Shown here piece after piece: positions 1 through 64,000 of a stretch of DNA of 64,000 nt. The position numbers were made by a program, and so were the translations under genes. Below the pieces are notes generated by a model. It had not been told where the DNA came from and ran no database searches. It saw nothing but the letters and a program-made list of their open reading frames with translations. Source of the DNA: an uncultured Desulfobacter sp. (GTDB lineage: Bacteria; Desulfobacterota; Desulfobacteria; Desulfobacterales; Desulfobacteraceae); contig NZ_OY762229.1 of NCBI RefSeq assembly GCF_963665355.1, positions 3,472,001 through 3,536,000 of the forward strand, given 5' to 3'. The first letter of the stretch is position 1, and each line of letters starts with the position of its first letter.

Positions 1-868
1 CTGGCGTCACATTCCAGTGGTCCACGCCGAAAAGTTTGCCGGTGCGGCCGAAGCCGGTCTGGACTTCATCGGCGATGAGGAGTACGCCGTAATGGTCGCA
101 AAGTTCCCGCAGGCGGGGCCAGAAATCATCCGGCGGCACAATGGCACCGGCCTCGCCCTGGATGGGCTCGGCCACGATGGCGGCAATGCCGTTGCCCACC
201 TGTTTGCTGGTTTTCAGCAGGCGCTCCACTTCATCAGCATCGCCAAAGGGGGCATGCTGCACCCCTTCCAGCAGGGGCAGCAGAGGCTGGCGGAAGACAT
301 TTTTGCCCATGAGGGAAAGCGAACCCAGGGTCTTTCCGTGAAACCCCTTGAGCATGGCGATAAACCCCTTGTTGCCGGTATACAGTTTAGCAAGTTTCAT
401 GGCGCCTTCCACAGCTTCTGTGCCGGAGTTGGCAAAAAAACCGTACTGGATCTCGCCCGGGGTCAGCATGCCCAGGACCTGTGCCAGCTTTGCCCGCAAA
501 GGGTCCAGCATCTCCTGGCTGTACTGGGGGCTTCTGTCCAGCTGGGCTTTTACAGCCTCTACAATTTTGGGGTGCCGGATGCCATAGGAGTAAAGACCGA
601 AACCGCCGAGCAGATCAATATATTCACGTCCAAGAATGTCTTTGAGAATGGAGCCCTGCCCAGTCCACTCCGTGACGGCAAAACTTCCTTCTTCGGTGAC
701 CGATTTGCGGTATTCGAGGAATCCTTTGTTGACATGGTTCCGGAAGTTGGCCACCGTCTCTTTGGCCACTGCTTCCCGCTCCTGCCGGGTAATATCCGCG
801 TCATTTTTTTTAATCAGGTCAACATACTTGTTTGCTTCCGTGAAAGCGCTTGTAATATCCCTGCTCAT
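1..868 (-). CDS. patA: Putrescine aminotransferase, class III PLP enzyme (3' end beyond window)
   Basis: The protein should transfer the terminal amino group of putrescine to 2-oxoglutarate, giving 4-aminobutanal, in the cytoplasm. The visible 289 residues match the putrescine aminotransferase branch closely: HVNKGFLEYRKSV near residue 45, LGGFGLYSYGIRHPKIV, FFANSGTEAVEGAMKLAKLY (PLP phosphate binding) and IADEVQTGFGRTGK near residue 270. The PLP-binding lysine lies past the window edge. The ATG at 868 follows an AAGGA ribosome site. It is the last gene of a leftward potABCD-patA group, so importer and catabolic enzyme are linked. A leader of about 300 bp and a long hairpin separate it from potD, so it may be transcribed partly on its own. 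Ornithine or GABA aminotransferase is a weaker alternative. Confidence 0.88.
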   Translation of the reverse strand, partial: MSRDITSAFTEANKYVDLIKKNDADITRQEREAVAKETVANFRNHVNKGFLEYRKSVTEEGSFAVTEWTGQGSILKDILGREYIDLLGGFGLYSYGIRHPKIVEAVKAQLDRSPQYSQEMLDPLRAKLAQVLGMLTPGEIQYGFFANSGTEAVEGAMKLAKLYTGNKGFIAMLKGFHGKTLGSLSLMGKNVFRQPLLPLLEGVQHAPFGDADEVERLLKTSKQVGNGIAAIVAEPIQGEAGAIVPPDDFWPRLRELCDHYGVLLIADEVQTGFGRTGKLFGVDHWNVTP

Positions 869-1188
869 TTTAATTCCGTTCCTTTTCTCCTGTTTTGTTT
901 TAAATTTGGTCGCCGGCTGATTGCCGGTCCCTTCATGTTTTGTAATGACCGGATCCTGGTTGGAGAGACCGAAGGTCCAGTCCGTATCCATTATAAATTT
1001 TTTATAAATCTTTCTATTGTAAAATTTGCCTTCGGCAAAAACGTGTTCAATGTTGATTTTGCACATATCTTTGGGGGGCAACTGCATACGGGTTGCGGTG
1101 AAGAACGATGAATTCGGCCTTCATTCAGGCTGATACCTTGTAAATTGGTAAAAAGTGTTTTCATTTACGATTCAAATAACGTCGCCAG

Positions 1189-1315
1189 GTTCGGATGGAG
1201 ACTTACCCGGATGCAAGGCGCAAGGACCGTTGTAACCGGAGCAACTTCATGGTTATGAGGATTACAACGGTCCGCAGCAACGCCGCAGATGGGTGAGTAC
1301 CCGTCCAAACACTAT
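1189..1315. repeat. Long nested palindrome between potD and patA (family 2 element, long form)
   Basis: This fills part of the 443-bp gap 869-1311; the rest shows no gene. An outer stem pairs 1189-1198 with 1301-1310 with G-T wobbles. A second stem pairs ACTTACCC (1201-1208) with GGGTGAGT (1291-1298). A perfect 12-bp inner stem pairs GGACCGTTGTAA (1224-1235) with TTACAACGGTCC (1262-1273). The minus-strand left edge (AGTGTTTGGACG, then CACCCATCTGCG) matches the palindrome at 28637-28697, and both begin at a TAG stop codon. It could act as a transcript end or processing signal for potD. There is no clear T-run. Confidence 0.7.
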
Positions 1316-2367
1316 CTGGTTTTAATCATTGTCCACAGTTCGTCATAATACCGGTTATCCTTGCCAAGATCGGTGATGAACTCAAGGGTCTTCATAGTCT
1401 CTTCGCTGGGATAAATAGCCGGGTTGGTCAGGTCCTCAGGAGTGATAAATTCCTTGGCAGCCTTGTTCGGGGTGGCATACTGGGTCCAGTTGGAGAGCGC
1501 TGCACCGTTATGGGCATCCAGAACCCAGTTGATGAATGTGTGGGCATAGTCCACATGGGGGGCACCGGCAGGAATGGCCATGTTGTCCGCCCAGATCACG
1601 CCGCCTTCCTTGGGATTGGCAAAGACAACCTGATCGGGGTGGTCCGCCACGGCACGCAGGGCATCCCCATTGTAAACCAGAGCTGCAACGGCAGTGCCTG
1701 CAACCACCTTGGAGCGGCCGCCGGTTCCCACGTCAAACCCGGCAAAGTATTTGCTGGACTTGGTCTCGATCATCATGTCGGCCAGGGCTTTGAGGTCGGT
1801 TTTGTCCAGGGTGTTGACACTTTTGCCCATATACTTCAGGGCAATGCCCAGCATTTCCCGGATGGAGTCAATCATGACCACAGGACCCTTGCGGGAGGCC
1901 GGATCAAAGAACAACGCCGTGGACGCGACATAGTCGGCACCCAGTTTCTTTTTATCATACAGCATGCCCACGGTGCCCCACTGATAAGCTGCTGTGTACT
2001 CATTGCCCGGATCATAGGCTGTGTTCTGGAAAGAGGGGTCCAGGTTTGCCAGGTTGGGCAGTTTGGAGTGGTCAAGCTTTTGCAACAGGTTCAGCTTGAT
2101 CATGGTGTTAATGATGTAGTCGGACGGAACAACCACGTCATACTGGTTGACGCCGCCGGCCTGCAGTTTTGCCACAAGCTCTTCGGTGGACTCGTAGAGC
2201 TCCACCCGGCTTTTAATGCCGGTGTCTTTTTTAAAGTTGTCCATAAAGTCCTCCGGCATATATTCACTCCAGATCAGGACTCGAAGTTCATTGGCTGCAA
2301 AAGAGGCGGCCGGGAACTGTATGACCACGGCAAACACCAGCATCAGGATTAAGGCTAATTTTTTCAT
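1312..2367 (-). CDS. potD: Spermidine/putrescine-binding periplasmic protein
   Basis: This is the solute receptor of a PotABCD polyamine importer; it binds putrescine or spermidine in the periplasm and delivers it to PotBC. The 351-residue product begins with a Sec signal peptide (MKKLALILMLVFAVVIQFPA, cleavage near SFAAN). PotD-family text follows: LRVLIWSEYMPEDFMDNFKK, YDVVVPSDYIINTMIKLNLL, then WGTVGMLYDKKK and WADNMAIPAGAPH. The ATG at 2367 was chosen over upstream in-frame starts because it directly follows an AAAGGAG site and begins the signal peptide. It lies 20 bp after potC. Its TAG stop is the first base triplet of a palindromic repeat. Exact ligand preference cannot be read, but the adjacent putrescine aminotransferase favours putrescine. 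Confidence 0.93.
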   Translation of the reverse strand: MKKLALILMLVFAVVIQFPAASFAANELRVLIWSEYMPEDFMDNFKKDTGIKSRVELYESTEELVAKLQAGGVNQYDVVVPSDYIINTMIKLNLLQKLDHSKLPNLANLDPSFQNTAYDPGNEYTAAYQWGTVGMLYDKKKLGADYVASTALFFDPASRKGPVVMIDSIREMLGIALKYMGKSVNTLDKTDLKALADMMIETKSSKYFAGFDVGTGGRSKVVAGTAVAALVYNGDALRAVADHPDQVVFANPKEGGVIWADNMAIPAGAPHVDYAHTFINWVLDAHNGAALSNWTQYATPNKAAKEFITPEDLTNPAIYPSEETMKTLEFITDLGKDNRYYDELWTMIKTR

Positions 2368-2386
2368 GTTGTTCTCCTTTAGTTGT

Positions 2387-3181
2387 TTAGTTATCTTTGC
2401 TGGAAATCCGCTGTGACAGGATAACCAGTGTGATGGTGACAAAAATCCCCACGGTGGACAGGGCATGGATTTTGGGCGTGATGCCCCGGTGTACTTCACC
2501 GTAAATATAAAGGGGCAGGGTGACCGAGGTGGGACCGGCCGTAAAAAAGCTGATAATAAAGTCGTCAAGGGACAGGGTCAGGGCCAGCATGGCTCCGGAC
2601 ACGATGCCCGGCATCATCAGCGGCAGCAGCACATGGCGGAAGGTGTACCAGTTGGAGGCGTACAGGTCCCTTGAGGCTTCTTCAATTTCGTTATTAAAAG
2701 CTGCAAGCCGGCTTCTGACCACCAGGGCCACAAAGGCCACCTGGAAGGTGACATGCCCGATGATCATGGTCACAAGCCCGGGTTCAAATATGGAGGAGAC
2801 CGAGCGCAGGCAGGTAAAGGCAATGACCAGGGCTCCTGCAAAAACGATCTCCGGGGTGATGACCGGCAGATACAGGTTGATGTCAAAAAAGGTCATCACT
2901 TTCTTTGACCAGGGAAAACGGGCCAGGCCCATGGCAAGGGCGGTGCCCATGATTGTGGCAATGAAAGTGGAGACCACCGCCAGAACTGCCGTATTGAGGC
3001 AGGCTTCAATAACCAGGTCATCATGGATCAGTTTTGCATACCAGTCCAGGCTGAACCCGCCCCAGTGGATGCCGAAACGGGATTCATTAAATGAGTAGAC
3101 CATGACGGCCAGCAACGGCGTGTAAAGAAACAGATAGGTTGCAATGGCCAGAATTTTGTAACGCAGACCGAGCTTAAACAT
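2387..3181 (-). CDS. potC: Spermidine/putrescine ABC transporter permease PotC
   Basis: Inner-membrane permease, 264 residues, one half of the PotBC channel. About six hydrophobic segments are visible, the first at residues 10-32 (ILAIATYLFLYTPLLAVMVY). The coupling motif that contacts the ATPase appears as EEASRDLYASNWYTFRHVLL around residue 165, with the usual EAA-type spacing (EEA...G-like turn...P). Length and order fit PotC. Its ATG overlaps the potB stop codon by one base (TAATG), which implies translational coupling, and potD follows 20 bp downstream. Confidence 0.93.
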   Translation of the reverse strand: MFKLGLRYKILAIATYLFLYTPLLAVMVYSFNESRFGIHWGGFSLDWYAKLIHDDLVIEACLNTAVLAVVSTFIATIMGTALAMGLARFPWSKKVMTFFDINLYLPVITPEIVFAGALVIAFTCLRSVSSIFEPGLVTMIIGHVTFQVAFVALVVRSRLAAFNNEIEEASRDLYASNWYTFRHVLLPLMMPGIVSGAMLALTLSLDDFIISFFTAGPTSVTLPLYIYGEVHRGITPKIHALSTVGIFVTITLVILSQRISSKDN

Positions 3182-4095
3182 TATACCATCTCCATTTTTT
3201 CGCCTTTGCGGTTCAAAATGACCAGGGCAATAAGGGTTAAGGACATAAGCGCAAGGCTGACGGCCGCACCAAAGGGCCAGTCACGGCTTTTGCCGAACTG
3301 TTGCTGGATCAGGTTGCCCACCAGCATATATTTGGCACCCCCCAGAAGATCCGGGATCAGGAACATGCCCATGGCCGGCACAAAGGTCAAAATGGCCCCC
3401 ACGGAAAGGCCCGGCAGGGTCTGGGGTAAAATGGCCTGGGTGAACACCCGCAATCTGCCGCAGTAAAGATCATTGGCCGCTTCCACCAGGCTCCAGTCCA
3501 GTTTTTCCACACTGGAGTAGAGGGGCAGGGCCACAAAGGGTAAAAATGCGCTGATCATGCCGATATAAACCGCAAAGGAGCTGGGGTACAACGGACTGTC
3601 CGGCGGCACCAGGTTGAGCACAGCCGCAATTTTTGCAATGGGAAGGCCTGGTGCCAGAACAATCTGCCAGGCATAGGTCCGGATCACAAGGTTGGTCCAG
3701 AAGGGGATGATCAGTGCCGTGAGCCACAGATACCGGGACGCCTTGTCCCGGGTTGATATAAAAAAGGCTAAAGGGTAGGACAAAATGATGCAGACCATTG
3801 TGGTGATAAATCCGGCAATGACCGAGCGCAATAAAATTTTTAGGTAGTCCGGGCTCCAGCCGAACAGGCTGTATCCTGCCAGACGTTTGTAGTTTTCCAG
3901 GGTAAAGGCCCATTCAATCTCGCCATAGGCACCCCGGGTGGTAAAGCTGATCACGATCAGTGACAACGCAGGAATGGAAAGAAAAAGCATGATCCACAGC
4001 ATGCCCGGAGAGATGCGCAGAAGGCCCCTGGTTCTGATTTTCCTGGGTGTTGACAGGTCTCCATAGAGTATTTCTGGTTTTTCTATAATATTCAC
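3181..4095 (-). CDS. potB: Spermidine/putrescine ABC transporter permease PotB
   Basis: Inner-membrane permease, 304 residues, partner of PotC. A basic cytoplasmic N-terminus of about 28 residues precedes the first membrane segment (MLWIMLFLSIPALSLIVISF). PotB-type text is clear: LIIPFWTNLVIRTYAWQIVL in the middle, then the EAA-type loop (EAANDLYCGRLRVFTQAILP) that docks to PotA, and GMFLIPDLLGGAKYMLVGNL. It starts 53 bp after potA. The gene sits in the usual A-B-C-D order for pot operons, all on the minus strand. Confidence 0.93.
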   Translation of the reverse strand: MNIIEKPEILYGDLSTPRKIRTRGLLRISPGMLWIMLFLSIPALSLIVISFTTRGAYGEIEWAFTLENYKRLAGYSLFGWSPDYLKILLRSVIAGFITTMVCIILSYPLAFFISTRDKASRYLWLTALIIPFWTNLVIRTYAWQIVLAPGLPIAKIAAVLNLVPPDSPLYPSSFAVYIGMISAFLPFVALPLYSSVEKLDWSLVEAANDLYCGRLRVFTQAILPQTLPGLSVGAILTFVPAMGMFLIPDLLGGAKYMLVGNLIQQQFGKSRDWPFGAAVSLALMSLTLIALVILNRKGEKMEMV

Positions 4096-4147
4096 CGGCC
4101 TGTTACTCCTTGACTCTTTATATGTTCAAATATGATTAGTCGTCTGA

Positions 4148-5176
4148 TTAGTCATCTATGGTTACCAACGCTTCCTGCAGCAGCTCCACCCAGATTTCAT
4201 CTCCGATTTCGATTTTTCGGTGGGGGGCTGTCCGCATGCGCAGATTGCCGGTTTCCAGGGTGATGTTTTGGTAGGTGCCCCGGTAGAATTTTTCAATGAC
4301 CCGGGACCGGATTCCGTTCCGGGCCGGTTTATCCTGGCGAAGCCTGACGCCCTCGGGGCGGATGACAAGGGATCCTTTTTCCCATTCTGGCATGGTGTTG
4401 GGGATAAAATCACCAAATGATGCCCGAAGAACATTGCCGTTCCGTTCAACCTCAAAGATATTTGCAGAGCCGATAAATTCGGCGACAAACCGGCAGTTGG
4501 GGTGGTTGTAAATTTCGGATGGCGTACCGCACTGCAGGATATGCCCGTCTTTCATGACGGCAATCCGATCGGACACCGTCAATGCCTCTTCCTGGTCATG
4601 GGTCACCAGAATGAAATTTTTCTTAAGCCGCAGCTGAAGCCGGCGCAGCTGTTCCTGGAGCTGGACCCTTAATTTGGCGTCCAAAGCGGACATGGGCTCA
4701 TCCAGCAGCAGAATTTCCGGCTCGCAGATCAGGGCTCTTGCCATGGATACCCGCTGGCGCTGACCGCCGGAGAGCTGGTCCGGGTAACGGTCTGCAAAAT
4801 TTTCGAGCTCCAGCATTTCCAGCATTTTTTTCACCCTGGGGGCAATTTGTGCTTCCGGCACTTTTTGTGAACGCAGGCCAAAGGCAATATTGTCGTAGTT
4901 TTTCAAGTGCGGGAACAGCGCGTAGCTTTGAAAAACAGTATTCACCGGGCGTTTGTTGGCCGGAATATCGAGAATGGGATTTCCGTTTAAAAACAGATTA
5001 CCGTCGGATGCGGTTTCAAGGCCTGCAATAATCCTTAACAGAGTGGTTTTTCCGCAGCCGGACGGGCCAAGAAGGGTAAAAAGTTCGCCTTGGTTGATGC
5101 GCAGATCGACGTTGTCAAGGGCCTTCACTTCGCCATAATTTTTGTGTAAGGAGATTGCTTCCAGACAATAATCCAT
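4148..5176 (-). CDS. potA: Spermidine/putrescine ABC transporter ATPase PotA
   Basis: Cytoplasmic ATPase that powers polyamine uptake, 342 residues. Walker A is GPSGCGKTTLLR at about 38-49, the Q-loop is at TVFQSYALFPH, the signature is LSGGQRQRVSMARAL, Walker B is ILLLDEPMSALD, and the switch histidine is in LVTHDQEEAL. A C-terminal TOBE regulatory domain of about 100 residues (VIRPEGVRL) matches the PotA/MalK type. It is the first gene of the pot unit. A 20-bp near-palindrome lies 24 bp upstream of the ATG and matches the one in front of the divergently placed TetR gene, so repression by that regulator is likely. Confidence 0.95.
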   Translation of the reverse strand: MDYCLEAISLHKNYGEVKALDNVDLRINQGELFTLLGPSGCGKTTLLRIIAGLETASDGNLFLNGNPILDIPANKRPVNTVFQSYALFPHLKNYDNIAFGLRSQKVPEAQIAPRVKKMLEMLELENFADRYPDQLSGGQRQRVSMARALICEPEILLLDEPMSALDAKLRVQLQEQLRRLQLRLKKNFILVTHDQEEALTVSDRIAVMKDGHILQCGTPSEIYNHPNCRFVAEFIGSANIFEVERNGNVLRASFGDFIPNTMPEWEKGSLVIRPEGVRLRQDKPARNGIRSRVIEKFYRGTYQNITLETGNLRMRTAPHRKIEIGDEIWVELLQEALVTIDD

Positions 5177-5199
5177 GTTGTCACCTGAGTTTTTTATAT

Positions 5200-5219
5200 T
5201 TTACTGAATGGTCAGTGAA
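5200..5219. promoter_or_regulatory. Probable TetR-type operator upstream of potA
   Basis: Arms TTTACTGA and TCAGTGAA flank an ATGG centre. The arms are inverted repeats with one mismatch. Fifteen of the first sixteen bases and the centre are shared with the palindrome at 5988-6007. It lies 24 bp upstream of the potA start, where a bound repressor would block transcription. Confidence 0.7.
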
Positions 5220-5266
5220 TAAATTTGGATACCTTTCCCTGACCCCTGTTACTATTATGGTTGTCA

Positions 5267-5875
5267 TTAAAACGTGCCGTTTTTCAACATTGCTATGGTT
5301 GCCGCTCTGGCTGTCTGGGCAAAATCTTCAAAGGGCTTGCCCTCATTCAGGAAATGGGCGTGGAACTCCAGTCCTTCCATTAGCGTCAAAACGTAGTCGG
5401 CGGCTTTAAGTTCGTCGGAAACCCTGATAACGCCTTCTTTATTAAAGACAATGAAAGCGTCATGCAGATAATCACGAAGCCAGAGGAACATGTTGTTGAG
5501 AACTCTGCGGATCCCTTCATCCCTGAAGCTCTTGTAATAAAAACCAAAATGCACGCCCGGATCAACTGTCCGGTTCCATTTATAGCTGAACATCAGATTC
5601 ATCAGTGCGTCAAACCTTCGGGTGCTGTCCTCTATCAAATTAAAGCCCAGCATATGTTCGGACTTGTATTTTGAGACCAGAAACTCTATGAGCTCGCGTT
5701 GCAGGTTCTCCTTGTTCTTGAAATAGTGAAGGATCAGTGTTGAATGGATATTCAGGTATTCGGCTATTTTGCCGATGGAACTGCCTTCAAACCCCTTCTC
5801 AATTAAAACCTGATAATATGCTTCAAGAATTTCAGGTTTCCGCGTTTCTGCATTTCGGTTTTTTCTATTAGTCAT
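5267..5875 (-). CDS. TetR/AcrR-family regulator, likely controls the polyamine operon
   Basis: A one-component repressor of about 202 residues. The N-terminus carries the TetR helix-turn-helix: EILEAYYQVLIEKGFEGSSI, then IAEYLNIHSTLILHYFKNKE, with the characteristic HYF-KNKE end. The C-terminal 130 residues form a helical ligand domain similar in layout to the BetI type (TetR_C_6). The ATG at 5875 is preferred; a TTG at 5890 would add five residues, and neither has a convincing ribosome site. Its stop is about 90 bp from potA and it is transcribed in the same direction. Paired palindromes before this gene and before potA suggest autoregulation plus control of potABCD. The ligand could be a polyamine; that is inference. 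Confidence 0.85.
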   Translation of the reverse strand: MTNRKNRNAETRKPEILEAYYQVLIEKGFEGSSIGKIAEYLNIHSTLILHYFKNKENLQRELIEFLVSKYKSEHMLGFNLIEDSTRRFDALMNLMFSYKWNRTVDPGVHFGFYYKSFRDEGIRRVLNNMFLWLRDYLHDAFIVFNKEGVIRVSDELKAADYVLTLMEGLEFHAHFLNEGKPFEDFAQTARAATIAMLKNGTF

Positions 5876-5987
5876 CAACAGCCAGTTCAAAAGTAGTTTC
5901 GGTTTTTCCGACCAGTTTTTTATGTAATTTTTAAAAAATTACAATTTATGTATGAAATACATTCACATATTTGTGTTGTCAATAAAA

Positions 5988-6007
5988 TTTACTGAATGGT
6001 CAGTAAA
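5988..6007. promoter_or_regulatory. Perfect TetR-type operator upstream of the regulator
   Basis: Perfect inverted arms TTTACTGA and TCAGTAAA flank ATGG. It sits about 113 bp upstream of the TetR start and 84 bp upstream of the rightward SH3 gene, in an AT-rich divergent promoter region. It matches the operator before potA. Confidence 0.75.
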
Positions 6008-6090
6008 AAAATGTTAACGAATTTTGGTTTCCCTTGATAATTGGCTGTTTCAATGATAATGGTACCTAAATTAATGAATGGGGATATAAA

Positions 6091-6702
6091 ATGAGAGCAA
6101 AGTATCTGATCTTAACTTGTTTTTTCTTTTTTTCTATAGCCGCTTACAGTTATGCAAAAGATATTTATGTGACCGGGGTAACCCAGATCACCATGCGCAC
6201 GGGGCCGGGCATTGACCATAAAATCGTGGCCATGGTCACGTCAGGGGTTAAACTTGAGATTCTGGAATATAATGATGACTGGTCCATGGTCAGAAACGAT
6301 GCAGGAAAAACCGGGTGGGTCCTGACCCGCTTTCTGACGGAGGAAGTACCCAAAGCCCTTGTGGCTGAACGGTATAGACAGGAAAACGAACGGTTGGCGT
6401 CAAAGCTTTCCGCCGCAGAAGAAACGGCCGAAACACTGAACACCCAAAATAAAAAACTTATGGAAATTGCCCAGAAATATAAGCAGCTCAAAGATGCGTC
6501 TGCAAGTTACCTGAAACTTGATGCCGAGCATAAATCGCTTTTGGAACAGTCCCGGGAACAGGAAAAACTTATTCAAAGCCTTAAACAGAGAATTAAAAGC
6601 GAGGTGAAACTCGGACTGCTTTCCGGGGCCGGTGTTTTCATCGTGGGATTGATTTTCGGAATGAGCAGCCGCAGGAAAAAAAGAGGTTCCCTTTTATCCT
6701 GA
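6091..6702 (+). CDS. SH3-domain, coiled-coil, membrane-anchored protein (TIGR04211-like)
   Basis: A 203-residue envelope protein. Residues 1-22 are a signal peptide (ILTCFFFFSIAAYSYAKD). Residues 24-85 form a bacterial SH3 domain (TMRTGPGIDHKIVAMVTSG, then DDWSMVRNDAGKTGWVLTRF). A coiled coil runs from about 95 to 170, followed by one membrane helix (LGLLSGAGVFIVGLIFGM) and a basic tail RRKKRG. This order matches the TIGR04211 SH3-and-anchor family, whose role is not settled; peptidoglycan interaction is a reasonable guess. It is 61 bp upstream of nadB on the same strand. Confidence 0.85.
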   Translation: MRAKYLILTCFFFFSIAAYSYAKDIYVTGVTQITMRTGPGIDHKIVAMVTSGVKLEILEYNDDWSMVRNDAGKTGWVLTRFLTEEVPKALVAERYRQENERLASKLSAAEETAETLNTQNKKLMEIAQKYKQLKDASASYLKLDAEHKSLLEQSREQEKLIQSLKQRIKSEVKLGLLSGAGVFIVGLIFGMSSRRKKRGSLLS

Positions 6703-6763
6703 TTTTTTTAACGCACCTGAATTGTTAACTTCATTAATTTAACCCACAGTAAAGTATCGAAAA

Positions 6764-8380
6764 ATGATTGAAACCGATTTTCTGGTTATAGGCAGTGGTG
6801 TTGCCGGACTAAGCTATGCACTGAAGGTTGCACAGTTTGGCCGGGTGGCCATCATCACCAAGAAAAAAATTTATAAGACCAATACAGCGCTTGCCCAGGG
6901 CGGTGTAGCCTGCGTAATCAGCAAGACAGACTCCTTTGAAAAGCATGTGGCAGATACTCTGGCGTCAGGGGACGGGCTTTGTAACGAAGAAGTGGTGCGC
7001 ATGGTGGTGGAAAACGGACCGGAAAGGATCAGGGAGTTGGTGGATTTAGGGGCCCGGTTCAATCTGGACGGCGACGATAAGTATGGTTTTTCCCTGGGCC
7101 GGGAGGGGGGGCACTCCGAAAACAGAATCGTCCATGCCCGGGATCTCACCGGTAAAGAGATTGAGGATGTCCTGGTCAAAAACGTTGAGAACCATGAAAA
7201 TATAACCATTCTGGAAAACCATATCGCCGTTAACCTGATTACCTATTCCACAAGTATCCGCAGCGGTCTTGTCAGAACCCAGCATGAAAATATCTGTTGC
7301 GGGGCCTATGTCCTGGATAACGATACCGGAAAGGTGGAAACTGTTGCTGCAAAGGTGACTCTGCTGGCCACAGGCGGCGGTTCAAAGGTCTATCTGTATA
7401 CGTCCAACCCCGACATTGCCACAGGGGACGGTATTGCCATGGCATACCGTGCCGGGGCCACCGTGGCAAACATGGAGTTTGTTCAGTTCCATCCCACCTG
7501 CCTGTTTCATCCCGAAGCCAAGAATTTTCTGATTTCCGAGGCCGTAAGGGGGGAGGGCGCCCATCTCATCGATGCACAGGGCAACCGGTTCATGGGGAAA
7601 TATTCGCCGGACCTGGAGCTTGCCTGCCGGGACGTTGTGGCCCGGGCCATTGACAATGAACTGAAAAAAACCGGTGCCGACTCCGTATTTCTGGATATCA
7701 CCCACATGGATGCAGATTTCTTACGAAACCGGTTTCCCAATATTCATTCCAAATGTCTGGAGTATGGCATTGACATCACCAAGCAGCCCATCCCGGTGGT
7801 TCCGGCAGCCCATTATATGTGCGGAGGCGTGGCCACAGATCTAAACGGGCGTTCCGACATCCAATGTCTTTATGCCGTGGGTGAAACTGCATGCACCGGC
7901 CTTCACGGGGCCAATCGTCTGGCCTCAAATTCCCTTCTCGAAGCTGTGGTCTATGCTGATAAAGCGGCTAAGTCCTCGGTTAAGGAATTTGAACAGGTCT
8001 GCAAAAAATCCACTATTGAACTGGATCCCTGGGATGAGACCAACACCCTGGACAGCGATGAAGCCATTATGGTGACCCACAACTGGGAGGAGATCCGGCG
8101 TCTGATGTGGAACTATGTAGGTATTGTCCGATCGGACAAGCGCCTTCACCGTGCCCAGCGCCGTATTGAGATGATCCAGCATGAAATTGAAGAGTACTAC
8201 TGGGATTTTAAAATCACGGCGGATCTCATTGAATTGCGCAACCTTGCCACGGTGGCGGAGCTGATTATCAAGTCTGCGTTAATGCGCAAGGAGAGCCGCG
8301 GGTTGCACTACAATTTGTGGTACCCGGACAAGGATGATGCCAATTGTCTGGCCCCCACCCTGGTCCACAAGACATTCTGA
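6764..8380 (+). CDS. nadB: L-aspartate oxidase
   Basis: This flavoenzyme oxidises L-aspartate to iminoaspartate, the first step of de novo NAD synthesis; in anaerobes fumarate can replace oxygen as acceptor. The 538-residue product starts with the FAD-binding Rossmann motif (VIGSGVAGLSYALKVA) and keeps family signatures: TNTALAQGGVACV, SLGREGGHSENRIVHARDLT, LLATGGGSKVYLYTSNP, VEFVQFHPTCLF-like text, and CTGLHGANRLASNSLLEAVV. A helical C-terminal domain follows. Length is normal for NadB. nadA and nadC are not in the window. Succinate dehydrogenase flavoprotein is excluded by the overall length and the NadB-specific C-terminus. Confidence 0.96.
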   Translation: MIETDFLVIGSGVAGLSYALKVAQFGRVAIITKKKIYKTNTALAQGGVACVISKTDSFEKHVADTLASGDGLCNEEVVRMVVENGPERIRELVDLGARFNLDGDDKYGFSLGREGGHSENRIVHARDLTGKEIEDVLVKNVENHENITILENHIAVNLITYSTSIRSGLVRTQHENICCGAYVLDNDTGKVETVAAKVTLLATGGGSKVYLYTSNPDIATGDGIAMAYRAGATVANMEFVQFHPTCLFHPEAKNFLISEAVRGEGAHLIDAQGNRFMGKYSPDLELACRDVVARAIDNELKKTGADSVFLDITHMDADFLRNRFPNIHSKCLEYGIDITKQPIPVVPAAHYMCGGVATDLNGRSDIQCLYAVGETACTGLHGANRLASNSLLEAVVYADKAAKSSVKEFEQVCKKSTIELDPWDETNTLDSDEAIMVTHNWEEIRRLMWNYVGIVRSDKRLHRAQRRIEMIQHEIEEYYWDFKITADLIELRNLATVAELIIKSALMRKESRGLHYNLWYPDKDDANCLAPTLVHKTF

Positions 8381-8410
8381 AAAAAACATGTCCGCAGGCA
8401 TTACAACTGA

Positions 8411-10084
8411 TTATTCGGTTGTTTTGCCTGCCAGGCGACTGGCCAGCAGTGTACATGCGTCGTCGGACAGGCATGTCGTGATCTCTTTGCCAAGGGTTTC
8501 TCCCATTAGGATCTCCTCATCCACCACCAGGGTGGCACCGGCCTGCAACAGGTCCTGGTAGTGCCTGTTATATCGGCATCGGGCGGCTATGGGCAAATCC
8601 GGGGCCAGTCGCTTCATATGCGTGATGATCTCCACGGCAATCCGTGCATCGGGAACAGTCACTACCCCCAGACACACCCGGCTTAGGCCTGCATGGTGCA
8701 GTATCTCTTCACTGGCGGCATCCCCTAAAAAAATCGGGACCTCTTCCTGTTGGGCAAATTGTCGCCCCTGGGGGTTAACATCAATGACAACAGGACTCAT
8801 GCCCTGGGCTTTTAATGTTGTGACCACCCGGCGTCCGGCAGGGCCAAGCCCCACAACCAGGACTTTTCGGTTTTCATCGGGCGGGAAGGCTATGTCATCA
8901 GTTTCAAGTCGGCGATTTTTTTTAAAGAACAGATTTATGAGCCTGTCGCTTAAAGGCAGCGCGGCTGTCACCATGTAAGGGGTGGCGAGCATAAGTAAAA
9001 TGGTCACGGCGATAATGTAGTCCATGGATGTCTGGTTTAAAAGCCCGCCGTCCATGGCTTCGCTGGCCAGAACAAATGAAAATTCTCCAATCTGACCCAG
9101 AACAATCCCCGTGGCCAGAGCATGTCGGCGGTCCACGCCAAGAAATCTTGTTATGCCGAAAATAATGCCTGCTTTGAGTAAAAAGATGGCCAGGGCCAGG
9201 GGAAATATAAGATGGATATGGGTGATGAACCAGAGCGGCTTGATAAACATGCCCACCGAAGCAAAGAACAGGGTTACCATCAGAATTTTCAATGATCCAA
9301 TGTCAGACCTCACCTGGGTGGCAAAGGGGGATTCGCCGATGAGCATTCCCGCTACAAAGGCGCCTAATGCCGGTGAAATTCCGGCCGTGTGGGCTGCCCA
9401 GGTGGCACCAAGCCCCGTGGCAACGGCAAATAAAACCGTCAGTTCGCGATTGGGGAAGACAAATCGGGACGAAAGCAGTTTGGGCACCAGATGATACAGC
9501 AGGATGTACAGTATCAGCACAAGCCCTGACACGGCGGCCGCAAGGTGAACAAGGTGTGTTCCCAGACCCGGGCCGCTGCTGCGGGGGACAAATAAGGAGA
9601 TCATGATGACCAGCGGGACAATGGCAATATCCTGGAACAAAAGTATGCCAAGGCTTGTCCTGCCGTGAATGGATTCCATCTGGGCTTTGTCCACCAGTAC
9701 TCTTAAGACAATGGTTGTGGAACTTAATGCCACAAGTGCGCCCAGTGTAAACGCCTGGGGAAGTTCCATAAAAAACAGTCCTGCCAGACAGACAGTGCCC
9801 ACGGTGAGGCTCACCTGGGAAGCCCCGCCTCCAAAGGCGATTTTGCCCATGCGTTTAAGTTGTTTGAAGGAAAACTCCAGGCCGATGGAAAACAGCAGCA
9901 AGGAGACGCCGATTTCCGCCAAGTTGCTGATCATTGTGGTGTCATTGATCAAGAGTCTTGCTGCCACCCCGGCAAAAATATAGCCGATAATTGGGCTTTG
10001 TCTGAATTTTTGGGCAAGGCCTCCCAGGATGAATGCCATGCCGAAAACAGATACCAATTCCATTAAAACAAACCAAATATCCAT
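8411..10084 (-). CDS. CPA2-family cation:proton antiporter with RCK/TrkA-N domain (KefB/C-like)
   Basis: Inner-membrane monovalent cation (K+ or Na+)/proton antiporter, about 557 residues. Residues 1-385 hold about 12 membrane segments with family text such as FRQSPIIGYIFAGV, LLFSIGLEFSFKQLKRMG and GISPALGAFVAGMLIGESPF. Residues 410-530 form a cytoplasmic TrkA-N nucleotide-binding domain (KVLVVGLGPAGRRVVTTLKA, then FLGDAASEEILHHAGLSRV). ATG at 10084 has GGGAG about 13 bases upstream and opens at the first membrane helix; a longer start at 10141 looks unlikely. It converges on nadB. The lack of a KefF/KefG-type partner means glutathione gating cannot be assumed. Confidence 0.9.
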   Translation of the reverse strand: MDIWFVLMELVSVFGMAFILGGLAQKFRQSPIIGYIFAGVAARLLINDTTMISNLAEIGVSLLLFSIGLEFSFKQLKRMGKIAFGGGASQVSLTVGTVCLAGLFFMELPQAFTLGALVALSSTTIVLRVLVDKAQMESIHGRTSLGILLFQDIAIVPLVIMISLFVPRSSGPGLGTHLVHLAAAVSGLVLILYILLYHLVPKLLSSRFVFPNRELTVLFAVATGLGATWAAHTAGISPALGAFVAGMLIGESPFATQVRSDIGSLKILMVTLFFASVGMFIKPLWFITHIHLIFPLALAIFLLKAGIIFGITRFLGVDRRHALATGIVLGQIGEFSFVLASEAMDGGLLNQTSMDYIIAVTILLMLATPYMVTAALPLSDRLINLFFKKNRRLETDDIAFPPDENRKVLVVGLGPAGRRVVTTLKAQGMSPVVIDVNPQGRQFAQQEEVPIFLGDAASEEILHHAGLSRVCLGVVTVPDARIAVEIITHMKRLAPDLPIAARCRYNRHYQDLLQAGATLVVDEEILMGETLGKEITTCLSDDACTLLASRLAGKTTE

Positions 10085-10301
10085 GAAAAACAGACTCCCT
10101 GCTGTTTTGATATTGTTAACTTTCACATGCAAAAGATACATACCAAAAAAAATAAAAAATAGGAAAGCCGGAATGAATTGTTAAATTTTTTGTTTATCTG
10201 GCCCCATCCCCTGAAGGGTTCTAAGTCGCTGATTTTAACATCGGGTTTTCACGATTATGCTGCGATATGGAGTGAAAAGAAAATGTTCGCTTTGATCTGA
10301 T

Positions 10302-10400
10302 TTTTATATGCAACTCTCTGTAGACTAAACAGATTTTCCAGACTTCGTCGGGGATTGAGTATAGCCGTTGATATGCCGGACCAGTCCATGGCCGTTACAG
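10302..10400 (+). repeat. Two-hairpin intergenic element, copy A (family 1)
   Basis: Most divergent of five copies. It lies in the 466-bp gap between the antiporter and khpA, which otherwise holds no gene. The first hairpin is TCTGT...ACAGA. The second closes with GGATTG and CAGTCC, where the other copies have GGGCTG and CAGCCC; the G-C to A-T change is compensatory. It ends with TGGCCGTTA, like the TGGCTGTTAT of other copies. Confidence 0.75.
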
Positions 10401-10550
10401 GGAATTTTGAACCTATTGCAAATAGGGCTTGTGATTATAGTCAGTTATGATATTCTATATGAAATTTTCGACAAAGTCAGCCCTATACAGTTACATGTTG
10501 TAGCGTAAGCATCTTATTCTATTGTCATTTTGGCTAAAGGAGAACCGTTA

Positions 10551-10781
10551 ATGAAAGAGTTGATTACACTTATGGCGAAAGCGCTGGTTGATGATCCTGA
10601 AAAGGTTGACGTACAAGAAATCAAAGCCCAGCAGACCCTTGTGCTGGAACTGCGGGTGGCTAAGGAGGACCTTGGGAAAGTGATCGGCAGAAAAGGCCGC
10701 ACAGCCCAGGCCATGCGAACCATTCTTGCCTGTGCCTCTGCAAAGGAGCAGAAAAGAGTTATTCTGGAGATCGTCGAATAG
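10551..10781 (+). CDS. khpA: KH-domain RNA-binding protein KhpA (YlqC family)
   Basis: A small cytoplasmic RNA-binding protein of 76 residues built from a single KH domain. The GxxG loop is visible as GKVIGRKGRTAQAMRTIL, preceded by ELRVAKEDL. The ATG at 10551 has AAAGGAGAA nine bases upstream; a TTG at 10530 is less likely. KhpA binds many RNAs and, with KhpB/Jag, affects cell division in Gram-positive bacteria. In many genomes it sits between rpsP and rimM; here neither gene is adjacent and it stands alone, followed by a strong hairpin. Confidence 0.9.
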   Translation: MKELITLMAKALVDDPEKVDVQEIKAQQTLVLELRVAKEDLGKVIGRKGRTAQAMRTILACASAKEQKRVILEIVE

Positions 10782-10833
10782 AACTTATAATGGTCGTACT
10801 TTGAGTCTATTTCATAAATGACATGGAAACAGT

Positions 10834-10859
10834 CCAGGACCGCCGGTTGGCGGTCCTGG
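10834..10859. terminator. Strong hairpin after khpA
   Basis: Perfect 11-bp stem CCAGGACCGCC / GGCGGTCCTGG with a GGTT loop, 53 bp after the khpA stop and 33 bp after the leftward DUF3124 gene's stop. No T-run follows on either strand, so termination efficiency is uncertain; it could serve both convergent genes. Confidence 0.55.
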
Positions 10860-10891
10860 AATCTAATCAGGAGAAATGCGCGATTGGGGTA

Positions 10892-11383
10892 TCATGGCAA
10901 GGGGATAAGAGCCTGACCCCGGGACGTAAAAGAGGATCTTGAACCGATCATTATGGTTTCCAGAATCGGGGGATTCACTGGATTTTCTGATTTCCATTCA
11001 ACAATGAAATTAGCCCCGGATCCTCCGGCCGTATCGTCATAGTCCACGACATAGCGAATGGATTCAAGGGGTCTGAGGGAAATGGGTGCGGGAAGGTAAT
11101 TTTTTAATAGCATGCCTTTGGTGTCGTAGTAGTCCACAGATACGATCTCAATGCCGTGGTCCATCTCTGTATTGCGAATACTCAACGTTACGGTTAGAAG
11201 CGAATGGGTCTGCCTGTTGCCCGTGTAAATATGTGAATATGCCGGGACATACACCTTTTGCCCCCTTGAACGGGTTAATTTTTCCTGACTAAACGCAGTA
11301 TTTGCTGTACACAATACGAGTCCGCCCAATAACAATCCAATCAGTAAATTCGGGTAATTCACTATATGTTCATTCCTTTTCAT
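10892..11383 (-). CDS. DUF3124 family exported protein
   Basis: A 163-residue protein with a cleavable or anchoring N-terminal segment (LLIGLLLGGLVLCTANTAFS) followed by a DUF3124-like domain: KVYVPAYSHIYTGNR, LTVTLSIRNTE, VDYYDTKGMLLKNYL and PLPLESI-like text, ending GSNFIVEW-type. The pattern suggests an extracytoplasmic beta-sandwich. The function of DUF3124 is unknown. It is transcribed alone, convergent with khpA and divergent from the efflux pump gene, with 248 bp between starts. Confidence 0.8.
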   Translation of the reverse strand: MKRNEHIVNYPNLLIGLLLGGLVLCTANTAFSQEKLTRSRGQKVYVPAYSHIYTGNRQTHSLLTVTLSIRNTEMDHGIEIVSVDYYDTKGMLLKNYLPAPISLRPLESIRYVVDYDDTAGGSGANFIVEWKSENPVNPPILETIMIGSRSSFTSRGQALIPLP

Positions 11384-11572
11384 CTTTTATAAATTCCCTT
11401 CGTGAAAAATAGTTGGAAGCAGGTTTATCGTTTCCTCGGATTGACCAAGGTTAGCGTAAATTTGTGCATTTTTGCAAGTCTGGCTGATAAATCTTAAGTC
11501 TGGTTTTTTGCTGTGTTTGTATTTCTTGTTGAAATAAAAAGAAATTTGTCATAAATTGTCCAACTTTTTATG

Positions 11573-11599
11573 GACAGCATCATGGCATCTGATGCTGTC
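11573..11599. promoter_or_regulatory. Perfect inverted repeat upstream of the Bcr-type pump
   Basis: Arms GACAGCATCA and TGATGCTGTC (10 bp, perfect) flank a 7-base centre. Only six bases downstream is a 12-bp palindrome TGATAATTATCA (11605-11616). Both lie within 60 bp of the pump's ATG, which fits an operator or a leader hairpin. No neighbouring regulator gene is present to assign it to. Confidence 0.5.
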
Positions 11600-11631
11600 A
11601 CCGGTGATAATTATCAAAAGTGATAATATAA

Positions 11632-12810
11632 ATGAAGACCAATACATTAAAAATGATGTGCCTTCTGGCGCTTCTGGCGGCTTTTCCTCCGTTATCAACG
11701 GATATGTATCTTCCGGCGTTACCTTTGCTGCAAAAGATCTGGCAGCGGCCTATGTCCGTGGTGAACCTCACCCTGAGCGGATTTTTCATCGGATTCTGCG
11801 TCAGTATGCTGCTGTACGGGCCCTTGTCAGATAAATACGGCCGAAAACCTTTGCTTATGGCGGGAATCATAATCTATATAATCGCAAGCTTTGTGAGCGG
11901 GTTTGTGGACGATATTTACCAGCTCATCGTCCTGAGAGTTCTCCAGGGTGTCGGGGCATCATCGGGCGTGGTGATCTCCATGGCCATTACCAAGGACCTG
12001 TATGAAGGCCAGCAAAGACAACGCATCCTTGCCTATATGGCAGTGATCATGGCCCTGGCACCCATGCTGGCACCGGTGATTGGCGGGGTGATCATGACCT
12101 GGCTCTCCTGGAACTGGGTGTTTTTTGCCCAGGCTGCCATGGGGATCATTGCATTGGGCGGCGTACTCTGGTTAAAGGAGACTGTGCAGGCCCCCGAGAA
12201 TGTGAGCATTTTTCAGACCATGGGACTGTATCTGAAATTGTTTGGCAATCTACGGTATATCGGGCTGGTTCTGCTTTTTTCGATTATTGTCCTGCCCCAT
12301 TTCTCTTTTATCGGATCGGCGTCAACCATTTACATTTCCCGTTTTGGTACTTCGGAACAGGTGTTCAGTTATTTTTTCGCATTCAATGCCGGCGCCATCA
12401 TGGCTGGATCTTTTATATGCACCAGGATTCAAAGACGCATGGCTTCCCAGAAAATTGTGACCATCGGCTTTGCCGGGATACTGATCGCAGGGCTGTTAAT
12501 GCATGCCGACCTTGTTCCAGGTCCCTGGGGACTTGCCCTGCCCATGGCCATGGCCTCTTTTTTCTTTGGGTTAAGCCGGCCTCCAAGCAATCACCTGGTC
12601 CTTCAGCAGGTTGACCAGGGGGCGGGCACAGCCTCGTCCCTGATGATTTTTCTCTATTTTATTGTGGCGGCATTTGCCATGTGGTTTATCTCCCTGGACT
12701 GGGCCGACACGATCCACGTGATTGCCCGTCTGGCTATTTTTTCCGGTCTTTTTGTTCTGGCTGTCTGGATACCCATGGTGAAAAAACTCAATCTGAATGC
12801 CGACAGATAG
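11632..12810 (+). CDS. Bcr/CflA-type MFS drug efflux transporter
   Basis: Inner-membrane drug:proton antiporter, 392 residues with about 12 membrane helices. Family signatures are PPLSTDMYLPALPLLQ near residue 20 (the STDMYLPALP motif of Bcr/CflA), then LYGPLSDKYGRKPLLMAG (MFS motif A), LRVLQGVGASSGVVISMAI (motif B) and MALAPMLAPVIGGVI (motif C). Members export bicyclomycin, chloramphenicol or sulfonamides, but the substrate cannot be deduced here. The ATG at 11632 lacks a clear ribosome site. It is a single gene with palindromes in front of it. Confidence 0.9.
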   Translation: MKTNTLKMMCLLALLAAFPPLSTDMYLPALPLLQKIWQRPMSVVNLTLSGFFIGFCVSMLLYGPLSDKYGRKPLLMAGIIIYIIASFVSGFVDDIYQLIVLRVLQGVGASSGVVISMAITKDLYEGQQRQRILAYMAVIMALAPMLAPVIGGVIMTWLSWNWVFFAQAAMGIIALGGVLWLKETVQAPENVSIFQTMGLYLKLFGNLRYIGLVLLFSIIVLPHFSFIGSASTIYISRFGTSEQVFSYFFAFNAGAIMAGSFICTRIQRRMASQKIVTIGFAGILIAGLLMHADLVPGPWGLALPMAMASFFFGLSRPPSNHLVLQQVDQGAGTASSLMIFLYFIVAAFAMWFISLDWADTIHVIARLAIFSGLFVLAVWIPMVKKLNLNADR

Positions 12811-12879
12811 GTTAGGGTTTTGCATGAGACTTTTTTCATTTTTTTTAGGGGACCTCTTTTTTGCGCCAGGGCACATCTC

Positions 12880-13420
12880 ATGATATATGAATTGGCCGAA
12901 GTGTTGCAATAGCATGACCCGTATGGGGCCGAAGCTGTTCCGGGAGAGGTGATGAAGGATAAATTCGGTCTGTCAGCACAGGGGAAAAATGATCCCCTGG
13001 TGCAGTTCGATCAACTGGCACTTTCCGGGATCTCCTGCGATCTTTTGAAACAGGAGGCAGAAGTCGGACTTGTGGCCCTGCACAAGGCACAGGTTAAAGT
13101 TGAGCGAGACAAAAAAGACCGGATGGATCTGTTTGCCGCCATTGAGCAGGCCCTGAAACCCGGTGAAAATGCCGGAGAAAAGAGCTCGAATGCCGACGCG
13201 CTGCAGCCCAAACAGGATGGAGAGGCCTTAAGGCCTTGGGTGCACGCGTGGTTATGAAATCGCCAATTACCTGACCCAGACAGGTAATATCGATGTAAAA
13301 AGAGTTTTTGTAACTGAGCCTGATCCTGTTGCTGAAAAGGACGAAAACAGTGCCAGGATCAAAGCGACGTTTAATCTGAAATATGAGTTACACCTTCCGG
13401 GTACCGAATCCATCCGGTAA
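12880..13420 (+). pseudogene. Broken gene of unknown family (in-frame TAG and a frameshift)
   Basis: This stretch carries coding-like sequence in two frames. From ATG 12880 the frame reads ten codons, meets TAG at 12910-12912, then continues as about 115 residues rich in K, E and D (residue text such as FDQLALSGISCDLLKQEAEV and AQVKVERDKKDRMDLFAAIE) to a stop near 13257. A second frame, open from about 13232, gives YEIANYLTQTGNIDVKRVFV and ends at TAA 13418, 21 bp before the LUD gene. I do not recognise the family. Alternatives are a short real gene from 12952 (start near a GGAGAGGTG site) plus a separate remnant, or sequencing errors. Confidence 0.5.
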
Positions 13421-13440
13421 TCCCCGGAAAAGGAGAACCA

Positions 13441-14094
13441 ATGGAAAATCCAATAGATAATTACTGGAAGCTCAAGCTGGAATCAGTAAAGCAACGTCTT
13501 GAAGGCAACAGGTTTGAGGTTTATATCGCCGATTCTTCTGAAGAGGCCAAAAATATCGCCTTGAAGACCATTATCCCTCCTCTTGGGGCGAAAACCCTTT
13601 CCTGGGGCGGGTCTGTATCCTTTGTGTCCACGGGTCTTTTCCATGCCCTCAAGGACAACCCCGATTTTGAGGTGATAAACACCTTTGATCAAAGCCTGTC
13701 CCCGGAGCAAAAGTTTGAACTGAGAAGACGTTCCCTCATGGCGGACCTGTTTATCACCGGGACCAACGCCATTACCGAAGAGGGGCAGCTGGTCAACCTG
13801 GATATGATCGGCAACCGGGTGGCGGCCATCATGTGGGGACCTAAAACCGTGCTGCTCATCGTGGGGCGTAACAAGATCTGCCCTAATATCGAGGACGCCA
13901 TGTGCCGGGTCAAAAATTATGCGGCGCCTGTGAACTGCATGAAGCTTGACAAGAAAACACCCTGTGCCAAAGCAGGTTTTTGCCACGATTGTTCAAGCCC
14001 GGACAGAATCTGTAATTATTGGACCATTACAGAGAAATCCTTTGAGAAGGGACGCATAAAGATCATACTCGTCAACGAGGCGCTCGGCTTTTAG
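13441..14094 (+). CDS. LUD-domain protein (LutC/YkgG-related)
   Basis: A 217-residue cytoplasmic protein of the LUD (lactate utilisation, formerly DUF162) family. It shows the family fold text: TLSWGGSVSFVSTGLFHALK, ADLFITGTNAITEEGQLVNL, DMIGNRVAAIMWGPKTVLLI and GRNKICPNIEDAMCRVKNYA. The C-terminus adds a cysteine cluster (CAKAGFCHDCSSPDRICNY) that could bind metal; this is typical of stand-alone anaerobe members. Clear AAAGGAGAA site before ATG. lutA/lutB-type Fe-S partners are absent, so a role in lactate oxidation cannot be claimed. It converges on dinB with a 3-bp gap. Confidence 0.88.
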   Translation: MENPIDNYWKLKLESVKQRLEGNRFEVYIADSSEEAKNIALKTIIPPLGAKTLSWGGSVSFVSTGLFHALKDNPDFEVINTFDQSLSPEQKFELRRRSLMADLFITGTNAITEEGQLVNLDMIGNRVAAIMWGPKTVLLIVGRNKICPNIEDAMCRVKNYAAPVNCMKLDKKTPCAKAGFCHDCSSPDRICNYWTITEKSFEKGRIKIILVNEALGF

Positions 14095-14097
14095 GTT

Positions 14098-15570
14098 TTA
14101 ATACCGGATCTTAAAATCTGTCAATGCCGGATCCACTGGAACCGTTCGGGTGCTCACATCCTTGACCTCTGAAAAGGTGGCACCCTTTCGGCACCAGGCC
14201 AGCATCTGTTGAACATTGCCCTGTTCACCCTGGAACAGGGCCTGGACCGATCCGTCGGGCATATTTCTGACATAGCCTGATAATCCTCTGGTCTGGGCCT
14301 CCCGGTGGGTTTCATGCCTGAAACATACACCCTGAACCCTGCCTGTAATGGTTACTTCCACAGCATAAAACGGATTCACTTTTTGGTCTCCTATGTATTT
14401 TGTTGAAGTTTTATAATTATTCAGATTCGCCTTATTCAGGGCATTGGGACCGAATTTGGCAAGCACCGAATCCATGGCCTGGTCCACAATTTCCCATTGC
14501 CTGTTATTTGTCTGGTTTTTATCGGTGAACAAAGACAGTTGCACGGGCGTTTGACGGTCCTGGAATTCAGATACTCCGACACCCACCAGGCGAATTTTTT
14601 TTGTAATAGTCAAGTTGTCATATAGTGATACGGCCTGGTCAAAAAGAGCATTGGATGATGAGATCCATGTGTCAAGGGTTTTGCTACGGGTAATCTGGGA
14701 AAAGTCGGAAAATTTCAGCTTAATGCTGACCTTTCTGCATCTTTGATTATAGGCCCGCAGTTCATTTCCCACCCTGTGGGCCTGGGCAAGAAGCAAAGAT
14801 TTCACTTCCCGGGGATCGGAAATGTCCTGGGACAAGGTCACCTCGCCGGATATGGATTTGCGGGGTCTTTCCGGTTCGATGGGGGTGGGATCAATGCCCC
14901 GGGCCAGTTGGAACAGCCTTTGTCCGAAACTGCCGAATTTATTTTTTAACAGGGCCAGATCGAACTTTGCCACATCGCCCAGGGTTTCAATATGAAGATT
15001 TTTCATCTGCTCCAGGGCCCTTGCACCCACCCCGGGCACCTTGCTGATGGGAAGGGTTTCAATGGTTTTCGGCATGGCCTCGGGATGGATAATGGTCAGC
15101 CCGTCGGGCTTGTTCATATCCGATGCGATTTTTGCCAGGAACCGGACCGGTGCCCCGCCCACAGAACAGGTCAGGGCCAGGTGATTGAAAATTTCAGTTT
15201 TAATTTTTTGGGCGGCTTGTTCAGCTGATCCGATCAATTTTTCACACCCGGCGATGTCCAAAAAAGCTTCATCAATGGAAACCGGTTCCACCAAAGGGGA
15301 AAACTGTCTCAGGATCGTCATGATTTTTCTTGAATCCCGGGCATATTTTTCCCGGCTGCCCGGCTGGATAATGATATGGGGGCAAAGCTGTCTGGCCTGG
15401 AATACGGGCATGGCTGAATGGATGCCGAATTTGCGTGCCTCGTAACTGGCTGCTGATACGACACTTCGGCCGGAATGACCTGCCACGATAACGGGTTTAC
15501 CCCGAAGGCCCGGGTTGTCCCGCTGTTCCACTGATGCAAAAAAGGCATCCATGTCCACATGGAGGATCAT
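14098..15570 (-). CDS. dinB: DNA polymerase IV fused to a C-terminal acylphosphatase domain
   Basis: A 490-residue protein. Residues 1-350 are a Y-family polymerase that copies past DNA lesions: HVDMDAFFASVEQRD with the catalytic aspartates, VVSAASYEARKFGI, PVSIDEAFLDIAG with the SIDE motif, the thumb helix-hairpin-helix (ISKVPGVGARALEQMKNL) and a little finger (RKVSIKLKFSDFSQITRS). About residues 400-490 are an acylphosphatase: GRVQGVCFRHETHREAQTRG with the phosphate-binding loop and catalytic Arg, and LSGYVRNMPDGSVQALFQGE with the catalytic Asn. The linker (NYKTSTKYIGDQK) is short and there is no stop or frameshift between the parts. ATG 15570 starts the standard Pol IV N-terminus; an in-frame start at 15621 would add 17 residues. 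Pol IV is usually about 350-400 residues. Confidence 0.93.
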   Translation of the reverse strand: MILHVDMDAFFASVEQRDNPGLRGKPVIVAGHSGRSVVSAASYEARKFGIHSAMPVFQARQLCPHIIIQPGSREKYARDSRKIMTILRQFSPLVEPVSIDEAFLDIAGCEKLIGSAEQAAQKIKTEIFNHLALTCSVGGAPVRFLAKIASDMNKPDGLTIIHPEAMPKTIETLPISKVPGVGARALEQMKNLHIETLGDVAKFDLALLKNKFGSFGQRLFQLARGIDPTPIEPERPRKSISGEVTLSQDISDPREVKSLLLAQAHRVGNELRAYNQRCRKVSIKLKFSDFSQITRSKTLDTWISSSNALFDQAVSLYDNLTITKKIRLVGVGVSEFQDRQTPVQLSLFTDKNQTNNRQWEIVDQAMDSVLAKFGPNALNKANLNNYKTSTKYIGDQKVNPFYAVEVTITGRVQGVCFRHETHREAQTRGLSGYVRNMPDGSVQALFQGEQGNVQQMLAWCRKGATFSEVKDVSTRTVPVDPALTDFKIRY

Positions 15571-15696
15571 AAGAGACAAAAAAACTCCTGTTGGTCGGTT
15601 TAAATCTTGGATCAGATCCAAAATTGCTGTATTGTTTTACTTTTTTGGCAAATGCTGTCAAGGATTGATTAAATCTTTTTAAATCAGGGTGTAAAA

Positions 15697-17583
15697 GTGA
15701 ATCTCAGACCGGTTTTATCTGCAGTATGGGCTGTTTTTTTTCTTTGCCTTTGCCAGGGATTTATGGGCTGTTCATCCGATGACTCCCGGAATGTACCCCC
15801 GCCGAAACTGCCTTCCAATGCCGGGCTTGCCCCCCTGGTCTATCAAAAACTGCCGGACAATATCCTGTGGCTCACCAATGATACAGATCCGGTGTTTGCC
15901 GATGCCAATGCTGAAAAAGGCGGTGTACTCCGGGAGGGCATTATGAGTTTTCCCATGACCTTCAGGGTGGTGGGGCCGGACTCCAACGGCTCTTTCAGAA
16001 GCGCGATTCTGGACAATCAGCTCTCCTTGATAAATATCCATCCGGTTACACGGCAGATTATCCCCGAGCTTGCCACCCACTGGGCCTACGACCCTGATAA
16101 AAAAACCATGTACTTCAGGCTGGATCCCGATGCCCTGTGGTCGGACGGGGTACCGGTGACCGCCAGGGACTATCTGTATACCCTGACCTTCATGCGGTCC
16201 GAACATATTGTCGCTCCCTGGTATAATGACTACTACACCCGTGAAATTGAATCTGTCACCGCATTTGACGATTACACCATTGCGGTAAAAAGCACCAAGG
16301 CCGTACCTGACCTGTACCTGAAACTTGGTATCAGTCCCACGCCCGAACATTTTTTTAAAAGTCTGGGGGATGACTTTATCTCCCGGTTCAACTGGGCTGT
16401 TGTGCCAAATACCGGGGCTTACCAGATCAGTGAGTTTAAAAAAGGACGGTTCATCCGTTTTCTTCGTAAAAAACAGTGGTGGGCAAAGGACCGGCAGTAT
16501 TTTAAAAACCGGTTTAATGTGGATTCAGTTCTGTTCACGGTTATCCGGGATGTGAACATGCAGTGGGAATATTTTAAAAAAGGACGTCTGGATACCTTTG
16601 GCATGGTGCTGCCGAAATTCTGGCACCAGAAGTCCAACACCCCGGTTATTAATAAAGGATATGTGGAGCGTATCTGGTTTTTCAATGACCTGGAGCAGCC
16701 CTCCCGGGGGATGTGGCTGAACCTGGACCGGCCCATATTCAAGGATATTCGCGTTCGCCAGGCCTTTGCCCATGCCATGAACATGGATAAGGTGATCCGG
16801 CAGGTGCTGCGGGGGGATTATTTCCGGCTGCCCCAGGCCTTTTACGGGTATGGAAAGTATACTGATTATTCCATTAAACCCCGGGGATACGATATTTCAA
16901 AGGTTGAATCGCTGATGAACCAGGCGGGTTGGAAAAGGGGGCTGGACGGTATCTGGGCCAAAGGAGACATGCGGTTTTCCGTCACCGTGACCTATTATCT
17001 TGAAGAGCATATGCCCCGGTTGGCAGTTTTAAAAGAGGAAGCGCTCAAGGCCGGCATTAATCTGGAACTGGAACGACTTGACCCCACGGCCATGTTCAAG
17101 AAAACCCTGGAGAAAAAACATGATGTGGCCTGGATGGGGTGGAGTGCCGGCATGCGGCCCGCCTTCTGGGAGGGGTGGCACTCGGCCAACGCCCATAAAC
17201 CCCAGACCAACAACATCACCAATACCGATGACCCTGAGTTGGATAAACTCATTGACCAGTACCGGGACAGTCTGGATGAACAGGAGCGTATCACGTTGTC
17301 CAGAACCATTCAAAATAAGATCCATGATATCTGTGCCTATGTACCTTCATATATGGTGCCCTATGTCCGGCTGGCCTGCTGGCGGTGGATGCGGCTGCCT
17401 GAATTTCACGGCACCCCTGTGTCCGATAATCTGTTTGATCCGTTCTCCTCTTCCACGGGCGGGCTTTTCTGGATTGATGAGCACATTCGCCAAAATACCC
17501 TTGCCGCGGTGAAAGCGGGCCGGGTGTTTGCCCCTGTCACCGTCATTGACGATAAATATAAACGAAAGGTTCAGCCTGAATGA
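15697..17583 (+). CDS. Family 5 extracellular solute-binding lipoprotein (oligopeptide/YejA type)
   Basis: A 628-residue periplasmic receptor for an ABC peptide importer, probably lipid-anchored: residues 1-26 form a lipoprotein signal ending in FMGCSSD. SBP_bac_5 text follows: LATHWAYDPDKKTMYFRLDP, ALWSDGVPVTARDYLYTLTF, GAYQISEFKKGRFIRFLRKK, IRVRQAFAHAMNMDKVIRQV and a C-terminal AYVPSYMVPYVRLACWRW. It resembles YejA in length and layout. The start is GTG at 15697 after AGGGTG. The downstream ATPase ATG overlaps its stop, so they are one unit. No permease genes lie beside it. Confidence 0.9.
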   Translation: MNLRPVLSAVWAVFFLCLCQGFMGCSSDDSRNVPPPKLPSNAGLAPLVYQKLPDNILWLTNDTDPVFADANAEKGGVLREGIMSFPMTFRVVGPDSNGSFRSAILDNQLSLINIHPVTRQIIPELATHWAYDPDKKTMYFRLDPDALWSDGVPVTARDYLYTLTFMRSEHIVAPWYNDYYTREIESVTAFDDYTIAVKSTKAVPDLYLKLGISPTPEHFFKSLGDDFISRFNWAVVPNTGAYQISEFKKGRFIRFLRKKQWWAKDRQYFKNRFNVDSVLFTVIRDVNMQWEYFKKGRLDTFGMVLPKFWHQKSNTPVINKGYVERIWFFNDLEQPSRGMWLNLDRPIFKDIRVRQAFAHAMNMDKVIRQVLRGDYFRLPQAFYGYGKYTDYSIKPRGYDISKVESLMNQAGWKRGLDGIWAKGDMRFSVTVTYYLEEHMPRLAVLKEEALKAGINLELERLDPTAMFKKTLEKKHDVAWMGWSAGMRPAFWEGWHSANAHKPQTNNITNTDDPELDKLIDQYRDSLDEQERITLSRTIQNKIHDICAYVPSYMVPYVRLACWRWMRLPEFHGTPVSDNLFDPFSSSTGGLFWIDEHIRQNTLAAVKAGRVFAPVTVIDDKYKRKVQPE

Positions 17584-18596
17584 ATCAACCGGATCATCTG
17601 CCGCTTTTAGCCGTCAAACATCTTGGGGTCGCATTTCGGACCGACCAGGGGCAGGTCCTTGCCGTGGATGATGTCAGTTTTGAACTTGCCCCGGGCCAGG
17701 TCCTGGGCATTGCCGGGGAGTCCGGGTGCGGCAAGAGTGTGACCGCCTTGAGTCTGATGCGGCTTTTGCCGAAGCCTGTGTCAAAAATCATTGCCGGAGA
17801 AATCCTGTTTAAAGGACAAAATCTGCTTGATCTTCCCATTAATGCCATGCGTAAAATCCGGGGTAAAAAAATTTCCATGATTTTCCAGGAACCCATGACC
17901 GCATTAAACCCGGTCCATACCATAGGACGGCAGGTTGCAGAAATTTATTCTCTGCATTTCCCCGGCATGGATGCCCGCCAAAGAGACCGGGCGTCCCTGC
18001 AGATGATTGAAAAAGTAGGGATACCCGATGCCCCCCAGGTGATGAAAAAGTATCCCCATCAGTTGTCCGGCGGGATGCGTCAACGGGTGATGATAAGCAT
18101 GGCCCTGGCCTGTGAACCGGATATTCTCATTGCCGATGAACCGACCACGGCCCTGGATGTGACAGTGCAGGCCCAGATCATGGATCTTATTTTTCAGTTC
18201 CGGGACAAAACCGGTATGGCTGTCATTTTGATCACCCATGATCTTGGACTGATCGCAGAGAACTGTGACAGGGTTGTTGTCATGTATGCGGGCACCGTGG
18301 CGGAAATCGCTTCTGTGAAGCATTTGTTTCGGCAACCGTTTCACCCTTATACCCAGGGACTTTTGAAGTCCATCCCATCCCTTGCGCAAACGGCGAAACA
18401 ACACCTTCCCACCATCCCCGGCAATGTGCCTGCTTTGACTGAAATGCCTACCGGGTGTCGATTTGCCAAACGGTGCAAAAAAGTAATGATAAAGTGCGAA
18501 AACCACCGCCCCGGACTGATGCAGATTTGCTGTAACCATTATGCTGCGTGCCACTTGGCCCATGGCGGCGAAAAAAAATTAAATTTTAATAAATAA
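17580..18596 (+). CDS. Oligopeptide/dipeptide ABC transporter ATPase (OppD/DppD type)
   Basis: Cytoplasmic ATPase of a peptide importer, 338 residues. Walker A is GESGCGKSVTALSLM, the Q-loop is MIFQEPMTALNPVHTIG, the signature is QLSGGMRQRVMISMAL, Walker B is ILIADEPTTALDVTVQAQIM and the switch region is ILITHDLGLIAE. The C-terminal oligopeptide domain includes the Fe-S-type cysteine pattern seen in OppD/DppD (TGCRFAKRCKKVMIKC). Its ATG overlaps the TGA of the binding-protein gene. Its usual OppF-type partner is 3.8 kb away, at 22396. Confidence 0.93.
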   Translation: MNQPDHLPLLAVKHLGVAFRTDQGQVLAVDDVSFELAPGQVLGIAGESGCGKSVTALSLMRLLPKPVSKIIAGEILFKGQNLLDLPINAMRKIRGKKISMIFQEPMTALNPVHTIGRQVAEIYSLHFPGMDARQRDRASLQMIEKVGIPDAPQVMKKYPHQLSGGMRQRVMISMALACEPDILIADEPTTALDVTVQAQIMDLIFQFRDKTGMAVILITHDLGLIAENCDRVVVMYAGTVAEIASVKHLFRQPFHPYTQGLLKSIPSLAQTAKQHLPTIPGNVPALTEMPTGCRFAKRCKKVMIKCENHRPGLMQICCNHYAACHLAHGGEKKLNFNK

Positions 18597-18658
18597 TCCT
18601 TGATTTTTAAGCAAAAGCTAATAATATACAACCAAAGCTGCAAAAGCAGGGCTTTGAA

Positions 18659-18717
18659 AGTTTCGTTCTAAGGGCTGGACCCCATTTGTTGGCGTGGCAG
18701 GACCTGAGTCTGAAACT
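18659..18717 (+). other. Possible structured leader of the cold-shock gene
   Basis: The 155-bp region between the ATPase stop and the cold-shock ATG contains a potential closing stem AGTTTC (18659-18664) / GAAACT (18712-18717) around a GC-rich centre. Long structured leaders that switch with temperature are known for cspA-type genes; here this is only a suggestion. Confidence 0.3.
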
Positions 18718-18751
18718 AAAATTATTCACTACAAGTAAGGAGAGAGTCGCA

Positions 18752-18952
18752 ATGGCAAATGGGATCGTAAAGTGGTTTAATGATGCAAAGGGGTACGGAT
18801 TTATCGAACAGGAGGAGGGACCTGACGTATTCGTGCATCATACCGGTATCAATGCAACAGGCTTTAAATCTCTTAATGAGGGTGACCGGGTCACTTTCGA
18901 TGTGGAGGACGGACAGAAAGGACCTGCAGCGGTCAATGTAACTGTCCAGTAA
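18752..18952 (+). CDS. Cold-shock domain protein (CspA family)
   Basis: A 66-residue OB-fold protein that binds single-stranded RNA and DNA and melts RNA structure. RNP1 is KGYGFIEQ and RNP2 is VFVHHTGI; the opening [11 protein letters not shown] is diagnostic. ATG 18752 follows AAGGAGAG; an upstream in-frame start would add 22 residues foreign to the family. It is inserted, with its own leader and terminator, between two ATPase genes of a peptide importer. Confidence 0.96.
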
Positions 18953-18962
18953 GTCAATTTTC

Positions 18963-19004
18963 AAAGGGTTTTTGGGCAATGGCTTTGTTCATCAACCCTT
19001 TTTT
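18963..19004. terminator. Terminator after the cold-shock gene
   Basis: Stem AAAGGGTT (18963-18970) / AACCCTTT (18994-19001), followed by a T-run. It lies 10 bp after the stop and could also serve the convergent Amt-GGDEF-EAL gene through the A-rich left arm. Confidence 0.65.
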
Positions 19005-19008
19005 ATGT

Positions 19009-22000
19009 TCATACTTTTTTGTCTGATTCCTTTTCATTTTTTTTATATCCAATTCCTTTTTGTATCAGTGTGGTTGCCTGGGTGGCATCCACGGGTTTTG
19101 AGAAATAATACCCCTGGATAAAATCGCAACCGATTCCCTGGAGCGTTTCAAGCTGGTCACTGGACTCAATGCCTTCGGCGATCACTTGTAAATCCAAATT
19201 CTGGGCCAAAGTAATAATGGCTTTGGCAATTTCAAGATTTTCATGATTTCGGTTAATATCATCCACAAAGGATTTATCCATTTTTAAGAAATCCAAGGGA
19301 AAGTTTTTCAGGTAAGCCAGGGAAAAATACCCTGTTCCGAAATCATCTATGGCAATTTTAATTCCGCTTTGTTTTAACCGGTTAAGGTGGCCGATTACCG
19401 TCTCAGGCTTATCGATTACAGCACTTTCTGTCAGTTCTGCCACAAGGCAGTGGGCCTCAAGTCCTGTTTCATTCAATGCCGTTTCCACAATTTTTTCAAG
19501 ATTGTTGGAAGAGAACTGCTGGACAGAAATATTGACGCTTACGGTCAGGTGTTTAAACCCGGGGAATTGATCCTGCCATAGTTTAAGCTGCCGGCAGGCG
19601 GTGTTAATCACCCATTGGCCAATGGGGATGATCTGCCCGTTATCTTCGGCAACGGGGATAAAATCCGATGGGGGGATAATCCCCCGGGTGGGGTGAACCC
19701 AGCGGATCAGAGCCTCAAAGCCTTTCAGTCTGCCTGTTTTTGAAATAACAATGGGTTGATAGTGCAGGGTAAATTGATTTTTTTCCAAAGCGGTTTTCAG
19801 ATCGTTTTCAAGCTGCAGTGCATCATGGGCCATTTGTCGAAGCTTTTTGCCGAATACTCTGAATTTTGATTTTCCGGTTGTCTTGGCCCGGTACATGGCA
19901 ATGTCCACATCCCTTAAAATATCATCAGCCCGGATGTAAGAACTTGTATCAACTATTATGCCGATGCTTGCACTAATCGACGCCGTGTTTTCTTTCAGTA
20001 TAAAAGGCCGGGCCGTCTCATCCCGGATTCTTCTGGCAATGGCAATAATCTGTCTGGCGTCACTGATCTCCTCAAGCAGTACCGCAAATTCGTCTCCACC
20101 CAGTCGGGCCACAGTGTCCATACTTCTGACACAGGATAAAAATCTATGAGATGCTTTTTTTAACAGAGCGTCTCCAGTCTGGTGGCCCAGATTGTCATTC
20201 ACCCATTTGAACCGGTCCAGATCGATCAGGAACACGGCCGAATGTGTCTGTTTGTTTCGCTCCTGTCGTTTCAAGGTCTGCATGAGGCGGTCCAAAAACA
20301 GAGCCCGGTTGGGAAGTCCTGTCAAGCTGTCGTAAAAGGCCTTGCGATATAACTGGTCTTCCAGGGTTTTTCGTTGGGTAATATCCTGGTAAATAAAAAA
20401 TTCGCCTTCAATAAGATTGTTGACCATGATGGGAAAGCCAAGAAGAGAAACCGGGATGAGCCGTCCGGATTTATGCCTGCGTTTGGTTTCCTTTTCAATG
20501 GTTTTGCCAGCTGAAATGGCCTGGCGCACGGTGGTCGCCTCAAGGCGCAAATCCTTTGGGATAATCAAATCCAGGTTATGTGCGCCATAAAGCGTTTCGG
20601 CCGGATATCCGAACAAGGTTTCAAATCCTTTATTCGCCTGGATAATAGAGCCGCTGGCATCCGTGGCCACCACGGCCTGGGGGGATCCGTTAAACAGTTG
20701 CTGGAACCGTTCACCCATCTGCTGCAAGGCATCCATCATTTTATTATATCGGCCTGCAATGATGCCCGTATCTGAAAACGGGTCCACAGGTACCCGCAGG
20801 GACAGATCTCCGGTCTGCTCCTGTACCTGCATGACGCGCAGAAAATCAAAGGTTTCGGTTTTGGCTCCGTGTTCGGAAATGTTTAACCCCACCTCCTCCT
20901 CTTGGGCAGATACCCGCAGGGGCGATATCCGGTTTATATTTCCAATGACAAACAAGGGTATAATAAAGCCTGCAAAACAGGCTGCCAGGATACCTGTGAT
21001 TTGAACCATCAGCTGGGATATAAACCCCAGGCCTGTGCCAAGGATTTGCGGATCCCCGAAAAACGCCACGGCAAGAGTGCCCCAGATGCCGCATCCCAAG
21101 TGGACCGGTACAGCGGAAACCGCATCATCAATGTGGTAATGGAAAAGAAGTTCTTCAACGATCAGACACAGTGCTCCGGATACTGCGCCAATAATTACGG
21201 ATTCTGAGATGGTGACGCAATGGCAGCAGGCGGTAATGGCAACAAGGCCGCCTAAAGAGCCGTTGATCAGAAATGTGATTTTAGACGTTTTGTTGACCGT
21301 GTATCCGATGAAAAGGCAAAAGGCCGCACCCGATGAGGCTGCGATAACCGTTTTTACAATAATCCCCGGTACCCGGGCGTCCATGGCCAAAGTCGAACCG
21401 CCATTAAACCCCACCCAGCCGATCCACAAAAGAAGAGTTCCCAGCACAGATAAAGGCAGATCGTTGCCATGAAAGTCTACGGGCTTTCCATTTTTTCCGA
21501 AACGTCCATGTCGCGGGCCAAGAACAATTAAGCTGGCAAGGGCAACCCAGCCGCCAATGCTGTGGACAACGGTGGAACCTGCAAAATCCACAAAACCTGC
21601 CGCCCCCAGCCACCCGGCAGTGTGACCGCTGTCAAGACCGTTCCAGGCCCAGTGACCGAACACCGGATAAATGACGGCGGACAGAAGTATCGCCACCTGT
21701 AGATACGATGAAAATCTCATCCGTTCGGCCACGGCACCTGAAAAAATGGTGGTCGCCGTACCGCAGAACATGGTCTGGAAAAGGAAAAAAGACATCAGAT
21801 GGAAATTATCGCCAAATTCGGGCATGAAACAGGTGGTGCCGATAAGCCCTTGGTGGGAAAGCCCGAACATGATGCCGAATCCGATCACCCAGAACCCCAT
21901 GACCGAAAAGACAAAATCGGCAATATTTTTAATGGCTACATTTATGCTGTTTTTAGGCCGGGTCAGTCCGGATTCAAGGCACATGAACCCCGGCTGCATT

Positions 22001-22059
22001 AAAAACACCAATACGGCCGACACGATGACCCAGAAGTTGTCGATGATTGCACTGCTCAT
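19009..22059 (-). CDS. Ammonium transporter-like sensor fused to HAMP-like, PAS, GGDEF and EAL domains
   Basis: About 1016 residues. Residues 1-395 are an Amt/Rh domain with about 11 membrane helices. The conserved pore histidines appear retained: GSTVVHSIGGW (first) and VPVHLGCGIWGT (second). Next come a HAMP-like linker (about 410-460), a PAS domain (QLFNGSPQAVVATDASGSII), a GGDEF domain with intact active site (RLGGDEFAVLLEE) and an EAL domain with intact GFEALIRW and DDFGTGYFSLAYLK. It is best read as an ammonium-responsive c-di-GMP enzyme, able in principle to make or break the messenger. ATG 22059 follows AGGA and starts a normal Amt N-terminus. No GlnK gene is adjacent. Confidence 0.92.
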   Translation of the reverse strand: MSSAIIDNFWVIVSAVLVFLMQPGFMCLESGLTRPKNSINVAIKNIADFVFSVMGFWVIGFGIMFGLSHQGLIGTTCFMPEFGDNFHLMSFFLFQTMFCGTATTIFSGAVAERMRFSSYLQVAILLSAVIYPVFGHWAWNGLDSGHTAGWLGAAGFVDFAGSTVVHSIGGWVALASLIVLGPRHGRFGKNGKPVDFHGNDLPLSVLGTLLLWIGWVGFNGGSTLAMDARVPGIIVKTVIAASSGAAFCLFIGYTVNKTSKITFLINGSLGGLVAITACCHCVTISESVIIGAVSGALCLIVEELLFHYHIDDAVSAVPVHLGCGIWGTLAVAFFGDPQILGTGLGFISQLMVQITGILAACFAGFIIPLFVIGNINRISPLRVSAQEEEVGLNISEHGAKTETFDFLRVMQVQEQTGDLSLRVPVDPFSDTGIIAGRYNKMMDALQQMGERFQQLFNGSPQAVVATDASGSIIQANKGFETLFGYPAETLYGAHNLDLIIPKDLRLEATTVRQAISAGKTIEKETKRRHKSGRLIPVSLLGFPIMVNNLIEGEFFIYQDITQRKTLEDQLYRKAFYDSLTGLPNRALFLDRLMQTLKRQERNKQTHSAVFLIDLDRFKWVNDNLGHQTGDALLKKASHRFLSCVRSMDTVARLGGDEFAVLLEEISDARQIIAIARRIRDETARPFILKENTASISASIGIIVDTSSYIRADDILRDVDIAMYRAKTTGKSKFRVFGKKLRQMAHDALQLENDLKTALEKNQFTLHYQPIVISKTGRLKGFEALIRWVHPTRGIIPPSDFIPVAEDNGQIIPIGQWVINTACRQLKLWQDQFPGFKHLTVSVNISVQQFSSNNLEKIVETALNETGLEAHCLVAELTESAVIDKPETVIGHLNRLKQSGIKIAIDDFGTGYFSLAYLKNFPLDFLKMDKSFVDDINRNHENLEIAKAIITLAQNLDLQVIAEGIESSDQLETLQGIGCDFIQGYYFSKPVDATQATTLIQKGIGYKKNEKESDKKV

Positions 22060-22086
22060 TACAGCTGTTTTCCTATTTTTTTTTTG

Positions 22087-22183
22087 TTTTATATGAAAGA
22101 TTGGGTAAGCCGCCAAAATCTTTCAAACTTCGTTGTGGGCTGAGCCCGGCAGTTGATATGTCAAATCAGCCCATGGCTGTTAT
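22087..22183 (+). repeat. Two-hairpin intergenic element, copy B (family 1)
   Basis: It occupies the middle of the 336-bp gap between the divergent Amt-fusion and OppF-type genes; the rest of the gap is AT-rich with no gene. Hairpin 1 is GAAAGATT / AATCTTTC. Hairpin 2 closes with GGGCTGA / TCAGCCC. It starts TTTATATGAAAG and ends TGGCTGTTAT. Confidence 0.85.
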
Positions 22184-22395
22184 ATCGTAAATAGGTTTGT
22201 TTTTTGGTCTTGATATGTGTGCGATTATCTTTATTCTATTACATTTATTAAATCAAAAGAAAATCTATTAGGGGAAAACTATAGCTTTGTCAACAAATCA
22301 TCAATAAATTGAACCAGCTTGTTTTTTGCACATCCGCTGTGCTATTTTCCCGGTGCGGACTATATTGTAAAAGAGTGTTTTCCAGGAAAGGGTAA

Positions 22396-23397
22396 ATGGG
22401 CGAATCAGACTGTGAAGTAGATTGTCAACCGATTCTGGATATCCAGGATCTTAAGAAATATTTTCCGGTTACCTCGGGTGTTTTCCTGCGCCGGACCGGG
22501 AATGTCCATGCGGTGGATGGTATCAGCTTTTCGGTGTTCAAGGGGGAAACCCTTGGCATTGTGGGCGAATCCGGATGTGGTAAAACCACCCTGGGACGGT
22601 GTATCATGGGGTTGTACCCTTTGACTGCCGGTCGTATTCTGCTGGATGGAAAACCATTGGCTGCCATGACCCGGAAAATGCGTAAAGAGTTTTCAACCCG
22701 GGTGCAGATGATATTTCAAGATCCTTTCGAATCCTTAAATTCCCGGCAGACCGTGCGCCAGATCCTGGAAGAAAAATTTCGCATTCACGGGGTGTCCCAA
22801 CAGAAAACAGCCATGCAGGTTGATTCCCTACTGGACCAGGTGGGCCTTGATTCCGGGGCACTGGCCAAATATCCCCATGAGTTTTCAGGCGGTCAGCGCC
22901 AGCGGATCGGTATTGCCCGGGCCATCAGCATGACCCCGCAGATTGTGGTATGTGATGAGCCTGTTTCCGCCCTGGATGTCTCGGTCCAGTCAAAAATTTT
23001 GAATTTATTGCTGGATCTTCAGTCTGCCATGGGCTTGACCTTTCTGTTTATTTCCCATGACCTGGCCGTGGTCCGCCACATGTCCGACCGCATAATTGTC
23101 ATGTACCTGGGCCGGATCATGGAAATTGCTGATGCACAACGTTTGTATAACCATCCGTGCCATCCTTATACAAAGGCTTTGCTTGAGGCGATCCCGGTAC
23201 CCGATCCGGACCTCTGTTCAAGCAGAATCCCGCTTAAAGGTGAAATTCCTTCGGCAGAACATCCGCCCCCGGGATGCCGCTTTTCCTCCCGCTGTCCTGA
23301 TGCTCGTCCTCTGTGTTTTGAAAAGATCCCGGTGCTTTCTGCACATTTTAATGACCCTGGGCACCTGACGGCCTGTCATTATCCCCTGTCCGGTTAA
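22396..23397 (+). CDS. Oligopeptide/dipeptide ABC transporter ATPase (OppF/DppF type)
   Basis: Second ATPase of a peptide importer, 333 residues. The N-terminus has the OppF hallmark KKYFPVTSGVFLRRTGNVHA. Walker A is GESGCGKTTLGRCI, the Q-loop MIFQDPFESLNSRQTV, the signature FSGGQRQRIGIARAI, Walker B IVVCDEPVSALDVSVQSKIL and the switch FISHDLAVVRHM. The C-terminus has PPGCRFSSRCPDARPLCFE. It pairs logically with the OppD-type ATPase at 17580, from which it is separated by the cold-shock and Amt-fusion genes. No permease gene follows. Confidence 0.93.
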   Translation: MGESDCEVDCQPILDIQDLKKYFPVTSGVFLRRTGNVHAVDGISFSVFKGETLGIVGESGCGKTTLGRCIMGLYPLTAGRILLDGKPLAAMTRKMRKEFSTRVQMIFQDPFESLNSRQTVRQILEEKFRIHGVSQQKTAMQVDSLLDQVGLDSGALAKYPHEFSGGQRQRIGIARAISMTPQIVVCDEPVSALDVSVQSKILNLLLDLQSAMGLTFLFISHDLAVVRHMSDRIIVMYLGRIMEIADAQRLYNHPCHPYTKALLEAIPVPDPDLCSSRIPLKGEIPSAEHPPPGCRFSSRCPDARPLCFEKIPVLSAHFNDPGHLTACHYPLSG

Positions 23398-23625
23398 TTT
23401 TGAGTTTTCAAGCAGATTGATTCGACTGCCCCGAACGTTTTGAAGAGGAGAGGGGGCTTGCGAAAAAACAGGCATAATGTTAAAAGTTTCCAAAAATTTA
23501 GGGGAACGGACTTTATGGATACCTTTGTCCTTTTTAAGTTTTAATTTTTAAAAAAGATTAAGGAAACGCTTCCCCCATAAATTAAAATACCGGCCCATGG
23601 CAGTGGGTAAAATCGGGAAGAGGAA

Positions 23626-24411
23626 ATGAGCAGCATTGTAAATATCTGGCATGGCATAAAAGAGTTCAATGGACGTTTAAGGGGATTTTCAAGCCCCTTT
23701 TCCATTGAGGCTTTATGGCCTGTGGCCGCAGGTATTGCCATTTCAATTTTTCTTGGATCCGGGTGTACGGATCAAAAAAAAGTTGAACTAAAAGGCGTCA
23801 TCATTAAGGCCGGCACCGTGGAAATCAGCCGGGCTGACTTTGCCAGGGAGCTGGAGGTCAAGTGGGCCAACTACCCCTATGATATAAAGGACAGGGCCGA
23901 TGAATACAATGCCATGGTAATGGATCTTGTGTCGGATCTGTCCGATGAGGCTGTGATGCTGGCCGCAGCTGCAGCCAAGGGAATTGATGTCGATGCCAAG
24001 GAACTTGATTTGGCTCTTGCGGATTTTAAAAAAGACTACCCCGAAGACAGCTTCGAGCAAATGCTCCTTGAAAGGGCCATATCATACCCAGCCTGGAAAA
24101 AGAGATTAAAAAAGGATCTGGTCATCCGAAAATTAATTTTGCAGGATCTGGTGGCATCCCAGGAAATTCACCCCGATGACATGATCGCCTTTTATGACCG
24201 CGTTACAGGCCAGGGCGGGGGGCAGGGCAATAATAATAATGACGATAGCAATTCAGAAATAATGGATGAAAATAATCTGGTGTTCAGGCTGCGGATGGAA
24301 AAAAGCCAGGAAATTTTTGGCGAATGGATGCAGAAATTACAGGACATCTATCCTGTATACATTGACAAACTGGTGTTGAGTTCCTTTTTAATGGACGCTG
24401 AAAATCAATAA
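23626..24411 (+). CDS. SurA N-terminal-like chaperone lipoprotein without PPIase domain
   Basis: A 261-residue envelope protein. A long N-terminal stretch leads to a hydrophobic segment and lipobox (ISIFLGSGCTDQKK, Cys near 47). The rest is helical and matches SurA_N-type chaperone regions (VEISRADFARELEVKWANYP, VSDLSDEAVMLAAAAAKGID, YPAWKKRLKKDLVIRKLILQ). A low-complexity linker GGGQGNNNNDDSN near 200 stands where a PPIC domain would be expected in other family members. It is 10 bp upstream of surA and likely acts in the same outer-membrane protein pathway. The start could be internal; ATG 23626 follows AGAGGAA. Confidence 0.8.
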   Translation: MSSIVNIWHGIKEFNGRLRGFSSPFSIEALWPVAAGIAISIFLGSGCTDQKKVELKGVIIKAGTVEISRADFARELEVKWANYPYDIKDRADEYNAMVMDLVSDLSDEAVMLAAAAAKGIDVDAKELDLALADFKKDYPEDSFEQMLLERAISYPAWKKRLKKDLVIRKLILQDLVASQEIHPDDMIAFYDRVTGQGGGQGNNNNDDSNSEIMDENNLVFRLRMEKSQEIFGEWMQKLQDIYPVYIDKLVLSSFLMDAENQ

Positions 24412-24421
24412 GAGTGGATGT

Positions 24422-25366
24422 ATGAAAAAAAAACGAGGCATAAAAGTAGTCATTTTTGTACTTGCGTTTTTCTGGGCAAAAAATTGTCTGGCCCAGGAGG
24501 TGGTTGACCGAATTGTCGCCATTGTCAATGATGATATTATCACACTGTCCACCCTTGATACGGCTGCCGCCCAGTACCGGGAAAATATCGAGGCCTCCCA
24601 GGAATCATCAGTCAGGAAAAAAGAGGTCATGGCGCAAATGCATACCCAGGTTCTCAACCAGCTGGTGGAGAGCAGTCTGGTGATTCAGGAAGCCAAGCGG
24701 ATGGGCATTGCCGTGGATGACATTGATGTGAACGATGCCGTGGAAAATTTTAAAAAAGAGCACTCTCTGGACCAGGAAAATCTGGAACGTAGCCTGGCTG
24801 CCCAGGGAATGACTCTTGAGCAATACCGTGGCAAAATCCGGGAGCAGATTCTCCAGAGCATGGTCTTTGCAAGGGCGGTCCGCTCCAAGATCGTTGTCAC
24901 GGACGAGGAGATAAAAGCCTATTACAACAGCCATGAGCAGGAATTCAAGGCCAAGAAGAAATATTATTTGAAAAATATAATCGTAAAGGATTCCAGGGAC
25001 CTTTCCACGGTCCGGGAAAAGCTCAAAAACAATGGTGATTTTTCACAAGTCGCCAAAGATTATTCCATCGGCTCCAATGCCGCTTCCGGTGGTGAACTTG
25101 GTGAATTTGACATATCAAGCTTCAGTGCCGTGATCAAAGAGGCGCTCAAAGGGGTTGGCAAGGGCCAGTACACCGAGCCCGTTGATATGGGGGATTCTTT
25201 CCAGATCCTTTATGTGACCGATATCATTTCCCAGGGACAGGGCACTGTCCGGGAGGATGTGGAAAAACAGATCCATGATATTCTGTTCCGGGAACAGGGG
25301 GAGGTCCAGTTCAAAAAATGGATGGAAAATCTTAAAAAAAGCGCACACATTAAAATAATGCTATAA
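24422..25366 (+). CDS. surA: Periplasmic chaperone/peptidyl-prolyl isomerase SurA
   Basis: A 314-residue periplasmic chaperone for outer-membrane proteins. The signal peptide is residues 1-24 (VVIFVLAFFWAKNCLAQE). The SurA_N domain begins VVDRIVAIVNDDIITLSTLD, its usual text. One parvulin PPIase domain lies around residues 175-275 (KYYLKNIIVKDSRDLSTVRE, then DYSIGSNAASGGELGEFDIS). E. coli SurA has two parvulin domains and 428 residues; this shorter one-domain form is common in Desulfobacterota. It is the second gene of an apparent operon leading to mgtE, recO and a GHMP kinase gene. Confidence 0.92.
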   Translation: MKKKRGIKVVIFVLAFFWAKNCLAQEVVDRIVAIVNDDIITLSTLDTAAAQYRENIEASQESSVRKKEVMAQMHTQVLNQLVESSLVIQEAKRMGIAVDDIDVNDAVENFKKEHSLDQENLERSLAAQGMTLEQYRGKIREQILQSMVFARAVRSKIVVTDEEIKAYYNSHEQEFKAKKKYYLKNIIVKDSRDLSTVREKLKNNGDFSQVAKDYSIGSNAASGGELGEFDISSFSAVIKEALKGVGKGQYTEPVDMGDSFQILYVTDIISQGQGTVREDVEKQIHDILFREQGEVQFKKWMENLKKSAHIKIML

Positions 25367-25402
25367 TCTTTCCGATACTGTCTGCCCAAAGGAAATTTAC
25401 CC

Positions 25403-26767
25403 ATGCAAAAAGAGCAAATCCAGATACTTGAGACCAGCATTACCCGGTTGTTGCGCCGGGGAGCCAACAGGCAGCTGCTCAATATCATAAAAAAGACACA
25501 CATGGCAGACCTGTCCATTGTTTTTGAGAATATGACTCCCCTGAACCGGGAAAAGCTGTTCAATCTGCTGGATAACCCCGAAGACATTGCCCTGCTGTTT
25601 TCACACCTGTCCGAAAACACCTTTGTGGAAATTGTTAAAATCGTAGATTTTGATAAGCTGGTTACGGTGTTTGATCACATGCCCTCGGATGATGCCGCCG
25701 ATCTGCTCGGGTGTCTGGACGAGGAACTGTCCGACAAGATTCTGTCCAAAATGAAAAAGGAAGAATCCTACAATGTCGAGCAGATTATGAGCTATGATGA
25801 GGATACTGCCGGCAGCCTCATGGTCAAGGATTTCGTGGCCCTGGAAGAAGACGTCAAGGCCAAGGAGGTTATTGAAGCATTACAGAACAAGTATCTGGAT
25901 GTTGAAATGCCTTTTTACATCTATGTCATCGATACTTACGGCAAGCTTGTGGGCGTCAGTTCCCTTCGTCAACTGGTGGTGGAATCTCCGGACAAGCCTC
26001 TCAAAGCTTTCATGGCCACGGACATTGTCTCCGTCAAACCTTACACTGACCGGGAAGTGGTTGCCCGCCTGGTGTCCCGTTATGACTATCTGGCCATTCC
26101 CGTTGTGGATGATGATAATCGTATCATCGGTATTGTCACGGTGGATGACGTCATCGATATTCTGCATGAGACCGCCACGGAAGATATGTTGAAGATGGCG
26201 GGCGTGGGTGAGCATTATGTGGAAACCCAGACCATCATCAAAGGGACCCGGATCCGGATGCCGTGGCTGCTGGCAAGCTGTCTTGGCGGCATTGCAAACT
26301 CTTTTATCATTGGCGGATTTGAATCCACCCTGGCAAAATTCACAGGGCTTGTTGCCTTTATCCCCATTATCATGGGTATGGGCGGCAATATCGGCACCCA
26401 GAGTGCCACCATTATGGTGAGGGGCATTGCCACAGGTCAGGTGAATATCCGGGATTTTACAAAAATGTTGACAAAGGAGCTGGGAGTCGGGTTTATTCTG
26501 GGGATGCTGTATGGCATCCTGATCGGTTCTGTGGCCAAGTTTCGGTTCATGGCGGAACCTTTTTCCTGGGCTTTGGGCTTAAGTGTCAGCATTTCCATTG
26601 TGGCAGCCATGAGTGTGGCAGCACTTGTGGGGACAACAGTGCCGGTTATTTTTGAAAGGCTCAATATTGATCCGGCCGTTGCCACAGGGCCGTTTGTTAC
26701 GACGTTCATGGATCTTTCCAGTGTTTACTGTTATTTTACGATTTCAAAAATTTTGCTTGGATTCTGA
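25403..26767 (+). CDS. mgtE: Magnesium transporter MgtE
   Basis: Mg2+ channel/transporter of the inner membrane, 454 residues. Residues 1-130 are the MgtE N domain (superhelical repeats such as HMPSDDAADLLGCLDEELSD). Residues 135-255 hold two CBS domains (YDEDTAGSLMVKDFVALEED and SRYDYLAIPVVDDDNRIIGI) that gate the pore by Mg2+. Five membrane helices follow with the ion-pathway text IPIIMGMGGNIGTQSATIMV and PVIFERLNIDPAVATGPFVT. Its TGA overlaps the recO ATG. A plug helix link (KGTRIRMPWLLASCLGG) is present. Confidence 0.96.
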   Translation: MQKEQIQILETSITRLLRRGANRQLLNIIKKTHMADLSIVFENMTPLNREKLFNLLDNPEDIALLFSHLSENTFVEIVKIVDFDKLVTVFDHMPSDDAADLLGCLDEELSDKILSKMKKEESYNVEQIMSYDEDTAGSLMVKDFVALEEDVKAKEVIEALQNKYLDVEMPFYIYVIDTYGKLVGVSSLRQLVVESPDKPLKAFMATDIVSVKPYTDREVVARLVSRYDYLAIPVVDDDNRIIGIVTVDDVIDILHETATEDMLKMAGVGEHYVETQTIIKGTRIRMPWLLASCLGGIANSFIIGGFESTLAKFTGLVAFIPIIMGMGGNIGTQSATIMVRGIATGQVNIRDFTKMLTKELGVGFILGMLYGILIGSVAKFRFMAEPFSWALGLSVSISIVAAMSVAALVGTTVPVIFERLNIDPAVATGPFVTTFMDLSSVYCYFTISKILLGF

Positions 26768-27600
26768 TGACATATTCGGCCATGGCTTGTGATTTCAACA
26801 CCGAGGCCATATTACTGAGGAAAATCGAATATGGAGACCACGACCTGATCATCACCTTTCTTACCCGGGACCGGGGTAAGATCAGCGTGATGGCAAAAAA
26901 CGCCAAAAAGAGCGTGCGCAGGTTTTCCGGTGCCATGGACCTGTTTTCGGTCAATCATATCCAGTGTTCCTTTCCCAAAAAGAACAGGGACGCCATGATC
27001 AACCTGTGCCAGACGGTTCTTGAAAACGGGTTTTCCCAGATCAGGTATGATGTGGTGAATACGGCCTATGCTTCGTATTGGACGGAAATTGTCACCCAGT
27101 GGCTGGAGGAGGGCAAAGCCCAACCCGAGATTTTTGAACTGCTTTACACGGCCCTTGAAATGGTGGACAAGGGGCTTATCCCCACAGAGGTGATAAGCCT
27201 GCTGTTCCAGATCCGTTTCATGCGTCTGTCCGGGTTTTCTCCCGGGCTTGACCAGTGCGATGACTGCAGTACAGGCATTGAGGGTATAGATTCTGCCAGG
27301 GTGTGGTTTGATTTCAAGGCCGGGCGGGTTGTCTGCCCGAAATGTACCGGCCATGAAAGTTATGCCCGGGAACCGGCTGTACCTTTCGGCGGAAGTGCCC
27401 GGGGGTGCTGGGTGTCCAAGGGAACTTTGAAGCAACTGTCCTGGATCAATACCGTGGAAATGGCCCGAGCAGACCGTATCAGGTTCTCCGGCGTTGCCAT
27501 CCGGGAGGGTGAAACCCTGCTGGAATCCTTTATCCCTTTTCATATTGGACGAAGTTTTAACAGCTTGAAATTTTTGCATAAGATGAGGTCTGAAATATGA
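26767..27600 (+). CDS. recO: DNA repair protein RecO
   Basis: Loads RecA at gaps with RecR and anneals single strands; cytoplasmic, 277 residues. The N-terminal OB fold shows TEAILLRKIEYGDHDLIITF and LTRDRGKISVMAKNAKKS. A helical middle and a zinc-finger region follow, with cysteine pairs in DQCDDCSTG and VVCPKCTGHE. The ATG overlaps mgtE's stop by one base; an ATG five codons later is possible. Its stop overlaps the next gene's start (ATGA). Confidence 0.94.
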   Translation: MTYSAMACDFNTEAILLRKIEYGDHDLIITFLTRDRGKISVMAKNAKKSVRRFSGAMDLFSVNHIQCSFPKKNRDAMINLCQTVLENGFSQIRYDVVNTAYASYWTEIVTQWLEEGKAQPEIFELLYTALEMVDKGLIPTEVISLLFQIRFMRLSGFSPGLDQCDDCSTGIEGIDSARVWFDFKAGRVVCPKCTGHESYAREPAVPFGGSARGCWVSKGTLKQLSWINTVEMARADRIRFSGVAIREGETLLESFIPFHIGRSFNSLKFLHKMRSEI

Positions 27601-28637
27601 ATCTTGCGCCCATACTTGAAAAAAAACAGATCCACGTTTGTGTACCCTGCCGCATTGATTTTGGCGGCACCCTGGATATTGCCACATTTTATCTGCCCAT
27701 GGCACACCTGAAGCCGGCCACCCTGAACCTGGCCCTTGACCTGCGCACCCATGTCTATCTGTATCCCTGGGAACAGGGCCGCATCAAAATTTCCTCCAGG
27801 GGTTTTGACACCATTGAGCGCGGTCTTGATGACAAAGGGTGGGACAGTCCCATGGGACTGATGTTTGCTGTTTTCCAGTATTTTAATGCCCATGGGGTGC
27901 ATCTGCACATTGAATCGCAATCTCCGGTTCGAAGCGCCCTTGGCGGGTCATCCTGTGCCGCCGTGGCCATTATTGCCGCGGTTTATGAGGCCTTGGAAAA
28001 ACAGATCGAGCCCGAGCACATCACCTGGTTGGCCCATCATCTGGAAAATGCCGTGGCCGGTGTCCTGTGCGGTGTCCAGGACCAGGCGGCTGCGGCGTTT
28101 GGCGGAGTGAACCTGTGGGAATGGACCTTTGGGGAGAAAAGTCCGGAATTTATTCGCCACCCGGTGTTTGACTCATATGAAAAGCAGGAGAGACTTAACC
28201 GGCATCTTATTGTGGCCTATTGCGGGATTCCCCATGAATCAAGGGATATCAACTCCCGGTGGGTTAATACTTTTAAATCCGGCAAAGCCTGTGATGCCTT
28301 TGAGCGCATCTCTGTGCTGACACGGCAGTTCGCCGAAGCCCTGGGTGCTTTCTCCTTTAAAGAGGCTGCACGGTTGATGAACCAGGAAACGGCCGTGCGC
28401 TGCGAAATGACCCCGGATGTTCTGGACAATACGGGCATAAAGCTGTGGGAATCGGCAAAGGCACAGGGATGCGGGGCCAGATTCACGGGGGCAGGCGGGG
28501 GCGGCTGCCTGTGGGCCATTGGGGAGGCCCCAGACATTGACAAGCTGAAAACACAGTGGCAGAAAATTCTTGATCCCATTGACGGGGCAATGATACTGGA
28601 TACGGCCATAGACCCCCAAGGCATTTTGGTTCATTAG
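27597..28637 (+). CDS. GHMP-family sugar kinase
   Basis: An ATP-dependent small-molecule kinase of 346 residues. GHMP motifs: CRIDFGGTLDIA near the start (substrate loop), the ATP-binding SPVRSALGGSSCAAVAIIAA near 108-127, and the C-terminal GARFTGAGGGGCLWAI. The early RIDFGG form and overall length resemble the D-glycero-D-manno-heptose 7-phosphate kinase and L-fucokinase-like branch more than galactokinase, but the sugar cannot be named from sequence alone. It is translationally coupled to recO. Its TAG stop is directly followed by a palindromic repeat that may end the operon. Confidence 0.85.
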   Translation: MNLAPILEKKQIHVCVPCRIDFGGTLDIATFYLPMAHLKPATLNLALDLRTHVYLYPWEQGRIKISSRGFDTIERGLDDKGWDSPMGLMFAVFQYFNAHGVHLHIESQSPVRSALGGSSCAAVAIIAAVYEALEKQIEPEHITWLAHHLENAVAGVLCGVQDQAAAAFGGVNLWEWTFGEKSPEFIRHPVFDSYEKQERLNRHLIVAYCGIPHESRDINSRWVNTFKSGKACDAFERISVLTRQFAEALGAFSFKEAARLMNQETAVRCEMTPDVLDNTGIKLWESAKAQGCGARFTGAGGGGCLWAIGEAPDIDKLKTQWQKILDPIDGAMILDTAIDPQGILVH

Positions 28638-28697
28638 TGTTTGAACGAAAAGTTACCCATCTGCGCCTTGCATCTGGGTAACTTTTCATTAAAACAC
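28637..28697. repeat. Palindromic element after the GHMP kinase (family 2, short form)
   Basis: A 13-bp perfect stem GAAAAGTTACCCA (28647-28659) / TGGGTAACTTTTC (28675-28687), with flanking GTGTTT / AAACAC outer pairing. The left edge AGTGTTTG and the CACCCATCTGCG core match the minus strand of 1189-1315. It begins at the TAG stop codon and likely ends transcription of the surA-to-kinase operon. Confidence 0.75.
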
Positions 28698-28967
28698 GGG
28701 GGCCATTGAGGTTTTACATTAATCAAAGGAGACAATATATTATGGCAGGATATGATCCCGAACAGGATAGGAAAATAGCTGAGTGGAAAAATGAAGAGAC
28801 CGGTTTGATAATCTCCATCATGCAGTACGGCACCGGGGAACCCAAACTTCAGGTCGGTCCCAGAATTCTGAAGAAAAAAGACGGCTCGGACCGCGCCCCC
28901 ATGAAGGCGGGTCGGCTCTCTGTGGAAGATGTCATGTGGCTGTATGACATAATTGATGAGATTAAAG

Positions 28968-31764
<2,797 letters not shown>

Positions 31765-31906
31765 TAAAAAAAGGAGAGCAAGGTCATTGCCCCGCCGGAA
31801 AAAGGTGGAATTCAACCTTAAAAGTACAACTTAAAAGATGTCAAACACTGTTTTGACATGGGCTCTATTTCAGGCCAATCCAATCTATAAAAAGGAGGAA
31901 TGTATT

Positions 31907-32302
31907 GTGCAGAGATTTTTTTTCTTTTTTCTTATAGCTGGAATGATAATTCTGAATATTTTTCTGTTGCTTTACGGATACTATCTGCTCTCCTTTGCAT
32001 TACAGTGCAGTTCTGTGGGGGGATTATTTTTTATATATAAAGCAACATCAAATAGGAATATTGAAAATTTGGTATTGGTGTACTTGAAAAAGCACAATGG
32101 GGCTACGAAAAACGAGCTTATTGCTCATATTAAGGAAAAAACCGGGGAAAAGGCCAACGTCAATTTGCCACTGGTTGTGGATGAAATCATAGAAAATCTC
32201 AAGATAAAAGACTTGGTTTTTATAGAAAAAGGTATCGGCTCAAACATTGGGTTTTGCATTATACCTAAAGAAAACGGGTCAAACAGACGCCGCCACACTT
32301 GA
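31907..32302 (+). CDS. Small membrane protein with winged-helix-like tail
   Basis: A 131-residue protein of unknown function. Two membrane helices fill residues 3-45 (FFFFFLIAGMIILNIFLLLY and the next segment to FFIYKA). The cytoplasmic tail (about 55-120) has a winged-helix pattern: LVLVYLKKHNGATKNELIAH, then VVDEIIENLKIKDLVFIEKG. The start is GTG 31907, eight bases after AAGGAGG; an upstream in-frame ATG has no such site. A hairpin (ATGTCAAA/TTTGACAT, 31838-31859) lies in front. AT-rich compared with ligA, which may hint at a different origin. Confidence 0.7.
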   Translation: MQRFFFFFLIAGMIILNIFLLLYGYYLLSFALQCSSVGGLFFIYKATSNRNIENLVLVYLKKHNGATKNELIAHIKEKTGEKANVNLPLVVDEIIENLKIKDLVFIEKGIGSNIGFCIIPKENGSNRRRHT

Positions 32303-32441
32303 CGGCATGTCCACAAAGCTATGCAAAAACCTCAAAATACGAAAAGCCACCGGCCATGGAAAATCCCACAGCCTTTTACAAACGATGAATTGGGTGGTTA
32401 TTCGCATCCTTTCCTCATGCTGTTGCCACAGACATTGCCCC

Positions 32442-33134
32442 TTAGCCAAGTACAAAATTGCGGACTTCACTTGAATACTCTCTAAGAAATGCCTGCTTAT
32501 TGGGGAACGACTCTGTGGCTTGCGGCGGCACTATATCCATAAATGTAAAATGGCCAGCACCATCAGTAACGCGAACATCCACTGTTTGCAAGTCACGCAT
32601 GGCATGGGCTAATCTTTCAGTTTGGGCGGGAGGTGTGATGTTATCCGCGGAACCCACCCATGCCAGGATTGGAACTTTCACGGCATCGAGTGCTCCTGGA
32701 GCTTGGAAAAAGGCGGTTGGTGTCGCCAATAGGGATAAGCGAGTTAATCGGCTATCGGATGTGATATTCTTAATACGTTGACCTGGTCCCAACCACATCT
32801 GAGCTCCAGCTAAGGCGATGAGGATAGCTGCGCCAATTGAGTGACCCACACCTGCCGCCGTTACGCCGGGTTTAACGAATGCGTCAAGAGCGAGGGACAA
32901 ACGCCTTGCCCGAAGAATCAACTCCTCTTCCTTTGGAATCGGAGATGCGAGTCGGTCGAAATGCGGGGCAATAATCATACAGCCGGATTCAGCCAAAGTG
33001 TTCATAAGTGTAGCATAACGTTCAGGCTGGCCGCCGGCTCCCACCGCGAAAAGTACCACTTGAGACTTTATAGTGGCTTCATGTACCGAAACTTCAAATG
33101 ACTCTCTTCCATCTTGCAGTATTTGGGTCTGCAT
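32442..33134 (-). CDS. Alpha/beta hydrolase (dienelactone hydrolase-like)
   Basis: A 230-residue cytoplasmic esterase-like enzyme. The nucleophile elbow is GVGHSIGAAILIAL (Ser near 98), the acid is in LAWVGSADNITPPAQTERLA and the histidine in TDGAGHFTFMDIVPP. No signal peptide. ATG 33134 is six bases after AAGGAGT. The substrate is unknown. It is transcribed alone. Codon choice here looks slightly less GC-rich at third positions than that of its neighbours. Confidence 0.8.
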   Translation of the reverse strand: MQTQILQDGRESFEVSVHEATIKSQVVLFAVGAGGQPERYATLMNTLAESGCMIIAPHFDRLASPIPKEEELILRARRLSLALDAFVKPGVTAAGVGHSIGAAILIALAGAQMWLGPGQRIKNITSDSRLTRLSLLATPTAFFQAPGALDAVKVPILAWVGSADNITPPAQTERLAHAMRDLQTVDVRVTDGAGHFTFMDIVPPQATESFPNKQAFLREYSSEVRNFVLG

Positions 33135-33416
33135 TAACACTTACTCCTTGTGTCAGTTCGCGGTATGGATAACGGGCTGTTTAGGGCTTTTTATAAGGTT
33201 CGGAAAAGTTTTCATCCTGAATCCTTTCATAATGTAATTATTGGAGCAGGCGTGTTGCGTCCTGTGCCCATCTTTTCCCGGGTTCCGTTTATTGTGGTGG
33301 GTGACGGCATCACCAGGGCTGCCGCCCGTTAAATTGCCGCCTGAAATAAAAAAAGAGGGATCACTGGAAATGAAATCCCCCTTGTCGGCCAGGTCCGCAA
33401 TGGTTAAGGTTTTAAA

Positions 33417-34052
33417 CTATCGGATAAAATTGGTCATGATTTTGCGTGCCGGGGCCGGGGCGGGAATATGTTCTTTACCATGGGCAATGATTCTCATGAT
33501 CCATGCCATATTTTGGCCCAGCACCTCCATGATCTGTTTTCCCTCTGCATCTTCTTCCATCTGTCCGGGCGTCAGGCCGTGGGCCACATTCCAATAGTTT
33601 GAAGAGGGCATGACCATTTCGGAATAGCTGATATAATGGTTAAGGGTTTCCAGAGTGGATATTCCCCCGGAGCGCCTGACTGCGGCAACCGAAGCCCCGA
33701 CTTTTTGTCTGAACAGCCCGCCGTTGACCGAGGCCACAAAAAAGGCCCTGTCAAGAAAGGATTTCATTGTCCCGGCAACACCGCTGAAATGAACCGGGGA
33801 GCCAAGTAAAACGCCGTCGGCCTCTTTGATTTTCTGGATCCATTCATTTACGGGATCATCTTCAATTGCACAGGCTTCATTTTTATTTTTGACACAGCCG
33901 TGGCAGGCAACACAGCCTTTAATTTTCTCTTTTCCAACCAGGATCATTTCCGTTTCAATGCCGGCCTTTTCAAGTTGATCAAAGACGGTGTTCATGGCAC
34001 AGGCCGTATTCCCTTTTTTTCTTGAACTTCCATTAAATCCGATAACTTTCAA
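33417..34052 (-). CDS. Iron-sulfur flavoprotein / NADPH-dependent FMN reductase family
   Basis: A 211-residue flavodoxin-fold redox protein. The FMN phosphate loop is FNGSSRKKGNTACAMNTVFD. A compact cysteine cluster CVACHGCVKNKNEACAIEDD near residues 47-66 is typical of Fe-S flavoproteins of anaerobes and would hold a [4Fe-4S] cluster. The middle reads ADGVLLGSPVHFSGVAGTMK, the usual second flavin loop. It may move electrons or detoxify oxygen or quinones; the partner is unknown. Transcribed alone; repeat copy C starts 22 bp upstream of its ATG. Confidence 0.88.
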   Translation of the reverse strand: MKVIGFNGSSRKKGNTACAMNTVFDQLEKAGIETEMILVGKEKIKGCVACHGCVKNKNEACAIEDDPVNEWIQKIKEADGVLLGSPVHFSGVAGTMKSFLDRAFFVASVNGGLFRQKVGASVAAVRRSGGISTLETLNHYISYSEMVMPSSNYWNVAHGLTPGQMEEDAEGKQIMEVLGQNMAWIMRIIAHGKEHIPAPAPARKIMTNFIR

Positions 34053-34073
34053 GTCTATACTCCTTTATTGTAG

Positions 34074-34170
34074 TTTTATAAGAAAGTCTGTGTAACCTAC
34101 ACAGATTTTTCAACTTTCGTTGTGGGCTGAGCCTGGCAGCTGATATGTCAGGTCAGCCCGTGGCTGTTAT
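34074..34170 (+). repeat. Two-hairpin intergenic element, copy C (family 1)
   Basis: Hairpin 1 has outer GAAAGT / ACTTTC and an inner perfect CTGTGTA / TACACAG. Hairpin 2 has GGGCTGA / TCAGCCC and CCTGGCA / TGTCAGG around a 7-base loop. It starts TTTATAAGAAAG and ends TGGCTGTTAT. It lies in the 321-bp gap between the flavoprotein gene and tRNA-Asp; the rest of that gap holds only the tRNA terminator. Confidence 0.85.
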
Positions 34171-34333
34171 GGTGAGTAAATTTTATGCACGGATAAAAGG
34201 TATCTTCATTATTATAAAACCGGCTTGCCGAGTATCAAGGGGTCGTAAATTGGGTTCAGTTTACAATATTAGTCCCTGATTTCATAGTGAAACTTGATGG
34301 CTGCATAGGTATTTTGATATGGGAGCGAAATAG

Positions 34334-34367
34334 AAAAGGTTTTCAGCAGTGCGCTGAAAACCTTTTT
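34334..34367. terminator. Terminator downstream of tRNA-Asp
   Basis: Perfect 14-bp stem AAAAGGTTTTCAGC / GCTGAAAACCTTTT with a 5-base loop. Minus-strand transcripts from the tRNA end in TTTTC; the plus side also has a T-run. It lies 7 bp past the tRNA 3' end. Confidence 0.85.
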
Positions 34368-34373
34368 ATATTG

Positions 34374-34450
34374 TGGCGGGAGTGACGAGACTCGAACTCG
34401 CGGCCTCTAGCGTGACAGGCTAGCGTTCTAACCAACTGAACTACACCCCC
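34374..34450 (-). tRNA. tRNA-Asp (anticodon GTC)
   Basis: 77 bases including an encoded CCA end. The acceptor stem GGGGGTG pairs with CACTCCC (one G-T), discriminator G as expected for Asp. D-loop AGTTGGTTAGAA, anticodon stem CTAGC/GCTAG with loop CTGTCAC giving GTC, and T-arm GAGTTCGAGTC. A strong terminator follows immediately. Confidence 0.97.
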
Positions 34451-34599
34451 GTGATTATTTGTAGTGGGCAATGCAGTGCTTATACCTTGCAAAGCTTTTA
34501 CTCTATCACCGGGTTATCCCCGCTCCAAAGATCAGCCTTTTTACCGGATGGCCGTGCCATTGTCAACAAAAAAGAGTTGGAACAGCCTTTGGATAGTTG

Positions 34600-35007
34600 T
34601 TAGAGCAGTCTTATCAGCTCTCCAATGCTCCTGACGAGTTGTCCATGTCCTTCATGAAGGTAGATTCCCATCTGGGCGATCAGCGAATATGCCAGGGCAA
34701 ATTGGGCCAAGGCATAGCCTGCAACGGTGAACTGGCTGACGCTGATAACACCGAACCCGAATTGGGATAGTGTGAAGATGCCGCATGCAAACTGGCCGAT
34801 GGCTATGATGCCTTTCGCGGGCACAGGTCGCCTGTTTGTGTACTTGAATGAGATGTGAATCCATGGCCAGTCGAACAAGGTTGCTTTGGACTTGTATTCA
34901 AAACCCCATCCATCCCATTTTTCTTTGGCTGGGAAGGGTGCTCCGCACTGGGGACAAGCCAAAGCCTGCTCGGATATCTCGTGTCGGCATTCCCGACAAG
35001 GTTTCAT
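34600..35007 (-). CDS. Zinc-ribbon protein with tandem QF-repeat membrane-like segment
   Basis: A 135-residue protein. Residues 1-24 are a zinc ribbon with two CxxC pairs (CRECRHEISEQALACPQCG). A linker (WGFEYKSKATLFDWPWIHIS) leads to about four tandem repeats of roughly 11 residues ending in Q-F or A-Q (AIGQFACGIF, TLSQFGFGVI, SVSQFTVAGY, ALAQFALAYS). The repeats are hydrophobic and could form a membrane-associated helical or solenoid structure. The function of such proteins is unknown. It is the third gene of an ftsY-LysE-type-zinc ribbon unit (50 bp gap). Confidence 0.8.
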   Translation of the reverse strand: MKPCRECRHEISEQALACPQCGAPFPAKEKWDGWGFEYKSKATLFDWPWIHISFKYTNRRPVPAKGIIAIGQFACGIFTLSQFGFGVISVSQFTVAGYALAQFALAYSLIAQMGIYLHEGHGQLVRSIGELIRLL

Positions 35008-35056
35008 ATCCCTCCTATATCCATATCACATGTAAATTAAAGAGTCTCACACCATA

Positions 35057-35692
35057 TTATTTTGCATCAAAGGCCAGTTTGAGTCCAAATGCAATGAACA
35101 CCATTCCTGAAATTTTTTGAAGATAATTTTCTATCCTGGGCTTTTCCCGTAACGTTTTTGTCATTCTTCCGGCCGCACCGGCCAGAATCAGAAGCCAGAT
35201 CGTTGAGGTGCAAAGAAACGTGGCGCCTAAAATCAAAAAGGGAACCGGCCCGGATGCTTTGTCGGTATGGATAAACTGGGGCAGAAAAGAGAGAAAAAAC
35301 AAGGCCACCTTGGGGTTCAGCACGTTGGTCAGAATCCCCTGGCGGTACACGCCCAGAAGTTTTCTGCTCCGGGTGTGCGCTTGTCCCATGGGTTCAAAGG
35401 CCGAGGATCTGTTTGAAAGGGTTTTAATGCCAAGGAAGACCAGGTATAAAGCCCCGGTCCACTTGATCAGATTAAAGGCCACAACCGAAGTGGACAGAAT
35501 CACGGACAGGCCAAAGGCCGTGCAAAGCACATGCACCACACATCCGGTCATGATTCCGGCAACGGAAACAAGCCCTGCCTGGCGTCCCTGGGCCACACAC
35601 CGGGTGAGCACGTAAAAGGTATCTGTTCCCGGGGTCAGATTCAGGATCACCGCTGCAATGATAAACCCTGTATAATTTTCTATGCCGAACAT
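35057..35692 (-). CDS. LysE/RhtB-family amino acid exporter
   Basis: Inner-membrane exporter, 211 residues, about six membrane helices. The family opening is visible: LNLTPGTDTFYVLTRCVAQG near residue 18, then GLVSVAGIMTGCVVHVLCTA and the loop ILTNVLNPKVALFFLSFLPQ. Members export homoserine, threonine, lysine or other amino acids; the substrate is not readable. It starts 8 bp after ftsY, so the two are cotranscribed. Confidence 0.92.
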   Translation of the reverse strand: MFGIENYTGFIIAAVILNLTPGTDTFYVLTRCVAQGRQAGLVSVAGIMTGCVVHVLCTAFGLSVILSTSVVAFNLIKWTGALYLVFLGIKTLSNRSSAFEPMGQAHTRSRKLLGVYRQGILTNVLNPKVALFFLSFLPQFIHTDKASGPVPFLILGATFLCTSTIWLLILAGAAGRMTKTLREKPRIENYLQKISGMVFIAFGLKLAFDAK

Positions 35693-35700
35693 GGGTTTAT

Positions 35701-36861
35701 TTAATCGAACAGCGCGTCAATAAAGCGTTTTGCCTCAAACTCCTGGAGGTCTTCTATGGCTTCGCCCACACCGATATAGGCAATGGGCAAATTCATGGTG
35801 GCTGAAACCGCTGCCACAATCCCGCCCTTTGCCGTGCCGTCCAGTTTGGTGACACTTATCTGGGTAAGTCCCACGGCCTTGTGAAAGATATCTGCCTGGG
35901 ATAAAGCGTTTTGTCCGGTGGTGGCGTCAATGACCATCATTATATCATGGGGAGCGTTCTTGTATTTTTTATCCACGGACCGCTTGATTTTTTTGAGCTC
36001 TTCCATGAGATTTTTCTGGGTGTGCAGTCTGCCTGCCGTGTCAATGAGCACCACATCCGCGCCCCTGGCCATGGCTGCTTCAACGGCATCATAGGCAACT
36101 GCCGCAGGGTCTGCCCCCTCCTTGTGCCGGACAATGTCTGCACCGGCGCGCCGGGCCCAGATTTCAACCTGCTCAATGGCTGCGGCTCTGAACGTGTCGG
36201 CTGCAGCAATCAGGACTTTTTTGCCCTGGGATTTGTATTTCATGGCCAGTTTGCCAAGGGTGGTGGTTTTCCCTGTTCCATTGACACCCACCATCATGAT
36301 GACATAGGGCTTGGGATGGGATGGGGCAGGGCAGGACGGTTGGTGGAAAAGGGTGAGCAGCTCGTCTTTGAGAACCTGGCGAAGCTGGTTTCCCGTGGAC
36401 AGCCCCCGGCTTTTTTTTCTGATCCGCTCCATCATCTCCATGGTGATGTCAAGGCCAAGGTCAGAGGTGACGAGGCGTTCTTCAAGCTCATCAAACAGAT
36501 CGTCATTTATGGCTTTGGACGAGGAGAACAGTTCTGTGACATCCGTATTTAAAACGGTCCGGGTTTTGGCCAGGCCGGATTTAAGTTTTGATAACAGGCC
36601 TGTGCCCTCTTTTGCCCCGGGCTTTTCCTGAACCGGGACCTGGGTCTGTGGGGCTGGTTCTTGGATTGGGTCCGGTTCCGGCAACTCATCTGACGCAAAG
36701 TCCGGTTCCATGTCTTCTTCCGGATCTGACTGTAAGTCCGGCGGCGGGGAAGGCTGCAATGATATAGGTTCTTCCGAAGATCCTTTTTTTTCAGGTTCTT
36801 TTTCTTCTAAAACGGGTTCAGTTTCAGATGTTTTCTTTTTTTTAAAAAAGCTAAATGCCAC
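35701..36861 (-). CDS. ftsY: Signal recognition particle receptor FtsY
   Basis: Membrane-docking GTPase for ribosome-SRP complexes, 386 residues. Residues 1-85 are a variable acidic, proline-rich A domain. The N domain follows (LLSKLKSGLAKTRTVLNTDV), then the G domain with G1 GVNGTGKTTTLGKLA, DTFRAAAIEQVEIWARRAGA, G3 DTAGRLHTQ, G4 TKLDGTAKGG and the C-terminal GVGEAIEDLQEFEAKRFIDA. The start is GTG 36861, eight bases after AAGGAG. It leads a three-gene unit. Confidence 0.97.
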   Translation of the reverse strand: MAFSFFKKKKTSETEPVLEEKEPEKKGSSEEPISLQPSPPPDLQSDPEEDMEPDFASDELPEPDPIQEPAPQTQVPVQEKPGAKEGTGLLSKLKSGLAKTRTVLNTDVTELFSSSKAINDDLFDELEERLVTSDLGLDITMEMMERIRKKSRGLSTGNQLRQVLKDELLTLFHQPSCPAPSHPKPYVIMMVGVNGTGKTTTLGKLAMKYKSQGKKVLIAAADTFRAAAIEQVEIWARRAGADIVRHKEGADPAAVAYDAVEAAMARGADVVLIDTAGRLHTQKNLMEELKKIKRSVDKKYKNAPHDIMMVIDATTGQNALSQADIFHKAVGLTQISVTKLDGTAKGGIVAAVSATMNLPIAYIGVGEAIEDLQEFEAKRFIDALFD

Positions 36862-37070
36862 CCTTGTTTCTCCTTAATGGATTTAATTTAAAATCCTGAT
36901 TTGCCAATTGGGTAAAATCCGGGTTATCATGCACCATCTTGTACATTTTTTAGCAGCAGCAATCAAGGTTTGAGGTTGTTAAATTGGCTTTACTTTCCTT
37001 GTATCACTGGTTAAAAGTACTCAACCATAACAAGTTGTTTAAACTCGTTTAAACTTTGGGGGGCAATATT

Positions 37071-38483
37071 ATGGCCGAACAGCGTGGTGATAAAGCAGAG
37101 CTGGAAGCTGAAATAGTTAAATTAAGAGCTCAGAAGGACCGTCTGCTCAAGGAACTGGATGAAGTGGAGGCGCAGTATGGACATCTTGACACTCTTTATC
37201 GACGGTATTTCCCCATTATTTTAGAGACGCTCTCCCAGGACGGTACCGCATTTGGTGATGCCTGTAGCCAGCTGGGTATGGCCATGCGGAAAAAGGCCTC
37301 TGCGACCAAAATCGAATACATTTTCGGACAGATTAAAACCGCCATGATCCAGGAAGATATAGGCCCTGCCGGCGGCAAAAAAAAGAAAGGATTATTTTCA
37401 TCCCTCCGGAAAAATTCATCCGAAGATCAGTTGATGAACAATATTCGGCAAAATTACCATGATGTGGTGAACCATCTGAAATCCACCCTGGATAAGAAAT
37501 ATACCAGAAAACTGGACGCCATTACCGGCACTCTGCTCAAGACAAAAGAAATTCCCGATTTTGACGAAATCAGGGAAAATATTTTTGCTCTGATTTTTCT
37601 TTATATATCAGAAACCAGCCAGGACCGTGAAAAGGTCAATGCCTTTATTCGGGATATCGTGGCAAGGATTTTTGAAATTGAAAAGAAGCTGGCCTCCTCC
37701 TATGAGCAGACAACCACCCTTATTTCCTCAAATCAGGGATTTGAATCCATCTTGAATGAAGAAATGACAGGGCTGAAAAATTCATCCGATGTCTCCCAGA
37801 GCCTGGATGATTTAAAGGAAAAGATATCCCTGGGTCTTTCTTCCATTGAAAAGGCATTACAGAAAAAGCAGAAAGTGGATAAGGCCATCAGCCAGCTGGC
37901 CGAGAAAAGCAGGGAATCCTTTACCTCCGGGTTCACCAGGCTGAAGCAGGAGCTGCAGGTTGCCACAAAATACACCGAAGAGCTGGAGAAAAAGCTCAAC
38001 GAGGATCAGCTCACCGGCGCCAAAAACCGCAGGGCCTATGATAAAAAAATTGAAGAGGAGATGGATCGGTTTCTGCGGTATAAAACTATTTTTTCCCTTT
38101 TGGTCATCGATGCAGACAAGTTCAAAAATATTAATGATACCTATGGTCACGCCATTGGCGACAGGTGTCTGCAGGAAATTATAAAACGGACCCGGCCGTT
38201 ATTGAGAAAAAATGATCTGCTTGCCCGGTATGGAGGTGAAGAATTTGCCGTGATCATGCCGGAGACAGATGCCCAGGGCGCAAAAATTGTTGCCGAGAAA
38301 ATTCGTCAGACCATCGAAAAAATAGAATTTCTGTATAAAGAGAAAACCGTAAGGGTTACGGTCAGCATCGGCGTTTCCTGCATAAGGGAAGGTGATAAGT
38401 CCGGAACAGATTTATTTGAACGGGCGGATATGGCTGTATACAAGGCAAAGGAAAATGGTAGAAATCAGGTTATGGTACAGTAA
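37071..38483 (+). CDS. GGDEF-domain diguanylate cyclase with helical sensor region
   Basis: A 470-residue cytoplasmic protein. Residues 1-300 are mainly helical and coiled coil (AELEAEIVKLRAQKDRLLKE at the start, QVATKYTEELEKKLNEDQLT before the enzyme) with no recognised sensor domain. Residues 300-468 form a GGDEF domain: LTGAKNRRAYDKKIEEEMDR, VIDADKFKNINDTYGHAIGD, and the active loop ARYGGEEFAVIMPET. An RxxD inhibitory site is not evident. It should make c-di-GMP from GTP. ATG 37071 follows a G-rich ribosome site. It is 21 bp upstream of pfp. Confidence 0.92.
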   Translation: MAEQRGDKAELEAEIVKLRAQKDRLLKELDEVEAQYGHLDTLYRRYFPIILETLSQDGTAFGDACSQLGMAMRKKASATKIEYIFGQIKTAMIQEDIGPAGGKKKKGLFSSLRKNSSEDQLMNNIRQNYHDVVNHLKSTLDKKYTRKLDAITGTLLKTKEIPDFDEIRENIFALIFLYISETSQDREKVNAFIRDIVARIFEIEKKLASSYEQTTTLISSNQGFESILNEEMTGLKNSSDVSQSLDDLKEKISLGLSSIEKALQKKQKVDKAISQLAEKSRESFTSGFTRLKQELQVATKYTEELEKKLNEDQLTGAKNRRAYDKKIEEEMDRFLRYKTIFSLLVIDADKFKNINDTYGHAIGDRCLQEIIKRTRPLLRKNDLLARYGGEEFAVIMPETDAQGAKIVAEKIRQTIEKIEFLYKEKTVRVTVSIGVSCIREGDKSGTDLFERADMAVYKAKENGRNQVMVQ

Positions 38484-38504
38484 AACAATAGATCTGGAGT
38501 AATA

Positions 38505-40604
38505 ATGAACGACAACACCGTGGAAATCCTTGGCAATGTGTCGGCCCAAGTGCGTGAAATCATCAATGAGGAGAGCCGGGAAACCCTGGCACGAAGACGG
38601 TTTTCCCCTGAAAAAATAGAAATTTTCAATGCATCACATACGTGCCTTGAGATATTGGATGAATACCGTTTTGTGAAAGATACCGAGGCAGAGCGTATGC
38701 TGCCCGGCATTATTAACAATCCTGTCCAGCAGGTGATTACAAATCCTGATCCCGATGAAAATGCAAAGGCACAATTTTCAAAACCCAGAAACATCGGTGT
38801 CGTTTTTTCCGGTGGCCCGGCGCCGGGCGGTCATAATGTCATTGCAGGCCTTTTTGATGAGATGAAACGTTTCAACAGTGCGTCAAAGATGTTCGGGTTT
38901 CTTAAAGGGCCTGAAGGGTTGCTTGAAAACCGGTACATGGAGATCACCGCAAGCCTGGTGGACGACCACCGGAATATGGGCGGGTTCGGCATGATCAAAA
39001 CCGGGCGCACCAAAATTGATTCCGGCAGCAAAATGGAAAAGGCCCTGACGGTATGCAAAGATTTGAACCTGGAGGCGCTGGTGATCATCGGCGGGGATGA
39101 TTCCAACACCAACGCCGCCTTTCTGTCCCAGCATTTTAAAACATCGGGGATAAAAGTCATCGGCGTTCCCAAAACCATTGACGGCGATATCCAGGTCAAA
39201 ACCGAAGATGGCCGCGTGTTGTGCGCCACCTCCTTTGGTTTCCATTCTGCGGCCCGGGCCTTTGCACATAATATTTCCAATCTGGCCAATGACAGCGGTT
39301 CCGATGTCAAATACTGGCATGTGTGCAAGGTCATGGGCCGGGTGGCAAGCCATCTTACGCTGGAGACAGCGCTTCAGACCCATGTGAATGTGGCCCTGAT
39401 CGGTGAAGAGCTGGCAGACTATGTGGATCAGGAGCGTCTGTCCAAAGCCAGGCAGCAGGACGGACACATGGATTATAACGCCTATGGAATGACCCTGCGC
39501 CATCTGTCCCGGATGATCTGTGACATTATTGTCCGGCGGGCGGCATTCGGCAAAAATTACGGGTTGATGATCATTCCCGAAGGCATCCTGGAATTTATCA
39601 ATGAGATCCAGGTGTTTATCACCAAACTCAATAAAATCATTGCAGACTATAATAGAATCCATGACTTGGATTTTCACAGGTCATTTCTCTCCCTGAACGA
39701 AAAACTGGATTATCTGCGCAGGATCTCCCAGGGCATGATGGACAAGGGGCGGTTTCCCATATGGAATGTCCGGGACGATGAACTGTTCAACCAGCTGCCT
39801 TCATTTTTCCGGGAAGGACTTCTGGTGGAAAGGGATCTTCACGGCAATTTCCAGTTTTCCCAGGTTAAAACCGAGAAGATCATCATGGACATGGTCAAAG
39901 AGTATCTTGATGTGCTTCGGGAGCAGGGGCGCTACAAGGTGGGCATTCTCAGGGATGACTATGTTTCGCTCATGGAGAGTGCGGGCATGGATGCCGAGCT
40001 GTTTGCCCCGGCGGTGTTTAAAAATCCCCAGGATAAATACGTGCTGGTCAAGCCGGATATCATCTCCCTTAAAACTTTGAAGCTTGTATTGGTCAATGCG
40101 GGCATGCTGGGCAATGAAGAAGAGACCCCCCAGGTTCTTGTCAATATATTTCGGAAGTCCCAGGCCGAATTTAAGATTCAGACCCACTTTTACGGGTATG
40201 ACGGCCGGGGCACTGACCCCACCTATTTTGACTGCTGTTATGCCTACAATTTGGGGCTTACGGCCTTTCACCTGATCACGGGCGGGGCCACAGGCCAGAT
40301 GGCCACCATCATTAACCTGGAAAAACCGTTTGAGCATTGGCAGCCGGCCGGAATCCCCATTGCCCGGCTCATGCACCTTGAGGAACGCAAAGGCCGCCTG
40401 GAGCTGGTTATAGAAAAGAGTATTGTTGATCTTGAATCCAGCGCATTTAAGGCTTTCAAGGCTGTAAGAGAGGATTGGGTGGCAGCCTGTGCGTGTCCTG
40501 ACCGGTTCAGAAATCCCGGGCCCATAGGTTTTTTCCCAGAGATGGAAGAAGACCGGCCTTTAACGCTCCGGCTGAACGCTTCGCAATCCATGGCACAGGC
40601 CTGA
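38505..40604 (+). CDS. pfp: Pyrophosphate-dependent phosphofructokinase, long form
   Basis: Reversibly phosphorylates fructose-6-phosphate with pyrophosphate in glycolysis or gluconeogenesis; cytoplasmic, 699 residues. The long clade also includes plant-type PFP. Active-site text: VVFSGGPAPGGHNVIAGLFD, ALVIIGGDDSNTNAAFLSQH with the PPi-selecting GGDDS, IGVPKTIDGDIQVKTE, CKVMGRVASHLTLETAL (MGR) and GLMIIPEGILEFINE. ATG follows GGAG. A C-terminal part of about 560 bp is duplicated, with a deletion, at 54500-55064. It lies just after a diguanylate cyclase gene. Confidence 0.95.
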   Translation: MNDNTVEILGNVSAQVREIINEESRETLARRRFSPEKIEIFNASHTCLEILDEYRFVKDTEAERMLPGIINNPVQQVITNPDPDENAKAQFSKPRNIGVVFSGGPAPGGHNVIAGLFDEMKRFNSASKMFGFLKGPEGLLENRYMEITASLVDDHRNMGGFGMIKTGRTKIDSGSKMEKALTVCKDLNLEALVIIGGDDSNTNAAFLSQHFKTSGIKVIGVPKTIDGDIQVKTEDGRVLCATSFGFHSAARAFAHNISNLANDSGSDVKYWHVCKVMGRVASHLTLETALQTHVNVALIGEELADYVDQERLSKARQQDGHMDYNAYGMTLRHLSRMICDIIVRRAAFGKNYGLMIIPEGILEFINEIQVFITKLNKIIADYNRIHDLDFHRSFLSLNEKLDYLRRISQGMMDKGRFPIWNVRDDELFNQLPSFFREGLLVERDLHGNFQFSQVKTEKIIMDMVKEYLDVLREQGRYKVGILRDDYVSLMESAGMDAELFAPAVFKNPQDKYVLVKPDIISLKTLKLVLVNAGMLGNEEETPQVLVNIFRKSQAEFKIQTHFYGYDGRGTDPTYFDCCYAYNLGLTAFHLITGGATGQMATIINLEKPFEHWQPAGIPIARLMHLEERKGRLELVIEKSIVDLESSAFKAFKAVREDWVAACACPDRFRNPGPIGFFPEMEEDRPLTLRLNASQSMAQA

Positions 40605-40605
40605 T

Positions 40606-40625
40606 ACTCGGTGTTCGAGTTTTTT
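40606..40625 (+). terminator. Weak terminator after pfp
   Basis: A 5-bp stem ACTCG / CGAGT with a 5-base loop followed by five T. It begins two bases after the pfp stop codon. Confidence 0.4.
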
Positions 40626-40736
40626 GAAGTTGACATTAAGTAAGTAGGTGGACAAAAATAATTCATGTATAATCTTACTTTACGTTCTGTTGACATTTGT
40701 TAAAGCATTCATGATTTTTGAGGGGAGTTTGAAAAA

Positions 40737-40920
40737 GTGGGGGGGGGCAAACAGTGGCCGCAAGGGATGGGAAATCCGCCCCCAATGCAGATGATTACAT
40801 TACCAAACCTTTTGACCAGAATGAACTCAAGGCCCGGATCGTTTTTGCCAGGTTCGCCGGCCGGCACATCGCCTGTCGTGGCCGGCGTGGTCATACCGGT
40901 GATGACCAGGTCAAAAAAAT
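40737..40920 (+). pseudogene. Remnant of a response-regulator receiver domain
   Basis: Within the 623-bp gap 40605-41227, one plus-strand frame reads ARDGKSAPNADDYITKPFDQ then NELKARI, the beta5-alpha5 end of a receiver domain (conserved Lys-Pro). The upstream half and a start are missing, and a 10-G run precedes it. The minus strand of 40860-40920 separately reads FDLVITGMTTPATTGD, resembling a receiver phosphorylation loop (compare [16 protein letters not shown] in the next gene) but with the aspartate lost. The rest of the gap shows no gene. A two-component gene has decayed or rearranged here. Confidence 0.55.
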
Positions 40921-41227
40921 CAGGTTTTGAACAAAACGGGTCAAGGGTTTACCGGCTGTCTGTTCACGCATCTGGCATCCCATTTTGGCAATGGCCTGTT
41001 CATCACCGTGACCGGCAAGAATCATTACGGCCAAGGCCAGGCCGTGAGTGTTATTTCATTCAATTATAAATCAAGGATAAATTCTTTACTTTTAGAACTC
41101 CTGTTGATATTCAAAAATTAATCTCATTTTCAGGGCCGCTTGCTGTATAATCATTTTAATATTGCCACAGAGGCACCGTCTCCCCAACGCAAAAAAAAAG
41201 AGCAGTTTTATAAATTAGGGATCTGAA

Positions 41228-43831
41228 ATGGTAGCAAACGAACTGAACAAATTCAGAAAACGTCCCGCTGATCGGGTTCATACACCCGGTACAGGAGTTT
41301 GGGCGGGCAGCCGTTTTGTATTCAAAATGACTGTGGCCATCATAGTTGTCAATATCATAGTTTATGCGATGGTCGGGTTCTGGCTCTATAAGGATAATAT
41401 ATATTACCATCATATTGCCGAGAGCAGTACCCAGAATATGGCCAAGATCGTTGCAACAAATATCTGCGGTATTTTTAACAGAATCGATACCGGGCTGTTT
41501 TCCTTGAAACTTTTAACAGAAAGGCAATTGACCGGACAAGAGATCAATAAGGCAGAACTGGATGAACATATAAAGCAGCTGCTTCAAAATCTGCCCGAAC
41601 TCTTTGATCTGAGCATAGCCGATTCAAAAGGAGATGTCCTGTACGGAACAGACACCGTTGCCGGCAAATCGGTGAATATAAAAAATCGTGAATATTTCAG
41701 ATATCTCAGCGAAAATTCGGACCATAGGATGGTGCTTTCAAAATTGGTCAAAGGAAAGGTATCCGGAAGATGGTTGTTTGTGCTTGCAAAAAGAATAGAT
41801 TTCCCCGACGGATCATTCGCAGGGACTGTCATCGGCCTGTTTGATGTTAGTTATTTCGATAAGCTTTTTGCAGAACTCAAAACCAGTAGAAAAGACACAA
41901 TAGAACTCAGGGACAAAGATTCGAATCTGATCGCCTTCTGGCCCAAAAGCCTAAAACAAAGCGCTCAGATCGGCTCTCGAACAGTGTCACAGGAGATCAG
42001 GAACCTGATTGAAAAGGGCTCTTCTGACGTAACATACAAATCAGTGAAAGCTTATAACGATCTCGAACAGATGGTATCACTATGCAAGACAGACCAATAC
42101 CCCTTTTTCGTTATCACCGGACATGCCGAATACGAATATCTAAGGCCTTGGAGAAACGAATCTGTCATTGCATTGATGATTGCCGCCATATTCACTTTGG
42201 CAACGATTCTTTCTGCAAAAATTCTTTTCAAGAGCAGGGAAACAGAACTGCTACAAATCGAATCAAAACGACTGGCAGAAGAAAATGATAGGTTAGAGAG
42301 TGTGATCGAAGGTACCCAGGCTGGAACCTGGGAGTGGAATGTTCAAACCGGGGAAGCCATTTTAAATGAGCGATGGGCTGAGATCATTGGCTACAGTTTA
42401 AAAGAGTTGTCTCCAATATCAATAGATACCTGGATAAACAACATCCACCCTGATGATCTTAATTCCAGTAACGAAATGCTCCAGAAACATTTTAACGGTG
42501 AAACGGAGTACTATGATTGCGAATTCCGTATGAAGCACAAAAATGGCCACTGGGTATCGATTCTGGATCGTGGCAAGGTGATTTCCCGGACTGATGACGG
42601 CAAGCCTCAATGGATGTTTGGCACTCACATCGATATAACTGCCCGGAAGTTAGCGGAAGTGGAGTGGGAGAAACTGCAAAAGAAATTAAATCAGGCACAA
42701 AAAATGGAATCCATAGGAAATCTTGCCGGAGGGATTGCGCATGATTTCAATAATCTTTTGTTCCCTATTATCGGGATGTCTGAACTGCTTCTCGAAGATT
42801 TACCAATGGAGAGCCGTGAATGGGAAAATGTTCAAGAAATTTTAAGGGCTGGGATGAGGGGCCGTGATCTAGTGAAGCAGATTCTTGCATTCAGCAGACA
42901 ATCAGAACATAAAATGATACCTATCCGAATTCAAAATGTTTTAGATGAAGCCATAAAACTATCCAGAGCCACCATCCCCACCAGCATTGAAATATATCAA
43001 GACATCCAACAAGACTGTGGAATGGTTATGGCAGATCCGTCTCAGATTCATCAAATCGGTATGAATATCATTACCAATGCTTTTCATGCCATAGGAAATA
43101 CTGGCGGTAAAATATCCGTTAAATTACGGCAAATAGCTTTAGAAACTTCCCAGGCGTTGGATATTAATCTTAGCCCCGGCTTTTACGCGGTTTTGTCTAT
43201 TTCAGATACCGGGCATGGAATGTCAGAGGATATTATCGGTAAAATTTTCGACCCGTATTTTACGACAAAAGAGCCGGGGAAAGGAACAGGCTTGGGTCTA
43301 TCAGTTGTTTACGGTATTATTAACGAGCACAAGGGAAAAATAAAAGTTTATAGCGAAACGGGGAAAGGCACGACATTCGACATTTATCTGCCATTGATAG
43401 AACAATCTGACAGGACCGAAGCAGTGACAGAAACCAAAGCATACCCGGGAGGGAATGAACGGATTCTTGTTGTTGACGATGAAAAATCTGTTGCCGCACT
43501 TGAGGCCAGCATACTGACCCGCCTGGGTTACAACGTCACCTTCCATGTTGACAGCCATAAAGCACTGGGAACATTTCAGGCTGATCCCAATGGATTTGAT
43601 CTTATCATCACAGATATGACCATGCCGGATATGACCGGCGATCAGCTTGCAATAAAGATTTTGTCGATAAAGCCGGATATGCCGATTATCATCTGTACAG
43701 GATTTAGCGAAAGGATAGGCAAGAAGCAGGCTGAAAATATTGGCGTGAGCGGTTTTTTGATGAAGCCTGTTATGATAGCAGACTTGGCTGAAATGGTTCG
43801 TAAGGTCCTGGATGAAACTCAAAATACTTGA
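41228..43831 (+). CDS. Membrane hybrid sensor histidine kinase (Cache-PAS-HisKA-HATPase-REC)
   Basis: An 867-residue two-component sensor. Membrane helices at about 38-58 and 308-330 enclose a periplasmic Cache-like domain ([40 protein letters not shown]). A PAS domain spans about 350-475 ([20 protein letters not shown]). HisKA shows [19 protein letters not shown] with the phospho-His; HATPase has [24 protein letters not shown] and [14 protein letters not shown]-terminal receiver carries [16 protein letters not shown] with the phospho-Asp. The HisKA type (AHDFNNLL) fits kinases that often lack a separate regulator. The ligand is unknown. It converges on the guanidine/urea operon. Confidence 0.92.
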
Positions 43832-43874
43832 TGGAATTTGGCAATTTAATGGTGTTAAATTAATTCCTTTCAAT

Positions 43875-43970
43875 ATAACAGCCATGGGCTGACCTGACAT
43901 ATCAGCTGCCAGGCTCAGCCCACAACAAAGTTTGAAAGATCTGAGTGACTTACCCAGTCTTTCATATAAA
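43875..43970 (-). repeat. Two-hairpin intergenic element, copy D (family 1), overlaps the atzF stop
   Basis: Minus-strand copy. Hairpin 1 is GAAAGA / TCTTTC with inner CTG / CAG; hairpin 2 is GGGCTGA / TCAGCCC plus CCTGGCA / TGTCAGG. It begins TTTATATGAAAG, and the TGA inside that start is the stop codon of the allophanate hydrolase gene (43962-43964). Confidence 0.88.
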
Positions 43971-45746
43971 TGAACAGCATTGAAGATAAGTTCGCCAGCC
44001 GCCAAATTTCGTGATTTCATTGCCGGATTCCTTTACAACCGGCTCTGCGATAAAGCCTGAAACCCAGCTGCCGTCGGATAATTCCAATTTTCCAATGCCC
44101 AGAGGGTGGGGGATCTGTTGGACAAATCGGCCGAATGCCGATGCCGAAAGCGAATAAATTTCAACTTCAATGGCTGCTCCGGCTTTCTCATCACGGATCA
44201 ATCCGGGTTTTGGAGGGTCGCTTTTCAGGGCAAACATACGATAGACATTGGCCGTATGGGTTTTTTGTAATAGGAGCGCACCCAGGTCGGTTAACTGGTG
44301 GTGGAGGGGCAATCCTTTAAGATGGGCACCACAGACTGCAAGCTGCACGGTGTCTCTGGGTAAAGATTGTGCAGGAAGCGGCGGCGCATCCGACCCGCAT
44401 CCCATGGGAAGGGCCGCCTGGGCATGAAGAAATGCACCGGCCTGGAGCAGTTGCAAGTCCTCAAACGCTTGGCCCACAAGGGTGACGCCAAAGGGAACAG
44501 TCTGTGTCAGACCTGTGGGAACGGCCAGGCTGCAGTAATCCAGTAGGTTCATATAGTTGGTATAATACCCCAAATTGCTATTCAGCCGGACAGGATCGGC
44601 ATTCACCGCATCAATGGTATAACAGGTGCCGGCCGTGGGAGTGACCAGGAAATCAACTGACTCTAAGATTGCATCGGTTTTTTTCTTAAGCGCCTGCAGC
44701 TTATAAATGCAGGAGAAAACCTCCCGGGCGGTCCATGGTTTGCCGTCGCAGATGATCTGGCGGGTTACGGGAACGCCGGCATCCGGGTTTTCCAGTAAAA
44801 AATCGCCAACCGCAGCGGCTCGTTCCGCCACCCATGGGCCCTGGTACAACAACTGCGCTGCATCAAGAAAGAAAGAAAAATCAATTTCGATGCAGGTACC
44901 GCCCATACCAAGGAGCAGATCAATACTTTTTTTAAAGCAATGTTCATAGTCTGTATTGCCAAAAAAATTAAGATCTTTTGCCGCCGGCACCCCAAAGGTG
45001 AACCTATATTTATTAAAGGTTTGTTTCAAGGCTCCGGGGGCCTTCCGGGAAAAGGGATCCTGTGGATCAAAAACGGCGGCAGTCTGAAAAATTTTTTGCG
45101 CATCTTTGGCACACAAAGCAAAAATCGATACACAGTCCAGGCTGCGGCAGGCAGGGACCACGCCTGTGGTGCTGAGCAGGCCCTTGCTGGGCTTTACCCC
45201 AAGAATGTTGTTAAACGCCGCCGGCACCCGTCCCGACCCTGCGGTATCCGTTCCCAGGGAAAAACTGCACATTTCCTTTGCCAGGGCAACGGCCGAGCCG
45301 CTGCTGGAGCCCCCTGAAATATAATCGGGATGAAAGCTGTTTTTGCAGGCACCATATGGGGATCGTGTTCCCACAAGGCCCGTGGCAAATTGATCCATGT
45401 TGGTTTTGCCCACGGGGATGGCACCGGCATTGATCAGCTGCTCAACCACAAAGGCCGATTTTTCAGGCGTATAGCTGTATTCCGGGCACCCGGCCGTGGT
45501 GGGAATGCCTGCCAGATCAATATTGTCCTTAATGGCAAAGGGGATCCCGTACAGTGGAAGCGTTTCGGGTGTTTCACCTTCCAGTCGTTTAAGATAAGGC
45601 GCCACCTCATCTTCAGTTAACAGGCGGATCCAGACATTGTTTTGATCCTTGCGGCAGATTGGCATCAGGCTGCCAATCAGGTCGCCGGGTGTCAGGGTCC
45701 GGTCTTTATAACTGTTGTGCAGGTGTTCAATGGTCAGATTCATCAT
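43962..45746 (-). CDS. atzF: Allophanate hydrolase
   Basis: Hydrolyses allophanate to ammonia and CO2, the last step of the carboxylase pathway; cytoplasmic, 594 residues. The amidase-signature catalytic set is present: Lys in YGIPFAIKDNIDLAGIPT, cis-Ser and nucleophile Ser in DYISGGSSSGSAVALAKE and GTDTAGSGRVPAAFNNILGV. A C-terminal domain typical of AtzF follows (VAVCGAHLKGLPLHHQL-like text to IGKLELSDGSWVSGFIAEP). It overlaps the carboxylase stop codon, so the two are coupled. The last residues LQCCSFI and the stop are encoded at the edge of repeat D, so the original C-terminus may have been altered by the element. Confidence 0.94.
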   Translation of the reverse strand: MMNLTIEHLHNSYKDRTLTPGDLIGSLMPICRKDQNNVWIRLLTEDEVAPYLKRLEGETPETLPLYGIPFAIKDNIDLAGIPTTAGCPEYSYTPEKSAFVVEQLINAGAIPVGKTNMDQFATGLVGTRSPYGACKNSFHPDYISGGSSSGSAVALAKEMCSFSLGTDTAGSGRVPAAFNNILGVKPSKGLLSTTGVVPACRSLDCVSIFALCAKDAQKIFQTAAVFDPQDPFSRKAPGALKQTFNKYRFTFGVPAAKDLNFFGNTDYEHCFKKSIDLLLGMGGTCIEIDFSFFLDAAQLLYQGPWVAERAAAVGDFLLENPDAGVPVTRQIICDGKPWTAREVFSCIYKLQALKKKTDAILESVDFLVTPTAGTCYTIDAVNADPVRLNSNLGYYTNYMNLLDYCSLAVPTGLTQTVPFGVTLVGQAFEDLQLLQAGAFLHAQAALPMGCGSDAPPLPAQSLPRDTVQLAVCGAHLKGLPLHHQLTDLGALLLQKTHTANVYRMFALKSDPPKPGLIRDEKAGAAIEVEIYSLSASAFGRFVQQIPHPLGIGKLELSDGSWVSGFIAEPVVKESGNEITKFGGWRTYLQCCSFI

Positions 45747-48700
45747 GCATCTCCTTGGCAGGGTTTAATGGAAACCAGGTGCTGGCCCGAAGAGACCAGG
45801 TCGCCGGGTGAACAAAAAATCTGGCAGACTTCGCCGTTGCAGCAGGATTTCAGATCCACCTCCATTTTCATGCATTCAAGAATGGCAATGGTCTGTCCCT
45901 CCTTCACGGCATCGCCTTCCTTGACCTGCATTTGCCAAAGGCTTCCGGTTATGGCGCTGTCCACAGTCTCACATCCCGGCATCACGGCCACGGCATCGGA
46001 ATTTTCGGCATGTTCCGGAATTTCGCTGCTGAAATTGAGCTGGCCGTTCTTGATCCACTGCCAGCGTTCCGCCTCAAAGGCGGCCTGCTGTCTCTCTTTA
46101 AACCGATGAATACTTTCTTTGTTTTCATCCAGAAATGCCTCATAGGCATCCAGGTCGAATTCACTTTCTTCGATGCGGATGCCGGCCAGGCCGTAGGGCA
46201 GATTTTTTCTCATCTCCATCAAAGTATCGTGGTCCACCGGGTAGAAGCGGATCTGATCAAAGAAACGCAACAGCCAGGGTTTCCCGGGTTTGAACTCATC
46301 TGTCACATTATACCGGTTCCACATCTGAACGGTGCGGCCCACAAACTGGTAACCGCCGGGACCTTCCATGCCGTAGACGCACAGGTAGGCCCCGCCGATG
46401 CCAACGGCATTTTCCGGGGTCCAGGTCCGGGCGGGATTATATTTGGTGGTGACCAGCCGGTATCTTGGGTCCAGGGGGGTGGCCACAGGGGCGCCTAAAT
46501 AGACATCGCCCAGGCCCATCACGAGATAACTGGCTTTGAAGAGCACATTTTTGACATCCTCAACGCTTTCAAGTCCGTTGATGCGGCGGATAAACTCGAT
46601 ATTAGAGGGACACCAGGGAGCATCCGGCCGAACCGACTGTGTATAGCGTTCAATGGCCTTGTGGGTGGCAGGATCATCCCAGCTCAAGGGAAGGTGGACA
46701 ATACGGGCAGGAACCTTACGGTTCTGCCGGCCTGAAAGGGTCTTTTGAACCAATTCAATGGTTTCCAGCAAGGCCTCCGGGGGCTGCAGCCGGCTGTCGT
46801 AATGAATCTGCAAAGATCTGACGCCGGGGGTCAGATCCAGTATGCCCTTGAGTTGTTTTTCTTCCAGTGCCAGCATCAGGGTGTGGACATGGAAGCGAAG
46901 GGTCAGATCCAGCACAGGTTCGCCAAATTCAATGAGCAGGTTCTTGTCGCCTGATCTCCGGCATACCACCCGGATGTCGCCGTCAATGGAAAATTGGTGA
47001 ATAACGGGCGTTTCCGAAGGCGTAAACGTTCTTTGCTTTAATGGTGCCATAGGTTCGGGCAGTTCCAGGTCCTGAATCAATGTTTCCTGGCTCTTTTCAA
47101 GTATCCCGGCCTCTTCAGGCGTGAGCAAACGAAAGCGAACCCGGTTGCCGGCCTTAAGCTGTCCGGTTTTCCACAGTTCTGCCTGCACAATGGTCACCGG
47201 ACATACAAAGCCGCCAAGGCTGGGTCCATCGGGTCCCAGGATCACCGGCATGTCGCCGGTATAATCCACAGCGCCCACGGCATAGGGGGTGTCATGGATA
47301 TTGGATGGATGAAGTCCGGCCTCTCCGCCATCCGACCGTGCCCATTCCGGCCCCGGCCCGATCAGACGGACACCGGTGCGTGAAGAGTTATAATGGATCT
47401 CCCAGTCGGTGCTGAAAAATGTTTCCATGTCTTTGGGGGTAAAAAAATCCGGGGCACCGTGGGGGCCGTATAATACGCCGATCTCCCATCGGTCTGTGAG
47501 CTCAGGCCATTGGGACGGCTCCAGAGCACAGGGTTTCGATTCCTTCAGGTTACCCGTCCAGAGGACATCTCCGGTCTGAAGGCTGCGGCCGCCATGGCCA
47601 CCGAACTGCCCCAGAGTAAATGTGGAACGGCTGCCCATATACGGCGGGACATCAATACCGCCGCGCACCGCAAGGCAGGCCCTTTGGCCATCAACGGCAA
47701 TGCCGCTTTTCAGAACGGCACCGGCCGGTGCTGTCACAGGCGTATACCGGGGGACAGGTTCGCCGTCCAGGGTGGCCCGGATATCTGCGCCGGTGAGCAC
47801 AAAAATCGTTTCCGCATTAAAGGTCAGATCCGGACCTTTGACCGTAATTTCAAGGGCGGCGGCTTCCGGCGGATTTCCGGCAATGCGGTTGGCCAGACGG
47901 TGGTTGAGCATATCCATGGGACCCGAGGGCGGCACGCCCACAGCCCAGTATCCGACCCTGCCCGGAAAGTCCTGCACCGTGGTCTGCATGCCCGGCGCAT
48001 CCACGCAGATGGTGGGGGCCAGGTAAGTATAGTTATCCAGAATCCGGGTGGTATAGGTTCCCTGTTGAAATGAAGGAAGCTCACAGATGCTGCGCAAAAG
48101 ATGAAGATTGGTTTCAATGCCTTTCAAACGGGTTTCGGCCAGGGCATTTTTCAGCGCAGGGACTGCCTCTTCACGGGTTGGGCCATGGACGATGAGCTTG
48201 GATAGAAGCGGGTCGTAAAAGGCGGAGACAAAGGTTCCGGTGGCAACCCAGCTGTCCACCCGTACAGATTCAGGAAAAACGACCTGGGTCAAAAGTCCGG
48301 TGCTGGGTTGAAATGCTTTTCCGGGATCCTCGGCATAAATACGCACTTCAATGGCAGCCCCCGAAGGCTTTGGTGTTATACTGGCCAAGGGCGGCAGGTC
48401 TCCTGCTGCAAGCTGTATCATCCATGCCACAAGGTCAATGCCGAAAACCGCTTCGGTGACGCAATGCTCCACCTGAAGCCTGGTGTTCACCTCTAAAAAA
48501 TAAAACCGTCCGGCACGGGTATCGTAAACAAACTCCACGGTGCCCGCAGATTCATAGCCAACGCCTTGGGCCAGACGCCTGGCGGCTGCATGAAGATTGC
48601 CTCTAAGGTCGTCAGACAGCCCGGGGGCAGGGGTCTCCTCGATCACTTTCTGGTTTCTTCGCTGAACCGAGCAGTCCCGGTCTCCTAAAATCAGGGCGTT

Positions 48701-49354
48701 GCCCCGGCCGTCCCCGAATATCTGGACTTCAATGTGCCGGGCCGCGGCAATATATTTTTCCAGGAAAAGGCCGCCATCGTTGAAATTATTTTCACTTAAG
48801 CGTTTGATCCGGTCCCAGGCCTGGGACAGCTCATGGTCTGATTCGCAAAGTGCCATGCCGATACCGCCGCCGCCCGAGGTGCTTTTAAGCATGACAGGGT
48901 AGCCGATGCCCGCGGCCGCCAAAAGGGCTTCATCCAGGGACGGCAGAAGTTGTGAACCCGGCACCAGCGGCACATCGAATTTTTCTGCCAACTGCCTTGC
49001 ACGATGTTTCAGGCCAAACTCCCGGATATGGGAGCCGCTTGGACCAATGAAACGAATACCGGCCTGTGCGCACTGGTCGGCAAAATCGGCATTTTCGCTT
49101 AAAAATCCGTAACCCGGGTGGATGGCCTGGGCACCGCATTGCCGGGCGGCGGATAAAATACGCGTTGTGTTCAGGTAACTTTGTGCGGCAGCAGGCGGTC
49201 CGATCAGAATGCTTTCGTCGGCTTCCAGCACGTGCATGGCATGGGCATCGGCCTCGGAGTAGACCGCCACCGAGGCAATATTCATTTTTTTCAGGGTGCG
49301 GATGATTCTTACGGCAATCTCCCCCCGGTTGGCCACCAGTACTTTTGTGAACAT
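45743..49354 (-). CDS. Biotin-dependent guanidine/urea carboxylase
   Basis: A 1203-residue multidomain enzyme. Residues 1-450 are biotin carboxylase: VLVANRGEIAVRIIRTLKKM, the ATP loop STSGGGGIGMALCESDHEL, RRNQKVIEETPAP and FLEVNTRLQVEHCVTEAVFG. The middle is the carboxyltransferase (KipA/KipI-like; VGVPPSGPMDMLNHRLANRI, QFVGRTVQMWNRYN). The C-terminus is a biotinyl domain with the biotin lysine in AILECMKMEVDLKS. It is usually labelled urea carboxylase. With two DUF1989 proteins and separate atzF alongside, the established alternative is guanidine carboxylase, giving carboxyguanidine. The substrate cannot be settled by eye. Confidence 0.93.
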   Translation of the reverse strand: MFTKVLVANRGEIAVRIIRTLKKMNIASVAVYSEADAHAMHVLEADESILIGPPAAAQSYLNTTRILSAARQCGAQAIHPGYGFLSENADFADQCAQAGIRFIGPSGSHIREFGLKHRARQLAEKFDVPLVPGSQLLPSLDEALLAAAGIGYPVMLKSTSGGGGIGMALCESDHELSQAWDRIKRLSENNFNDGGLFLEKYIAAARHIEVQIFGDGRGNALILGDRDCSVQRRNQKVIEETPAPGLSDDLRGNLHAAARRLAQGVGYESAGTVEFVYDTRAGRFYFLEVNTRLQVEHCVTEAVFGIDLVAWMIQLAAGDLPPLASITPKPSGAAIEVRIYAEDPGKAFQPSTGLLTQVVFPESVRVDSWVATGTFVSAFYDPLLSKLIVHGPTREEAVPALKNALAETRLKGIETNLHLLRSICELPSFQQGTYTTRILDNYTYLAPTICVDAPGMQTTVQDFPGRVGYWAVGVPPSGPMDMLNHRLANRIAGNPPEAAALEITVKGPDLTFNAETIFVLTGADIRATLDGEPVPRYTPVTAPAGAVLKSGIAVDGQRACLAVRGGIDVPPYMGSRSTFTLGQFGGHGGRSLQTGDVLWTGNLKESKPCALEPSQWPELTDRWEIGVLYGPHGAPDFFTPKDMETFFSTDWEIHYNSSRTGVRLIGPGPEWARSDGGEAGLHPSNIHDTPYAVGAVDYTGDMPVILGPDGPSLGGFVCPVTIVQAELWKTGQLKAGNRVRFRLLTPEEAGILEKSQETLIQDLELPEPMAPLKQRTFTPSETPVIHQFSIDGDIRVVCRRSGDKNLLIEFGEPVLDLTLRFHVHTLMLALEEKQLKGILDLTPGVRSLQIHYDSRLQPPEALLETIELVQKTLSGRQNRKVPARIVHLPLSWDDPATHKAIERYTQSVRPDAPWCPSNIEFIRRINGLESVEDVKNVLFKASYLVMGLGDVYLGAPVATPLDPRYRLVTTKYNPARTWTPENAVGIGGAYLCVYGMEGPGGYQFVGRTVQMWNRYNVTDEFKPGKPWLLRFFDQIRFYPVDHDTLMEMRKNLPYGLAGIRIEESEFDLDAYEAFLDENKESIHRFKERQQAAFEAERWQWIKNGQLNFSSEIPEHAENSDAVAVMPGCETVDSAITGSLWQMQVKEGDAVKEGQTIAILECMKMEVDLKSCCNGEVCQIFCSPGDLVSSGQHLVSIKPCQGDA

Positions 49355-49368
49355 GATTGCTTTCCCTT

Positions 49369-50019
49369 TCAGGCCGGATCCCAGATGGCCATTTCCACGG
49401 GAGTGGGGTTATATGCATTGCAAGGATTGTTGAGCTGGGGGCAGTTGGAGACCAGCACAAGGATATTCATTTTGGCCGTCATCTCCACATATTTCATGGG
49501 CTGGGAAATGCCGTCCTCAAAATTGGACCCGCCTTCCGGGTTGACCGGCACGTTCATGAAAAAGTTGATATTGCAGACCTGGTCACGTTTGTCCATACCG
49601 CTGCCCCAGTCCAGAAGGGTCTTTAAAAAGATATCCCTGCACGAGTGCATATACCGTTTATCAAAGGCATACCGGGCAGTGTTGCTTTCGCATGAGCAGG
49701 CGCTGCCCAAGGTGTCATGGCGGCCGCAGGTATCTGCGGTGACCGTGAGCATGACATTGTTCTCATTGGAGCGAATGTCCGTGCCCGCGGTGATATATAC
49801 GTTTTTTTGTTCCCTCATGGTGTTTGCGGCATGGTAGCGCTCACTGGTGTTGTCCGCGTTGAAAAATATGGTGTCCACGGCCTGGTTGCCGTGAAGATCG
49901 GTGATTCTAAGGGTCTGCCCTTTTTTTAAGAGGTGCATCCAGCCGTCTCCGGCTGCCACTGTCCGGGTAAATACGGCATCTGAGGTATCCAGAGCGCTTG
50001 GGGTCAATGGAGTGGTCAT
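49369..50019 (-). CDS. DUF1989 protein, carboxyguanidine deiminase subunit (UAAP2-type)
   Basis: A 216-residue cytoplasmic protein of the urea-carboxylase-associated (DUF1989) family. Family text: KGQTLRITDLHGNQAVDTIF, TADTCGRHDTLGSACSCESN with conserved Cys and His that could bind metal, and INFFMNVPVNPEGGSNFEDG. Paired DUF1989 proteins (CgdA/CgdB) have been shown in other bacteria to deiminate carboxyguanidine to allophanate. ATG 50019 follows AAGGAAC; 50034 is in frame. It sits between its paralogue and the carboxylase. Confidence 0.88.
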   Translation of the reverse strand: MTTPLTPSALDTSDAVFTRTVAAGDGWMHLLKKGQTLRITDLHGNQAVDTIFFNADNTSERYHAANTMREQKNVYITAGTDIRSNENNVMLTVTADTCGRHDTLGSACSCESNTARYAFDKRYMHSCRDIFLKTLLDWGSGMDKRDQVCNINFFMNVPVNPEGGSNFEDGISQPMKYVEMTAKMNILVLVSNCPQLNNPCNAYNPTPVEMAIWDPA

Positions 50020-50084
50020 TATGGTTCCTTTCAAATAGAACGAATCAAATCAGAATTTATAAATCAGATCGCTATGCCGCCACA

Positions 50085-50828
50085 TTACAAATGATATTGT
50101 TCTGTATTGACAAAGCCCCTCTCGTTTTCGGGGCAGAATGTGCGGCAGACATCGTCCACACCCGCAGGGGGGCAATCCATAACGGCTATTTTTACAGGTT
50201 TTCTCAAATATTGACTTGAGGGATTAAGGGGATGCATGCCGGTGTCCAGCACCATCAGGGTATCCATTTCAGCTCTTAAGGTCACGCAGCTGCCCGGTTT
50301 TGAAAAATTTTCAACAAAGAAAAGATCCCCGTTGTCCGATACCCCCACCTTTGAGAAAAAATTGATGGTCTCGGTAAAATCCCTGGGACCCAGGGCGTGT
50401 TTTGCAAGTTCCACCATTAAAGAGTCGTAACCGTTGCGATGAAAGTCATTGTGGTGGTCCTGGTAAGTCTTGGCACCGAAACGGGCCTGGATCATGTCGG
50501 CATCGGAAACCCCGCAGATGACATCGTTCCAGCCGCAGGTATCCTTGATGACAGACATGAGAATCCGGCCCATATCCGAATAGATGCAGTGTCCCTGGGT
50601 AATATATGAAATATGCTGGATTTTAAGGGTATCCCCCATATTGTAGCGCTCGCCGGGGTTGGCGGCATTATAGAAAAGTGCCGATGCATTGGCCCCGCCT
50701 TCAAGATCCGTGAGCTGTACGGCGGATCCTTTTTTAATAATATGGGACCAGTTCCATCCGCCCGGAACAATCGTTTCAAAGCGCAGTTTTCCAACGGTTT
50801 CATTGTTCAGGGGTTGTGTATTATTCAT
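50085..50828 (-). CDS. DUF1989 protein, carboxyguanidine deiminase subunit (UAAP1-type)
   Basis: A 247-residue paralogue of the next gene, with the same layout: KGSAVQLTDLEGGANASALF, IKDTCGWNDVICGVSDADMI and ETINFFSKVGVSDNGDLFFV. It is longer at the C-terminus, which ends in AVMDCPPAGVDDVCRTFCPE. The two likely form a heteromeric enzyme converting carboxyguanidine to allophanate plus ammonia, or an accessory role if the carboxylase uses urea. ATG 50828 follows AAGGAAC and overlaps the regulator's stop by 8 bases. Confidence 0.88.
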   Translation of the reverse strand: MNNTQPLNNETVGKLRFETIVPGGWNWSHIIKKGSAVQLTDLEGGANASALFYNAANPGERYNMGDTLKIQHISYITQGHCIYSDMGRILMSVIKDTCGWNDVICGVSDADMIQARFGAKTYQDHHNDFHRNGYDSLMVELAKHALGPRDFTETINFFSKVGVSDNGDLFFVENFSKPGSCVTLRAEMDTLMVLDTGMHPLNPSSQYLRKPVKIAVMDCPPAGVDDVCRTFCPENERGFVNTEQYHL

Positions 50829-51282
50829 TGTTTGTTCCTTTTTTTTCATGAATCGGCGGCATCAGGACAGACGACAGCACCAGTTTACAGTTTTCAACGC
50901 CTTTGCATGCCCGTATCTCTTTGACGATTTTGTTCAGTGTATCCACCGGACCCTGCACCAGGAGCACTTCAAGGGAGTAGTCCCTTTCAAGCAACACATT
51001 GAGGCAAGAGATTACCGAATCAATGTGATTGCGTTGAATACCCATTATACGGGTTTTCAAGTCCGCCTGTGCCTCGTTATAAATAAGGGTGATGGTTCCT
51101 GCCATGATACGACTGCCGCTTTGTTCGTGATGGTCCAGAATGGTGTTGCGAATCATCTGGGCAACGGCTTGGCTGCGATTGCGATATCCGCCGTCCACAA
51201 CCATCTGGTCCAGTTCCTCTGTCAGCTGCACCGGCAGAGAAACGCTTATTCTCTGGGTTTTATCATTGGTTGAATTGCTCAT
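50821..51282 (-). CDS. NikR-like ribbon-helix-helix regulator, nickel site apparently lost
   Basis: A 153-residue transcription factor. Residues 10-60 are a ribbon-helix-helix DNA-binding domain (QRISVSLPVQLTEELDQMVV, GYRNRSQAVAQMIRNTILDH). The C-terminal ACT-like domain aligns with NikR (IMGIQRNHIDSVISCLNVLL, then RDYSLEVLLVQGPVDTLNKI). In canonical NikR the Ni ligands include two His in an HxH near the strand and a Cys before LEV; here those positions read NVL and S. One His (NHID) remains. It probably senses something other than nickel, perhaps operon substrate or product. It sits between the transporter and enzyme genes. ATG 51282 follows AAGGAAA; 51300 is in frame. Confidence 0.85.
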   Translation of the reverse strand: MSNSTNDKTQRISVSLPVQLTEELDQMVVDGGYRNRSQAVAQMIRNTILDHHEQSGSRIMAGTITLIYNEAQADLKTRIMGIQRNHIDSVISCLNVLLERDYSLEVLLVQGPVDTLNKIVKEIRACKGVENCKLVLSSVLMPPIHEKKGTNNE

Positions 51283-51305
51283 TGTTGTTTCCTTTTTCAT
51301 GCCGG

Positions 51306-52193
51306 TTACAAAATATCGTCATTCACCTGGGTCAGGCGGATGATGGGAAGACGGTCCTCGTCATCACGATGGGGATGAATCAGGCTTTCGATATGGGCCT
51401 TGGTGGCCAGAAATTCCGGGTTCAGGTGCTGTTTGACGGAACGGGGCTGTTCCACCGGCACCTCAATGATTTCCCGGACCCGCCCCGGACGGGCGTCCAG
51501 CACAAGGATCCGGTCCGACAGGTAGACGGCTTCATCCAGATCATGGGTGATGAAAATGATGGTGATATCCACATTCTGCCAGATCTGAAGCAGATAGGAC
51601 TGCATTTTTGCCCTTGTCTGGGCATCCAGTGCACCAAAGGGTTCATCCATCAACAGCACCCTGGGCTGGTTGGCCAGGGCCCGGGCAATGGCCACCCGCT
51701 GCTGCATGCCCCCGGAGAGCTGATGGGGGTAGTGGTCTGCAAACTGATCCAGCCCCACCATGTCTATCCACTGCCTGGCTTCGGCCTCGGCCTGGTTTTT
51801 TCCGGCAACCTCCAGGCCGAACATTACGTTTTTTTTGACCGTAAGCCAGGGGAACAGGGTATAGCCCTGGAAAACCATCCCCCTTTCAGGGCCGGGCTTT
51901 TCCACTTTTCTGCCGTCCAGCAGTACCTGTCCGGATGTGGCGGTCTCAAGGCCGGATAAGATACGGATCAGGGTGGATTTTCCGCACCCCGAGGCACCGA
52001 TCACAGAAAGGAATTCCCGCCGGTAGGCTTTAAAAGATACCGATTCAAGGGCGGTGATGTTCCCTATTTCAGAATTGAATACCTTGGTTATATTTTCGGC
52101 CTCAAGGATGACATCCCGCTGTTTTAAACGTTTAAACCGGTCTGCAACTTTTGGGCTCTGGTCCTTATAACTGGGCAGCGTCAGTCTGCTCAT
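51306..52193 (-). CDS. ABC transporter ATPase, nitrate/taurine/urea-carboxylase type
   Basis: Cytoplasmic ATPase of the importer linked to the carboxylase operon, 295 residues. Walker [18 protein letters not shown]-loop [17 protein letters not shown], signature [18 protein letters not shown], Walker [21 protein letters not shown], switch [14 protein letters not shown]. This SsuB/TauB-type pattern is usual for NitT/TauT importers. Its start overlaps the permease 3' end by 29 bases. Confidence 0.93.
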
Positions 52194-53226
52194 AGCTTGT
52201 GTCCCTGTTGTTTAAAAAAGTAAATGTGGTGTCCCTTGAGCCGGTAAAAGTCTCGACAATAATCTGGAAAAAGGTGTTGCGTCGCCCGCCGGTCCAGATA
52301 AAGACATTTCGTCCGATCCAGGCCAGCACTATATCGGTGGACAGCCCGATAAATCCGATGATCAGAATGGCCGCATACACATTTTCATAAATGCGGTACT
52401 TGGCCTGCTGGTTGATGAACCAGGTGATGCCGGTACTGGTGCCCACCACTTCGGCCACAATGAGATAGGTCCATGCCCAGCCCAGAAGGATTCGCATATC
52501 CAGGAAAACATGGGGGGCAATGGCCGGCAGCACCACTTTCTTAAACAGGGTGCCGCCGCTTGCGCCCAGTGTCTGGGCCGCCTCCAGCAGCGAAGGCGGC
52601 ATCAGGCGGGTGGTGTTGGCAATCACCAGCACCTGCTGAAAAAAAGTACCGATAAAAATAATGGCGATTTTAGGCGCATCGTTAATACCTAAAACCGCCA
52701 CGGCAAGAGCCCCGAATACCGGCGCCGGCATATATCTGAAAAATTCCATGAAAGGTTCTGTCAGTTTGGAGAAAAAATCAAACACGCCGCAGATGATGCC
52801 CAAAGGCACGCCGATGATGGAGGAGAGCAAAAAGCCGTAAAACACCACCCGGATACTGTGGGCCAGACTTTCATGAAGCCATGGGTCTTCCGGCCTGCGG
52901 GGTTCGGCCTTAAATGAGGTATAGACGGCTGTCAGCACCTTGTGCGGTGCCGGAAGATATACAGGATTAACACGCTTTCCGGTGGCAATCTGGCTTCCGC
53001 TTTCGGCAAGCCGTTTGTTTTCCTCTTCAAAGAGAGTGCGCCGGACCCGCTGGCCTTGTTCAAAATAAATACTGTCTCCGGCAGACTGAATTTCCATCAT
53101 AGGATGCCATAAAAAGGGCAGGTAACTGACCGCTGACCACACCAGCAGGGGAAGAATAAAGGAAAGCAGAATCAACACGGCTTTTTTCCTTGCCGGAAGC
53201 GGCTTTTGAATTGAAAACCAGGTCAT
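52165..53226 (-). CDS. ABC transporter permease, nitrate/taurine/urea-carboxylase type
   Basis: Inner-membrane permease, 353 residues, longer than usual SsuC (about 260) because of an N-terminal extension. A first helix ([20 protein letters not shown]) is followed by a periplasmic stretch of about 90 residues ([20 protein letters not shown]). The core has five or six helices and the EAA coupling loop ([20 protein letters not shown]). The extension is typical of the permease found beside urea or guanidine carboxylases. Confidence 0.92.
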
Positions 53227-53238
53227 GGTTTTGTTTCC

Positions 53239-54216
53239 TTATTTCATCAACTCGGTGGTGAATGACGGATCAATGGCCTTTTTGGCATTCACAGGCTTGT
53301 CGTATACTTTATTTTCAATCATGAATTTATTTGAAATTTCACTGGAACCATACAGGCTTGAAAATCCGTTGCCGGATTTAAAGGCGGCCGCCGCCTCCGG
53401 CAGTGTGAAAATCTTGGTCCCTTTAAGAAAAGGCTCGTACTCTTCGGGGGGCAGGGCAACACGGGAAGAAAGAATTTCAAGCATTTGCTTATTGTTGGCC
53501 GGATTTTTCATATAGGAAACGATGTCATACCAGGCGGCCACCACGTTCTGCCAGTCTGCACGGCGCTCTATAAGAGAGTTGAGGGATACGGTCAGGGTAT
53601 CATAAATCAGGCCGGGAGCGTCGGCGCTTGTATAGACCTGTGAGGATCCGTGTACGGATTTAAGGGCCTGCCCTGAATTGGGCTGCCATGCCACAATTGC
53701 ATCAACGTCTCCGGAGGCCAGAACTTGAGCTGTCTGATGGGTTGGGATATTCACCAGGGTCACATCTTTTTCAGTCAACCCGTTGTCTTTAAGGGCGTTT
53801 ATTAAGAGCAGGTGGCTGACACAACCTATTTCAACCCCAATTTTTTTACCTTTTAAAGCCTTGACGGAATCAAGTCCCGGGGCAGCAACGATTTTATCAT
53901 TTCCATTGCTGATATCATTGATCAAGATCATTATATTGCGGGAACCTGTGGCATTCAGTATCAGGGCGTCACCGTTGGTTACGCAGACTGCATCAACTTT
54001 TCCGGCTGCAAACGCATCCATTGAAGCCATGTATTCAAACCATTTGAGTTCCACTTCAACCCCACGTTTTTCAAAAAAGCCCTGCCTGACACCAATATCC
54101 CAGGCGATCCAGCCTGGCCAGTCACTATAGGCGATTTTCAAGGGTTTGGCCTGGGCGCTGCCAAAGACAACAAACAAACAAGTAAAGATAACAAATATTT
54201 TGGATTTTAATTTCAT
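53239..54216 (-). CDS. ABC transporter binding protein, urea-carboxylase region type
   Basis: Periplasmic receptor, 325 residues, first gene of the eight-gene leftward operon. Signal peptide 1-23 (KIFVIFTCLFVVFGSAQAKP). NMT1/OpuAC-like text: LKIAYSDWPGWIAWDIGVRQ, FAAGKVDAVCVTNGDALILN, KGKKIGVEIGCVSHLLLINA and VLASGDVDAIVAWQPNSGQA. This class (TIGR03427-like) occurs next to urea or guanidine carboxylase genes. AGGAGG before ATG is excellent. The ligand is probably the pathway substrate, guanidine, urea or a derivative. Confidence 0.92.
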   Translation of the reverse strand: MKLKSKIFVIFTCLFVVFGSAQAKPLKIAYSDWPGWIAWDIGVRQGFFEKRGVEVELKWFEYMASMDAFAAGKVDAVCVTNGDALILNATGSRNIMILINDISNGNDKIVAAPGLDSVKALKGKKIGVEIGCVSHLLLINALKDNGLTEKDVTLVNIPTHQTAQVLASGDVDAIVAWQPNSGQALKSVHGSSQVYTSADAPGLIYDTLTVSLNSLIERRADWQNVVAAWYDIVSYMKNPANNKQMLEILSSRVALPPEEYEPFLKGTKIFTLPEAAAAFKSGNGFSSLYGSSEISNKFMIENKVYDKPVNAKKAIDPSFTTELMK

Positions 54217-54345
54217 TGGGCCTCCTGATTAGTTATTACGTTTTTAAGAAAAAGTATTATCTTTGATAGGAACATATAGTAAACGCCGGACAGAATCAAC
54301 CCCTAAAATACTAAAAACAATATTTTTGGAAAAATAAACGAGAAT

Positions 54346-54405
54346 ACATATAATACAGATATGTTAATACAAAATGTCAAACCTGAATTGAATATATTTA
54401 TTCAA
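54346..54405. promoter_or_regulatory. AT-rich promoter region with two inverted repeats before the guanidine/urea operon
   Basis: The 283-bp AT-rich gap 54217-54499 has no gene. It contains ACATAT-N7-ATATGT (54346-54364) and TTGAATA-TATT-TATTCAA (54388-54405), both perfect. Ribbon-helix-helix regulators bind such spaced repeats, so these are candidate sites for the NikR-like protein. No guanidine riboswitch motif was recognised. Confidence 0.4.
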
Positions 54406-54499
54406 CTTAATATTTTGAATTTTGAACTGGATACAAATGTATTTATAATAATAAAAATAAAATTCGTAATAATTATTCCGCTCTTGTACCGAGCCTTGC

Positions 54500-55064
54500 C
54501 CCATATGGAATGTCCGGGACGATGAACTGTTCAACCAGCTGCCTTCATTTTTCCGGGAAGGACTTCTGGTGGAAGGGGATCTTCTTTGAAAACCTCCAGG
54601 ATAAATATGTGCTGGTCAAGCCGGATATCATCTCCCTTAAAACTTTGAAGCTTGTCCTGGTTAATGCGGGCATGCTGGGCAATGAAGAAGAGACCCCCCA
54701 GGTTCTTGTCAATATATTTCGAAAGTCCCAGGCCGAATTTAAGATTCAGACCCACTTTTACGGGTATGACGGCCGGGGCACTGATCCCACCTATTTTGAC
54801 TGCTGTTATGCCTACAATTTAGGGCTTACGGCCTTTCACCTGATCACAGGCAGCGCCACCGGCCAGATGGCGGCCATCATTAACCTGGAAAAACCCTTAG
54901 ACCAGCGGCAGCCGGCCGGAATCCCCATTGCCCGGCTCATGCACCTTGAGGAACGCAAAGGCCGCCTGGAGCTGGTTATAAAAAAAAGTGTTGTTGATCT
55001 TGAATCCGGCGCATTTAAGGTGTTCAAAGCTGTAAGGGAGGACTGGGTGGCGGCCTGCGCTTAA
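54500..55064 (+). pseudogene. Truncated, internally deleted copy of pfp
   Basis: Bases 54500-54590 nearly match pfp 39755-39840. About 172-180 bp of pfp are then missing, and from about 54592 to 55061 the sequence again follows pfp 40028-40490 with scattered changes. The first segment is out of frame with the second, so no PFP can be made; an open frame of 184 residues (54510-55064) joins foreign text to YVLVKPDIISLKTLKLVLVN and ends AVREDWVAACA. The 3' end of the copy lacks the last 35 codons of pfp. Confidence 0.88.
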
Positions 55065-55220
55065 TCAGAAACAAATTAACCCCTAATAATATTCTAATTC
55101 CTCTTGGTGATCATGGCCATGTCAGACTGGATTTCAACAAAAAGGATGAAAACAGCCTGACCGTCTAAAATTGGCTTCGGCCATAAGGATTTTTATTTAA
55201 TTTTATCAAGAGGTAAAAAG

Positions 55221-56231
55221 ATGAAACGTATTATTGCAGCTGCAGTGTTGTCGCTGGGGCTTGTCGTGGGTTCAACTGCCATGGCAGCAGATTGGAATTT
55301 TTATGGAAGCGCCAGGGTTTCCATGTTCTGGACGGATGCGGATAATGGGGATGCCGGAGATCCCGACGTGGAATTCAGTGAAGCCCTTCAGGGCAATTCC
55401 CGCATTGGCGCAAAAGTCAAGGTTAGTGATGAACTGACCGGCCGGTTTGAATACGGGGCAAAAAATGGTGCCGCAAATATCCGTCACCTGTATGGTGAGT
55501 GGAATTTCGGTGCTGGAAAACTTCTGGTTGGTCAGACTGACAGTCTTTTAAAGTACTCTTTGGGCAATCAGGTTTATGACGATGACGCGGCCATGAACAA
55601 ATGGGGTGCGGTGGATTGCAGCCGTCGGCCCATGGTACGTCTGACCTTCGGCGGTTTTCAGGTTGCTGCAATTCAGCCCTATGAGGGTACTGGTTTTGAC
55701 CGGGCCGTTATGCCCAAGTTCGAGCTTAAATATACCTTAAGTATGGATAATTTTTCCCTTGATGCCGCAGGCGGATACCAGACATATAAAACAGCAGCGG
55801 ACATTGATGTGGATGCCTACTTACTGGCGGTGGGCGCCAAGTTTAACTTTGGTCCCGCATATGTCCATGCAGGCGGCTGGTACGGCCAGAATCCGGGCGC
55901 TTACGGCATGGCGAATACCGTTTCCGATGATCCCACCTTCACCGCTGATGATACCAACGACAACGACGGATATGGTGTTATGGGCGCCCTGGGATTTAAG
56001 ATAAACGATATGTTTGCCCTTGAAGGCGGCGTCGGTTATGTAAACTGCGAACTGGACGGTGCAAGCGACGAGGATGAGGCCATGGCTTACTATGTGCAGG
56101 CCACCATCACCCTGGCCTCGGGCGTTTCCATCGTTCCTGAAATCGGCTACCTTGATAACATGGACAGCATGTCCGGTGAGGATCAGGGCGATGCCGTGTA
56201 TTACGGCATGAAATGGCAGATCAACTTCTAA
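55221..56231 (+). CDS. Outer-membrane porin-like beta-barrel
   Basis: A 336-residue exported protein. Signal peptide 1-22 (VLSLGLVVGSTAMAA). The mature part alternates aromatic and polar residues in amphipathic strands and ends with Phe (YYGMKWQINF), the usual outer-membrane insertion signal. Text such as WNFYGSARVSMFWTDADNGD and RFEYGAKNGAANIRHLYGEW resembles the porin family common in Desulfobacterota. Acidic loops (DDPTFTADDTNDNDGYG) could bind cations. Ligand not known. ATG follows AAGAGGTAAAA; a strong terminator follows the gene. Confidence 0.88.
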   Translation: MKRIIAAAVLSLGLVVGSTAMAADWNFYGSARVSMFWTDADNGDAGDPDVEFSEALQGNSRIGAKVKVSDELTGRFEYGAKNGAANIRHLYGEWNFGAGKLLVGQTDSLLKYSLGNQVYDDDAAMNKWGAVDCSRRPMVRLTFGGFQVAAIQPYEGTGFDRAVMPKFELKYTLSMDNFSLDAAGGYQTYKTAADIDVDAYLLAVGAKFNFGPAYVHAGGWYGQNPGAYGMANTVSDDPTFTADDTNDNDGYGVMGALGFKINDMFALEGGVGYVNCELDGASDEDEAMAYYVQATITLASGVSIVPEIGYLDNMDSMSGEDQGDAVYYGMKWQINF

Positions 56232-56283
56232 GTTTATGAGAATTTCCTGCTTTTAGCCTGTCAGGGAGTTTCGAGATCTATAA

Positions 56284-56321
56284 GCCCCGGTCGGCATTTG
56301 TTGTCGGCCGGGGCTTTTTTT
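56284..56321 (+). terminator. Terminator after the porin gene
   Basis: Stem GCCCCGG / CCGGGGC with a GTCGG-rich inner loop and seven T's. The rest of the 352-bp gap 56232-56583 shows no gene. Confidence 0.9.
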
Positions 56322-56583
56322 AGTCTGCTGCAGGCGAATTACTGTGCGTCATCTTGTTTATCGATATCATTGGAATTTACGGTCCGGAGCAGATGCAGGA
56401 TAAAAATTACTCCACTTTTACTATAAATGCGGCCATTCTGTAGCAAAATGCCTTGAGCATTGCCTTGAATTAGCGTATTTTCATTTGGTTGGGGGGATTG
56501 GATTCGGGGATATTGACACGATCCGGTATTTATACAAGTCTTCAATGCTCATCTTAAATGCCGGGCAAACAAACGAGGTTCTC

Positions 56584-58305
56584 ATGGCAAAAAAAATCAT
56601 TATTATCGGTGCGGTGGCCACAGGTCCCAAAGTGGCCAGCCGCCTCAGACGGCTTGATCCCGATTGTGAGATCACACTCATTGACAAAGACAGCTTAATT
56701 TCATACGGCGGGTGCGGTATCCCTTATTATGTCGGCGGCGACATAGGAGAAATTGAAGAATTATACTCCACCACAGCCCACCACGCCAGGGATCCTGAAT
56801 TTTTCCGCACGGTCAAGGGTGTTGACGTGCTGACCCGGGTGGAAGCCATCGGTATTGACCGCAGAAACAAACAGCTCAAAGTCCGTCACCTTGAAGACGG
56901 GACCGAGTCTGAAATGCCCTATGACAAGCTGGTTATTGCCACGGGCGGTTCGCCTTTTACCCCGCCCATACCGGGTGCTGACCTGCCGGGCGTATATCCG
57001 GTTTCCAACCTCCACCATGCCAAAGCCATCAAAGACTTGATCAGTAAAGGGGCCGTGGGAAGTGCTGTTGTTATTGGTGCCGGTGCCATAGGTGTTGAAA
57101 TGGCCGAGGCCCTGACCGATCTGTGGGGCGTGGAAACTACCCTTGTGGAGATGGCCCCCCATGTCCTGCCCGTAGCCATTGGCCCCAACATTGCCCTTAT
57201 TGTTGAAAAAGAGCTTGAGAACAGCGGGGTGGATGTCAAAGTCGGTGCCCAGGTCACCAAGATCCTTGGGGATAAAGAGAACGGGGTTACCGGGGTTGAG
57301 GTCAGCGGCGAAGTGGTTGAATGCGATCTTGTCATCATGGCCGTGGGGGTTCGCCCCAACACGGGCTTTGCGGCTGCGGCTGGTCTTGCGGTCAGCCGGG
57401 GCGGATCCCTGATCGTGGATAAGAATTTGAAAACAAGTGATCCGGATATTTACGCGGGCGGCGACTGCATTGAGGTTGTAAATCTGGTATCCGGAGACAA
57501 GCTTCCCATGCCTCTGGGGTCCCTTGCCAACCGTCAGGGCCGTATCATTGCCACCAACATATTCGGTAAGAATGCCCAGTTTGACGGCACTGTGGGAACC
57601 TTCTGCATCAAGGTGTTCGGCATGGGCGTGGCCACAGCAGGCATGACCATTCACCAGGCCAGGCTGGCCGGATTTGATCCGGTTCACTCCGTGGTGGCCC
57701 AGTTTGACCGGGCGCATTTCTATCCCGACTCAAAATTTATGTTCATCCAGCTCATTGCCGACAGAACCACCCGCAAAGTACTGGGCGTGGAAGCCGTGGG
57801 TGAGCAGATTGATGCTGTCAAGGCCAGGGTGGATGCTGTTGTGCCGCTGCTTTCCAAAGGCATGAGTGTGGATGAGGTCTGCACCCTGGAAGTGGGCTAT
57901 GCGCCGCCATTTGCATCTGCCATGGATGTCATCAACAATGCAGGCAATACCCTGGATAATATTCTGGACGGCAGAAACACACCCATTGACTGGCCTGAGT
58001 TCATTGATGTGTTTGAAAAAGGCGAGATTCTGGTGGTGGATTTAAGAGAGTTTGTGGAGGCCGAGCCGTTTATCGAGAAATACGGCGCAGACCGCTGGAT
58101 CCACCTGTCCCAGCTTGAGTTGCGCGATCGCTATGAGGAACTACCCAGAGACAAAGAGCTTTGCCTTTTCTGCGGCACGGGCGCCAGATCCTTTGAATGC
58201 CAGATTATTCTGAATCAGAAAGGTTTCACCCGGGTTAAAAATCTCCAGGGTGGATATGCCATTATCAGGGTCACTGAGCCGGATTTTATTCCCCCGGGAG
58301 GGTAG
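56584..58305 (+). CDS. CoA-disulfide/persulfide reductase with C-terminal rhodanese domain
   Basis: A 573-residue cytoplasmic FAD enzyme. FAD loop IIIGAVATGPKVASRLRRL; the single redox cysteine in ISYGGCGIPYYVGGD (CoA-disulfide reductase type, not a CxxxxC pair); NADH loop VVIGAGAIGVEMAEALTD; and DIYAGGDCIEVVNLVSGDK. The C-terminal rhodanese domain (about 475-570) has the loop CLFCGTGARSFEC. This fusion (CoADR-Rhd, NADH-dependent persulfide reductase) handles sulfur transfer or polysulfide in anaerobes. ATG 56584 follows GAGG; a longer frame from 56485 has no family match. Confidence 0.92.
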   Translation: MAKKIIIIGAVATGPKVASRLRRLDPDCEITLIDKDSLISYGGCGIPYYVGGDIGEIEELYSTTAHHARDPEFFRTVKGVDVLTRVEAIGIDRRNKQLKVRHLEDGTESEMPYDKLVIATGGSPFTPPIPGADLPGVYPVSNLHHAKAIKDLISKGAVGSAVVIGAGAIGVEMAEALTDLWGVETTLVEMAPHVLPVAIGPNIALIVEKELENSGVDVKVGAQVTKILGDKENGVTGVEVSGEVVECDLVIMAVGVRPNTGFAAAAGLAVSRGGSLIVDKNLKTSDPDIYAGGDCIEVVNLVSGDKLPMPLGSLANRQGRIIATNIFGKNAQFDGTVGTFCIKVFGMGVATAGMTIHQARLAGFDPVHSVVAQFDRAHFYPDSKFMFIQLIADRTTRKVLGVEAVGEQIDAVKARVDAVVPLLSKGMSVDEVCTLEVGYAPPFASAMDVINNAGNTLDNILDGRNTPIDWPEFIDVFEKGEILVVDLREFVEAEPFIEKYGADRWIHLSQLELRDRYEELPRDKELCLFCGTGARSFECQIILNQKGFTRVKNLQGGYAIIRVTEPDFIPPGG

Positions 58306-58372
58306 TGATAGAGATAGCTGCGAAAAACTTCTTGTAAAACGCAGATAAAAATCAGAATTAGGTACGGCACGC

Positions 58373-58405
58373 CACCGGGCACATATTCCAGATATGTGCC
58401 CGGTG
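58373..58405. terminator. Strong bidirectional hairpin between convergent genes
   Basis: Perfect 14-bp stem CACCGGGCACATAT / ATATGTGCCCGGTG with TCCAG loop, between the reductase stop and the stop of the leftward kinase. There is no long T-run. Confidence 0.65.
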
Positions 58406-58435
58406 ACTATATTCCAGGGTTGTGTTGCCCGGGTG

Positions 58436-61400
58436 TCATTCCTGTTTCTCTGGTGTGATCCACTTTGCCAGCACTTGGAAAAGATCATCAGGCTCTATGG
58501 GTTTGCTCACATAGTCATTCATGCCGATCTCCAGCACTTTTTCTTTTACCCCGATCATGGCGTCGGCGGTCATGGCAATGATGGGCAGCCGATCAAAACG
58601 GTTGTCTTTGCGCAGTTGTCTTGTGGCTTCATAGCCATCCATCACCGGCATCTGAAGATCCATCAGGACGGCGTCAAAGCCCGGTGATGCAGGAGATTTG
58701 ATCATTTCGACAGCTTGCTGCCCGTTTTCGGCAACTGATACCAGAAAGCCTTCATCCTGTAAAATTTCCACAGCCACATCCTGGTTGATTTCGTTGTCTT
58801 CCACCAGAAGAATTCGGGCACCTTTGACCGTGTTAAAATTCTTGGGAATGATCATGTCATCTTCCATGGCCGGCTGGCGGTGTTCAACTTTCCGGCCAAA
58901 GGCGTCCATCATTATGTCAAACAGAGCCGATTGGTTCACAGGCTTGACCAGGAAATGCTCGATGCCGACATCTGCCGCCTGGTTCATGAGCTCTTCCCAT
59001 CCATGGGCTGTAACCATGATCACAGTATTTACGTCCCGGTGCCCGGCAGTGTCTTTAATCCGGCGAGATGTCTCTATTCCATTCATTCCCGGCATTTGAA
59101 AGTCCAGTAAAACCAGGGAAAACGGATGATCCAGGGGGGTACTTTTGATTGTTTCAAGGGCAAGATTCCCTGACGAGGCCGTGGTCACATCAAATCCAAA
59201 ATGCTCGGCCATGGCTTTTAATATAAACTGAGTATTCTCATTATCATCCACGATGAGTATCCGCTGTCCTTTGAAATGAGCCGCCGGAACCGCATAATTC
59301 TTACTGCTGTTTTTACCCAGACTGTGCACACCCAATCGGACCGTGAACCAGAAGGTACTGCCCAATCCGGGTCTTGATGCTAAGCCGATCTCTCCGCCCA
59401 TAAGCCGGGCAAGACTTTTACAGATCGCAAGCCCCAGACCGGTTCCTCCATATTCCCTGGTTGTGGATGTGTCTGCCTGGGAAAAGGACTTAAACAGTTT
59501 ACCCTGCTGTTCATAGCTCAAGCCGATTCCTGTATCGCATACGCTGAACCGGGCAAGAATTTCTGCTTGATTCTGGGATTCAACTGCTGAGGATAACAGG
59601 ATTTCGCCCTTGTCGGTAAATTTGATGGCATTGGTGCACAGGTTGAGCAGAATTTGCCCCAAACGAATGGGGTCTCCCACCAGCCCCTGGGGAAAATCCG
59701 GGTCAATGTCAAAAATCAGCTCCAGTCCTTTTTCCTGGGCTTTATCCGATATAAGATTTGCCAGGTTATCCAGCACATCATCCATAAAGAATGGTATTGA
59801 CTCAATTTTCAGTTTGCCTGCCTCGATCTTGGAAAAATCCAGTATGTCGTTAATGATGGTCAACAGTGCCTTGGCGGACTGATCAATTTTAGAAAGATAA
59901 TCCCTTTGCCGAGGTGTCAGATCTGTTTTGAGAGCCAGGAGATTCATACCGATGATGGCGTTCATGGGGGTCCGGATTTCGTGACTCATGTTGGCCAGAA
60001 AATCACTTTTAGCCCGGGTGGCTGATTCGGCGGCTTCCTTGGCGCGTAAAAGCTCGATTTCGGTTTTTTTACGCTGTGTTACATCCTGGTGGAAGCCGTA
60101 TCCTGATCGGGGAACTCCCGATTCGTCCAGATCCACACGGTACCGGACATGAAAGTTGCGAATGGTGCCGTCTTTGAGTTTCGCACGATACTCTATTTCA
60201 TCCTCCAGGACTTCTTTTGCTGACAAGGCCTTCTGGATGTGTTGCGTGATGAGGTCAGTGTCCTGGGGAGCACAGAACCGTTCAAAGTAGTGGTCCATCC
60301 GGATGGTATCACCGCCTTCCTCCTGGATGGACGAACCCAGTTGCCTCCACAGTAAATCGTCTGCGGTAAAGGTCTTGGTTCGAAAGTCAAAGCTGAAATA
60401 TCCAAGATTTGAAATTTTTGCCGCGTCTGTGAGTTGTTCCTTGCTTTTTTTCAGGGCCATTTCCATTTCACGGCGTCTCGTAATGTCTTCGCGCACGGCT
60501 ACGTAGTGGGAAATTTCTCCCTGGGCTGTTTTAACCGGTGCTATGGCCGTCAGCTCCCAGTAAAGCGTGCCATCTTTTTTGCGGTTGCAGATCTCTGCGT
60601 GCCAGACGTTTCCGGCTTTGATCGTGGACCACAATTCTCTATAAAATTCAGATGGATGTATGCCGGATTTCAACAGACTTGTATTTTTGCCCGTTGCTTC
60701 CCGGGCCGTGTATCCTGTCAACTCGGTAAATTTGGGGTTCACATACTGTATGATGCCTTTGGTATCCGTGATGGTCACCGATGCAGGGCTTGCCTCAACA
60801 GCCTGGTAAAGTTTTTTCAGTTCAGCGTCGGACTTATATCTTTCCGTTACATCCCTGAAGCTCCAGACCCGGCCGATAATTTCATCGCCAAGTTGCTGGG
60901 GTCTTGAATAGCGCTCCACCACCCGGCCATCCAGCAACATCAGGGTGGTAAAATCTTCCCTTTCGAGATGCTCATAAATCTGATTGACACGACTTAAAAA
61001 AGCCTGGGAGTTATCAAGTTTTGTCATGATTGTTTGCAGCACAACGGCATCATCACCGGTTTCCATAACCTTTGGGTCTATCTGCCAGATTTCAAGAAAC
61101 CGGTTATTATAATTGGTTATCTTCTGGTGAAGATCAACCACAAGGATGCCGTCGGTTGTGGACTCAATGGTGGCGTGAAGGCGGGAGGTATTTTCTTTGA
61201 TACTTTGGGCCATGTTGTTAAAGGCCAAGCCCAGGGAGCCGATTTCATCGCTGACGGCAAGGTTTATGCGATGGGTATAATCCCCTTTTTTGATGGCTTT
61301 TACGCCTTTTTCAATTGCCGAGAGAGGCAGGATTATGCGTCGCCTCAAAAGAACGAAAACATAAATAGAAAAGCCAATGGTCACAATAATAAGCGTGGTG

Positions 61401-63079
61401 ATGCAGAGTACAATGGCCATATTTCGTTTATGCAGCTGGTTCTCTTCATTGACCATTCGCCAGTTCAACAGGGTAAAAAACTGTTCAATGGGTTTCATAA
61501 CCCGCGCTTTGGCATCATGGTATTCTTTCCCGTGCAGCAAATCACGCGCCATTATCACATTCGGTGCCCTTTTGATCGTAAATCGGCCCTCTTCGTCCTG
61601 ATACACTCCTTTCACTGCGTTTATGGCAATGTTTTCCAGGTTGACCAGATCGTCGGATGCTGCTTTGGCTTGAAGAAATTTGGACATCTCTTCTTCGCAG
61701 AGTCCAAGATCCATGATCTTTTCCACAAGACTGTATACCTCTCCTTTGGGTTTGGGCAGACCATTGTCGTTAGCCACATAATCCCAGTAGAAATGGGAAC
61801 ACCCCTGGGGATGGGCCTTTACTCCGTCACGGATGGCGAGGATATCCCGGAAAGCCTGTTCATATTTGGGATCCGCAGTCACCGTATATGTGTGGGCAAA
61901 ATGTGCCAGATCGTCCGAGGACTGTTTAAGTTCAAAGGCCAGATTCAATGCCTGAACGCTCCTGTCGTTAACGGTGTCCACATGGGTGTGGGTCCGGGAT
62001 AACAACACAACAAATACCGAACTGCTGGAAATCAGCGCGGCAAAAATAAAAAAGATTAAAATCAAAGAATCCCGGATGGAAAGATGACGGGGCCGTCCTT
62101 TAGCCAGCCAGGCAATGAAGATGCTGACGGCTATACAACCAAAAACAACACCAAGGCTGTTTAACAGAAAGTGGGGGATATCAAACTGGTCTATTGGGGT
62201 CCGGGATAGTCGGGTCAATCCTGCCGCCGCAGGCACCCATTTTTCAAAAAGAGTTTGTTTTTCATTTTCATCGATGGCTGATATTGCTTTATTGATGATG
62301 GAAACCAGCTGGGGCCAGTCCTTACGAATAGAGTAGCCCGATCTTAAAACGAATTCTTCATCGGTAAATACATGGGCAATGGCAAGACTTTGATGAAAGA
62401 TTTTTCGCAGCTGTCCAAACTGGTGCAAGGGAATCAAAGCAAAATCCGCTTTGTCCTCGACAACAAACTGGAAGGCTTCTTTTTCGGAATTTGCGTCAAT
62501 GGTTCGTACATCTTCGATGGCGGCGACGATTTTGCCTGTCCAGGCATTTCCTTTCAGGTGGGCGATCCGTTTGCCTTTCAGGTCTGCTCTGGATAGAACC
62601 ATACCCGCTTTTTCCGGAAGGCCGGCTGCCGCATATTCCACAACATTGTATGAATCGGAAAACAGAAAATATTTGCGGCGGCTTTCGATCACTGATGATT
62701 CGGCCAATCCGTCAATTTCATAACGTTCTGCCTGTTTAACAATCTGATTCCATGGGCCTGCAACCAATTGGATATTTGCCCCGGTCAACCGGTTGATCCG
62801 GGCCAGGAAATCAACATCATATCCTTTTAACCCGCCGTCACTATTAATATATATGAAAGGAGCCCAGGTCTGGCCGATTCCCAGCCTTATCACCGGGTGC
62901 TCGGATAACCAGGTGTTTTCCTCGGGCAGAAGTGTGTGGATAACCGCAGCAGATTGTTTTTCAGTTCCTTGGGATAGATCTGCCGTTTTGGCCGACGGCA
63001 GCCGGACAGACAGGGACATTAGGCCCCCAGCAAACAGGACGCATACAGCAGCTAACCCCCTGGAGGTTATCTTTTTCAT
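58436..63079 (-). CDS. Large hybrid sensor kinase (SBP-type sensor, HAMP, three PAS, HisKA, HATPase, two receivers)
   Basis: A 1547-residue membrane kinase. A signal/anchor precedes a family 3 solute-binding domain (about 55-290; LGIGQTWAPFIYINSDGGLK, GLAESSVIESRRKYFLFSDS). Membrane helices near 305-325 and 340-360 flank a second helical periplasmic region (365-560), then another helix and HAMP (about 590-640). Three PAS domains follow (ATIESTTDGILVVDLHQKIT; TITDTKGIIQYVNPKFTELT; a third near 890). HisKA is FLANMSHEIRTPMNAIIGMN, HATPase has GGTGLGLAICKSLARL, and two receivers carry LLDFQMPGMNG and LMDLQMPVMDG. No Hpt domain. The ligand may be a small molecule bound by the SBP domain. Confidence 0.93.
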   Translation of the reverse strand: MKKITSRGLAAVCVLFAGGLMSLSVRLPSAKTADLSQGTEKQSAAVIHTLLPEENTWLSEHPVIRLGIGQTWAPFIYINSDGGLKGYDVDFLARINRLTGANIQLVAGPWNQIVKQAERYEIDGLAESSVIESRRKYFLFSDSYNVVEYAAAGLPEKAGMVLSRADLKGKRIAHLKGNAWTGKIVAAIEDVRTIDANSEKEAFQFVVEDKADFALIPLHQFGQLRKIFHQSLAIAHVFTDEEFVLRSGYSIRKDWPQLVSIINKAISAIDENEKQTLFEKWVPAAAGLTRLSRTPIDQFDIPHFLLNSLGVVFGCIAVSIFIAWLAKGRPRHLSIRDSLILIFFIFAALISSSSVFVVLLSRTHTHVDTVNDRSVQALNLAFELKQSSDDLAHFAHTYTVTADPKYEQAFRDILAIRDGVKAHPQGCSHFYWDYVANDNGLPKPKGEVYSLVEKIMDLGLCEEEMSKFLQAKAASDDLVNLENIAINAVKGVYQDEEGRFTIKRAPNVIMARDLLHGKEYHDAKARVMKPIEQFFTLLNWRMVNEENQLHKRNMAIVLCITTLIIVTIGFSIYVFVLLRRRIILPLSAIEKGVKAIKKGDYTHRINLAVSDEIGSLGLAFNNMAQSIKENTSRLHATIESTTDGILVVDLHQKITNYNNRFLEIWQIDPKVMETGDDAVVLQTIMTKLDNSQAFLSRVNQIYEHLEREDFTTLMLLDGRVVERYSRPQQLGDEIIGRVWSFRDVTERYKSDAELKKLYQAVEASPASVTITDTKGIIQYVNPKFTELTGYTAREATGKNTSLLKSGIHPSEFYRELWSTIKAGNVWHAEICNRKKDGTLYWELTAIAPVKTAQGEISHYVAVREDITRRREMEMALKKSKEQLTDAAKISNLGYFSFDFRTKTFTADDLLWRQLGSSIQEEGGDTIRMDHYFERFCAPQDTDLITQHIQKALSAKEVLEDEIEYRAKLKDGTIRNFHVRYRVDLDESGVPRSGYGFHQDVTQRKKTEIELLRAKEAAESATRAKSDFLANMSHEIRTPMNAIIGMNLLALKTDLTPRQRDYLSKIDQSAKALLTIINDILDFSKIEAGKLKIESIPFFMDDVLDNLANLISDKAQEKGLELIFDIDPDFPQGLVGDPIRLGQILLNLCTNAIKFTDKGEILLSSAVESQNQAEILARFSVCDTGIGLSYEQQGKLFKSFSQADTSTTREYGGTGLGLAICKSLARLMGGEIGLASRPGLGSTFWFTVRLGVHSLGKNSSKNYAVPAAHFKGQRILIVDDNENTQFILKAMAEHFGFDVTTASSGNLALETIKSTPLDHPFSLVLLDFQMPGMNGIETSRRIKDTAGHRDVNTVIMVTAHGWEELMNQAADVGIEHFLVKPVNQSALFDIMMDAFGRKVEHRQPAMEDDMIIPKNFNTVKGARILLVEDNEINQDVAVEILQDEGFLVSVAENGQQAVEMIKSPASPGFDAVLMDLQMPVMDGYEATRQLRKDNRFDRLPIIAMTADAMIGVKEKVLEIGMNDYVSKPIEPDDLFQVLAKWITPEKQE

Positions 63080-63418
63080 TGTTCAACTCTCATGGTTAAC
63101 TTTTGTTTTTTCTCTGCGTCATTAACACCAGTACGTTTTAATTGGATGGGCATAAAGGGCCGGCAGCGGGGAGATCTCATCATTGTTATGGCCTGGCTCA
63201 TACGTCCTGATGATACATATGAAGATCAAAAGCGGATTGCGTTTATAATATGGGTGTTGGATGACGCCGTGTTTTGTCACACTTATATTTACTCTATTTG
63301 AAACCTATTTTTATGTCAACCATAGATCCCTCCTGAAAATCCTCATCAGTCCAACGGGGTATCTCCCGTTGGAGTCAGGGTCAAATAAATTTTCTTGACT
63401 TCCTTTTTTGTTTCATTG

Positions 63419-63514
63419 TTTTATAAGAAAGTCTGTGTAACCGACATCGAACTTTCAACCTTCGTTGGGGCTGGGCCTGGCAGATGATATGCCGGATCAG
63501 CCCGTGGCTATTAT
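63419..63514 (+). repeat. Two-hairpin intergenic element, copy E (family 1)
   Basis: It lies in the 500-bp gap between the divergent kinase and epimerase genes. Hairpin 1 is GAAAGT / ACTTTC; hairpin 2 is GGGCTGG with TCAGCCC and CCTGGCA with TGCCGGA. The gap also holds an 8-bp perfect hairpin CCAACGGG / CCCGTTGG (63351-63372); nothing else was seen. Confidence 0.82.
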
Positions 63515-63579
63515 CAATAGACTATGGAACTATTAAAATTCACCAATAATTATAGATAATGAGAAATTAGGCACAACTT

Positions 63580-64000
63580 ATGAGATGTTTAGTAACCGGA
63601 GGAACCGGATTTGTCGGTTCCAACCTGACGTTGGCGCTCCAGGAACAAGGACACGAGGTAATTATTACAGGGCATGAATCTGAACAGGTCATACCCGGAT
63701 TCAAGGGTAAATGTCTGTATCCGGGGCTGCTTGGCATAGATTGGGATGACATTGGAAAGGTTGATGTCCTTTTTCACCAGGCCGCAATAAACGGTACAAG
63801 GGTAAATGATGAAAAAGAGATTATGAGGGCCAATCTTGAATCCTCAAAACACTTATTCAAATATGTCCTGGACCATGGATGCAGAAAAATTGTTTACGCC
63901 TCATCAACAGCCATATACGGCAACAACCCGGCTCCTTACCTTGAAAGTGACCCGCCCGATCCCCAGACACCCTATGCCAGGGCAAAGTTATTACAAGATC
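63580..64000 (+). CDS. NAD-dependent sugar epimerase/dehydratase (partial)
   Basis: The first 140 residues of a short-chain (extended SDR) enzyme that acts on a nucleotide sugar; the gene runs off the window. The NAD loop is LVTGGTGFVGSNLTLALQEQ. The catalytic triad is visible as SSTAIYG (Ser) and TPYARAKLL (Tyr-x-x-x-Lys), with FHQAAINGTRVNDEKEIM in between. Probably UDP-glucose 4-epimerase-like or ADP-heptose epimerase-like; the substrate is not readable. The start is ATG 63580 with a weak AGG site. Repeat copy E lies 65 bp upstream. Confidence 0.9.
   Translation, partial: MRCLVTGGTGFVGSNLTLALQEQGHEVIITGHESEQVIPGFKGKCLYPGLLGIDWDDIGKVDVLFHQAAINGTRVNDEKEIMRANLESSKHLFKYVLDHGCRKIVYASSTAIYGNNPAPYLESDPPDPQTPYARAKLLQD

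Follow-up and report, generated by a model that had tools for sequence, protein, structure and literature searches.

A dispersed two-hairpin element of about 92 nt with covarying stems in Desulfobacter and related bacteria

The closest described systems are short repeats and small transposons that carry hairpins near their ends. As set out in the relevant sections of PMC3119063, the PATEs of Haloquadratum are too short for a transposase, lack terminal inverted repeats, have palindromes near both ends, make no target duplication, occur in many copies, and have palindromes matching resident IS605-type transposons. REP and BIME sequences (TnpA-REP/RAYT), according to parts of PMC6006769, PMC8266576 and PMC3733652, are clustered intergenic palindromes of 20-50 nt, arranged in inverted pairs, with a conserved tetranucleotide (GTAG or GTGG) directly 5′ of the hairpin foot. 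Two adjacent stem-loops in multi-copy form are the hallmark of Pae-1 and Efa-1 of other organisms, as given in part of PMC2267715. Here we describe a non-coding element of about 92 nt with two hairpins in an uncultured Desulfobacter sp., and compare it with these systems.

Copies in the window and across genomes

Within the window, by which we mean the whole 64,000-nt stretch of DNA that was analysed, a first-pass annotation had reported five copies, A to E, with their parts in a common order. All five were verified in position, orientation and order (Table 1), and an independent repeat search placed A, B, C and E in one direct family, with B/D and C/D as inverted pairs. As a count, five was an undercount, the genome containing at least 150 copies. 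Using copy B as query, 45 places were found in this genome, and the best non-self match (E 2.3e-42) indicates a repeat family far beyond chance; the median nearest-copy identity was 0.948 for 61 of the genome's copies. The search of related genomes that the annotation had suggested returned related copies in 17 of the 18 other genomes of the genus, in 9 of 17 genomes from other genera of the family, and in 63 of 291 genomes at the class level. None was found in the viral contigs, plasmids and phages searched. A single Phycisphaerales contig matched the element and may be contamination. The annotation had recognised no named family, and in Rfam 15 the element has no score over a gathering threshold. 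No description of such a repeat was found in the literature on repeats of these sulfate reducers, and the element is not described in the portions of PMC2702500 and PMC11109978 covered by this check.

Table 1. Copies of the element in the window and parts of copy B (a slash marks the junction)
Feature	Positions	Strand	Remark
Copy A	10302..10400	+	decayed copy; right end GGCCG/TTACAG
Copy B	22087..22183	+	full element
Copy B hairpin 1 (TGAAAGATT...AATCTTTCA)	22094..22125	+	
Copy B conserved linker AACTTCGTTG	22126..22135	+	GTTG directly 5′ of hairpin 2 foot
Copy B hairpin 2	22136..22173	+	arm a TGGGCTGA, arm b TCAGCCCA
Copy B competing terminal dyad b-c	22167..22179	+	CAGCC-CAT-GGCTG directly before junction TT
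Copy C	34074..34170	+	same site empty in two relatives (G006, G015)
Copy D	43875..43970	-	best score among the genome's copies
Copy E	63419..63514	+	

The genomic context of the copies was assessed over a 1.6-Mb stretch, with a simple longest-ORF rule for gene calling and three short ORF calls that overlapped the element by more than 60 nt dropped. On this basis 41 of 42 insertion places (score at least 40) lay between called genes, in sequence that is 87% coding; before those calls were dropped, 5 of 55 copies were inside a called ORF. The statement that all copies are intergenic therefore holds broadly, but some copies overlap gene edges, such as copy D, which covers the last bases of the ORF at 43962-45746. 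Neighboring genes were divergent in 14 cases, co-directional in 22 and convergent in 5 (11.4, 23.2 and 6.4, respectively, predicted from intergenic length), and 12 copies were antisense and 10 sense; the copies have no preference for gene context or orientation. With respect to replication strand, an origin placed by assumption near 1.6 Mb would agree with the orientation of 90 of 150 copies (p 0.018 only on that assumption). The dnaA gene, however, is located at 4.08 Mb, and nothing is concluded on strand bias. As a whole, the family marks intergenic regions of a sulfate-reducing bacterial group, and its copies could be misread as small RNAs or riboswitch candidates.

Intergenic placement would also be expected of a dispersed element that serves the host as a terminator, mRNA stabiliser or protein-binding site and retains its fold for that purpose. 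The strong covariation described below, including a dyad predicted to be able to bind a protein dimer, fits such a role, yet the random orientation and context and the orthologous sites examined, which are without the element, make it improbable. When positions 22000-41999 were put through a simple scan for terminator-like matches, copy C had one, on the minus strand of hairpin 1 (34105-34087), and copy B had none. Matches of this kind are frequent in the scanned sequence, 36 having been counted against 24.4 in shuffles; on the result for these two copies, a terminator role was rejected.

Stem covariation and a third complementarity

Fold energies were better than those of shuffled sequences for copies B, C, D and E (z of -3.75, -6.45, -5.67 and -2.73, respectively), while the minimum-energy fold of copy A differs from two hairpins (z -0.51). 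It had been claimed that pairing is kept as the stems change, and we found compensatory change within the genome that is much stronger between genera, although one of the examples given, GAAAGT/ACTTTC as the hairpin 1 pair of both C and E, is correct for E only, the actual stem in C being GAAAGTCTGTGT/ACACAGATTTTTC. In the covariation test proposed at the same time, double changes exceeded shuffles at both levels. A sequence-only alignment of the copies in this genome had 20 double-changed cells versus 8.0 in shuffles, a value that 0 of 500 shuffles reached, and scored higher than all shuffles for four of the five measures. Between genera, the stem letters are almost wholly replaced with pairing retained and with the ends and linker constant: 148 cells were changed on both sides versus 51 in shuffles, and the covariation score was 0.373 versus at most 0.087 in slid controls, all on an alignment fitted to a structure model, which favors pairing. 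That fitting is the one point that would lend credence to chance similarity or an alignment artefact, a reading of negligible probability given the result of the sequence-only alignment and the collapse of the slid controls; it is refuted by the copy B search, the abundance of copies, and the covariation in both the own-genome and the cross-genus tests.

Within the linker, GTTG is conserved directly 5′ of the hairpin 2 foot, and the variants TTTCAAAC, TTTCATGTTTT and TTTCAATC occur. Mismatches in hairpin 2 were more often G-T than A-C (111 versus 61 cells in 96 copies from the genus and relatives, the cells not being independent), a bias that folding of the named strand would produce. This asymmetry is absent from hairpin 1 (49 versus 49), and the cross-genus counts (36 versus 21 and 25 versus 15) were not significant.

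Beyond the two hairpins there is a third complementarity, in which the 3′ arm of hairpin 2 (b) also pairs with the terminus (c) just before the insertion junction. Arm b, which is thus complementary to the element's end, sits within the stem and not 5′ of the hairpin foot. The variable position of the b-c pairing was Watson-Crick in 90 of 112 cases, compared with a shuffled mean of 45 and a maximum of 61. Hairpins 1 and 2 and the competing terminal dyad are under selection while the stem letters drift. Neither the b-c pairing nor the TT insertion site was part of the first-pass annotation.

Insertion sites and the candidate mobiliser

Selection on an RNA or DNA fold, or a mobile miniature element that retains its fold, had been the suggestions made for the five copies; both are supported, and the many similar copies together with the empty sites show that the element is mobile. 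Judging from empty sites in relatives, including that of copy C, and from one empty paralogous site compared with copy C2:4115356, insertion adjoins TT, mostly TTAT, with G, A or C as the preceding base. Target duplications at empty sites do not exceed about 2 nt, a length (TT) at which a duplication is indistinguishable from the element's own T's, and inspection of the copy alignment revealed no terminal inverted repeats. At C2:4206397, the element is missing in all six relatives aligned (L212-L217), in which ATCC or TTCC precedes the insertion point. Copies at 4303261 (eight loci aligned, two with other sequence there), 3581466 (weakly), 555874, 4752011, 1014138 and 2342755 are also missing in relatives, with diverged junctions; at C2:2342755, the AT after GGCTGTT is unaccounted for by the relatives' site. 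For copy D, five relatives' loci that share one flank (L173-L177) are without the element, but because the other flank is unconserved they do not count as clean empty sites. Among the 42 single copies measured in this genome, the left-end T run was 1 to 9 letters long, exceeding the T's of empty targets, with no clear motif to its left. Tandem head-to-tail copies share a TTAT junction, and their stems mostly differ.

A T run longer than empty targets offer is what RNA-mediated retroposition would leave, if reverse transcripts of a structured RNA entered T-rich sites and the run were an A-tail on the opposite strand. The fold conservation is strong enough for an RNA, and this genome has a group II intron next to an integrase; however, the hairpin 2 asymmetry favors folding of the strand that would lack the A-tail, and no long target duplication exists, so we consider this origin unlikely.

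The junctions and tandem arrays equally recall integrons, whose attC boxes, R″ (RYYYAAC) and R′ (GTTRRRY), pair with each other. Here a gene-less, cassette-like unit would be moved by an integron integrase via a folded single strand into secondary G/TT-like sites. Like a cassette, the unit opens with TT and has as its last letter a G that precedes TT, the folded site has a bulged base, and integron integrases over the curated cut-off are present in 12 of 19 genus genomes and at three places in this one, where about 6.4 kb separate copy C2:1685575 from the nearest part of the evidence for this link, an integrase gene, a distance unremarkable at one copy per approximately 37 kb. Six of the seven letters of the right end GTTATAT fit R′, but inspection showed no R″ box complementary to the end, and the linker varies. 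Furthermore, G is not required before TT at empty sites, the 8 kb around this genome's integrase C2:1692062 contain no copy, and G006, a genome listed as 100% complete, has at least 70 copies and no integrase over the cut-off. An integron-type mechanism is a live alternative, though one of low probability.

We lean, by a modest measure, towards a non-autonomous mobile family of about 92 nt with hairpins on one strand, moved in trans, most likely by an HUH enzyme. Such a trans-supplied enzyme, probably a single-strand nickase-transposase comparable to those of IS200/IS605 and REP systems, would recognise the folded strand, excise TT(T)ATATGAAAG...GGCNG by cutting before TT at both ends, and join it to a target itself cut before TT. 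Arm b, with either arm a or the cut-adjacent terminal c as partner, would take the role of the IS608 guide sequences. The GGCNG/TTAT end of a resident copy would be a good target, which could produce the head-to-tail arrays, and the left T run may vary because /TT is present at several of its positions. If so, stems replaced between genera with ends and pairing fixed would be a natural record of the transposition enzyme's needs, namely shape and ends and not stem sequence, and the double-duty arm gives a specific, testable hint that self-pairing selects the cut site.

The searches revealed neither a parent transposon nor a transposase associated with the element, nor a linked tnpA-REP (RAYT) gene. 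Y1 transposase genes showed no clear link with element copy number: G001, a genome 56% complete, had no Y1 match and 31 element matches, and G012 had four Y1 matches and no element. Of 33 Y1 loci from the genus, five (including L032 in this genome) had complete copies in their retrieved flanks, in inconsistent arrangement, and no consistent related ends were detected around these 33 loci, a subset of the genus Y1 genes for which this genome was read in part. Equivalence to a known transposon end, named at the outset as what would speak against the proposed element, was not observed, as the resident IS200-type ends in three genomes of the genus are unlike those of the element. A search of 1.6 Mb for an autonomous copy with separated ends gave one well-matched truncated left end, without an adjoining transposase, and several weak right-end matches. 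We see a lesser chance, though a real one, that the family represents an unprecedented mobile mechanism spread across the class, in which a hairpin arm alternates between closing its stem and pairing with the terminus at its own cut site, acting as a co-evolving, self-carried guide without a recognisable transposase of its own or a duplication.

Comparison with described elements

The element behaves like PATE- and REP-type non-autonomous hairpin-ended elements. It shares with PATEs the near-terminal palindromes, the lack of terminal inverted repeats and of a target duplication, a length too short for a transposase and the high copy number, but no matching IS605-type transposon was found here; in addition, its ends are constant while the stems covary from genus to genus, and one of its arms can pair in two ways. 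Like the REP and BIME sequences, as far as the cited sections describe them, it is intergenic, palindromic and clustered, with GTTG as the tetranucleotide directly 5′ of a hairpin foot; it differs in its length and second hairpin, in the letters of that tag, in its tandem head-to-tail arrangement, and in having no linked RAYT. The resemblance to Pae-1 and Efa-1 is drawn from their described architecture. By inspection, it lacks the terminal inverted repeats that a MITE has in common with a transposon. Integron cassettes likewise form arrays, fold as a single strand and close with a G ahead of TT, but the element has no R″/R′ box pair and its targets do not require the G. Finally, the IS200/IS605 family differs from this gene-less element in the resident IS200 ends and in the fixed left target tetranucleotide seen in IS608, yet accounts of that family describe, as here, a pair of subterminal hairpins on a single strand, the same absence of inverted repeats and duplication, a short T-rich target, and a sequence complementary to the end.

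Copies and fold of the element

The five intergenic copies that the first-pass annotation had placed in the window were found at the coordinates it gave, and its grouping of them as one family was recovered independently by a repeat finder. Copy B as query returned 45 places in the own genome (5.64 Mb, with the window at C2:3472001-3536000), and a covariance model based on an alignment of 29 own copies by sequence alone gave at least 150 matches there (all at E 2.7e-4 or better among the matches listed) and matched relatives too. The contiguous 1.6 Mb at C2:3000001-4600000 held 51 matches at E <= 0.1, a set to which four further tandem partners were added from the genome-wide model search. Of insertion places scoring at least 40 in this region, 41 of 42 were intergenic and one lay in a called ORF, a count that disregards three short ORF calls which overlapped an element; before this filtering, 5 of 55 copies lay inside ORFs. 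Gap types (divergent 14, co-directional 22, convergent 5) were as expected by intergenic length (11.4, 23.2 and 6.4), and co-directional gaps held the element 10 times in sense and 12 in antisense orientation, which together argues against a fixed regulatory task.

Stem changes that keep pairing, proposed from copies A to E, exceeded shuffles among own copies and across genera. For the 29 own copies, 89.9% of cells were paired versus 87.7 shuffled, with 20 double-changed cells versus 8.0 (0 of 500 shuffles) and 10 pairs with double changes versus 5.6 (3 of 500). A cross-genus alignment of 31 copies (24 from other genera), fitted to the structure and compared with shuffles that ignore relatedness, had 85.4% of cells paired versus 67.5, 148 double-changed cells versus 51, and double changes in 23 of 28 pairs versus 16.7; it scored 0.373 for covariation versus 0.127, slid versions reaching at most 0.087. 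Stem letters are wholly replaced across rows (e.g. GGGCAA, TGGCAGA, GGGCCCCC, TGTC, TGCCC); the left part (TTTATATGAAA), the linker (TTTCA then TT[T/C]GTTG) and the right part (CATGGCNGTTAT) are constant, with single rows deviating. Mismatches in hairpin 2 (G-T 111 versus A-C 61) weakly mark one strand as the folding strand; hairpin 1 had no excess (49 versus 49), and across genera the excess was not significant.

Element copies and other features of the own genome (plain numbers, window coordinates; C2, own-genome position)
Feature	Position	Strand	Observation
Copy A	10302-10400		
Copy B	22087-22183		
Copy C	34074-34170		
Copy D	43875-43970	-	
Copy E	63419-63514		
Truncated left end	C2:3771993-3772023	-	32 model positions well matched, unrelated sequence beyond
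Second repeated sequence	C2:3073422; C2:4115356		around GAGACCTTTGCACGGGT; bears a paralogous empty site; looks like another repeat family
Repeated stretches	39756-40316; 54500-54884		85 nt at 99%, 300 nt at 95%; ~14.6-14.7 kb apart in an ORF-rich part; likely a recent duplication
Single ORF	19009-22116	-	ammonium transporter models in first part, GGDEF/EAL-type c-di-GMP models in last part
Integron integrase (L351)	C2:1692062-1695900		473 bits; long palindromic sequence adjoins; after the integrase, a group II intron D1-D4-6 match and a 265-aa ORF
dnaA-like genes (L347-L349)	C2:4079412-4085672		three consecutive, each over DnaA curated cut-off; GC skew without clear sign change

Distribution among relatives

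The first model search, covering 59 genomes with the own genome among them, found the element in 17 of 18 other genomes of the genus (G012 alone gave no match), in 9 of 17 from other genera of the family and in 2 of 23 others of the order. Rebuilt from 32 copies, of which other genera supplied 13, the model gave matches in 63 of the 291 class genomes searched (25 of 123 genera), where a lone match with E around 1e-4 to 1e-3 may be chance. Exact core matches in named records came to 34 stretches, including 31 in one Desulfobacterales MAG and 2 in Desulfobacter postgatei, and one Phycisphaerales contig bears such a match. The viral, plasmid and phage collections searched held no element match.

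Insertion sites and the arm at the junction

Copy C, which reads ..AG-TTTTATAAGAAAG...GTGGCTG-TTATGGTG in the window, has empty sites (caret, junction) in the relatives G006 (..CG^TTATGGTG) and G015 (..GA^TTATGGTG). The filled site at C2:4206397 (..CC-TTTTTATATGAAAG...GGCTG-TTGTTGG) is empty in six aligned relatives, reading ..CC^TTGTT in the two closest and ..CC^TCGT[T/A/C] in four, and the copy at C2:4115356 has a paralogous empty site reading ACAGAATA^TTATAAAG. At C2:2342755 relatives read CTTTT^TGG or ATTTT^TTGG and the filled site ends GGCTGTTATTGG, the last letters of which may be of element or of target. Searches with joined flanks (7 pairs, then eight and part of a ninth) gave junction-spanning matches, aligned for 3 of the first set and 4 of the second; C2:1685575 also had junction-spanning matches. 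Copies at 4303261, 555874, 4752011 and 1014138 are absent from relatives with junctions diverged, as in a weak case at 3581466; for copy D, five relatives' loci held no element, with only one flank conserved.

The element is followed 3' by TT, then A (86%) and T (74%; n=43 own-genome sites, tandem copies included), and its left T run spans 1-9 in 42 single own copies. Tandem neighbours have TTAT in common and mostly different stems, so insertion into an existing end fits better than duplication alone; the pair at locus L090 is nearly identical.

The unusual feature of the element is a double-duty arm at this junction: in hairpin 2, arm b (CNGCC) is complementary not only to arm a but also to the terminal GGCNG, segment c, which directly adjoins the junction TT on its 5' side, the b-c loop being mostly CAT. 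At the variable position, b and c form a Watson-Crick pair in 90 of the 112 distinct copies counted (A-T 54, G-C 30, T-A 5; shuffled mean 45.2, maximum 61), once 16 duplicates, 1 partial copy and 24 copies whose end could not be recognised had been set aside. In 74 of the 112 the b-c pairing is Watson-Crick throughout its five positions, and the same b letter makes a Watson-Crick pair with arm a in 60 of 93 cases, against 40.3 in shuffles (at most 51). The b-c match was weaker in the added cross-genus rows, where 12 of 18 show it while shuffles average 6.1, go as high as 14 and so in some cases reach the observed figure. As in all b-c counts, the shuffles ignore relatedness. In some genera (loci L088, L091) b lacks GCC and b-c is lost. 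The dyad could be kept for a protein or for a hairpin, both being compatible with the sequence.

Candidate mobilisers and known systems

An HUH-type mobiliser is suggested by the strand-specific hairpins, the absence of inverted repeats and of a duplication, and the short T-rich target. Five matches to Y1 transposases occur in the own genome, two without internal stop and over 120 bits, and 17 of 19 genus genomes have a match. Y1 matches had no clear relation to element copy number among these 19; complete elements lay near five of 33 genus Y1 loci without any constant arrangement, and the repeated IS200 ends compared in three genomes were unlike the element. Of the 19 genus genomes, 12 carry integron integrases over cut-off, the own genome at three places; the 8 kb around C2:1692062 held no element copy, the nearest known one being about 6.4 kb off.

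Double-hairpin families such as Pae-1 and Efa-1 are known (PMC2267715). The 2009 genome paper on Desulfobacterium autotrophicum HRM2 counted 2357 exact DNA repeats of at least 50 bp, and the element is not described in the portion of its text available to us (PMC2702500). Mobile/repeat motif candidates are a class defined in PMC11109978, whose supplementary lists might include the element. From REP systems, as the accessible text presents them (PMC6006769, PMC8266576, PMC3733652), it differs in size, tag and linked gene. With PATEs, as far as the available account goes (PMC3119063), it agrees on every tested point save the presence of a related IS605-type transposon, which is the decisive one. 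The element is real and widespread, a mobile repeat under structural constraint, and it belongs, as a variant, with the known small transposase-free hairpin-ended elements.
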